From positions 1-34,872 of the forward strand of contig JAGCYX010000046.1 in assembly GCA_017960585.1 (NCBI GenBank): a stretch of DNA of 34,872 nt. The letters run 5' to 3'. The DNA comes from Bacteroidales bacterium. GTDB lineage: Bacteria > Bacteroidota > Bacteroidia > Bacteroidales > UBA932. Positions within the stretch are counted from its first letter, which is position 1. Each line of letters begins with the position of its first letter. Under the pieces are notes generated by a model. That model saw only the letters and a program-made list of their open reading frames with translations. It was not told the origin of the DNA and did not search any database. The position numbers and the translations under genes are program-made. Of this stretch, positions 1-34,872 are shown piece after piece.

Positions 1-248
1 ACGCCAAGGGCCTGACGCACGACTTCAAGGACGGCAAGGGTCCCATCAAGGACGCCTACGGTCCCTGGTTCCTGCGCCTGGACGTGCCGGGCTTCTGGGA
101 CATCGGCATCCACGGCACCCCCTTCCCGGAGAGCATCGGCTCCCGTGCCACCGAGGGCTGCATCCGTCTGCGCAACGAGGACATCCTCGACCTGAAGGCG
201 CAGGTCAAGGTGGGCACGGTGGTCATCATCCTCCCGGATCCGGTCTAG
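1..248 (+). CDS. L,D-transpeptidase (YkuD domain), C-terminal part
   Basis: This is the last 81 codons of a gene that begins before the window; the reading frame starts at base 3 and ends with TAG at 246-248. The peptide has the YkuD signature: an IHGTP motif, then about 15 residues later GCIRLRNEDI, followed by a short strand ending in VVIILPDPV. YkuD enzymes use the Cys of this motif to cross-link peptidoglycan stem peptides or attach proteins to them, in the periplasm. The usual [S/T]HGC reads ATEGC here, so the His before Gly-Cys is Glu. Similar variants may exist in Bacteroidota, so activity is not ruled out. The upstream signal or anchor region is outside the window. Confidence 0.85.
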   Translation, partial: AKGLTHDFKDGKGPIKDAYGPWFLRLDVPGFWDIGIHGTPFPESIGSRATEGCIRLRNEDILDLKAQVKVGTVVIILPDPV

Positions 249-252
249 CCCC

Positions 253-359
253 GTGAGCAGCAATTAATTGATTCTCTGATACTTACTGTTTTGTACTATC
301 CCTGTTTTCGGGGGAGCACAAAACAGTATTTCATTAATAGACAAATATTTACAGCTCAC
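253..359 (-). repeat. 107-bp symmetric palindromic element, copy 1
   Basis: The ends are GTGAGC (253-258) and GCTCAC (354-359). A 13-nt central stem pairs 285-297 with 315-327 around a 17-nt loop, and 32 nt lie on each side between stem and end. The layout 32-13-17-13-32 is identical in copy 2. The flanks also pair imperfectly, so the whole element can fold as one long hairpin. The strand given is the orientation in which the three copies align best; in that orientation the single A-C mismatch of the central stem becomes a G-U pair in RNA. It starts 5 bp after the transpeptidase stop codon. It may be a mobile palindrome or an RNA processing signal; I do not recognise the family. Confidence 0.8.
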
Positions 360-384
360 AGGAAAAAACGGCTGTTTTCTTATT

Positions 385-409
385 AACAATTTCTGCGCGT
401 GTTCGTCTA
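385..409 (+). promoter_or_regulatory. Candidate ECF-sigma-type promoter
   Basis: AAC at 385-387 is followed after 16 nt by CGTCTA at 404-409. This matches the general ECF pattern of an AAC-containing -35 and a CGTC-type -10. No good TAnnTTTG housekeeping -7 box was found in this interval. Transcription would begin near 415, about 22 nt before the start codon at 437. Because the operon encodes an ECF sigma factor, autoregulation is a reasonable inference. Confidence 0.5.
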
Positions 410-436
410 TTCATCGGAACATTGAACAAAACCGAC

Positions 437-943
437 ATGAACCTGAAACAGTTATTTTTGATTTTCGCCTTGCTGCTGCCCCTGACGGCCGTCGCGGCCG
501 GTCCAGACCGCAAGGTTTCCCGCTCGGAGGTTTCCTCCATCATTTCTGAGTACCGCCACTACGACGGTGTCGAGGTGGTCAAGGTCGGCTGGCTGGCGAC
601 GGCGGCGCTCAAGGGCGTCATCCGCCATGCGGGCAACGATGAGGACACCCGCCAGATCCGGGAAGCCCTGCGCGGCATCAAGAGCGTGACCGTGCTCGAG
701 TACGAGGAGGCGGCGCCCGACGTCCGCCACCGGCTCAACAGCCGCATCGCCCGCGCCCTGGACGGCCGGGAGCTGCTGATGGAGGCCAAGGACAGCGACG
801 CTTCCCTGCAGATCTTCGGCGTCGTGGACGAGAGCACGGGCACGATCCGCGACTTCATCCTCAGCACCCCCGGCAACTGCGCGCTCATCTGCCTCTTCGG
901 CTCCATTCCGATGGAGGCTGCCAGCCAGATGATGTCCCGATGA
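437..943 (+). CDS. DUF4252 family exported protein
   Basis: A 168-residue protein with an N-terminal signal peptide (residues 1 to about 22, hydrophobic core then AVAAG). The rest resembles DUF4252, a Bacteroidota family of unknown function often found beside ECF sigma genes. The segment ELLMEAKDS recurs in the other DUF4252 gene of this operon (1799-2284), marking them as paralogues. I chose the ATG at 437 over a TTG at 422 because the signal peptide begins there. The stop overlaps the next start as ATGA, implying translational coupling. Family assignment is moderately sure; the biochemical role is unknown. Confidence 0.75.
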   Translation: MNLKQLFLIFALLLPLTAVAAGPDRKVSRSEVSSIISEYRHYDGVEVVKVGWLATAALKGVIRHAGNDEDTRQIREALRGIKSVTVLEYEEAAPDVRHRLNSRIARALDGRELLMEAKDSDASLQIFGVVDESTGTIRDFILSTPGNCALICLFGSIPMEAASQMMSR

Positions 944-1419
944 CGAACGCGCGCTTCCAGAACGAGTGGCTGTCCCTGTCCGGCGACTTCTACCGCGTGG
1001 CCTACTACATCCTCGAGGATGAGGCCGAGGCGGAAGACGCCGTCCAGGAACTCTTCCTCAAGCTCTGGAGCGGCCGGGACGCCCTGGACGGCATCCGCAA
1101 CCCCAAGGGCTACGGGCTCCGCGTCCTGCGCAACCTCTGCCTGGACCGCATCCGGCGCAGCCGGAAAATGGAGACGCCCGAGGCCCTGCCCGAGCCGGAA
1201 TGGCCCGGCCGGCAGGACGAGGCCGTGGACCAGAAAGAGCGCCTCGCCAAGGTCCTGGCCGCCGTCAAGTCCCTGCCTGACAGGCAGCGCGAAGTGCTCA
1301 CGCTCCGGACCCTGGACGGGCTCTCCTACGAGGAGATCGCGGAGCGAACCAGAATGAACCAGCTTACCCTGCGCGTGCTGCTCTCGCAGGCACGCCGAAA
1401 ACTGAAGAATGTGATATGA
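940..1419 (+). CDS. ECF RNA polymerase sigma factor
   Basis: A 159-residue cytoplasmic sigma-70 family protein of ECF size. Region 2 is visible near residues 10-75, with EDAVQELFLKLW and NPKGYGLRVLRNLCLDRIRR. Region 4 lies near residues 105-155, with SLPDRQREVLTLRTLDGLSYEEIAERT and the DNA-reading helix. It would direct polymerase to a small regulon, probably including the promoter at 385-409. It is flanked by overlapping ATGA junctions with the DUF4252 gene before it and a membrane protein after it, the classic place for a partner that controls the sigma factor. Confidence 0.93.
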   Translation: MTNARFQNEWLSLSGDFYRVAYYILEDEAEAEDAVQELFLKLWSGRDALDGIRNPKGYGLRVLRNLCLDRIRRSRKMETPEALPEPEWPGRQDEAVDQKERLAKVLAAVKSLPDRQREVLTLRTLDGLSYEEIAERTRMNQLTLRVLLSQARRKLKNVI

Positions 1420-1802
1420 AGACCCTGGAAGAAATAGAGAACCTCAGCCTCGAAGAACTCGAGCAGAAAGCGACGGAATGCGCCGCCCCCGTCCCCGACG
1501 GGCTGGAGCGCCGCCTGCGCGAGACCCTGGCCGCCCGCGAACTCGCGGACGCCGCCCGGCCCCGCCCCGCCCGCTGGATCCCCTACGCGTCGCTGGCCGT
1601 GGCGGCTGCTGCGGCAGCCCTGGTCGTGCTGCCGCAGCGTGGCCCGAAAGACACCTTCGACGATCCGCTCCTGGCCTACGCCGAAGTGGAGAAGACCTTC
1701 CAGACCATCTCCAGCAAGATGTCCGTCGGCATGGACATCGTCCGCGACGCGGAAGAAACCGCCACCCTCCCCTACAACAACCTTAACAAGATCCAACAAT
1801 GA
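1416..1802 (+). CDS. Single-pass membrane protein, possible anti-sigma factor
   Basis: A 128-residue protein with an acidic and charged N-terminal half (about 1-55, probably cytoplasmic), one membrane segment near residues 57-73 (ASLAVAAAAAALVVLP), and a short C-terminal tail. No zinc-binding HxxxCxxC anti-sigma motif is present and the family is not recognised. Its size, topology and position directly behind the ECF sigma gene, with ATGA overlaps on both sides, suggest it may hold or tune the sigma factor at the membrane. That role is inferred from context only. Confidence 0.6.
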   Translation: MKTLEEIENLSLEELEQKATECAAPVPDGLERRLRETLAARELADAARPRPARWIPYASLAVAAAAAALVVLPQRGPKDTFDDPLLAYAEVEKTFQTISSKMSVGMDIVRDAEETATLPYNNLNKIQQ

Positions 1803-2284
1803 AACGCATAATCATCCTTTTCGCAGCCCTGCTGCTCACCGTTTCCGCCTTTGCCCAGAACGGCAAGTCCATCTACCAGAAATACTCCGACGCGGAGAAC
1901 GTCTCCGCCGTCTACATCTCTCCGGCCATGTTCCGTCTGATGGGCCGCATCCCCGACATGGAAGTCGGCGAGGACAAGGTCAACCTCTCCCCCATCATCC
2001 GTTCGCTCACGGGCCTGTACGTCATCAACAGCGAGAACGCCTCCATCAACGGTTCCCTGCGCGCGGACGCCGAACGCTACATCAAGTCCGGCCACTACGA
2101 ACTGCTCATGGAGGCCAAGGACTCCGGCCAGGCCGTCCGCGTCTACACGGTCGGCAGCGACAAGGTCATCGAGGGCTTCGTGATGCTCGCCGCCGAGTCC
2201 GACGAGGTCACTTTCATCTGCCTGGACGGCCAGATGCCGCGCAATGAGTTCGAAGACCTGATGGCCAGGGAGTTGGCAAAATAA
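1799..2284 (+). CDS. DUF4252 family exported protein, second copy
   Basis: A 161-residue protein with a clear signal peptide (about residues 1-20, ending FAQ). The mature part resembles DUF4252 and shares ELLMEAKDS and the overall spacing with the product of 437-943. It is the last gene of the operon and overlaps the preceding gene by ATGA. Two exported DUF4252 proteins bracketing an ECF sigma factor and a membrane protein suggest a periplasmic or surface sensing module, but no ligand or enzymatic residues can be identified. Confidence 0.75.
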   Translation: MKRIIILFAALLLTVSAFAQNGKSIYQKYSDAENVSAVYISPAMFRLMGRIPDMEVGEDKVNLSPIIRSLTGLYVINSENASINGSLRADAERYIKSGHYELLMEAKDSGQAVRVYTVGSDKVIEGFVMLAAESDEVTFICLDGQMPRNEFEDLMARELAK

Positions 2285-2401
2285 GTTCAAGTCCGAATGA
2301 ATGAATTTTAAAAGTTTTCAAAAAGTTTAGTTAAGTTTTTCAGCCTTTTTATTACATCTGACCGAAAAACGAAAAATTTCTCTGACTATCTATTTTGAAT
2401 C

Positions 2402-2431
2402 AACCCGGGACCAAAGTTATGGTTCCGGGTT
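2402..2431 (+). terminator. Hairpin terminator after the sigma operon
   Basis: An 11-bp stem (2402-2412 with 2421-2431, one G-T wobble) and an 8-nt loop, followed by a T-rich stretch. It lies 118 bp after the operon stop codon and just before the susC-type promoter, so it would separate the two units. The T tract is broken by CGCG, so termination may be imperfect. Confidence 0.6.
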
Positions 2432-2440
2432 TCGCGTTTA

Positions 2441-2471
2441 TTTTAAGGAATGAAACGATTTTTTACCTTTG
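2441..2471 (+). promoter_or_regulatory. Bacteroides-type promoter for the SusC/SusD pair
   Basis: TACCTTTG at 2464-2471 fits the Bacteroidota -7 box TAnnTTTG. The -33 position 19 nt upstream reads TTTT rather than TTTG. Transcription would begin near 2478, leaving about 55 nt of leader before 2534. A weak -33 box is what one would expect if an activator is needed, but no binding site was identified. Confidence 0.6.
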
Positions 2472-2533
2472 GTTCGCTGGCCCCAACGAGCAATTAATCA
2501 TTATTATACTATCATATCTAACCAACTTCACAC

Positions 2534-5500
2534 ATGCTAAAAAAACTGATGAAAGTGACAGGTATCCTGGCGATACTTCTCACCGTTTGGGGAGGTTTCA
2601 GCGCCTCCGCCCAGAACCGTACCATCAGCGGCAAGATCGTGGATACCGGCGGCGAGCCGGTCATCGGCGCAGCCGTGACGGTGGTCGGGAATTCCCGCAT
2701 CGGTGCCGCTTCCGACCTGGACGGCAATTTCACCCTCAGCGTTCCCGCCGGATCTTCCATCTCCGTCGAGAGCATCGGCTACAAGCCCCAGACCATCGCG
2801 GTCGGCGACCGCACCACCTTCAACATCGTCCTCGAGGAGGACAACGAGATGCTTGAAGAGACCGTGGTGATCGGTTACGGCGTCCAGCGCAAGAGCGACC
2901 TGACCGGCTCCGTGGCCTCCGTCCGCGAGACCGAGCTCCAGAACCGCTCCACCTCCGACGCTGCCGCCGCCCTCCAGGGCAAGGCCGCCGGCGTGCAGAT
3001 CTTCAACGACTCCGGCGCCCCGGGTGAAGGAGCTTCCATCCGCGTCCGCGGTATCTCCTCCAACAGCGGCTCCGGCCTCGGCCCGCTCCTCATCGTGGAC
3101 GGTCTGAAGGTCGACAAGATCGACTACCTCGATCCTTCCATGATCGAATCCATGGAGGTCCTGAAGGATGCCGCCTCCGCCGCCATCTACGGTGCGCAGG
3201 CCGGTAACGGTGTCGTGCTCATCACCACGAAGAACGGCGCCAAGAACAAGGACAAGGACGGCAACATCTTCTACAACTATAAACTTTCCCTCAGCAGCCT
3301 CGGCCACCACGCCCAGGTCATGAACGCCGCCCAGTACATCGACTGGCAGCAGCAGGCCGGCCAGCTTCCCGACACCCAGACGATCATCCAGACCGGTGTG
3401 TGGGACGGCGTGACCGACACCAACTGGGCTGACGTCCTGTACGGGACGGGCGTGACCCACAGCCACACCCTCGGCGCCCAGGGCGGCAACGACCGCGGCT
3501 CCTACTTCCTGTCCCTCAACTACGTGGACGAGGACGGTATGGCGCGTGGCAACAGCGATACCTTCAAGCGCTTCACCGCGCAGATCAACGCCGACTACAA
3601 GATCAAGAAGTGGTTCACCGTCGGCACCAACACCTCCGTCGAGTTCCGCCAGCAGCAGAAGATCGGCGAGCACTCCGAGTACGCCGGCAGCAGCGCCGGT
3701 CTGCTGGGTACCCTCATCATCGACCCGCTCACCCCGGTCTACTTTACGTCCTACGACGAGCTGCCCCTCGGCATGAAGGACGCCATCGCCAAGGGTGTCA
3801 AGGTCTACGGACCGGAAGATCACCCGGGCTGGTACTACGCCGTTTCCAAGATCCTGGAAGGCGACGGTGTGAACCCGCTCATCTACCGTGACCGCAACCA
3901 GAAGAAGGAAGAAGGCTGGCAGATCCGCGGTACCGTGTTCGCCAACCTCACCCCGGTCAAGGGTCTGGTGATCACTTCCCGCCTGGGCTACCGCATCAAG
4001 CAGAGCTACAACAGCGACTTCACGGAGCCGTACCACGCCAATGCGAAGAACTATGCGACGACCTACAGCATCAGCGCCACCTCCTCGCAGAGCTACTACT
4101 ATCAGTGGGAAAACTTCGCCAACTACAACGTGACCCTCGGCGGCAAGCACGCCATCGGTGCGATGGCCGGTATGTCCTACACCTACAACGACAGCCGCAG
4201 CGTCGGCGCCAGCCTGACCGGTGAAGATCCCCTCAAGGGCTACGCCGAGAACTTCCGCTACCTCACCCAGGACAACGGTTCCGGTACCAAGGGCATCAGC
4301 GGCGGTTCCCCGAGCCAGAGCAGCCAGATTTCCTACTTCGGCCGTCTGACCTACTCCTACGACAACCGCTACAGCATCCAGACGAACTTCCGTGCCGATG
4401 CTTTCGACTCCTCCAAGCTCTCCCCGAAGAACCGCTGGGGCTACTTCCCCTCCGTCTCCGCCGGCTGGACCGTCAGCAACGAAAGCTTCATCAAGGACAA
4501 CATCAGCCGCGACATCCTCAGCTTCCTGAAGTTCCGCGGTTCCTGGGGTATCAACGGTAACATCGCCGTTCTTTCCGGTTATCCTTACTCCACTGCCATC
4601 TCCTACAACAGCCAGACCTATCAGTTCGGCACCGACGAGACCCTCACCCTGGGTTCCCAGCCGGACGGCCTGTCCAACCCTGACCTGACCTGGGAGACCT
4701 CCGTGCAGACCGACTTCGGTATGGACCTGCGTCTCTTCAACAACCGCCTCACCCTCGGTGTGGACTGGTACAACAAGAACACCGAAGGCCTGCTCGTGAA
4801 CATCAGCCCGGTGGCTGAGGTGGGTATCAGCAGCACGACCGTCAACGCCGGTTCCGTGAACAACACCGGTTGGGAATTCGAACTCGGCTGGCAGGACAAC
4901 ATCGGCGACTTCCACTACAGCATCAACGGCAACCTCTCCACTCTAAAGAACCGCGTGACCTACCTGGATCCTTCCGTGGGACACCAGAAGGGTTCCAGCT
5001 TCGGTAACATGAAGTTCTCCACCTGGTTCGAGGAAGGCTACCCGGTGTGGTATTTCCGCGGCTACCAGTACGCCGGCATCGGCGAGGACGGCAAGGCCCA
5101 GTACTACGCCGCCGACGGCAGCCTCACCCAGTCCCCTGTGGACGCCGACATGGGCTACATGGGCTCCGCCCTCCCGCCCGTCACCTTCGGTCTCACCCTG
5201 CATGCGGATTGGAAGGGGCTTGACTTCACCCTGTTCGGCACCGGCGCCGCCGGGCATCAGCTGATGCCTTGCGTCTACCGCGTGGACCACATGAACATCA
5301 ACGCCCTGACCTACTTCTACGAAGAGTCCGGCAAGTCCATCCCGAAGATCGAGAACATGTGGGCCAGCAAGGAGTTCTGGAGCTCCTCCGCCGTCGTGTT
5401 CAACGGCGACTTCTTCAAGATCAAGCAGATCCAGCTCGGTTACTCCCTGCCGAAGAAGTGGCTCAACAAGGTCTTCATCGACAGCCTCCGCGTCTATGCC

Positions 5501-5647
5501 TCCATGGACGACTGGTTCGTGTTCACCAAGTATCCGGGATTCGATCCGGAGACCGCTTCCACCGGCTCCTCCAACGGTATGGGTTTGGACAAGGGTTCCT
5601 ACCCGAATGCCAAGAAGTTGATGTTCGGTATCAATCTCACCTTCTAA
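2534..5647 (+). CDS. SusC/RagA family TonB-dependent outer-membrane transporter
   Basis: A 1037-residue outer-membrane transporter of normal SusC length. It has a signal peptide (about 1-26, ending ASAQ), a carboxypeptidase-regulatory-like beta domain (about 29-110, ISGKIVDTGGEPVIGAAV), a plug domain (about 112-240, containing TVVIGYGVQRKSDLTGSV and ending near VLITTKNG), and a long beta-barrel ending in a terminal aromatic (NLTF). Together with the SusD-like lipoprotein 12 bp downstream it would form the lidded complex that imports oligosaccharides using TonB energy. The substrate cannot be read from the sequence; the neighbouring enzymes point to arabinose-containing plant glycans. A start at 2395 was rejected because the signal peptide begins at 2534. 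Confidence 0.95.
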   Translation: MLKKLMKVTGILAILLTVWGGFSASAQNRTISGKIVDTGGEPVIGAAVTVVGNSRIGAASDLDGNFTLSVPAGSSISVESIGYKPQTIAVGDRTTFNIVLEEDNEMLEETVVIGYGVQRKSDLTGSVASVRETELQNRSTSDAAAALQGKAAGVQIFNDSGAPGEGASIRVRGISSNSGSGLGPLLIVDGLKVDKIDYLDPSMIESMEVLKDAASAAIYGAQAGNGVVLITTKNGAKNKDKDGNIFYNYKLSLSSLGHHAQVMNAAQYIDWQQQAGQLPDTQTIIQTGVWDGVTDTNWADVLYGTGVTHSHTLGAQGGNDRGSYFLSLNYVDEDGMARGNSDTFKRFTAQINADYKIKKWFTVGTNTSVEFRQQQKIGEHSEYAGSSAGLLGTLIIDPLTPVYFTSYDELPLGMKDAIAKGVKVYGPEDHPGWYYAVSKILEGDGVNPLIYRDRNQKKEEGWQIRGTVFANLTPVKGLVITSRLGYRIKQSYNSDFTEPYHANAKNYATTYSISATSSQSYYYQWENFANYNVTLGGKHAIGAMAGMSYTYNDSRSVGASLTGEDPLKGYAENFRYLTQDNGSGTKGISGGSPSQSSQISYFGRLTYSYDNRYSIQTNFRADAFDSSKLSPKNRWGYFPSVSAGWTVSNESFIKDNISRDILSFLKFRGSWGINGNIAVLSGYPYSTAISYNSQTYQFGTDETLTLGSQPDGLSNPDLTWETSVQTDFGMDLRLFNNRLTLGVDWYNKNTEGLLVNISPVAEVGISSTTVNAGSVNNTGWEFELGWQDNIGDFHYSINGNLSTLKNRVTYLDPSVGHQKGSSFGNMKFSTWFEEGYPVWYFRGYQYAGIGEDGKAQYYAADGSLTQSPVDADMGYMGSALPPVTFGLTLHADWKGLDFTLFGTGAAGHQLMPCVYRVDHMNINALTYFYEESGKSIPKIENMWASKEFWSSSAVVFNGDFFKIKQIQLGYSLPKKWLNKVFIDSLRVYASMDDWFVFTKYPGFDPETASTGSSNGMGLDKGSYPNAKKLMFGINLTF

Positions 5648-5659
5648 TCTGACAGCATT

Positions 5660-7477
5660 ATGAAAAAGTATATCATTTTAGGATTATCTATTGCACTGGC
5701 GGTGTTCTCCACCACTTCGTGCAACCCGGATCTTCTGAACATCCAGCAGAAAGGCGTCATCGCCTACGAGGAATTCTACCAGACGGACAGCGACGCAGAG
5801 TCGGCCCTTGTCGCGGTATATGCCTCCTTCATCAAGATGATCAACGACCAGGGCAGCAACAACCCGGCCTGGAACGTGGTCGTGAACGCCTGCGGCGACG
5901 AGCTCTACTGGGGCGGCGGCAAGAAAGACGGCTCCAGCTCCGGTGCGCAGGACATGAACGAGTTCCGCAACACCTACGACAGCACCGTCCCCCATATCCG
6001 GGTCGTGTACAAAGACCTGTATTCACTGATCTACAAGTGCAACCTGGTGCTCGACAACTTCTACGGCGAGAGCGGCGAACTGTGCGACTCGCAGGTGAAG
6101 AAAAAGTGCGTGGCCGAGGCCCGCGCCGTCCGCGCCTGGGCGCACTTCACCCTGGCCACCTTCTGGGGCACCCCGCCGCTGGTGGAGCACGTGCTCGCCG
6201 GTGACGCCCGTCCGACGAACTGCGATCATCAGGTCCTGATGGACTGGTGCATCAGCGAGTTCAAGGCGGCCCTGCCCGACCTCGCTCCCCGCAACGGCAA
6301 GAACGATGTGGCCGGCGCCTACCGGATGACCTCCGGTGCCTGCCAGGCGTTCCTCGGCAAAGCCCAGATCTTCAACAAGGACTGGAGCGGCGCCAAGGAG
6401 AGCCTCAAGGCCGTCATCAGTTCCGGCAACTACGCCCTGGCCCCCACCGAGGATCTGTGGAATATGTTCCATGTGGTCGGCGACGGCAACGAGGAGAAGA
6501 TTCTCGAGATGAACTACATGTACAACGAGGGTATCAGCCTTATGGATTGGAAATACCATTTCCAGCGCAACCAGGCCCTGTTCATGCGTAACATCAAGAA
6601 GTATCCGTCCATCCTCATCCAGGCCGGCGACGGCTGGGGCAACAACGTCTCCCCGACCAAGCAGTTCATGGATGCCATCAACGCCCACGAGCCCAACTCC
6701 GCCCGCCGCAAGGCCTGGTTCGTGTCCTACGAGGAATTCCTCACCGATTTCGAGTATCCGCTGGAAGAGTCCGAGGCCAAGGTTCCGGACAAGGACGGCG
6801 TGACCACCAAGGTCAAGTTCAAGGCTGACGCCGACATGACCCCGGAAGAGAAGCTCATGGACTTCCGCCGCGGTCTGAACTGCGAGAAGTACGACGAGAC
6901 CTACGCCAACTATGGCTACTACTTCTTCAAGCTCCTGCCCTGGCAGTCCGACCTCATTCCGAACAACGCCACCGTCACGCAGGAGAACCGCATCATCATG
7001 CGTTACGCCGAGGTGCTTCTCCTCTACGCCGAGGCCTGCGCCCAGTTGGGCGAGACTTCCGGCGACGGCCTTGACGCACTGAACGCCGTGGCCAAGCGCG
7101 CCGGCGCCCCGCTCTACGACAAGCTGTCCATGGACAACGTGAAGATGGAGAAATGGTTCGAGCTGGCCTGGGAAGGCACCCGCTTCTGGGATCTGGTCCG
7201 TTGGGGCGACGCTCCGAAGGCACTGGCCTTCAAGGCTCACGACGAGACTCCGTACCTCCACGACGACTTCTATGTCCACGGATCCAAGGGTAAGAAGACG
7301 ACCGGCCAGCCGCACAAGGCCCACGTGTACTTCCACGATGACGGCTGGGCAGCAAAGGGCGGCGGCTGGGTTACCGGCAAGCACGAACTCCTTCCGTTCC
7401 CGTTCGACGTCGTTCAACTGAACCCCTACAACCCGGAAACGGGCGAGGGTCTGAAGCAAAATCCCGGTTGGGAATAA
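5660..7477 (+). CDS. SusD/RagB family surface glycan-binding lipoprotein
   Basis: A 605-residue lipoprotein with a lipobox ending TTSC, Cys21 being the lipidation site. The mature protein has the SusD fold signals: an N-terminal segment with alternating Ser, Asp and Glu (FYQTDSDAESAL), tetratricopeptide-like helices with AEARAVRAWAHFTL, and the C-terminal RYAEVLLLYAEACAQLG and WFELAWEGTRFWDLVRWGD motifs. It caps the SusC barrel at the cell surface and binds the imported glycan. It is cotranscribed with the SusC-like gene. No separate SusE/SusF-type surface binding gene follows; a bidirectional terminator comes next. Confidence 0.95.
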   Translation: MKKYIILGLSIALAVFSTTSCNPDLLNIQQKGVIAYEEFYQTDSDAESALVAVYASFIKMINDQGSNNPAWNVVVNACGDELYWGGGKKDGSSSGAQDMNEFRNTYDSTVPHIRVVYKDLYSLIYKCNLVLDNFYGESGELCDSQVKKKCVAEARAVRAWAHFTLATFWGTPPLVEHVLAGDARPTNCDHQVLMDWCISEFKAALPDLAPRNGKNDVAGAYRMTSGACQAFLGKAQIFNKDWSGAKESLKAVISSGNYALAPTEDLWNMFHVVGDGNEEKILEMNYMYNEGISLMDWKYHFQRNQALFMRNIKKYPSILIQAGDGWGNNVSPTKQFMDAINAHEPNSARRKAWFVSYEEFLTDFEYPLEESEAKVPDKDGVTTKVKFKADADMTPEEKLMDFRRGLNCEKYDETYANYGYYFFKLLPWQSDLIPNNATVTQENRIIMRYAEVLLLYAEACAQLGETSGDGLDALNAVAKRAGAPLYDKLSMDNVKMEKWFELAWEGTRFWDLVRWGDAPKALAFKAHDETPYLHDDFYVHGSKGKKTTGQPHKAHVYFHDDGWAAKGGGWVTGKHELLPFPFDVVQLNPYNPETGEGLKQNPGWE

Positions 7478-7529
7478 TAGTTAGTAGAATTCCTTCCTTT
7501 TAGTTATTTTAGTTAAAATGTTGGAAGTG

Positions 7530-7557
7530 AAGGGCCGGCCCGAGAGGACCGGCCCTT
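7530..7557. terminator. Bidirectional terminator between convergent operons
   Basis: AAGGGCCGG (7530-7538) pairs with CCGGCCCTT (7549-7557) around a 10-nt loop. T and A runs on both sides allow it to end both the SusCD transcript and the minus-strand kinase operon that converges on it. Confidence 0.8.
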
Positions 7558-7586
7558 CTTAATTTCCGGGCGGACAGGAAACGGCG

Positions 7587-8432
7587 TCAGCGCGGCATGG
7601 CTCCCTTGCAGGAGCAGACGTACGCGGCCGTGTCGCTGGCGAGCCGCTGGGCGTCCGCGAGCGAATCACCCCGAAGGTAAGCGACCACGAAAGCGGCGGT
7701 GAAAGAATCGCCGGCGCCGACCGTGTCCACGACGACGGCCTCGCCCGCCGGCTGCGGAAGGACCTCGTCCAGCGTGATCACGCAGCTTCCCTCGGGCCCC
7801 TTGGTCAGGATGACGAAGCGGAGGCCGAAGCGGGCGATCAGGGTGCGGCAGGCGGCGACGTCGTCGTCGCCGAGGGCGAAGAGCCCGGCCACGGTACGGA
7901 TTTCCTCGTCGTTGATCTTCAGGATGTCCGCGAACTGGAGGGAAGTCTCGAGCACTTCCCGGGAGTAGTAATGCTGGCGGAGGTTGATGTCGAAGACCTT
8001 GAGCGCCTCGGGCCGCAGGGCCCGGAGGAAGCGGAGCACGGTATCCCGGGAGGCCATGCGCTGCACCAGCGAGCCGAAGCAGACGGCGTCGGCGCGACGC
8101 GCCAGGGCTTCCATATCCGGGGTGAAGGGAATGTTGTCCCACGCCACATCCTCCTTGATGTTGTAGCTCGGCACCCCCCGGGCGTCGAGTTCCACCTCAA
8201 CGGTGCCCGTGGGTTTGTCCGTGACGACGATCAGGTTCTTCAGGCCCTTCTCCGCGACGATGTCCAGGATCTCCCGGCCGAGGGCGTCGCCGCCGACGGC
8301 GCTGACCGCCCAGCCTTCTTCGCCCAGCCGGCCGGCGTGATACGCGAAATTGGCGGGCGCCCCGCCGAGGGCCTTGCCGGAGGGCAGCAGGTCCCAGAGG
8401 ATCTCTCCGATGCCGACGATCACCTTTTTCAT
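7587..8432 (-). CDS. PfkB family sugar kinase, fructokinase-like
   Basis: A 281-residue cytoplasmic kinase with both PfkB signatures: the N-terminal substrate-binding GGAPANFAYHAGRLG (about residues 23-37) and the C-terminal DTVGAGDSFTAAF with the catalytic Asp of GAGD. The overall pattern (GEILWDLLPSGKALGGAPANFA) is that of fructokinases, which make fructose 6-phosphate from fructose and ATP. Another hexose or a pentose cannot be excluded. The start overlaps the stop of the transporter gene by 4 bp, so uptake and phosphorylation are coupled. It is the last gene of the six-gene operon. Confidence 0.88.
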   Translation of the reverse strand: MKKVIVGIGEILWDLLPSGKALGGAPANFAYHAGRLGEEGWAVSAVGGDALGREILDIVAEKGLKNLIVVTDKPTGTVEVELDARGVPSYNIKEDVAWDNIPFTPDMEALARRADAVCFGSLVQRMASRDTVLRFLRALRPEALKVFDINLRQHYYSREVLETSLQFADILKINDEEIRTVAGLFALGDDDVAACRTLIARFGLRFVILTKGPEGSCVITLDEVLPQPAGEAVVVDTVGAGDSFTAAFVVAYLRGDSLADAQRLASDTAAYVCSCKGAMPR

Positions 8433-9595
8433 ACGCGCTCGGTTTTAAGTAATTTCACGGCAAAGAACACCAGATACGCCACGCCGAGGCTGATCACGAT
8501 GACCGAGCCGGCCTGGGAGTTCAGGGCGTCGGACAGGATGCCCATCAGCAACGGGAAGATGGTGCCGCCGATCAGGCCCATGATCATCAGGCCCGACATC
8601 TCGTTGTTCTTCTCCGGCAGGTAGAGCAGCGCCCGCGAGAAGATCATCGAGAAGATGTTGGAGTTGCCGAAGCCCACCAGGGCGATGGCGACGTACAGGC
8701 CGACCTTACTCTGGCAGACGAACAGGCCGATCATGGCCAGCACCATGCAGACGGCGCTGACGGCGAAGAACTTCCGGAGCGGGAACCTGGACAGGATGAA
8801 CGAGCCGGACAGGCAGCCGAGCGTGCGGAACAGGAAATAGATGCTCGTCGCGATGCCCGCTTGCTCCAGCGGCAGGGAGAGGCGTTCCATGATGATCTTC
8901 GGGGCGCAGGTGTTCACGCCCACGTCGATGCCCACGTGGGAAATGATGCCGAGGAAGAACAGCAGCACGGTGCCGTCGCCCAGGAGCTTGAGGCAGTCGG
9001 CGAAGCTCGAGGACTTGTCCTTCGGCAGCTCCTCCGGAATCCTGGTCGCGCCCAGATAAATGGCGGCGACGACCACGAAGGCAAGGAACACCGGGTAGAG
9101 CAGCAGCCAGTTGTTGAAACGGACCGACGCCCAGCTGGCGATGAGCGGCGCAATGAAGGAGGCGATGGCCTTGATGAACTGCCCGAAGGTCAGCGTGCTG
9201 GCCAGCTTCTCTCCGCTCACGACGCAGGTGATGAGCGGGTTCAGCGACACCTGCATCAGGGTGTTCCCGATGCCCAGCAGGCAGAAGGACGCCAGCATGA
9301 CGGGATAGTTGTAGGCGCACAGGGGCAGCGCCAGCGCGAGGGCCGTGACCACCAGGCTGAGCACCACGGTCTTCCGCTTGCCGACGCGGTTCATCATCAG
9401 GCCGATGGGGACCGATAGGAAGAAGAACCACAGGAAGACCATCGACGGCAGGAAGTTGGCCATCGTGTCGGACAGCGCGAAGTCCGCCTTTACGTAATTC
9501 GTCGCCGTGCCCACCATGTCCACGAAGCCCATGGTGAAGAAGGCGAACATCACCGGCACCAGCCGGGACAGGTTGGATTGTTTCGACGCCGTCAT
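8429..9595 (-). CDS. MFS sugar permease, FHS (FucP-like) family
   Basis: A 388-residue inner-membrane protein with about 12 hydrophobic segments. The N-terminal FAFFTMGFVDMVGTATNYVK and the loop NRVGKRKT between helices 2 and 3 are typical of the fucose-glucose/galactose-hexose proton symporter branch. The 4-bp overlap with the PfkB kinase gene matches the transporter plus fructokinase pairs known from Bacteroides fructan loci, so fructose is the best guess for the substrate. The gene also overlaps the esterase gene upstream by 4 bp. Confidence 0.85.
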   Translation of the reverse strand: MTASKQSNLSRLVPVMFAFFTMGFVDMVGTATNYVKADFALSDTMANFLPSMVFLWFFFLSVPIGLMMNRVGKRKTVVLSLVVTALALALPLCAYNYPVMLASFCLLGIGNTLMQVSLNPLITCVVSGEKLASTLTFGQFIKAIASFIAPLIASWASVRFNNWLLLYPVFLAFVVVAAIYLGATRIPEELPKDKSSSFADCLKLLGDGTVLLFFLGIISHVGIDVGVNTCAPKIIMERLSLPLEQAGIATSIYFLFRTLGCLSGSFILSRFPLRKFFAVSAVCMVLAMIGLFVCQSKVGLYVAIALVGFGNSNIFSMIFSRALLYLPEKNNEMSGLMIMGLIGGTIFPLLMGILSDALNSQAGSVIVISLGVAYLVFFAVKLLKTERV

Positions 9596-10530
9596 TGGTT
9601 CAGCAGTTTGCAGTTGTCCAGGAAATCATAGAACAGCGTCGTCCAGATGTTCACGGACTGGCCGTTCTCGCGGTAGCCGAAGCCGTGGAAGCCGCGCGTG
9701 AAAGAATGGATTTCGAGCGGCTGGCGGGTCTTGTTCCAGGCGTTGTAGAGGGCGGGCGTGTCGCCGAAGCCGTTCGCAGAGGAGGCTTCGGCCGTGCTCG
9801 CCGCAATGAAGAGCGGCATCGGGTCATCGGGGACCTTGTCCTCGAACCAGGCGGGATAAATCATCCCGAGGAAGTCCGGACGGCTCATCTCGTCGTGGTC
9901 GAGGGCCACGTGATAGACGATGTTGCCGCCCGCCGAGAATCCGATGATGCCGATGGCCCTGGGGTTGACGCCGTATTTCTCCGCGTTCTTGCGGACGTAG
10001 GTGATGGCGGCGCGGCCGTCGTCCCAGGCCATCTTCCGGTCGTAGCCCTGTTCCTCGGCGATCTTCGCGTGCTTCGCAGTGAGTTCCTGCATCCGTGCAT
10101 CCCGTCCCTGCATGCCGTAGGAATGGTCGGCCACGTATCTGGCCTCCTCGTAATCGGCGCCGGAATAGGCGATGCGGTACTTCAGGACGAAGGCGGCGAT
10201 ACCGTGCGCGGCGAACCACCGGGCCACGTTGGGCCCTTCCTGGTGCCAGGACAGCGCGGTGAAGCCGCCGCCGGGGCAGACCACGATGGCAGCCCCCGTC
10301 TCGGTGCCCTTGGCCGGAAGATATGCCCACAGTTCGGGATCCGTGACGTTCAGGATGCACTGCCCGACCTCGCCGGGATTCATGGGGGTCGTGTATTCGA
10401 AGAGGAACTCCTGCTGGGTCCAGTTCTCGCAGCCGGGCGCCCGTCCTTCATACAAGCGGATGACTTCCGCCTGCCCGAAGGCGCTGACGGCGCTCAGGAC
10501 AAAGAGTAATAGGGAAACTATTCTTTTCAT
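9592..10530 (-). CDS. Exported alpha/beta-hydrolase esterase
   Basis: A 312-residue secreted esterase of the BD-FAE/acetyl esterase type. It has a signal peptide (about 1-20, ending FGQ), an oxyanion-hole loop VVCPGGGF, the nucleophile elbow GFSAGG with Ser199, and a late His in RGFHGFGY. Such enzymes remove acetyl or feruloyl groups from plant polysaccharides. I chose the Met at 10530 because the signal peptide starts there; an in-frame ATG at 10542 overlaps the previous stop as ATGA and is a real alternative. The stop overlaps the transporter start. Confidence 0.85.
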   Translation of the reverse strand: MKRIVSLLLFVLSAVSAFGQAEVIRLYEGRAPGCENWTQQEFLFEYTTPMNPGEVGQCILNVTDPELWAYLPAKGTETGAAIVVCPGGGFTALSWHQEGPNVARWFAAHGIAAFVLKYRIAYSGADYEEARYVADHSYGMQGRDARMQELTAKHAKIAEEQGYDRKMAWDDGRAAITYVRKNAEKYGVNPRAIGIIGFSAGGNIVYHVALDHDEMSRPDFLGMIYPAWFEDKVPDDPMPLFIAASTAEASSANGFGDTPALYNAWNKTRQPLEIHSFTRGFHGFGYRENGQSVNIWTTLFYDFLDNCKLLNQ

Positions 10531-10538
10531 ACGGCAGA

Positions 10539-10934
10539 TCATTTACTGTTGCGGAGCACCCTGGGGACGGCCGCCCGGAGCGCCGCCGGGGGCGTGATGA
10601 GCGGTTTGCCGTCGCGCCCGCGGGCGGAGCCGAGGCGGTAGTCGATGGCCACGCAGACCCAGCCCTTCTCGCAGAGATGGTCGTAGAGCGGGTTGCAGAG
10701 GGCGTCGATCCGGGAGCCCATGGCCCAGGCGCCGCCGAAAGAGTAGATGAACACCGGACGCTTGTCCGTCTGGTCCTTGAACTGATAGATGTCCATCAGG
10801 ATGGGCTTGCCGTCGCGGACGACGAACTCCACCGTGCTGCGGTCGGCTTTGGATTCAGGCACCGGCTGCCCGGGTTGCGCGTTCACGGTCAGGGCCGTGG
10901 CAAGAAGGGCGCTGAGAATCAAGTATTTCTTCAT
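10539..10934 (-). pseudogene. Truncated alpha/beta-hydrolase (esterase) fragment
   Basis: 131 codons: a signal peptide (ending VNAQ), then the N-terminal third of an esterase with the YSFGGAWAMGSR oxyanion loop and VCVAIDYRLGS. It stops before any GxSxG nucleophile, whereas related enzymes run to about 300 residues. In another frame the last bases read as APGGAPGGRPQGAPQQ ending at TAA (10543-10545), which looks like a genuine low-complexity C-terminus. An internal deletion with frameshift that joined the two ends would explain both observations. The piece may still be translated, as it lies inside a tight operon. Confidence 0.65.
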
Positions 10935-10946
10935 AATTGGTAAGTT

Positions 10947-13586
10947 TTAGTTTCCGAGGAGGAAAAGAACGGGGACATCCAGGCGGGAAGCCCAGGAGCC
11001 CTCCACGTGGGAGAGGCCCGGGAACACCCTGCTAACATAATGGGCGTTGTCCCAGCCGGCTTCGCGGAACATCTTGTCCAGCCGGTCCTGATATTTGGGA
11101 TACTGGGCGTCGAGGGTCTGGTCGCCGCGGTCCATATACAGCTTGCAGCTGTTGGGCTTGAGGTTCTCCCGAAGGTAGTCCACGTAGCACTGGTTCGCCG
11201 GGTCGATGAATTCCTGCTCCGCATCGTAGTTGGTGATGTAGAGGACGGAATGGGTCGAGAGGCAGCCCGCGCCGCCGAATACCTCGGGACATTTGGTCAC
11301 GGCATAGGAGGAGATCAGGCCGCCCATGCTGGAGCCCATGTGGAAGGTGTGTTCCCGATCCTTGCGGGTGGAATAGGTCCGGTCGATGAAGGGCTTCAGC
11401 TCCTCCACCAGGAACTTCAGGTAGTCGTTGCCCAGGAGTTCGCCCTCGCCCATCCGCTTGCTCTTCGCGTAGTCCTTCAACGCCGGGGAATAGCGGTCGA
11501 ACACGTCCTGGGGGAAGTATTCCTGGCTCCGGGTGTGGAAGGCGTTGGCCACGCCCACGACGATGCAGTCCTGGATCTTCTCCTCCTCGAGGAGCTGGCC
11601 GAACACCTCGTCCACGCACCATTCCTGGTGGTTGAACATCTTCTCGGCGTCGAACAGGTTCTGCCCGTCGCTCATATACACGACGGCGTACTGCTTGTTC
11701 TTCGTGTAGTCGTCCGGGACCCAGACGTACACGTTTCTCGGGGAGACGAATTCCGACTTGAATGCCGGATAGAAGTCCAGCTTGCCCGTCGAGACCGCGG
11801 GCTTGTCCGGATGGCCCGCCCCCACGGTGCCGGCCGTCCGGTCCACGTCGTTGAACCGGAAGATGGCGGCGGAGACGCCGGAGAGCTGGATGACGTCGCC
11901 CTTCTTCGTCTGTTTGTAGCTGCATTTCTTGTAGTTGCCGCCGATGAGCTCGGGCTTGGAGAGCTGCGTCGGGAGCGTCACGCTGACCGGCTTGCCGGAC
12001 GGGTTCAGCACCACCCAGCAGCGCTCGCCGCGCCACTTGCGCTCATACACCATCGGATACGGCTGGTCCAGGCTGCTGACCAGGCGCCAGGACGCGTCGG
12101 CGCCCAGCGCGGGCACCTGCTTGCGGAGCTGCAGCAGGCCGCGGACGTAGTGGAGCAGGGAGTTCGGGTCGGCTTCCGCCTTCTCGACGGTCATCCGGTT
12201 CGGGTCCGGATCCTGCGGGATGTAGATCTGGTCGATGGGAGCGGTGGAGAATCCGCCGTTGGCCGTGCCGTCCCAGAGCATCGGGATGCGGCAGCCGGCC
12301 CGGAAGCCGGAACCGTCCGTGGACGGGGCGGCGGGGTTCTGCTTGAGGCCGATCTCGTCGCCGTAGTAGATGAACGGCACGCCCGGCATCGTCAGGAAGA
12401 AGGTCATCGCGACCTTGAGTTCTTCGGGATCGGTGCGGCCTTCCGTGCACACGCGGTTGAAGTCGTGGTTGCCGGAAGGCGTGCAGACGTAGCCCTTGCC
12501 CCGGACGGCCTGGTACTGATAGTCATACAGGTCGAACCAGGTCTTCAGCTCGCCGTTCCCGGCCGCGGAGAAGTAGGGCTTCGCGCTGCCGGCAGGGCCG
12601 AAGCCCCGGTTGAAGAAGAACAGCGTGGAGTAGTTGTACTGCCCGTCGTGGCAGAAGAAATCCAGGTCGAACCCGGCCTGCGTGACCGACTGCGCGGGGT
12701 TGAACCACTCGGCAATCAGCACGCCCTCGGGGTAGGTCGCGTCGAACCACGGCACGAAGTCCTCGTTCCACAGCCGGATGGTCGCCGCCTTGTCGGGGTC
12801 GTTCTTCACGAGGCTGGCCGCCATATCCACGCGGAAGCCGTCCACACCCTTGTCCATCCAGAACATCATGATGTTCTTGAGCTCGCGGCGCATCGCCTGC
12901 GGCCCCGGGGCGTCCACCGCCTGCTCCCACGGGTGCGCGGGGTCGGGATCGGCGAAGCCGAAATTGAGCGCAGGCTGGGTGTCGTAGAAATTCTTGATGT
13001 AGTAGGGGCCGCGCGGGGCGTCCGTCGACACGAACTTGCGGGTCAGCGACAGATGGGCGCTCATCAGCGCGGCATAGTCCGGATCATCGGAGGCCGCGGG
13101 GCCGGCCGCCGGATCCTCGGGCTTGAAGGTGGGCCAGATGTAGTAGTCGGAATAGCGGAAGTTGGCGCCCTCCCTGGACTGGAGGAACCATTCGCACTGG
13201 TCGGAGGAATGGCCGGCCACCAGGTCCATGACGACCTTGATGCCGCGCGCGTGCGCCTCTTGGATCAGCTCGATGAGGTCGTCGTTGTCGCCGAAGCGCT
13301 TGTCCACGCGGTAGTAGTCGATGATGTCGTAGCCGCCGTCCGTCCAGCCGGACACGTACACCGGGTTCAGCCAGATGGCCGTGACGCCGAGGGAGCGGAT
13401 GTAGTCCAGGCGGGAGATGATGCCCTGCAGGTCGCCGATGCCGTTGTCGTCGCTGTCCTGGAAGGACGAGGGATAGATCTGGTAGAAGACCGCGTCGCTC
13501 AGCCAGCTCGGCTGGGCGGGGTTTTTGGCCGCCAGGCCGGGCGCCGCAAGCAGGCACGCAAATGCGAAAGCGAGTAATTTCTTCAT
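10947..13586 (-). CDS. GH13 alpha-glucosidase/amylase family fused to a CE1-like esterase
   Basis: An 879-residue exported protein. After a signal peptide (about 1-20) comes a GH13 barrel (about 30-590). The three acidic residues sit in FRVD (Asp254, nucleophile), LIAEW (Glu293, acid/base) and SGNHD (Asp375). From about residue 610 follows an esterase-D/CE1-like hydrolase (NVYVWVPDDY, DGQNLFD, GSSMGG with Ser753). The first part would cleave alpha-glucosidic links and the second an ester. GH13 region I reads DLVAGHS where DxxxNH is usual. The Met at 13586 was chosen for its signal peptide; it lies 4 bp after the upstream stop. The enzyme's substrate within GH13 is not clear. Confidence 0.88.
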   Translation of the reverse strand: MKKLLAFAFACLLAAPGLAAKNPAQPSWLSDAVFYQIYPSSFQDSDDNGIGDLQGIISRLDYIRSLGVTAIWLNPVYVSGWTDGGYDIIDYYRVDKRFGDNDDLIELIQEAHARGIKVVMDLVAGHSSDQCEWFLQSREGANFRYSDYYIWPTFKPEDPAAGPAASDDPDYAALMSAHLSLTRKFVSTDAPRGPYYIKNFYDTQPALNFGFADPDPAHPWEQAVDAPGPQAMRRELKNIMMFWMDKGVDGFRVDMAASLVKNDPDKAATIRLWNEDFVPWFDATYPEGVLIAEWFNPAQSVTQAGFDLDFFCHDGQYNYSTLFFFNRGFGPAGSAKPYFSAAGNGELKTWFDLYDYQYQAVRGKGYVCTPSGNHDFNRVCTEGRTDPEELKVAMTFFLTMPGVPFIYYGDEIGLKQNPAAPSTDGSGFRAGCRIPMLWDGTANGGFSTAPIDQIYIPQDPDPNRMTVEKAEADPNSLLHYVRGLLQLRKQVPALGADASWRLVSSLDQPYPMVYERKWRGERCWVVLNPSGKPVSVTLPTQLSKPELIGGNYKKCSYKQTKKGDVIQLSGVSAAIFRFNDVDRTAGTVGAGHPDKPAVSTGKLDFYPAFKSEFVSPRNVYVWVPDDYTKNKQYAVVYMSDGQNLFDAEKMFNHQEWCVDEVFGQLLEEEKIQDCIVVGVANAFHTRSQEYFPQDVFDRYSPALKDYAKSKRMGEGELLGNDYLKFLVEELKPFIDRTYSTRKDREHTFHMGSSMGGLISSYAVTKCPEVFGGAGCLSTHSVLYITNYDAEQEFIDPANQCYVDYLRENLKPNSCKLYMDRGDQTLDAQYPKYQDRLDKMFREAGWDNAHYVSRVFPGLSHVEGSWASRLDVPVLFLLGN

Positions 13587-13590
13587 ATCG

Positions 13591-15750
13591 CTAATGGGTT
13601 GCATCGTGAATCATATCCAACAGGCCGTTCACCACGGCGCTCTGCGCATAGCCCTGCTTGAAGCGGGAGCCGAGCACCTCGAACACCTGCGCGCCATAGG
13701 ACTCGTCGTCCGGCATATACCCGCCGCCGCGCGCGCCGAAGCCGTAGGCCACGGTCGTCATCATCGTGCGGGCGTACGGGGACTTCTGCTTCAGTTCGAC
13801 GGCGATCGGGTTGTACACCTCGGAGGCGACGCCGCACACGGGGATGTCGTCGAGCATGATCAGGCTGAGGCCGACCTCCACGTCGGGTCCGTCCTCATAT
13901 TCGCCGGCATAACCGGCCCGCCCGCCGCCGTTGGTCTGGCGCCGGCCCGGCACGGTCACGATCTTGCGGGCGCAGTTCAGCGTGACGTCGGTCTCGAAGC
14001 GGCGCATCATCATGATGACGTATTTCACCTCCTCGCCCAGGATCTGGCCGTAGCTGCGAATCATCCGCTCCTGCTCGCCCAGCAGGCGCTGCACCTCGGG
14101 CTTGGTGCGGTCGAGGCCCTGGCCGCCCGGCGGCATCCGGTTGGAGATGTCCTCGCCGCGGGCCGCATAGTCCGCGATGCGGATGTCGCGCAGGTCGAAG
14201 GTCTGCTGGAAGTAGAGCGGATTCTGGTCCCCGGCCGCGCCGGAGGCGAAGCTCGCCACGAAATCGGGGCCGTAGCGGCTCTCGATGTAGGTTTCCGCCT
14301 CGCCCGGGAAGTCGGCGCTCACCTTGTCGGTGTTGCCCGTGATCACCGCGTGCATCGCGTAGTTGAAATAGGTCGCTATCGGCTTGCCCGCCAGGCTCTC
14401 GAAGTAGATCACGGCCACGGTCTTGTCCGACTTGCCGTCGTAGTCCGGGCCTTCCCACCACGTCCCGCGCTCCGGGTCGAAGAGGTCGCGCTTGACGTTC
14501 AGGTGGCATTCTCCGTTGCCGTAGCCCACCTTCGCGGGAACCATATTGGCCACGGCCTGCTTCACGGCGCCCCAGACGCGCTCGGTCAGTTCATCTCCGC
14601 GCACGGAGCTGCCCGAATGGGTGTGGGTGCCATTGTAGATGATATTTCCTACCGGGATGCCGAGTTCCGCGGCGGCGTGTTCATCGATATACTGCGCCAC
14701 CCGGGCGTCGGCGTTGCCGGCGTCGAAGGTCACGAACGCGGCCTTCGTCGCCCCGTTGCCGAAGGCGATGACGCGCGCATAGCAGTGGTCCAGGATGCCC
14801 TGGGAGGTCGGCGGCAGGTCCTTCTCGTCCGGGGTGATGTCCACCTTGGCGGCGCCGGCGTACAGCTGGCCGCGGGGGTTGCTCTGCACGGGTGCAGGGG
14901 CAGCAGCCCGCACGCCGCCGCTCTGGAACATGCGCTTCACCATCTCCACCATCTCCTCGAAAGTCATCGGCATGCCGCTTTCGCGCCGCTTGGCGTCGGA
15001 GGCGAGCTTGCGGACTTCCGCCTCGTCGGCGGGAAGGGTGTAGAAACCGGTCTTCACCTTCAGCACCTTCCTGAGGCTGGCGGTGAGGATGCGCTCCATG
15101 TCGTCGTAGAGGTTGACCGCCGGGTGGATGCCGTCGTAGGTCCCGGTCGCAGGGAGGCCGAGTTCCGCGTCGGCGATCGGGGTGTGGTAGTCCACGTAGG
15201 TGACGTTCTTCTGGCTGTCGGCGTAGGCCTTCAGCCGCTGGTTCATCTTCACGATGAGCGAGCCGGCGTCCACCTCCGGAATGGCCATGTAATGCGCGCA
15301 GGGCGTGATGGAGCAAAGGAGGACCTTGATGCCCGCCTTCTCGGCCAGTTCGCACATGGCCGTGATGTTGTCGAAGATGGTCTGGTCGGGATAGTAGGCC
15401 TGGCCCAGCAGGTTCTGGCAGAGGTCGTTGGTGCCCGCCATGATGGCGACCGCCTTCGGGTGCAGGTCGATGACGTCCTGCTTGAAGCGGACCAGCATCT
15501 GGCTGGCCGTCTGGCCGGAAATGCCGCGGCCGGCGAAGTTGTTCTTCGTGAAGAAGTCCGGATCCTCGTCGTACCAGAAGTCCGTGATGGAGTCGCCCAT
15601 CAGCACGACCAGCGGGTCGGCGGTCAGCGCGGCGTTCGCCGGCTCGTAGCGCTTGAAGTTGCCCCAGTCGGAAGGGCCCGTCTGGCGGGGTTGCGCGAAG
15701 GAAAGCACGGACATCGCGGCAAGCGCCAGCGTCAAGAAAAAACGTCTCAT
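13591..15750 (-). CDS. SGNH/GDSL esterase fused to a neutral-ceramidase-like domain
   Basis: A 719-residue exported protein, first gene of the six-gene operon. The signal peptide spans about 1-20 (ending SFAQ). The SGNH hydrolase domain (about 25-235) has GDSITD with Ser54, Gly79 in the GISGQTA block, GTND at 106-109 and DGIHP with Asp206 and His209. From about residue 297 the protein resembles the neutral/alkaline ceramidase family (LYAGAAKVDITP, NGTHTHSG, NYAMHAVITG), a zinc amidase fold. In a glycan operon the SGNH half may be an acetyl-xylan-type esterase; the second half may act on another ester or amide rather than ceramide. The Met at 15750 was chosen over 15786 because the signal peptide begins there. 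Confidence 0.85.
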   Translation of the reverse strand: MRRFFLTLALAAMSVLSFAQPRQTGPSDWGNFKRYEPANAALTADPLVVLMGDSITDFWYDEDPDFFTKNNFAGRGISGQTASQMLVRFKQDVIDLHPKAVAIMAGTNDLCQNLLGQAYYPDQTIFDNITAMCELAEKAGIKVLLCSITPCAHYMAIPEVDAGSLIVKMNQRLKAYADSQKNVTYVDYHTPIADAELGLPATGTYDGIHPAVNLYDDMERILTASLRKVLKVKTGFYTLPADEAEVRKLASDAKRRESGMPMTFEEMVEMVKRMFQSGGVRAAAPAPVQSNPRGQLYAGAAKVDITPDEKDLPPTSQGILDHCYARVIAFGNGATKAAFVTFDAGNADARVAQYIDEHAAAELGIPVGNIIYNGTHTHSGSSVRGDELTERVWGAVKQAVANMVPAKVGYGNGECHLNVKRDLFDPERGTWWEGPDYDGKSDKTVAVIYFESLAGKPIATYFNYAMHAVITGNTDKVSADFPGEAETYIESRYGPDFVASFASGAAGDQNPLYFQQTFDLRDIRIADYAARGEDISNRMPPGGQGLDRTKPEVQRLLGEQERMIRSYGQILGEEVKYVIMMMRRFETDVTLNCARKIVTVPGRRQTNGGGRAGYAGEYEDGPDVEVGLSLIMLDDIPVCGVASEVYNPIAVELKQKSPYARTMMTTVAYGFGARGGGYMPDDESYGAQVFEVLGSRFKQGYAQSAVVNGLLDMIHDATH

Positions 15751-15783
15751 GATTAAAAGTTTTCGTGTTAAGGTTGCAGATAA

Positions 15784-15814
15784 CAAATATACGAAAGTAT
15801 CAATGACTTACAAA
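15784..15814 (-). promoter_or_regulatory. Strong Bacteroides-type promoter for the six-gene operon
   Basis: On the minus strand TTTG (15814-15811), 19 nt, then TATATTTG (15791-15784): a full match to the TTTG-N19-TAnnTTTG consensus. Transcription would begin near 15777, about 27 nt before the start at 15750. It lies in the 89-bp gap after the minus-strand GH54-like gene, so the operon can be expressed on its own. Confidence 0.8.
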
Positions 15815-15839
15815 ATGCACTGACAGTCAGGTGGCGAGG

Positions 15840-18296
15840 TTATTTCAGGAGGTTCGGCTGGCCGGGGGTGGGCTGGTCGCTGAGGCGGAAGTCCTCGCAG
15901 AGGACGTCCGTGTCGGCGCCGTCCGGGAAGCGGACCAGGCTGCGCTCGGCGGCCTTCGCGAGCTCAGGATTGCGCGCCAGCAGCCAGGCGGGAACGGGCC
16001 CGGGGGCCACGGCCTGGCAGCCGCCCCCGCGCTGATCACCCTCCAGCACGGCCAGTTCCGGACTGGTGATGGTGCCGTTGGCGCTGGAGTTGCTCTGCTG
16101 TGAGCCGTAGACGACGGCGTCGATGACCGTGCCCGTGGCCGGGTCGACCAGGGCGATGGAGCCGGCCGAGGCGGACGGCGCATAGCACAGGAAGAGGCCC
16201 TCTGCGGGCGTCCAGCCGGCCCCGAGGGGCTGCAGGGCGTCGCCGCTGGTGTGCGCGAAGCGCGTCGCGGGCTCGAAGCTGATGCCCGTGCCGGGGCAGG
16301 AGATGTCCACGCTCTCCGCGTGGTCCTTCTGCAACGGCGCCGTCAGTTCCACGAGGCCCTGCTCGGGCGGGGCGGGCGGCGTCGGTTCGCCAAACTGGCG
16401 GATGCGCTTGCGGGAGGAGACGAGCACCTTCCCCACGGTGACGATTTCCTTGCGGTCGCCGGTGTCGACCGTGAGTTCCTGACCGGGCTCCAGGTCCGCC
16501 GTCGTGTCGATGCAGAGCTGCGTGTCGCCGGCCTTGGCGGCGCGGGTCAGGTTGGTCTGCGTCGCGGGCGTGCCCACGGCGGTGACCGTCACTTCCTCAT
16601 ACTGTCCGCCCAGGTCGATGCCCACCTTCTCCCCCACGGTGAATCCTGCCACGGAAGTGGCCGGAAGCGTGGTCGTCCCGGCCGGGAAGCTGAGCTTCGG
16701 GCCCGTGGACACGGGGATGAAGACGGTGGTGGCCGGGGCCGCCGGGGCGGCGGGATCCGGGACCAGCATCAGGTGCATGCCCGGCGCGAGCCGCGCCCCT
16801 TCCGGGAAGGTCAGGGCCTTGACGGGGGCCCAGCCGCTGCGGCGGATGTGCAGTTCCAGGCCCGACAGGTCCGCTTCCGCGCTGTCGGCGTTATAGAGTT
16901 CCACGAAGGGCGTACCGAGTCCGATTTCGTTGATCTTCAGCGCTTCGGCGCAACGGATCCGGGTGGAGAGGTCGGCCTTCCCGCCTTTCCAGCTGGCGAT
17001 GAAGATCAGCTCCCCGGACGAGCGCGGATAGGAGCAGCTCAGTTCGTACAGGATCGTGGCCTTCCCGCCGGGAGCCAGGCTGTTCGTGAATTCGCCGACG
17101 CGGTGGAAGTCCCATCCGGCGGGCACCGAGAAGTCCAGCTGGATGTCCTCGAACGCCTCGTCCGTGGTATTCTCCAGGAACACGCCCACCTGCCGGCTTT
17201 CGCCCGGCCGGAGGGAGGTGATGCGCGAGAACGCGAGCGGATAGGCGCGGTACTGCGCGGCCGCGATGTCCGCCTGCACGGCGGCGATGGCCTCGTCGGT
17301 CGGGTAGCCGACCGTCATCACGCCCTCGTAGAAGGTGCCGGCGGAACCGTTGCCGTTGTCGCCGCCGTTGCCCAGCAGCATGCCGCCCTTCTTGTGCATC
17401 GGGTAGTAGGCGTCGCTGTCCGGGGTGCCGGGGCGTACGCCGCTGTAGAAGGTGGTCAGCTCGGGCTGGGTGGCGTCGGCGCCGCGCAGGTCCCACCGGT
17501 TGCCGCCGCCTCCGTTCACGAAGACGCTCACGAAGCGCCAGTCCGTGATGCTCGGCACGTCGTTCTCCTTGGCGCCGTAGCCGGAGAAGAGGCCCGCTTC
17601 CATGTCGGACATGATCCAGGGGCCTTCGCCGTTGCCGCGGCCCCAGGCCGTGGAGGTGCCGTAGTAGGTGGTCTCCATCGTGCCCGTGCCCACGGCGCGG
17701 CCGTTGGTGGAGGAATTGCCGTAGTCGAAACAGCAGCCGCTGTCGTAGTGTGTGCCGTCGATCACGTAGTACATGCCCTCGGGCTCGTCATCGATGGCCA
17801 GGCCCCGCGCGTTGTTGCAGCGGTAGCCCATGCCGGGCATGATGTAGACGCCGTAGACTTTATGGCCGTCCAGCAGCGCCGGCGCCATGTTGGCGAGGGC
17901 GGGGTTGTTGAAACCGCCCTTGTCGGGGCCCTGGAAGGTGCCCGGCGGCGCGGGCAGCAAGTCGTTGCCCAGGCCGGACTGGTCGTAGATGACGGTGATG
18001 CGGCAGACGGTGCCGGCGCAGAAGAGGTCCTGCGCGGCGGCGTCGGCATAGCCGTCGCGGGTGGCGCGGATGTCCAGCGTGGCGCCGTCGGAGTCGCGCT
18101 GCACCCGGTAGAGCGGGCCGCGGTAGCGAGAGTCCAGCAGACGCGTGGTGCTGTGGGCGGTGACACAGGGGGTGCCGGCCTGCCGGTAGATGTCGCAGGG
18201 ACGGGCTTTGGGGCCGTTCGAGCAGCAGACGGCCAGCAGGGTGCCCGCCGCCAGGACGGCCGTAGCGGACAGGGCAAAGAAGACGGATCGGTTCAT
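15840..18296 (-). CDS. GH54-like alpha-L-arabinofuranosidase lipoprotein with lamin-tail domain
   Basis: An 818-residue probable lipoprotein (LLAVCC, Cys24 or Cys25). Residues about 32-355 match the GH54 catalytic domain (fungal AbfB type): PCDIY and TPC (Cys34-Cys44), FCAGTVC (Cys93-Cys98), the vicinal pair GCCFDYGN (Cys188-Cys189), the nucleophile region SDMEAGLFSG (Glu233) and LGNGGDNGNG (Asp313). A NEW3/NPCBM-associated-like beta domain follows (about 370-455), then a lamin-tail-like domain starting at KINEIG and ending QPTPGQPN, interrupted by a long insertion of TxxxPATSVAGFTVG-type strands. It should release arabinose from side chains at the cell surface. It is divergent from the GH51 operon and has a longer paralogue at 21519-24746. 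Confidence 0.87.
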   Translation of the reverse strand: MNRSVFFALSATAVLAAGTLLAVCCSNGPKARPCDIYRQAGTPCVTAHSTTRLLDSRYRGPLYRVQRDSDGATLDIRATRDGYADAAAQDLFCAGTVCRITVIYDQSGLGNDLLPAPPGTFQGPDKGGFNNPALANMAPALLDGHKVYGVYIMPGMGYRCNNARGLAIDDEPEGMYYVIDGTHYDSGCCFDYGNSSTNGRAVGTGTMETTYYGTSTAWGRGNGEGPWIMSDMEAGLFSGYGAKENDVPSITDWRFVSVFVNGGGGNRWDLRGADATQPELTTFYSGVRPGTPDSDAYYPMHKKGGMLLGNGGDNGNGSAGTFYEGVMTVGYPTDEAIAAVQADIAAAQYRAYPLAFSRITSLRPGESRQVGVFLENTTDEAFEDIQLDFSVPAGWDFHRVGEFTNSLAPGGKATILYELSCSYPRSSGELIFIASWKGGKADLSTRIRCAEALKINEIGLGTPFVELYNADSAEADLSGLELHIRRSGWAPVKALTFPEGARLAPGMHLMLVPDPAAPAAPATTVFIPVSTGPKLSFPAGTTTLPATSVAGFTVGEKVGIDLGGQYEEVTVTAVGTPATQTNLTRAAKAGDTQLCIDTTADLEPGQELTVDTGDRKEIVTVGKVLVSSRKRIRQFGEPTPPAPPEQGLVELTAPLQKDHAESVDISCPGTGISFEPATRFAHTSGDALQPLGAGWTPAEGLFLCYAPSASAGSIALVDPATGTVIDAVVYGSQQSNSSANGTITSPELAVLEGDQRGGGCQAVAPGPVPAWLLARNPELAKAAERSLVRFPDGADTDVLCEDFRLSDQPTPGQPNLLK

Positions 18297-18314
18297 ACTG
18301 GATTTCCTTTTCTA

Positions 18315-18322
18315 CAAATCTA
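18315..18322 (-). promoter_or_regulatory. Possible -7 box for the minus-strand GH54-like gene
   Basis: TAGATTTG on the minus strand (18322-18315) fits TAnnTTTG, but no TTTG lies 19-21 nt upstream and the leader would be only about 12 nt. Confidence 0.4.
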
Positions 18323-18419
18323 AAAAACATTTCTCGGTTATCGCTTCAGAAGACGTCACAATTATTATCAAATACTGCACATTATTATCCGTCCCTGCGA
18401 AAAGAGGACGTTTTTTTCG

Positions 18420-18427
18420 TATTTTTG
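18420..18427 (+). promoter_or_regulatory. Possible -7 box for the GH51-GH54-VKOR operon
   Basis: TATTTTTG fits TAnnTTTG and lies 29 nt before the start at 18457. The -33 position is poor (TGCG). The 160-bp divergent region 18297-18456 would hold promoters for both strands and any shared operator. Confidence 0.45.
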
Positions 18428-18456
18428 TTGAGTAAAGAACGAACACCGATTATCTT

Positions 18457-21400
18457 ATGCACAAGCACCCGATCCTTTCCGTCCTGGCCGTTTTGCTGCT
18501 GAGTACGCAGGCGCTGGCCCAGACGCCCGATCCCAATTTCTTCATCTATCTCTGCTTCGGCCAGTCCAACATGGAGGCGGGCGCCCGCCCGGCCGAGCAG
18601 GACAAGGACTTCAACGATCCGCGCTTTCAGTTCATGGCGGCCGTGGACATGCCGCGCTTCGAGCGCGAGCGGAACCACTGGTACACCGCCGTCCCGCCCA
18701 TCTGCCGCGAGAGCAACAACATGGGCCCGGTCGATTTCTTCGGCCGCAAGATGATCGAGGTGCTGCCGGAGCAGTACCGCGTGGGCGTGATCAACGTGTC
18801 CGTGGCCGGCGCGAAGCTGGAGCTCTGGGACAAGGACGCCTGCGACGAGTACCTGGCCATGGAGGCCGCCGACCCGTCGCGCAGCTGGCTCGTGAACATG
18901 GCGAAGGAATACGGGATGAACCCCTACCAGCGCCTGATGGAGACCGCCCGCGAGGCGCAGAAATACGGCGTCATCAAGGGCATGCTCCTGCACCAGGGCG
19001 AGTCCAACCCGGACGACGCCGCCTGGCCGGGCCGCGTGAAGAAGATCCACGACGACCTCTGCGCCGACCTGGGCCTGAATCCGGATGAGATTCCGCTGCT
19101 GGCCGGCGAACTGAAATATGCCGAGCAGGACGGCGTCTGCGCCGCGTTCAACGACGTGGTGCTGTCGCACCTGCCGGAAGTGATGCCCAACGGCTACGTC
19201 ATCTCCGCCCTGGGCTGCGAGAGCACGGGCGACCAGTTCCACTTCAGCACCGAAGGCATGCGCCTGATGGGCTACCGCATGGCGGACAAGATGCTCCAGC
19301 TCCAGGGCTTCAAGGCGCCGGAGAAGCGCACCCTGACGCTCCATCCGGACCAGCTCGGCATCAGCATCAGCCCCACCCTGGCGGGCATCTTCTTCGAGGA
19401 CATCAACCAGAGCGTGGACGGCGGCATCTGCGCCCAGCTCATCCAGAACAACTCCTTCCAGGCCTACAACGTCCCCGACGGCCCGGAGAATGAGTTCTCC
19501 CAGTGCGACACCGTCTTCTTCGGCTGGACCGTCCTGCGCGGGGAGGGCGCCGTGGGCAGCGCCCGCGCCGTGGACGACAAGCCGCTGGTGAAGAACCTCA
19601 AGCGCTGGTACGACTACGACCCGGATGACCAGTACGACGACGAACTGCGCTACAAGCAGTACAGCGTACGCTTCGACATCCAGAATCCCGGTGCCGGCTT
19701 CGGCATCGCCGCCAACGGCTACGGCATCGCCGAATACAAGAAGGGCCCCGGCCTCATCTACTCCGACAACACGCAGACGGCCTCCATCCCCGCCAAGGAA
19801 GGCGTAAGCTACGAGCTCGGCCTGTACCTGCAGGGCAAGAAATACAAGGGCACCATCTCCGTCTACCTCGAGGACGCCGCCGGCAACCGCAATTCCAACG
19901 TGATCACCATCTCCCGCCTCGGCAAGGACTGGAAGCAGTACACCGGCACGCTGAAGGCGGAACGCAGCGTGGACAGCCGCCTGGCCATCGTGGCCGACAA
20001 GAAGGGCACCTTCTGGCTGGACTTCGTCACGCTCGTGCCGGAAGCCTCCGAGCTTTGGAAGGACGGGCAGTACGGCCCCTTCCGCAAGGACCTGCTGGAG
20101 GCGCTGGAAGCCCTGCACCCGACCTTCATGCGCTTCCCGGGCGGCTGCGCCTCGGAAGGCCCGAACTACTTCGGCCAGGTGTTCTGGAAGAACTCCATCG
20201 GCCCGCGCGAGGAGCGCCTCGGCTTCCGCAACCACTGGGGCTACTGGACCTCGCAGTACATCGGCTTCTACGAGTACCTGCTGATGGCGGAGGGCCTCGG
20301 CGCCACCCCGCTGCCGGTGCTCAACAACGGCGTCACCTGCCAGTTCGCCGGGCACAAGTACATCGCCCCGCTGGACACGCAGGCCGACCGCGACCGCTTC
20401 TACAGCATCTTCGTCAAGGACGCGCTCGACTTCATCGAGTTCTGCAACGGCGGGACCGACACGCAGTGGGGCGCCCTGCGCGCGCAGCTGGGCCACCCGG
20501 CGCCGTTCGACCTGAAGTACCTCGGCATCGGCAACGAGAACCAGGGCCCGGAGTTCTGGGAGCGCTTCGACATCATGTACAAGGCGGTGAAGGAGAAATA
20601 TCCCGAGATCACCATCGTCTCCACGGCCGGCGCCCGCGACGCCGGCAGGGAGTTCAATAACAACTACGCCGAGATCGACGCCAAGTATCCCGACACCCTC
20701 GTGGACGAGCACTACTACAAGAACGACGACTGGTTCTACAACAACGGCCAGCGGTACGCGCCCGGCAAGGAGCGCGGCAACCAGGGCTTCACCTACGACC
20801 GCAGCCGGCCTACGCGCGTATTCGTGGGCGAGTTCGCCAACAACAACGCCAACAACGCCTACTCCTCCGCGATGGCGGAAGCAGCCTACTGGACCAGCCT
20901 GGAGCGCAATTCCGACATGGTCGTGATGGCCGCCTACGCCCCGCTCTTCTGCAAGAAGGGCTTCAACAAATGGGATTCCAACCTCATCTGGTTCGACAAC
21001 CGCGGCCTGTGGCGCAGCTGCAACTACTGGTACCAGCAGCTCTTCTCCGCGGCGGGCGACCGCGCCTTCGCGATGTCCGATGCCATGAACGGCGGCGAGG
21101 CCGACGCGAAGGTCTACACCTCCCCGACCATCGACACGAAGACCGGCGAGATCTTCATCAAGCTGGTCAACGCGGAAGCAGTGGACAAGCTCTTCACCGT
21201 CGAGACGGGCAACGGCACCGCCTACGAGGCCACGCTGGAATTCGTCTCCAGCCACGACACCTCCGTCAAGAACCAGGGCAGCCAGAACTACTACTCCAGC
21301 CACCCGGACTACGCCACGCCGCCGACCGTCGGCGGCCCCGGCGCCGGTGAGCGTCCCGGCCTGGTCGGCATGGCCTTCCGCTTCGGCCGCCGGGTCAAGT

Positions 21401-21513
21401 ACTCCGAGGCCGTGGTCCCGCACACCAAGGCCCTCGGCACCGTCCGGAACTCCTTCGAGTTCACGCTCCCCGAGAATGCCATCGCCATCCTGCGACTCAA
21501 ACCTGTCAAATAA
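18457..21513 (+). CDS. SASA-type acetylesterase fused to GH51 alpha-L-arabinofuranosidase
   Basis: A 1018-residue exported bifunctional enzyme. The signal peptide covers about residues 1-21 (ending LAQ). Residues about 25-275 form a SASA/CE6-like esterase: GQSNM with Ser37, LLHQGESN (179-184) and GDQFHF with Asp259 and His262. From about 295 comes a full GH51 domain: ISPTLAGIFFEDIN, PGGC, GIGNEN with acid/base Glu694, and VGEFANNN with nucleophile Glu792. It could remove acetyl groups and arabinofuranose from the same side chain. It begins a plus-strand operon with the GH54-like gene 5 bp downstream. Confidence 0.93.
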   Translation: MHKHPILSVLAVLLLSTQALAQTPDPNFFIYLCFGQSNMEAGARPAEQDKDFNDPRFQFMAAVDMPRFERERNHWYTAVPPICRESNNMGPVDFFGRKMIEVLPEQYRVGVINVSVAGAKLELWDKDACDEYLAMEAADPSRSWLVNMAKEYGMNPYQRLMETAREAQKYGVIKGMLLHQGESNPDDAAWPGRVKKIHDDLCADLGLNPDEIPLLAGELKYAEQDGVCAAFNDVVLSHLPEVMPNGYVISALGCESTGDQFHFSTEGMRLMGYRMADKMLQLQGFKAPEKRTLTLHPDQLGISISPTLAGIFFEDINQSVDGGICAQLIQNNSFQAYNVPDGPENEFSQCDTVFFGWTVLRGEGAVGSARAVDDKPLVKNLKRWYDYDPDDQYDDELRYKQYSVRFDIQNPGAGFGIAANGYGIAEYKKGPGLIYSDNTQTASIPAKEGVSYELGLYLQGKKYKGTISVYLEDAAGNRNSNVITISRLGKDWKQYTGTLKAERSVDSRLAIVADKKGTFWLDFVTLVPEASELWKDGQYGPFRKDLLEALEALHPTFMRFPGGCASEGPNYFGQVFWKNSIGPREERLGFRNHWGYWTSQYIGFYEYLLMAEGLGATPLPVLNNGVTCQFAGHKYIAPLDTQADRDRFYSIFVKDALDFIEFCNGGTDTQWGALRAQLGHPAPFDLKYLGIGNENQGPEFWERFDIMYKAVKEKYPEITIVSTAGARDAGREFNNNYAEIDAKYPDTLVDEHYYKNDDWFYNNGQRYAPGKERGNQGFTYDRSRPTRVFVGEFANNNANNAYSSAMAEAAYWTSLERNSDMVVMAAYAPLFCKKGFNKWDSNLIWFDNRGLWRSCNYWYQQLFSAAGDRAFAMSDAMNGGEADAKVYTSPTIDTKTGEIFIKLVNAEAVDKLFTVETGNGTAYEATLEFVSSHDTSVKNQGSQNYYSSHPDYATPPTVGGPGAGERPGLVGMAFRFGRRVKYSEAVVPHTKALGTVRNSFEFTLPENAIAILRLKPVK

Positions 21514-21518
21514 ATAAG

Positions 21519-24500
21519 ATGAAGAAGATTCTATTCGGAGCAATCGTCGGCCTGGTGCTCGTCGGGGCGGTGATTGCATGCAACCAGCTCGCGGGAGGCC
21601 CGGCGCTGCAGCGCCCGGAGGGCCCGTGCGACGTGTACGAGCGCGGCGGCGCCCCCTGCGTGGCCGCCCACAGCACCACGCGTGCACTTTATGCCGCCTA
21701 CGACGGCCCGCTCTATCAGGTGATGCGCGCCTCGGACGGCAAGACCCTGGACATCGGCGTGGTCAAGGCCACGGCCGGCGACGCGGGCGGCTATGCCGAC
21801 GCGGCGGCCCAGGACGCCTTCTGCAAGGACACCTACTGCTGGATCACCGTCCTCTATGACCAGTCCGGCAAGGGCAACCACCTCTACCAGGCCCCGCGCG
21901 GCGGCTTCAGCGGCCCGGCGATGGGCGGCTACAACAACGTCCCCGTGGCCGACTGGGCCCCGGTGAACGTGATGGGCCACAAGGTGTACGGCATCTTCAT
22001 CGCCCCGGGTATGGGCCTGCGCCTCAACGACCCGACCGGCACGGCCGTGGACGACCAGGCCGAGGGCCAGTACTGGGTGATCAGCGGCCACCACTACAAC
22101 TCCGGCTGCTGCTTCGACTACGGCAACGCCGAGACCGACAGCCGCGACGACGGCGACGGCACCATGGAGACCACCTATTTCGGCAACCAGCCGGCGTGGT
22201 ACCACGGCGAGGCCCCGGGTCCCTGGATCATGACCGACCAGGAGAACAACCTCGTGGGCTGCGTCAACGACGACCCGAACGACAAGTTCTGCGAAGGCCT
22301 GGAGACCATCACCTGGCGCTTCGTCACCGCGACCGCCGACGGCGAGCCGCACCACTGGCGCTCCATGGGCGGCAACGCCCAGGAGGGCGCGCTCAAGGTC
22401 TATTATGACGGCGGCCGCATCCGCAACGAGCGCAACAGCTACGACCCGATGCGCAAGCAGGGCGCCATCCTGCTGGGCAACGGCGGCGACAACTCCAACG
22501 GCTCCTCCGGTACCTTCTACGAGGCGGCGATGACCGCCCCCGGCACCTTCCCGACCGAGGCCCTGAACCAGGAGGTCCAGGCCAACGTCGTGGCCGCCCG
22601 CTACCGCGTGGCCACCGTGGAAGTGTTCCCGTCGCTGAACGACGGCCGCCCCTCCAACGTGCAGACCTTCACCCCGGGCGGCACCGCCAGGACCGTGGTG
22701 CGCTTCGTGAACACGACGGACGAGCCCATCGAGGGCCTGACCCTCGCGCTCAAGGTCCCCAAGGGCTGGAAAGCGACTGCGAACGGCGCCAAGGCCATGC
22801 AGGTGGACTACGCTGTGGCGCCCGGCCAGACGGTCGTCGCGGAGTTTGACGTGACCTCCGGCAAGGCCTCCTTCAACGGCGACGTCGAGGCCGTGGCCAG
22901 CTGGGCCGGCCGGCAGGAGACGGGCCGCCTCAAGGTGCGCAACACCGAGGCCGTCAAGATCAACGAGTTCAGCATCAGCGACGGCTTCATCGAGCTCTAC
23001 AACGCCTCCGACAAGGCCGTCGACCTGTCCGGCTGGACCGTGCGCCAGCACGCGGCCAACATCCCCTACTTCTCCGACATCAAGATCCCGTCCGGCACCC
23101 AGCTCGCCCCGAAGGCGTACTACCTGCTCGGCATGGCCGGTTCCGGCCTCGCCGTGGATGCCGCCAAGGGCGATAACGTCATCTATGTCCGCAGCGTCGA
23201 GGGCGTCAAGCCGGGCGACGAGATCTTCGTCGGCGGCGAGAAGCGCACGGTCAAGGCCGTGAACGCCCCCGCGCCCGCTCCGGCTGCGCCGATGGCGATG
23301 CCGTTCGGCCGCGGCATGCAGCCCGCCGGCAGCCCGACCACCGTCTGGCAGCCCCTCCCGGGCGGCCACGGCATCGAGATTCCGGTCGGCTCGACCAACA
23401 TCCCCGTCACTTCCGCCGCCCATTTCGCCGTCGGCCAGAAGATGGCCATCGGCTACGGCACCACCCGTCCCGCCGTCTCCAATTCGCTGGAGAAGTATGA
23501 GGTCGTGACCGTCACGGCCGTGGGCAAGGCCGGCACGCAGGGCTACCTGTCGATGGACGCCAAGCCGGGCGACACCAACATCAAGGTCTCCTCGGTGGAG
23601 AACATCTCCGTGGGCGACCAGATCCGCCTGGACATCGCCAGCGAGGGCCACGGCATCGAGACCGTGACCGTGACGAAGGTCGGCACCGCCTCCGCGCGCA
23701 ACACCCTCAACGGTCCGCTCGGGCCCAACGAGGATGCGGGCACGGGCCTGGACATCGCCGAGCCGCTGAAGTACGCGCACGCCTCCAACATGCCGTACAG
23801 CGTGAACGGCACGGGCATCAGCTTCGAGCCCGCCACCAAGGTCCCGCACTACAGCAACGAGCCGGTGCTCGCGCTCTGCTTCTCCATCGAGCTGGACAGC
23901 CCGCTCGCGGCCGCCCATCCGATTGACGAGGCCGTCATCGCAGGCACGGGCGGCTACCGCGGCACCACGCCCGCCGACCTGACCTTCGGCGGTCCGGCCC
24001 TGAGCGACGGCGGCGGCAACATCACGCTGCGCGACGCGCGCGGCAACGTGGCCGACGCCATCAACTACGGTCTCGTGACCGATCCCTGGCTGGGCGAAGG
24101 CTATCAGGCCGACTCCGGCCTTGACGAGCCGGGCAACTTCGCCCCGACTCCGGCGGCAGCGCGCCGCTTCGGCTTCGGCAACGGCCCGCAGCCGCAGCCC
24201 GCAGCGCTGAGCGCCGGCCGCTTCCCGGACGGTGCCGACGCCGATGACAACAAGACCGATTTCCGCGTCCAGCAGGGCCTCAACCTCGCCCTGGCCGCCG
24301 CTGCCGGACAGACCAACATCAAGGTCTCTTCCGTGCAGGGGCTCCGCGAAGGTGCGCCGATCGTGGTCGGCCGCGGTGCCGAGGCTGAGGTGCTGAGCGT
24401 CGCGAAGCTCGGCACCGCCGGCGCCACGACCCTCCAGGGTGCGGCCGGTGCGGGTGCCAAGTCGCTGCTCGTCGCCTCCGCCCAGGGCTTCACGCCCGGC

Positions 24501-24746
24501 CAGGAGATCCTCGTGGGTGAGGAAAGCGCCACCGTCGCCGAAGTCATCATGCCGCGCGGCTGGTGGATGCGCGGTCCGCAGGAGCAGAAGCTCGTGCTCA
24601 CCGCTCCGCTCCGCAAGGCCCACAAGGCCGCCGAGACCGTCGCGGGCACGGGCGTGACCCTGTCCGCCCCGCTCCAGACCGCCCATGCGGCCGGTGCCGC
24701 CGTGGCCACGGGCCAGCCGACGCCGGGCGCTGCCAACCAATACTAG
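21519..24746 (+). CDS. GH54-like alpha-L-arabinofuranosidase lipoprotein with nested repeat modules
   Basis: A 1075-residue lipoprotein (VIAC, Cys21). Residues about 34-375 are GH54-like with all three disulfides of the family: Cys37-Cys47, Cys102-Cys107 and the vicinal Cys197-Cys198 in GCCFDYGN. The catalytic candidates are Glu242 (TDQENN) and Asp324 (GNGGDNSNG). A NEW3-like domain (about 380-475) and a lamin-tail-like domain (from VKINEF) follow. The lamin-tail domain is broken by several copies of a beta module of the pattern TNIKVSSV-GDxI-VTVxxVG-APLxxAHA, both in its middle and before its final QPTPGAAN. It is a paralogue of 15840-18296 and about 257 residues longer, mainly through these modules. 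The VKOR-DsbA gene starts 4 bp after it. Confidence 0.88.
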   Translation: MKKILFGAIVGLVLVGAVIACNQLAGGPALQRPEGPCDVYERGGAPCVAAHSTTRALYAAYDGPLYQVMRASDGKTLDIGVVKATAGDAGGYADAAAQDAFCKDTYCWITVLYDQSGKGNHLYQAPRGGFSGPAMGGYNNVPVADWAPVNVMGHKVYGIFIAPGMGLRLNDPTGTAVDDQAEGQYWVISGHHYNSGCCFDYGNAETDSRDDGDGTMETTYFGNQPAWYHGEAPGPWIMTDQENNLVGCVNDDPNDKFCEGLETITWRFVTATADGEPHHWRSMGGNAQEGALKVYYDGGRIRNERNSYDPMRKQGAILLGNGGDNSNGSSGTFYEAAMTAPGTFPTEALNQEVQANVVAARYRVATVEVFPSLNDGRPSNVQTFTPGGTARTVVRFVNTTDEPIEGLTLALKVPKGWKATANGAKAMQVDYAVAPGQTVVAEFDVTSGKASFNGDVEAVASWAGRQETGRLKVRNTEAVKINEFSISDGFIELYNASDKAVDLSGWTVRQHAANIPYFSDIKIPSGTQLAPKAYYLLGMAGSGLAVDAAKGDNVIYVRSVEGVKPGDEIFVGGEKRTVKAVNAPAPAPAAPMAMPFGRGMQPAGSPTTVWQPLPGGHGIEIPVGSTNIPVTSAAHFAVGQKMAIGYGTTRPAVSNSLEKYEVVTVTAVGKAGTQGYLSMDAKPGDTNIKVSSVENISVGDQIRLDIASEGHGIETVTVTKVGTASARNTLNGPLGPNEDAGTGLDIAEPLKYAHASNMPYSVNGTGISFEPATKVPHYSNEPVLALCFSIELDSPLAAAHPIDEAVIAGTGGYRGTTPADLTFGGPALSDGGGNITLRDARGNVADAINYGLVTDPWLGEGYQADSGLDEPGNFAPTPAAARRFGFGNGPQPQPAALSAGRFPDGADADDNKTDFRVQQGLNLALAAAAGQTNIKVSSVQGLREGAPIVVGRGAEAEVLSVAKLGTAGATTLQGAAGAGAKSLLVASAQGFTPGQEILVGEESATVAEVIMPRGWWMRGPQEQKLVLTAPLRKAHKAAETVAGTGVTLSAPLQTAHAAGAAVATGQPTPGAANQY

Positions 24747-24750
24747 CAGG

Positions 24751-26064
24751 ATGACCCTGCGCAGGTTCAAGACCCTGCTGCTGCCGCTGTGCGCAGCCTG
24801 TCTGCTGCTCGCCGGATGGATGGTGTACCACGCCATCGCCGGCGGGCAGCTGGCGGGTTGCGGTGCGGGCAGCGGCTGCGACGCCGTGATGGGCAGCCGC
24901 TGGGCCTGGGTGCTCCGCGGCGTTCCCGTCGCGCTCCCCGCCGCCGTGGTCTACGCCCTGCTGATCATCTGCCTGCTGTTTCTGGAAGATTGCCGGTCGC
25001 AGCCGGCAATGACGACCACGGGACCGGCAATGACGACCACGGGACCGGCAATGACGACCACGGGACCGGCAATGACGACCACGGGACCGGCAATGACGGA
25101 CGACCGTCATGCCCGACCGGATCGGGCATCTCAAAGCCTGAACCGAATCATCTGGCCCCTGATGCTCTTCCTCGCCGGAAGCATCATCGGCGCCGCCCTA
25201 TGGTTCGCCTGGCTGCAGATCGGCGTCCTTCACGCCTTCTGCCCTTATTGTACGGTGCTGCACATCCTCGGATGTATTGCGGCGGGGATTATCCTATTGG
25301 CAGGAGATTGCCGGTCGAAGCCGGCAATGACGATGTTTGCGGCGGGCCTGGTGGCGGCGGCGGTATTCGCCGTCGTCCAGACGAAAACCCTGCCGGACGC
25401 CATCTACGACAGCGGCCGCACGGAAGCGGCCCTCCCGACCTTCGACGACGGCGAGGTCCCGGTGCTGGGAGATTCGCCGGTCGTCCTTCGACAAGCTCAG
25501 GAACCGCCGGCAATGACGGATGAACGTCATGCCCGACCTGATCGGGCATCTATTACCCTGCTGTTCGACTTCCAGTGCATCCACTGCCGGCGCCTGCACC
25601 GCATCCTGCCGGAGCTGCTGGAGCGCGCCGGCGGGCAGTTCGCCATCCAGCTCTGCCCCGTGCCGCTCAGCAGCGCCTGCAACCCCTACATCCCCGCCTC
25701 GGGCATCGACCGCTTCGCGGGCTCCTGCCCGCTCACCCGCCTCGCCCTGGCGGTGTGGTACGCCCGCCCGGACGCGTATGCCGATTATTGGGATTATCTG
25801 CTCGGAAGCGGTGACGAACACGCCGCCGTCAGCCCCGCCGAGGCGGAAGACCGTGCCCGGGAGCTGCTCGGCGACGGCCTGGAGGCCGCCCTGCAGGATC
25901 CGCGCATCGACAGCTATCTGCGCAAGGCCGAAGAACTGTTCGGCCGCACCTCCTCTTCAGAAAAGAGCGGCGTCCCCCGCTTCATCCACGGCCAGCAATG
26001 GCTCGTCCCCGAAACGGACGACCCCGACGCCCTCCTCACGCTCCTTCGCCAGCTTCCCCTGTGA
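24751..26064 (+). CDS. VKOR-DsbA fusion, disulfide-bond-forming membrane protein
   Basis: A 437-residue inner-membrane protein. The VKOR part has TM1 (about 8-28), the loop cysteines Cys37 and Cys43 (GCGAGSGCDAVMGS), TM2 (58-79), TM3 (133-157), the active site Cys164-Pro-Tyr-Cys167 at the start of TM4, and TM5 (about 195-210). A DsbA/thioredoxin-like domain follows in the periplasm with Cys276-Ile-His-Cys279. It should pass electrons from secreted cysteines to quinone. Three loops (about 80-127, 186-194 and 241-267) are encoded by palindromic repeats. I chose the ATG at 24751, four bases after the GH54-like stop, over 24685, which would overlap that gene by 62 bp. The TGA stop lies inside the end of repeat copy 2. 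Confidence 0.88.
   Translation: MTLRRFKTLLLPLCAACLLLAGWMVYHAIAGGQLAGCGAGSGCDAVMGSRWAWVLRGVPVALPAAVVYALLIICLLFLEDCRSQPAMTTTGPAMTTTGPAMTTTGPAMTTTGPAMTDDRHARPDRASQSLNRIIWPLMLFLAGSIIGAALWFAWLQIGVLHAFCPYCTVLHILGCIAAGIILLAGDCRSKPAMTMFAAGLVAAAVFAVVQTKTLPDAIYDSGRTEAALPTFDDGEVPVLGDSPVVLRQAQEPPAMTDERHARPDRASITLLFDFQCIHCRRLHRILPELLERAGGQFAIQLCPVPLSSACNPYIPASGIDRFAGSCPLTRLALAVWYARPDAYADYWDYLLGSGDEHAAVSPAEAEDRARELLGDGLEAALQDPRIDSYLRKAEELFGRTSSSEKSGVPRFIHGQQWLVPETDDPDALLTLLRQLPL
24989..25130 (+). repeat. In-frame REP-like palindrome, 21-bp tandem repeat and second palindrome
   Basis: ATTGCCGG/CCGGCAAT (24989-24996 with 25003-25010) is followed by four exact 21-bp units (25011-25094, each ending CCGGCAAT) and then the palindrome ATGCCCGA/TCGGGCAT (25109-25116 with 25122-25129). 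The frame stays open: the tandem units encode AMTTTGP four times in the loop between TM2 and TM3 of the VKOR-DsbA protein. Confidence 0.92.
25307..25328 (+). repeat. In-frame REP-like palindrome, second site
   Basis: ATTGCCGG (25307-25314), 6-nt loop, CCGGCAAT (25321-25328). It is nearly identical to the palindrome at 24989 and in the same frame, encoding GDCRSKPAMT after TM4 of the VKOR domain. Confidence 0.88.
25472..25549 (+). repeat. In-frame composite palindrome, third site
   Basis: A variant ATTCGCCGG arm (25472-25480) and GCCGGCAAT (25506-25514) enclose CTTCGACAAGCTCAGG, a palindrome-like motif that recurs in many bacterial genomes. The ATGCCCGA/TCGGGCAT palindrome (25529-25536 with 25542-25549) follows. 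The encoded peptide ends PAMTDERHARPDRAS, nearly the same as at the first site, and lies in the linker between TM5 and the DsbA-like domain. Confidence 0.85.
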
Positions 26065-26167
26065 GCTATAACTGTTTGAAAGTCAGTTTATAAACGTTTT
26101 GTACTCCCCCAAAAATCGAGAGAGCACAAAACGTTAAATTATTAGTAAACAGTTAGTTACTGCTCAC
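26061..26167 (-). repeat. 107-bp symmetric palindromic element, copy 2
   Basis: Same length and geometry as copy 1: ends 26061-26066 and 26162-26167, central stem 26093-26105 with 26123-26135, 17-nt loop, 32-nt flanks. The outer arm extends to CTGTGAGC/GCTCACAG. Copy 1 has ACTG/CAGT at the stem base, while this copy has AACG/CGTT, a compensatory change. In minus-strand RNA the stem and its loop form about 20 successive pairs, G-U included. It lies between convergent genes, begins 20 nt after the GH43 stop in its own orientation, and contains the stop codon of the VKOR-DsbA gene. Confidence 0.85.
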
Positions 26168-26189
26168 AGCCATTCGGGGTGAGCGATGA

Positions 26190-28241
26190 TTAGTTGATCA
26201 GGTAGATCTTCTCCAGACCGTTCCAGGTGCAGGTGACGGTGGCGCGGCCCTCGACGACGGGGCTGATCTTCACCTTCACGGCCGGGTCGGTGCTCTTCAC
26301 CTCCAGGACGGAACCGTCCTTCACGGGAGCATAGACCTGGTAGCGGATCTGGTCCGTGAGACCGTTGGCGTTGGAGCAGCGGATCGGCGTGGTGGGCACG
26401 GCGAGGTCGCGGCCGTCGCAGAGGATGCGGACGCTCGGCACCGCCGGGCGGTCCAGGTACTCATTGGCCTTGCAGAAGCCGATGCCGTGCAGGTCGAAGA
26501 GACCCTGCGGGCGCTGCGGGACGTTCGGGCGGAAGCCCGGGAAACGCTGCCCGTTCTGCGGCGGTTCCGGAATGTCCGGGCCCTCGGCCACCAGGTAGAT
26601 GGCGTGCTTGCCGCTCAGGCCTTCCACCTGCGGCACGGCCACGCGGAACGCCTGCGACTGCCTCGGGGCGTCGGCGGGCACTTCGATGACCGCGATCTCG
26701 CGGCCCTTCCAGAAGGCGTTCGCGTAGGGGCCGTCCAGCATCACGTGGATCTTGAAGGCGCCCTTGCCGCCGGGGGTCAGGAAGAGGTTGAGGATGGTGC
26801 CGTCGCCCGCGCGGGTGCCGGCAAAGGCCTTCACGCCCTTGCTGTCCTGCGCCAGGCCGCCGAAGCCGAAGTACTTGAAGCCCACGATGCCGCCGTTCTT
26901 GATGCCGGCGAGGTCCATGCTGTTGTCCCAGACGTCGTGGTTGTCCTGCATCCAGTTCTGGTCGGTCATATAGCAGGCGTAGCCCGCGGAGTAGTAGCGG
27001 TAGGGCGGCAGGCCGAAGATCTGGAAGCCTTCGCTCGTGACTTCGGCGCCGGTGTAGGTCTGTCCGTCGGCGGCCGCGGCCACCCATTTCTCGTCCGCGG
27101 CGTAAGGGTCGTAGGCCGTGATGCGGAGCGTGCCGCCGTCGGCCACCTTCTTCTTGTCCCACTCGATCTTGACGGGCGCCACCATCGGCTGGCGGGCGTT
27201 GCCGAAGCCGCGCGGCGGACGGTGGTAGAAGACGTACCACTGGCCGTTGATCTCCTGCAGGGAGCCGTGCGTGTTGTGGGCGGCGTTGGCGGTCATCAGG
27301 TGCTCGCCGTTCTCGTCAGGCACCACGCCGCGCGAGTCCACGAGCACGCCGCCGGAGCGCCAGGGCCCGAGGGGTGAATCGCCGTAGGCATAGCGCAGGG
27401 CGGAGTTGGTGGACTCCAGCCCGTAGTCCGGGCCGCTGTAGCCGGAGAAGACCATCACGTACTTGTTGCCCACCTGGCGGATGCTGGAAGCCTCGAAGAA
27501 GTTGAATTCTCCCGGGTTCTGGTCCTTGTAGAGGGCGGGGTACTGCGTCCCTTCCGGATCACGTACCTCGCCGTAGCGGGCGCTGGCCGGGATGAAGTAG
27601 TCGTGGATCTCCGTGCCGGGGCGCATCGAGTACATCGTCTCGGGATCCAGCTCGATGGCAGTCGAATGCTGGAAGCCGTAGAAGGCGTAGGCCCGGAAGC
27701 CGCGTGCGAAGTCGGGATCCTTCTTGTTGGTCACCGGCTCGATGAAGACCGACGGGTCGAAGTCGATGATCGAGCCCGGCAGGCAGCCGCGGCCGTCCGG
27801 CGTGGCGTTGACGGGGAAGAACGGCCCGTCCGGGCGCTCACCCCGGCAGACCATCGCCACGCGCCCGCGCCCGCGGGAGTGCGGATATAAGTAGTACACC
27901 TTCTTGCCGGTGGCCTTCTCCGTCACCTCCACGAGGTCGGGGGCGTACATGGTGTCCCACTGGCCGTCCACGAACCAGGTGAAGATCGGGCCTTCGTCGC
28001 GCCACTGCGAGAGGTCCTCGACGGGCGCGGACCACATGCGGATGTCGCTGCCGCAGTAGGCGGTGTAGGTGATATCGTGCGAACCGATGATGTAGGCGCG
28101 GTATTTCCCGGGGTTGTCGGGGTCTTCGAACACGCGGGGTTCGCCGTCGGGGAGGTGCTCCCAAAGCGGGAGGTACGGGTTCTGCGCCATCGCCGACAGG
28201 GCGGCGGCCAGAAGCGAAAGGGTCAGGAGTATTCTTCTCAT
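26190..28241 (-). CDS. GH43 family glycosidase with C-terminal CBM6-like region
   Basis: A 683-residue exported enzyme. The signal peptide covers about 1-20 (ending AMAQ). A five-bladed GH43 catalytic domain follows (about 25-390): the candidate base Asp40 in VFEDP, Asp102 in YAPDLVEV and the general acid Glu250 in FFEASSIR. From about 415 a carbohydrate-binding region of the CBM6 type ends with HAIYLVAEG, and a C-terminal beta domain (about 615-683) closes the protein. GH43 enzymes cleave arabinofuranose or xylose from arabinoxylan and arabinan; the subfamily cannot be set by eye. It has its own promoter and is divergent from the DUF2207 gene. Confidence 0.88.
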   Translation of the reverse strand: MRRILLTLSLLAAALSAMAQNPYLPLWEHLPDGEPRVFEDPDNPGKYRAYIIGSHDITYTAYCGSDIRMWSAPVEDLSQWRDEGPIFTWFVDGQWDTMYAPDLVEVTEKATGKKVYYLYPHSRGRGRVAMVCRGERPDGPFFPVNATPDGRGCLPGSIIDFDPSVFIEPVTNKKDPDFARGFRAYAFYGFQHSTAIELDPETMYSMRPGTEIHDYFIPASARYGEVRDPEGTQYPALYKDQNPGEFNFFEASSIRQVGNKYVMVFSGYSGPDYGLESTNSALRYAYGDSPLGPWRSGGVLVDSRGVVPDENGEHLMTANAAHNTHGSLQEINGQWYVFYHRPPRGFGNARQPMVAPVKIEWDKKKVADGGTLRITAYDPYAADEKWVAAAADGQTYTGAEVTSEGFQIFGLPPYRYYSAGYACYMTDQNWMQDNHDVWDNSMDLAGIKNGGIVGFKYFGFGGLAQDSKGVKAFAGTRAGDGTILNLFLTPGGKGAFKIHVMLDGPYANAFWKGREIAVIEVPADAPRQSQAFRVAVPQVEGLSGKHAIYLVAEGPDIPEPPQNGQRFPGFRPNVPQRPQGLFDLHGIGFCKANEYLDRPAVPSVRILCDGRDLAVPTTPIRCSNANGLTDQIRYQVYAPVKDGSVLEVKSTDPAVKVKISPVVEGRATVTCTWNGLEKIYLIN

Positions 28242-28258
28242 AACGGGATTGGTTTGGA

Positions 28259-28290
28259 CAAATATACCCTTTTTGGCCCGAAATAACCAA
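28259..28290 (-). promoter_or_regulatory. Bacteroides-type promoter for the GH43 gene
   Basis: On the minus strand TTG (28290-28288), 21 nt, then TATATTTG (28266-28259), a full -7 match. Transcription would begin about 10 nt before the start codon at 28241. Confidence 0.65.
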
Positions 28291-28321
28291 TAAGATTATA
28301 CCAGATTCTGTCAAAAAAGAG

Positions 28322-28329
28322 TAACTTCG
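28322..28329 (+). promoter_or_regulatory. Weak -7 box for the DUF2207 gene
   Basis: TAACTTCG differs from TAnnTTTG by one base and lies 25 nt before the start at 28355; no convincing -33 box was found. Confidence 0.35.
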
Positions 28330-28354
28330 CGGAAATCCAAAACGCCATCCGCTG

Positions 28355-30091
28355 ATGAAAAAGATCCTGATTCCCCTTCTCCTCCTGTTCCAGGCTGTCT
28401 TCGCACTGTCCGCCCAGGAGATCCGCTATATCGACGAGACCGTCGTGATCAACGCCGACGGCAGCGCCCGCGTCACGCAGGTCTGGGATGTGACCGTGGT
28501 CTCCGGCACGGAGTTCTACCTGCCCTTCGACAACCTCGGGCCGATGCGCATCGAGAACCTGAGCGTCAGCGAGAACGGCCGGGAATTCGTTTCCGAAGGC
28601 ATTGGCTGGGACACCGACCGCACGCGGGAGCAGAAGCGCGGCCGCTGCGGCATCGTCCGCAAATCCAACGGCGTGGAGCTCTGCTGGGGACAGGGCGACT
28701 ACGGCGACCACGTCTGGACGGTCACCTATACCATACACGGCCTGGTCATGCGGATGGGCGAGTACAACGGACTCTATTTCACCTTCGTCAACCCCGGGCT
28801 GGCGTCGCCGCCCAAGCACGTGAAGGTGACGCTGCTCAACGGGACGCGCGGGCCGGAATGGACCTCCGACAACGTCAAGGTCTGGGGCTTCCGCAGCGAC
28901 AGCGAGATCTATGTGGAGAACGGTGCGGTGCGGGCCGAGTCCCTGTCGGCCTTCGGCCGGAACAACGCGATGACGGTGCTGGTGCGCTTCGATCCGGACC
29001 TGCTCAGCCCGGCCGTGACGTACACCCGGGACTTCGAGAAAGTGAAGGCCGACGCCTTCGACGGCAGCGACTATCTCAAGCAGAAGAAGTCCATCTTCGC
29101 CATCATCTGGGAGGGGATCCAGTACTTCTTCGGAGCGATGCTGGTGCTGATCGGGTTCCTCTGCTCGCCGGCGGGCCTCCTGGTGGTCGGCCTGCTCTAT
29201 TGGATAGTGTTGGCCTTCATCTACTACATCCTCGGACTGAAATACCGGAAGAATATCGTCGGCGCCTACAAGGTCAAAGGCTGGTATCGCGACCTCCCGC
29301 TGCAGGGAAGCATCCCGGCGGCCTACTTCGCCCTGATGAAGGGTGACCGGATGCCGGGCGCGGACTACTCCAACAATCTGATCGGGGCCTATTTCCTCCG
29401 CTGGGTGATGGACGGCGTCGTGGGCGTGGTCCCGGATCCGACCAGCAAGAACCGCGTCAACCTCTCCTTCGAGAAGGAGGCGCGTTTCCCGGAGGTCGTG
29501 GAGAACGACCTCTACAAGATGGTCCGCGAGGCCAGCGGCAGCAACCTCATCCTGGAGGCGGGCGAATTCGAGAAATGGGCGAAGAAGTCCTTCAAGAAGG
29601 TGTCCAACATCCCGGAGCGCGAGAAGACCGTCGGCCTCAAGTGGTTCCAGGACCGGCACTATATGGTCAACAACGACAAGTGCACCCCGGAAGGCCAGGA
29701 GCAGGCGCGCCACCTGATCGAGTTCAAGAATTTCCTGAATGACTTCACGCTCAACAGGCAGCGCGGCTCCATCGAAGTGGCGCTCTGGCGCGAGTATCTG
29801 GTGTACGCGGCCCTGTTCGGCATCGCCGACAAGGTGGCGAAGGAGTTCCAGAAGCTGTATCCGGGCGACTTCGAGCAGTTCACGCAGACCGTCGGCCTGA
29901 ATCCTTCCACGATGTACGACATGATGCGGATCTCCCACAACATCTCCGCGACGGCGATGCGCAACGCCGCAGCCGAGAAGGCGGCCCGCAGCAGCAGCGG
30001 CAGTGGCTGGAGCGGCGGTGGCGGCGGCCACTTCTCCTCCGGCGGCGGTGGCGGATCGTTCGGCGGCTCCTTCGGCGGCGGCAGCCGCTAG
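28355..30091 (+). CDS. DUF2207 family membrane protein with glycine-rich tail
   Basis: A 578-residue protein: signal peptide (about 1-20, ending LSAQ), an extracytoplasmic beta domain (about 21-240, starting IRYIDETVVINADGSARVTQVWDV), two membrane segments (about 246-300), a cytoplasmic helical part, and a Gly/Ser-rich end with runs such as GGGGGHFSSGGGGGSFGG. This is the arrangement of DUF2207 predicted membrane proteins, whose function is unknown. No link to glycan use is visible. It is followed by a terminator and by repeat copy 3. Confidence 0.78.
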   Translation: MKKILIPLLLLFQAVFALSAQEIRYIDETVVINADGSARVTQVWDVTVVSGTEFYLPFDNLGPMRIENLSVSENGREFVSEGIGWDTDRTREQKRGRCGIVRKSNGVELCWGQGDYGDHVWTVTYTIHGLVMRMGEYNGLYFTFVNPGLASPPKHVKVTLLNGTRGPEWTSDNVKVWGFRSDSEIYVENGAVRAESLSAFGRNNAMTVLVRFDPDLLSPAVTYTRDFEKVKADAFDGSDYLKQKKSIFAIIWEGIQYFFGAMLVLIGFLCSPAGLLVVGLLYWIVLAFIYYILGLKYRKNIVGAYKVKGWYRDLPLQGSIPAAYFALMKGDRMPGADYSNNLIGAYFLRWVMDGVVGVVPDPTSKNRVNLSFEKEARFPEVVENDLYKMVREASGSNLILEAGEFEKWAKKSFKKVSNIPEREKTVGLKWFQDRHYMVNNDKCTPEGQEQARHLIEFKNFLNDFTLNRQRGSIEVALWREYLVYAALFGIADKVAKEFQKLYPGDFEQFTQTVGLNPSTMYDMMRISHNISATAMRNAAAEKAARSSSGSGWSGGGGGHFSSGGGGGSFGGSFGGGSR

Positions 30092-30101
30092 CAGCCCCCC
30101 C

Positions 30102-30121
30102 GGCGCCGCGACGCCTTTTTT
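30102..30121 (+). terminator. Rho-independent terminator after the DUF2207 gene
   Basis: A short GGCG/CGCC stem (30102-30105 with 30112-30115) followed by six T, 10 bp after the stop codon. Repeat copy 3 begins 4 bp later. Confidence 0.6.
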
Positions 30122-30124
30122 ACT

Positions 30125-30195
30125 GTGAGCTACAACTGATTATTTATTAATGAATTATTGTTTTGTATACTGACCATCAATTCGTTATAGCTCAC
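30125..30195 (+). repeat. Palindromic element, copy 3, 36-bp internal deletion
   Basis: It keeps both ends (GTGAGC 30125-30130, GCTCAC 30190-30195), the first 32-nt flank and the first stem arm (30157-30169), and the last 26 nt, which align without gaps to copy 2. The loop, the second stem arm and 6 nt are missing: 71 bp instead of 107. TATTAATGAA in the left flank is shared with copy 1 read on the minus strand, which sets the relative orientation. Confidence 0.8.
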
Positions 30196-30264
30196 AGGAC
30201 ATTCGTCGGGCGGGCAGAGGGAAACAGCGGAACGGGCAAAAAATGCAAAAAAATCAAAAAAATA

Positions 30265-30295
30265 TTTGCAGATTCAAAAAATCGTCTTACCTTTG
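30265..30295 (+). promoter_or_regulatory. Strong Bacteroides-type promoter for the beta-barrel gene
   Basis: TTTG (30265-30268), 19 nt, TACCTTTG (30288-30295): full consensus. Transcription would begin near 30303, within the inverted repeat at 30297-30320. Confidence 0.8.
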
Positions 30296-30296
30296 C

Positions 30297-30320
30297 AGTG
30301 TACTAATGAAGTAATACACT
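30297..30320 (+). promoter_or_regulatory. Inverted repeat AGTGTA-N12-TACACT, candidate operator
   Basis: Perfect 6-bp arms (30297-30302 and 30315-30320) overlap the predicted transcription start and end 5 bp before the start codon. The arms are the same as I recall for operators of YtrA-branch GntR repressors (there with a spacer of about 13). No such regulator is in the window, so a repressor site is an inference; a 5' mRNA hairpin is the alternative. Confidence 0.5.
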
Positions 30321-30325
30321 ACGCA

Positions 30326-32683
30326 ATGAAGAGATTATTTGTATTTGCAATGATGATTCTGGCGGCCTGGAACGCCAGCGCGAAGGGTGATTGGAAAGGT
30401 AAGGTGGTGGACGAGAACGGCCGCCCGATCGAGTACGCCAACGTGGCCGTGCTCTCCAAGGCCGACTCCACCGTGGTCTGCGGCACCGTCACCGCCGAAG
30501 ACGGCACCTTCAATATAATTACAAACGAGACCGACGGCATCATGATGGTGGCCATCCTGGGCTACCAGACGGTCTACCTCGCCCCGGTGGACGGCGCCGT
30601 GATTACACTCGTCGAGGACGCTTCCCTGCTGGAAAGCGCCGTGGCCACGGCCATCATGCCCAAGACCAAGCTCACGGGCGAAGGCCTGCAGACCAACATC
30701 CGCGGCTCCGTGCTGGAGAACGCCGGCACCGCCAACGACGTACTGGCCAAGACCCCGGGTCTCATCAAGGGTGCCAACGGCCTGGAGGTCATCGGCAAGG
30801 GATCCCCGCTCATCTACATCAACGGCCATCGCATGACCGACGCCACCGAGTTGGACCGCCTGCAGAGCAACGAGATCCAGAATATCGAGGTCATCACGAA
30901 CCCAGGCGCCCAGTACGACGCCACCGTGCGTGCCGTGGTCCGCATCAAGACCATCAAGCGCCAGGGCGAGGGCTTCGGCTTCAACTTCAGCGCCGCGGAC
31001 TCCCAGTCCCTGCAGCGCTCCGACTTCAACGACAAGACCGCCAACCTGAACGTCAACTACCGCACCGGCGGCGTGGATCTCTTCGCGGGCGTAAACTATA
31101 ATAACAGCCATTTCTTCCAGATCAGCGACGCCGCCAAGGAGACCACCTCCTCGCCCGTCTACCGCGACAACGCCACTATCGACGGCGAAAGCGTGACCAA
31201 CAGCCTCAGCGGCAGCGCAGGCATCAACTGGCAGATTTCCGACAACCACTTCATCGGCGGCAAGGTGGAATGGGGCCGCACGCTCTCTATGCAGGACCAG
31301 ACCCTCATCAACGACAAAGTGTCCCGCGACGGCGTGCTGGTGGACGACATCACCACCCTCACGAAGGACTTTCTGGGCGCCGTCGCCCCGTACAACGTAG
31401 GCACCAACCTCTACTACAACGGCACGGTTGGCGGCAAGCTGAACATCGACTTCAACGCCGACTATTTCACCACCGCCAGCACCACTGAGAGCCGCTCCGA
31501 GGAGACCAGCACGATGACGCAGGACGCCCGCGTGAGCACCAGCGCCGACACCCGGAACCGGCTGTACGCCACCAAGCTCGTGCTCTCCTACCCCATCTGG
31601 AAGGGCCAGCTGCAGCTCGGAACGGAAGAGACTTTCTCCCGCCGCTCGGACAACTACACGCTCACAGGCATCTCCGCGCCGGCATCCGCCGCCAGCGTGA
31701 AGGAGGACAACATTGCCGGCTTCGCCACCTACGGCTTCCTCCTGCCGAAACTGGGACAGATCAGCGCCGGTGTCCGCTACGAGAACGTCCACTACAGCTA
31801 TGAGGACGCCCTCGCCCCCGCGAACAACATCAGCCGTTCCTACGGCAACTGGTTCCCGAACGTCTCCTTCGCCACCGCGCTCGGCCCCGTGCAGATGATG
31901 CTCAGCTACAGCGCCAAGACGCGTCGCCCGGACTTCTCCATGCTCTCCAGCGCCATCCGCTACAACAGCCGCTATCTGTGGCAGAGTGGAAACGCCGCCC
32001 TGCAGCCGCAAATCACGCACGACCTGAACCTGACCGCTCTGTGGAACTTCGTCACCGTGAGCCTCGACTACATGCACGTGGACAACGCCATCGTCACCTG
32101 GTCCGTCCCATACAACGATGAAGGCGTGATCCTGGTCCAACCCCGCAACCTCAGCGAGCCGTTCCGCGGACTGTCCGCCGTCGTGAACCTGACCCCGACC
32201 CTCGGTCCCCTCACGCTGAATTACACCTTCGTGGCCCAGCCGCAGTGGCTCACCATCACGGTGCCCGACGCCAGCCAGCCCGGCGGCTACCGCCAGACCT
32301 CCTTCAACGGCAAGCCCCTGTTCGTGGCTCAGCTGTTCAACACCCTGCGCCTGAACGGCGGCTGGCAACTGGAACTCGGCGGCGTGTTCTATTCCCGGGG
32401 CTACACGGAGAACATCTACCTCACCAACAACTACTTCGACCTCTCCGCCGCCGTGCAGAAGACCCTCCTCAAGGACGGTTCCCTGGTGCTGCGCCTGGAA
32501 GGCTCCGACCTGGCCCGCATGGCGCACAACGACATCGCCACGGACTTCGGCAACTATAATGTCTGGCAGACCAACGCGTTCGACACCCAGCGGATCAAGT
32601 TCTCCATCCGCTACAGCTTCAACACCGCCCAGAGCAAATACAAAGGCACGGGCGCCGGTAAGGACACCCGTGACCGAATGTAG
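30326..32683 (+). CDS. Outer-membrane beta-barrel protein (TonB-receptor-like)
   Basis: A 785-residue protein with a signal peptide (about 1-19, ending NASA), a carboxypeptidase-regulatory-like beta domain (about 20-100, WKGKVVDENGRPIEYANV), a plug-like region (about 120-215, with VLAKTPGLIKGANG and IQNIEVITNPGAQYDA) and a C-terminal barrel. It belongs to the outer-membrane beta-barrel family of Bacteroidota rather than to SusC: it is shorter and has no SusD partner. Its cargo is unknown. The ATG at 30326 was chosen over a TTG at 30266 because the latter lies within the promoter. The candidate operator just upstream suggests repression by a GntR-type protein. Confidence 0.85.
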   Translation: MKRLFVFAMMILAAWNASAKGDWKGKVVDENGRPIEYANVAVLSKADSTVVCGTVTAEDGTFNIITNETDGIMMVAILGYQTVYLAPVDGAVITLVEDASLLESAVATAIMPKTKLTGEGLQTNIRGSVLENAGTANDVLAKTPGLIKGANGLEVIGKGSPLIYINGHRMTDATELDRLQSNEIQNIEVITNPGAQYDATVRAVVRIKTIKRQGEGFGFNFSAADSQSLQRSDFNDKTANLNVNYRTGGVDLFAGVNYNNSHFFQISDAAKETTSSPVYRDNATIDGESVTNSLSGSAGINWQISDNHFIGGKVEWGRTLSMQDQTLINDKVSRDGVLVDDITTLTKDFLGAVAPYNVGTNLYYNGTVGGKLNIDFNADYFTTASTTESRSEETSTMTQDARVSTSADTRNRLYATKLVLSYPIWKGQLQLGTEETFSRRSDNYTLTGISAPASAASVKEDNIAGFATYGFLLPKLGQISAGVRYENVHYSYEDALAPANNISRSYGNWFPNVSFATALGPVQMMLSYSAKTRRPDFSMLSSAIRYNSRYLWQSGNAALQPQITHDLNLTALWNFVTVSLDYMHVDNAIVTWSVPYNDEGVILVQPRNLSEPFRGLSAVVNLTPTLGPLTLNYTFVAQPQWLTITVPDASQPGGYRQTSFNGKPLFVAQLFNTLRLNGGWQLELGGVFYSRGYTENIYLTNNYFDLSAAVQKTLLKDGSLVLRLEGSDLARMAHNDIATDFGNYNVWQTNAFDTQRIKFSIRYSFNTAQSKYKGTGAGKDTRDRM

Positions 32684-32712
32684 AGATATAGGCTATACCT
32701 GAAAAACTTCCC

Positions 32713-34872
32713 TTAGATGCTGACTTCCACCTTCTGGAGGTCAGCATCTCTCGATGATCCCCCGTACAGCAGCTGGTAGCGGCCCGGCTTGATCGAGAGC
32801 TCGTCGCGGGAAGCGTCGTAGAACTCGAAGGCGCCGCTGCCCAACTCCACGGTGACCTTGACGGTCTTGCCCGCCCCGATCTTCACGCGGGCGAAGCCCT
32901 TCAGGGACTTGATGGGTGCATCCGGATCGTCCAGCGACTTCACGTAGACCTGGACCACTTCCTCGCCGTCGCGGGCGCCGGTGTTGGTCACGGGCACGGT
33001 GAGCTTCATCGCGGCCGGCTTGCCCTTCACCTTGACCTTGCCGTAGCGGAAGCTGGTGTAGCTGAGTCCGTAGCCGAAGGCGTAGAGCGGCTGGCCCTTG
33101 AAGTAGCGGTAGGTGCGGTTCTCCATCGAGTAGTCCGTGAAATCGGGAAGCTGGTCGGTGGAAGCGTAGAAGGTGACCGGCAGGCGGCCGGCGGGGTTGT
33201 AGTCGCCGAAGAGCACGTCCGCCACGGCGATGCCGCAGGCCTGGCCGCCGTACCACGCCTGCACGAGGGCGTCGTACTGCTTCTCCACGTTGCCGAAGGC
33301 GATCGCGGAACCGGACACGTTCACGAGGACGACCGGCTTGCCGGTGGCGTCCATCGCGGCGAGCAGCTGCTGCTGGATCTCAGGCAGCTCGATGCTGGTG
33401 CGGTCGTGGCCCTCGCCCTCCTCGTTGGAGGAGATGCCGCTGACCATCACGATCACGTCAGCGTCCTTCACGCGCTCCGCCACGGCCTTCACGTCCGCCT
33501 CGCGGCGGCTGTAGAGGTCGAAGGAGAAGGAAGCCGAGCGGGCTTCCGGCTGGGTGAGCTCGATGCTGACCGTATAGGTCTTGCCGGCCTCCACGGGGAA
33601 GGACGGCGGCGTCATGCTGCGTCCGAAGCCGCCGAAACCGCCGAAGCCGCCGAAGCGGCCGGCCGGCGCCGTGGCCTGCTCGGACACCGTCTCGCCGTTC
33701 ACCACGAACTTGTAGGTGCCGCTGCCGCGGACGGAATAGTACATGTCGCCGGTGAACTCGGCGGTGAAGCTGCCGCTGTAGCGCGCGGAGAAGTCCGTGA
33801 GGTTCAGCCCGTCCGTCCAGGCGCAGTCCTCGTGCGCGAGGGCCGGGGAGGTCGTGTTGAGCGTGAGCGGCTCGTCGTAGTCCACGCGCGCCACCACGCC
33901 GCCGGCGTATTCGGTGCCGTTGTAGTACTCGGCGTGCAGGCCCTTGCCGCCGTTCATCTTCTCCAGGTAGTGGGTGGTGATGTACGGCTCCACGAGGTCG
34001 CAGCCCTTGTCATAGATGATCTTGGCGCTGGGGGCGGCGTCGCGGATGGCGTCCACGATGGTCTTGGTGTTGGCCGCCGTCGGGTAGCCGTTGTAGTTGC
34101 CCAGCAGCACGCGGGCGTCGTCCGCATTCGGACCCACCACGGCGATGGTGATGCCCTCCTTGCGGAGCGGCAGGATGTTGTTCTGGTTCTTCAGCAGGAC
34201 GATGGCCTCGCGGGCGGCCTTCGCGGCCAGCGCGGTGTGCGCGGCGCTGCTCAGGTCCTGGAGGCCGAGGCCGGCCCAGGGAAGGCTCTCCGCCGGGTCG
34301 AACATACCCAGCTTCATGCGGGCCTCGAGGATGCGGCGCACGTTCACGTCGATGTCCGCCTCGGAGATGAGGCCCTTCTCGATGGCCTCGGCCAGGGCGC
34401 GGTAGCTCGTGCCGCACTCCACGTCGGCGCCGGACAGGACCGCGTCGGCGGAAGCGCTGGCGGCATCGGGATGCGTGCCGTGCTGGCGGGTGTTGTAGAA
34501 GTCGCCGATGGCGCCGCAGTCGGTCACGACGATGCCGCTGAATCCCCACTTGTCGCGCAGGATCTGCTGCAGGAGCCGGTCGCTGGCGCAGCAGGGCTCG
34601 CCCTCATAGCGCTGGTAGGCACACATCACCTCCTGCACGTTGGCGTCCTTCACAATGGTGCGGAAGGCGGGCAGGTAGGTCTCCCAGAGGTCGCGCATCG
34701 ACACGGTGGCGTTGAAGCGGTGGCGGTCGGCCTCCGGGCCGCTGTGCACGGCGTAGTGCTTCGCGCAGGCGTGCAGCTTGAAGTACTTGTCGTCATTGCC
34801 CTGCATGCCCTTCACGGTCTGGACGCCCATCACGCCGTTGAGGTACGGGTCCTCGCCGGGCGTCTCCTGGCC
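32713..34872 (-). CDS. GH3 family beta-glycosidase with PA14 insert, 5' end outside the window
   Basis: 720 codons run open to the window edge; the first residues read GQETPGEDPYLNG, a typical GH3 segment well inside the catalytic barrel, so about 150-200 residues are missing. The nucleophile Asp is in VVTDCGAI (codon 34519-34521). A PA14 domain (GLHAEYYNG onward) is inserted in the second GH3 domain and contains a loop of GGF repeats near 33621-33660. The candidate acid/base segment is NEEGEGHDR. A fibronectin-III-like domain ends the protein. The pattern, including KHYAVHSGPEADRH, fits beta-xylosidases and beta-glucosidases of gut Bacteroidota. With the arabinofuranosidases nearby, beta-xylosidase is slightly favoured. 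Confidence 0.9.
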   Translation of the reverse strand, partial: GQETPGEDPYLNGVMGVQTVKGMQGNDDKYFKLHACAKHYAVHSGPEADRHRFNATVSMRDLWETYLPAFRTIVKDANVQEVMCAYQRYEGEPCCASDRLLQQILRDKWGFSGIVVTDCGAIGDFYNTRQHGTHPDAASASADAVLSGADVECGTSYRALAEAIEKGLISEADIDVNVRRILEARMKLGMFDPAESLPWAGLGLQDLSSAAHTALAAKAAREAIVLLKNQNNILPLRKEGITIAVVGPNADDARVLLGNYNGYPTAANTKTIVDAIRDAAPSAKIIYDKGCDLVEPYITTHYLEKMNGGKGLHAEYYNGTEYAGGVVARVDYDEPLTLNTTSPALAHEDCAWTDGLNLTDFSARYSGSFTAEFTGDMYYSVRGSGTYKFVVNGETVSEQATAPAGRFGGFGGFGGFGRSMTPPSFPVEAGKTYTVSIELTQPEARSASFSFDLYSRREADVKAVAERVKDADVIVMVSGISSNEEGEGHDRTSIELPEIQQQLLAAMDATGKPVVLVNVSGSAIAFGNVEKQYDALVQAWYGGQACGIAVADVLFGDYNPAGRLPVTFYASTDQLPDFTDYSMENRTYRYFKGQPLYAFGYGLSYTSFRYGKVKVKGKPAAMKLTVPVTNTGARDGEEVVQVYVKSLDDPDAPIKSLKGFARVKIGAGKTVKVTVELGSGAFEFYDASRDELSIKPGRYQLLYGGSSRDADLQKVEVSI
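32716..32748 (-). terminator. 14-bp hairpin overlapping the end of the GH3 gene
   Basis: 32716-32729 pairs with 32735-32748 with one wobble and a 5-nt loop. The stem lies in the last codons of the GH3 gene and its right foot abuts the TAA stop. In the minus direction a run of five T follows 8 nt later. It could also end the plus-strand beta-barrel transcript, whose stop is 32 bp away. Confidence 0.55.

Follow-up and report, generated by a model that had tools for sequence, protein, structure and literature searches.

Nested palindromic repeats of a Bacteroidales genome and a Y1 transposase clade that very probably helps them spread

Hairpin copies in the window and their relatives

The window, that is, the whole stretch of 34,872 nucleotides analysed here (contig JAGCYX010000046.1 of a Bacteroidales bacterium), contains two full copies and one shorter form of a palindromic element, referred to as family 1, and a second short form lies elsewhere in the genome.

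251..361, no strand assigned: full 111-bp element of family 1 (E 6.6e-20 with a model that includes this copy)
251..361, model structure: 251-264 pairs with 348-361; central stem 287-303 with 309-325; loop 304-308
26059..26169, no strand assigned: full 111-bp element of family 1 (matched by a model that includes this copy)
26059..26169, model structure: 26059-26072 pairs with 26156-26169; central stem 26095-26111 with 26117-26133
30123..30197, no strand assigned: 75-bp form with the same ends as the full copies (end pattern and alignment)
G000:C89:6941-7015: second 75-bp form (alignment and layout of the copies)

The first-pass annotation had described the two larger hairpins as having a common 32-13-17-13-32 geometry running from GTGAGC to GCTCAC, and both copies have exactly this layout. 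Their symmetry is real, but the word "perfectly" was slightly too strong because each 13-nt stem carries one A/C mismatch, at the equal position in both copies. The ends can be extended outward by 2 bp per side (CTGTGAGC...GCTCACAG), giving 111 bp in total, the first copy being CCGTGAGC. The TGA stop (26062-26064) that closes the frame 24685-26064 lies in the tip CTGTGA of the element at 26059..26169. The third copy that had been announced was found at 30123-30197 with matching ends; aligned to the family-1 consensus, it lacks 36 bp, mostly from the loop and a single arm of the central stem.

A chance origin of the window copies is excluded by three observations. BLAST with the first copy as query has three further hits in the same genome at E 2.4e-6 to 3.5e-4, and the second copy is among them; the pattern TGTGAGC(50-110)GCTCACA occurs at six places in the genome versus none for the reversed control pattern; and DNA folding z-scores of the two full copies on both strands range from -4.1 to -6.8, and none of 200 shuffled sequences folds equally well. 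An explanation by a known RNA family was set aside for the window hairpins, since Rfam gave no match in the window at the gathering score and ARAGORN no tRNA.

Repeats occupy 55 places of this genome, dispersed over many contigs, and 44 of these were taken into the anatomy layout. All 12 full copies of family 1 that were laid out measure 111 bp, and the two 75-bp forms complete this family. Sister families in the same genome follow an equal plan, with paired ends, a symmetric TTGAT..ATCAG motif and a central stem-loop, and the length of the full forms is nearly fixed (105-113 bp). Related copies of equal plan were found in 19 of 36 genomes of the same genus versus none of 24 genomes from other genera of the order. 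The prediction of a non-coding family conserved in structure, with many copies of fixed geometry, is right. When the model R2 was searched against 295 genomes across the order, the sole match outside the genome of origin (E 4.4e-5) lay in another genus of the family, where it overlapped a Y1 transposase gene at its 3' end.

Family 1 itself has a narrow distribution. Its end pattern matched in 37 of 61 genomes, covering 14 of 25 genera, and some genomes exceed the reversed control (for instance 7 versus 0 in G019); judged by eye, the matches listed outside the genome of origin look like chance occurrences in coding DNA and contain no family-1 core. Among the matches listed, family-1 copies are confined to the genome of origin. 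A strict pattern search for such copies in loci L085-L299 returned only a known copy, located 1.3 kb from the transposase on contig C26 and matched in two overlapping loci.

In two related species, four orthologous gene ends were read and carry no element; three of these four were also searched with models. Only presence or absence at gene ends is readable in this comparison because the nearest species are too distant and their gene order is rearranged. A search for base-exact empty sites in the nearest species gave none, the compared genomes being different species.

Constant and covarying parts of the element

Alignment of 57 distinct elements (58 entries in alignment A5, one element being present twice) reveals an architecture of an outer paired block and one central stem, with an internal loop between them. 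The end block and the central stem covary strongly; families differ in the sequence of the end block, yet its two halves remain complementary. In the covariation test, pairs changed on both sides numbered 46 versus 43.9 in shuffles (63/500), which is no excess. Individual elements do fold in their middle region, but this region shows no clear covariation when elements are compared and pairs about as much as composition predicts. An AA/TT pair, most GTG tips and the TTGAT..ATCAG motif are conserved at the sequence level. The earlier view that structure rather than sequence has been kept thus holds for the end block and the central stem, but not for these fixed positions, nor for the middle region. 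A GT[AG]G guide at the foot of the inner stem was present in 2 of the 57 elements versus 4.8 expected from shuffles, while at the outer ends GT[AG]G occurs on both sides in 10 elements and GTG in 37.

Elements at the gene ends of one Y1 transposase clade

The elements sit at the gene ends of one clade of HUH/Y1 tyrosine transposases, which are RAYT/TnpA-REP-like and about 306 aa long. A first set was drawn from 83 Y1 matches in the genus, of which 80 loci around Y1_Tnp genes were fetched and three, of genome G036, left out. It contained 35 elements whose centres lie no more than 300 bp from the transposase frame (a zone of 47.6 kb) and 16 in the remaining 489 kb; the weakest of these 51 may be chance matches because the limit was loose (E up to 5), and one 39-nt fragment (L085, E 4.5) was left out. 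Of the 80 Y1 proteins, 27 have an element within the stretch that was fetched; in a tree, 26 of these belong to a single clade of 32 (support 100/100), and the remaining one is among the other 48.

A second set comprised 80 loci found by protein in GTDB contigs, of 172 relatives reported. Among the 73 loci with room on both sides, the gene is flanked by an element on one side or both in at least 72, and on both in at least 44; among the elements listed, 14 loci have one upstream only, 14 downstream only and one none, and 130 elements lie near transposases as against 27 elsewhere, 31 lower-scoring matches being left uncounted. This set is not wholly independent, because elements at transposases were among those from which R2 was built and because some loci recur from the first set, L220 being the same place as L162. 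A strict inverted-repeat scan that makes no use of R2 found 50 repeats near transposases, 10 elsewhere and none in shuffles, at 39 of the 73 loci (7 on both sides, 15 upstream only, 17 downstream only, 34 none). A looser setting gave 36, 14, 16 and 7 loci in the same order, with 23 repeats in shuffles, and the two loosest settings returned mostly chance matches (693 and 1581 elsewhere, 518 and 1469 in shuffles).

The placement of the elements is well defined: the upstream one lies 54-184 bp before the protein match, and the downstream one between 22 bp before and 109 bp after the stop codon. Both transposases of this kind found in the genome of origin are flanked: the one at C111:7728-8633 has R2 matches of family 2 on both sides (E 4e-12 and 5e-11), and that at C26:10407-11309 has R2 matches of family 3 on both sides, which are weak (E 0.004 and 2e-4). 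Families 2 and 3 thus each have a transposase in this genome, and family 1 is without one: no transposase flanked by family 1 was found in this assembly, which is 81% complete, or in loci L085-L299.

The two elements of one transposase gene resemble each other. In the first set, the upstream element was most similar to its own downstream partner in 10 of 13 cases. Among the 37 loci that have both elements and whose protein match is free of stops, the upstream element was closest to its own downstream element in 25 and ranked it among the top three in 35; when no two proteins share more than 75% identity, these values are 25 and 29 of 29 loci. Furthermore, element divergence follows protein divergence (Mantel r 0.658, with none of 2000 permutations as high), and this correlation falls to r 0.256 below 75% protein identity.

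At the protein level (profile A7, 59 of 72 stop-free proteins), Pfam Y1_Tnp is matched in 53 of the 59 clade proteins at E <= 0.01, DH[x]H is found in all 59 and the tyrosine is invariant at its alignment column. The median length is 306 aa, the HuH-Y distance is 60 in 58 of 59, and nearly all contain Y[VIL]xNN[PAG]; these motifs vary more in the diverse first set. The NCBIfam model of REP-associated tyrosine transposases, NF047646, scored 24-38 bits in five distinct clade proteins against a cut-off of 80, and a Y1 protein outside the clade (L086) scored similarly (28 bits). Likeness to solved transposases is distant, the best E value being 0.001 for profile A4, where an unrelated glycosylase reached 0.0025, and 0.098 for profile A7. 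No HTH or DnaA_C Pfam match was obtained in the 59 proteins at E <= 0.01.

Probable origin and comparison with known systems

Judging from these sequence comparisons, we consider it likely, with good confidence, that the hairpins are non-autonomous palindromic mobile elements of REP/REPIN type, about 110 bp long, moved by transposases of the RAYT kind (HUH/Y1) and devoid of the GTAG foot. A single-strand DNA transposase, with repeats of this kind at the ends of its gene, has very probably helped the family to spread. The transposase gene typically has one cognate element ahead of its start and another at the stop codon; the enzyme would bind and cleave the elements, and these would be copied or moved as folded single-stranded DNA, for example on the lagging strand during replication. 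Which enzyme reads which repeat family may depend on the covarying end block and central stem, and TTGAT..ATCAG together with the other fixed positions could form the common part for recognition or cleavage. Family 1 may have been spread by a transposase that has been lost or lies in the unassembled part of the genome.

Classical MITEs, i.e. deletion derivatives of a DDE insertion sequence whose transposase reads terminal repeats in double-stranded DNA and makes target duplications, would also have terminal inverted repeats, a size of about 110 bp, no coding capacity (none was seen here) and dispersed copies. This origin is very unlikely: judged by eye, the flanks are free of target duplication, in agreement with the first-pass annotation; the gene found with the elements, at loci sampled by Y1 protein, belongs to a HUH/Y1 clade; and the end block remains complementary despite its changes between families, with a long central stem kept as well.

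The elements could instead be immobile bidirectional transcription terminators or stabilisers of mRNA ends, side roles of a kind that REPs have in the part of the literature drawn on here (PMC6006769). All 15 copies examined have, on one side or both, a frame of 450 nt or longer that terminates no more than about 200 nt away (frames, not verified genes, counted without a chance control); in 5 of them the stop lies in the element tip. The window copies also fold strongly as RNA. However, the copy at 26059, the only one covered, is not called by a terminator scan of 25900-26400; fixed length, paired ends and family-specific covariation would be superfluous for termination; related species are without the element at the same gene ends; and the link to one transposase clade is left unexplained. 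We give this reading a slim chance. An equally slim one goes to the idea that another enzyme moves the elements, which merely use the surroundings of transposase genes as a landing site: an element also occurs in the stretch around one of the 48 Y1 genes that belong to other clades, but the defined placement around the gene, the likeness of the paired elements and the correlation with the protein speak against it. Recombination sites of the integron attC kind, folded as single strands for a tyrosine recombinase, are likewise palindromes near gene ends with an outer stem, an internal loop and an inner stem, but are barely credible here, given copies laid out on many contigs without a cassette array and a Y1 transposase as the gene found with the elements (loci sampled by Y1 protein).

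The initial impression that no known element fits is not supported: these repeats behave like the REP/REPIN or TIR repeats of RAYT and TIRYT systems, and a dedicated Y1 clade carries them at its ends. REP/REPIN units likewise have a size near 100 bp and are not known to make target duplications. In the portions of the literature considered, REP/REPIN and their RAYT (TnpA-REP) are described mainly from Proteobacteria (PMC3116915, PMC8266576). They are alike in being extragenic symmetric palindromes that can fold as one long hairpin with compensatory changes, and in forming repeat groups beside their own transposase genes, enzyme and repeat having co-evolved. In contrast, the element described here is one nested palindrome of 105-113 bp, not two inverted GTAG-footed REPs with their own hairpins joined by a spacer; the GT[AG]G foot is absent, and the transposase, of about 306 aa, has a long C-terminal part.

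TIRYT and TIRtrons, largely of subclass 2.1 (PMC3733652, PMC6006769), share a Y1 gene flanked by inverted repeats, some self-complementary and in moderately abundant families, as well as a HuH-Y distance near 60 and a C-terminal extension. Subclass 2.1 is listed at 238 aa, with Y[IV]HLNP-type motifs and a C-terminus of HTH or DnaA_C-like type, and GGGG[AT][CG]A[CG] is present at most TIRYT ends (PMC3733652, PMC6006769); the present clade differs in its motif, its ends and the lack of an HTH or DnaA_C Pfam match. The "double foot" REPs of subclass 2.4 (194 aa, median HuH-Y distance 88; PMC6006769), as described there, carry a tetranucleotide foot on one side and the complementary one on the other, the subclass being abundant in Bacteroidetes, but here only 10/57 elements have GT[AG]G at both ends, and 37/57 have GTG. 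TnpAY1 subclass 2.6 (RAYT group 5) comes from the same phylum, with a Y1 gene flanked by "atypical secondary structures" that have copies elsewhere in the genome (PMC6006769). By the listed values it differs (179 aa, median HuH-Y distance 82 and YIH[QN]NP, versus 306 aa, 60 and Y[VIL]xNN[PAG] here), the repeats being comparable by description only. By their sequences, and as far as the listed descriptions set them apart, the clade transposases fit no subclass of the published TnpAY1 table (PMC6006769).

We tentatively suggest, as a possibility somewhat short of even, a separate lineage of single-strand transposases in Bacteroidales: a Y1 subclass (about 306 aa, tyrosine 60 residues after HUH, C-terminal half unexplained) that would mobilise nested palindromes of almost constant length in the absence of a GTAG guide, the 4-bp end block and central stem acting as a changing lock and key, TTGAT..ATCAG as the constant part, with several enzyme-repeat pairs per genome. 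In the literature considered, RAYT and REPIN pairs have been studied as domesticated transposases with long-lived repeat populations, mainly in gamma-Proteobacteria, and what is given on subclass 2.6 of Bacteroidetes goes little beyond the phrase quoted above (PMC6006769). The loci described here add a dense natural series of enzyme-repeat pairs (80 loci of 172 relatives) with alignable, gap-poor repeats and strong covariation, which makes the recognition of repeats without a GTAG guide a directly testable question.

Copies of the palindromic element in the window's genome and in relatives

Two hairpins of one geometry (32-nt flank, 13-nt stem, 17-nt loop, 13-nt stem, 32-nt flank) had been reported by the first-pass annotation, and both were found in the window sequence as described; their perfect symmetry holds for the geometry but not for the pairing, since each 13-bp stem contains one A/C mismatch. 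When extended by 2 bp per side, the copies measure 111 bp. BLAST, a control for the end pattern and the folding of shuffled sequences exclude chance as the origin of the window hairpins. The window contains:

251-361, full element of family 1 (the window's own family), 111 bp
26059-26169, full element of family 1, 111 bp
30123-30197, third copy, short form with family-1 ends, 75 bp

The 75-bp form with family-1 ends is present at two loci, 30123-30197 of the window and 6941-7015 of contig C89 of the same genome (G000). It is devoid of most of one central-stem arm and of the loop, and may have arisen by deletion before being copied in its turn.

The G000 assembly (2.06 Mb, 113 contigs, estimated 81% complete) was searched with two covariance models, R1, built from six copies (alignment A3), and R2, built from 58 elements of many genomes (alignment A5). 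R1 yielded 46 strand-wise matches (E <= 1) and R2 yielded 108 matches (E <= 0.1) representing 55 distinct places, 44 of which were sorted by eye:

Family 1 (that of the window), 12 full-length copies plus two short forms of 75 bp
Family 2, ends mostly GTGATG, 7 copies of 111-112 bp
Family 3, ends mostly of CGTTTT type, 11 copies of 107-108 bp, two with a different core
Family 4, core ATGACTCCGGG, no clear pairing of the ends, 10 copies, two of them identical
Assigned to none of families 1-4, two of the 44 places

Genome-wide copies of the same geometry had been expected of a true repeat family, and indeed every full family-1 copy among the places sorted (12 of 12) is 111 bp long; one more runs off the edge of contig C108. 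The TGA stop of a preceding long frame lies in the element tip in 5 of the 15 copies examined. Family 4, located on contigs C17, C102, C80, C7, C39, C30, C91, C25, C59 and C101, displays a core ATGACTCCGGG..CCCGGAGTCAT and strongly conserved arms TTGATTATCAA, with no clear end pairing.

A search of related genomes had also been proposed; in these, R1 (E <= 0.01) matched 19 of 36 genomes of the same genus and 0 of 24 genomes from other genera of the order. R2 (E <= 1e-4) matched at a single place in 294 other genomes spread over the order; this match lies in a different genus of the same taxonomic family, and the one further same-genus genome listed had none. The elements examined are 105-113 bp long, short and partial forms aside. 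The 80 GTDB contigs kept bear the titles Bacteroidales or Bacteroidia, and many name a ruminant host. The genus Cryptobacteroides is large in the ruminant habitat.

Architecture of the element

Among 57 distinct elements of A5, pairing reaches 87.5% in the outer block, formed by columns 1-13 and 101-113, 84.2% in the central stem (columns 34-52 with 62-80) and 57.6% in the middle region; such counts are biased towards the structure model, which was derived from the same elements. Covariation scores 0.539; shuffled data give 0.216, none of 500 shuffles reaching the observed value, and shifting the partners against each other gives 0.14-0.17. The number of pairs changed on both sides is in no excess over shuffles (63 of 500). 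Columns 7/107 are paired in 52 of 56 elements and columns 46/68 in 54 of 57, versus 14 and 21 predicted from composition. In the middle columns 14-33, the TTGAT..ATCAG motif and its mirror are conserved in sequence and pairing is close to expectation. All 57 elements have A in column 12 and T facing it, and 37 of them have GTG at both ends. With its outer block and central stem covarying and its middle motif kept in sequence, the element thus comprises two variable paired blocks and one constant symmetric part.

Linkage to a Y1 transposase clade and likeness of paired elements

Y1_Tnp (PF01797) genes of the genus were found beside elements. For a first set of loci, 80 of 83 Y1_Tnp hits were fetched, mostly with about 4 kb per side; 35 R1 matches lie within 300 bp of the frames (47.6 kb), against 16 in the remaining 489 kb. 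The protein tree contains a clade of 32 of which 26 members carry an element within the DNA fetched around them, as does 1 of the remaining 48 proteins. Further Y1 clades of the genus, mostly of about 285-310 aa, include loci L085, L086, L088, L126 and relatives. The clade profile (A4) revealed two members in G000, neither in the Pfam search listing:

C111:7728-8633, clade transposase, with R2 matches at 8695-8806 and 7537-7647 (family 2)
C26:10407-11309, clade transposase, with weaker R2 matches at 10295-10402 and 11319-11426 (family 3)

In this assembly, estimated at 81% completeness, no transposase with family-1 elements at its sides was detected.

A protein scan of GTDB contigs provided a second set (80 loci kept of 172 relatives reported). 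Among the R2 matches listed, 130 are near the gene versus 27 elsewhere; on the same matches, the 73 loci with enough sequence to either side comprise 44 with both elements, 14 with the upstream only, 14 with the downstream only and 1 with none, and the 7 loci cut by a contig end comprise 3 with both and 4 with one. A strict scan using only inverted-repeat pairing and the right size, which finds elements at only 39 of the 73 loci, gave 50 near the gene against 10 elsewhere, with none in shuffled DNA; the upstream ones stop 54-184 bp ahead of the protein match, and the downstream ones start between 22 bp before and 109 bp after the stop. A looser scan placed at least one element at 66 of 73 loci (113 near, 79 elsewhere, 23 in shuffles), and still looser settings returned mostly chance matches. 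The single R2 match among the 294 other genomes, in a different genus of the same family, overlaps a 267-aa Y1 gene (motifs NHVH and YILNNP) at its 3' end. There the repeat at the Y1 gene end (L307, 1490-1630) has inverted repeats of about 23 bp at its termini (CACTTTGGCGCAGTTTGAGGTAA).

The two elements of a locus resemble each other. Of 37 second-set loci that have an element on each side and a protein match free of stops, 25 have an upstream element closest to its own downstream element, and in 35 its own is within the top three; for 29 of these loci, no two of whose proteins share 75% identity, the figures are 25 and 29. Over the 37 loci, element similarity correlates with protein identity (r 0.658; 0 of 2000 permutations as high), with r 0.256 below 75% protein identity (651 of 666 pairs). 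All 44 two-sided loci gave 29 closest, 41 in the top three and r 0.611, and in the first set the own downstream element is closest in 10 of 13.

In 59 aligned proteins (median length 306 aa), DH[x]H is followed by the tyrosine 60 residues on in 58 and 59 in one, and nearly all contain Y[VIL]xNN[PAG]. In 29 more diverse first-set proteins, the spacing is 60, once 62, where the simple motif fell at that place; several do not have it there, and the HUH neighbours vary. Pfam identified Y1_Tnp, within the first ~120 residues, in 53 of the 59, and no other family in more than one. Matches to the NCBIfam REP-associated tyrosine transposase stay under cut-off.

Probable mobility and relation to known systems

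The element is differentially present between species. Orthologs of window genes 24685-26064 and 26190-28241 exist in genomes of two related species (G008 and G003), and the element was found at none of the four orthologous gene ends by reading, nor at three of them with R1 and R2. The G000 copies at 26059 and 30123 lie on either side of a segment. Its second gene, 28355-30091, is turned the other way in G008 relative to gene 24685-26064, and the two copies may have acted as points of inversion. Frame 24685-26064 itself contains four tandem 21-bp units (CCGGCAATGACGACCACGGGA) at 25003-25086, and a second stretch of it (25462-25566) recurs on other G000 contigs and in relatives.

By analogy with the TnpA-REP model, as presented in PMC8266576 and PMC3116915, the Y1 protein would act on the element folded as a single strand, the elements would spread as a dependent population, and each protein would diverge together with its own element family. 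The sequences themselves show the architecture of the element, its linkage to the transposase clade, the resemblance of the two elements at one gene and the uneven presence between species; binding, cleavage and movement of the elements by the Y1 protein are predicted.

RAYT-flanking palindromes and TIR families are already known (PMC3733652, PMC6006769). The subclass table in the part of PMC6006769 available contains no subclass joining this length, spacing and motif. The literature on RAYT, REPIN and TIRYT, on REPs and transposases in Bacteroidetes and on Cryptobacteroides, covered at the level of titles and abstract starts with most subscription papers outside scope, held no description of this repeat family. 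We class the element and transposase system as a variant of the known RAYT/TIR-type kind, itself new.
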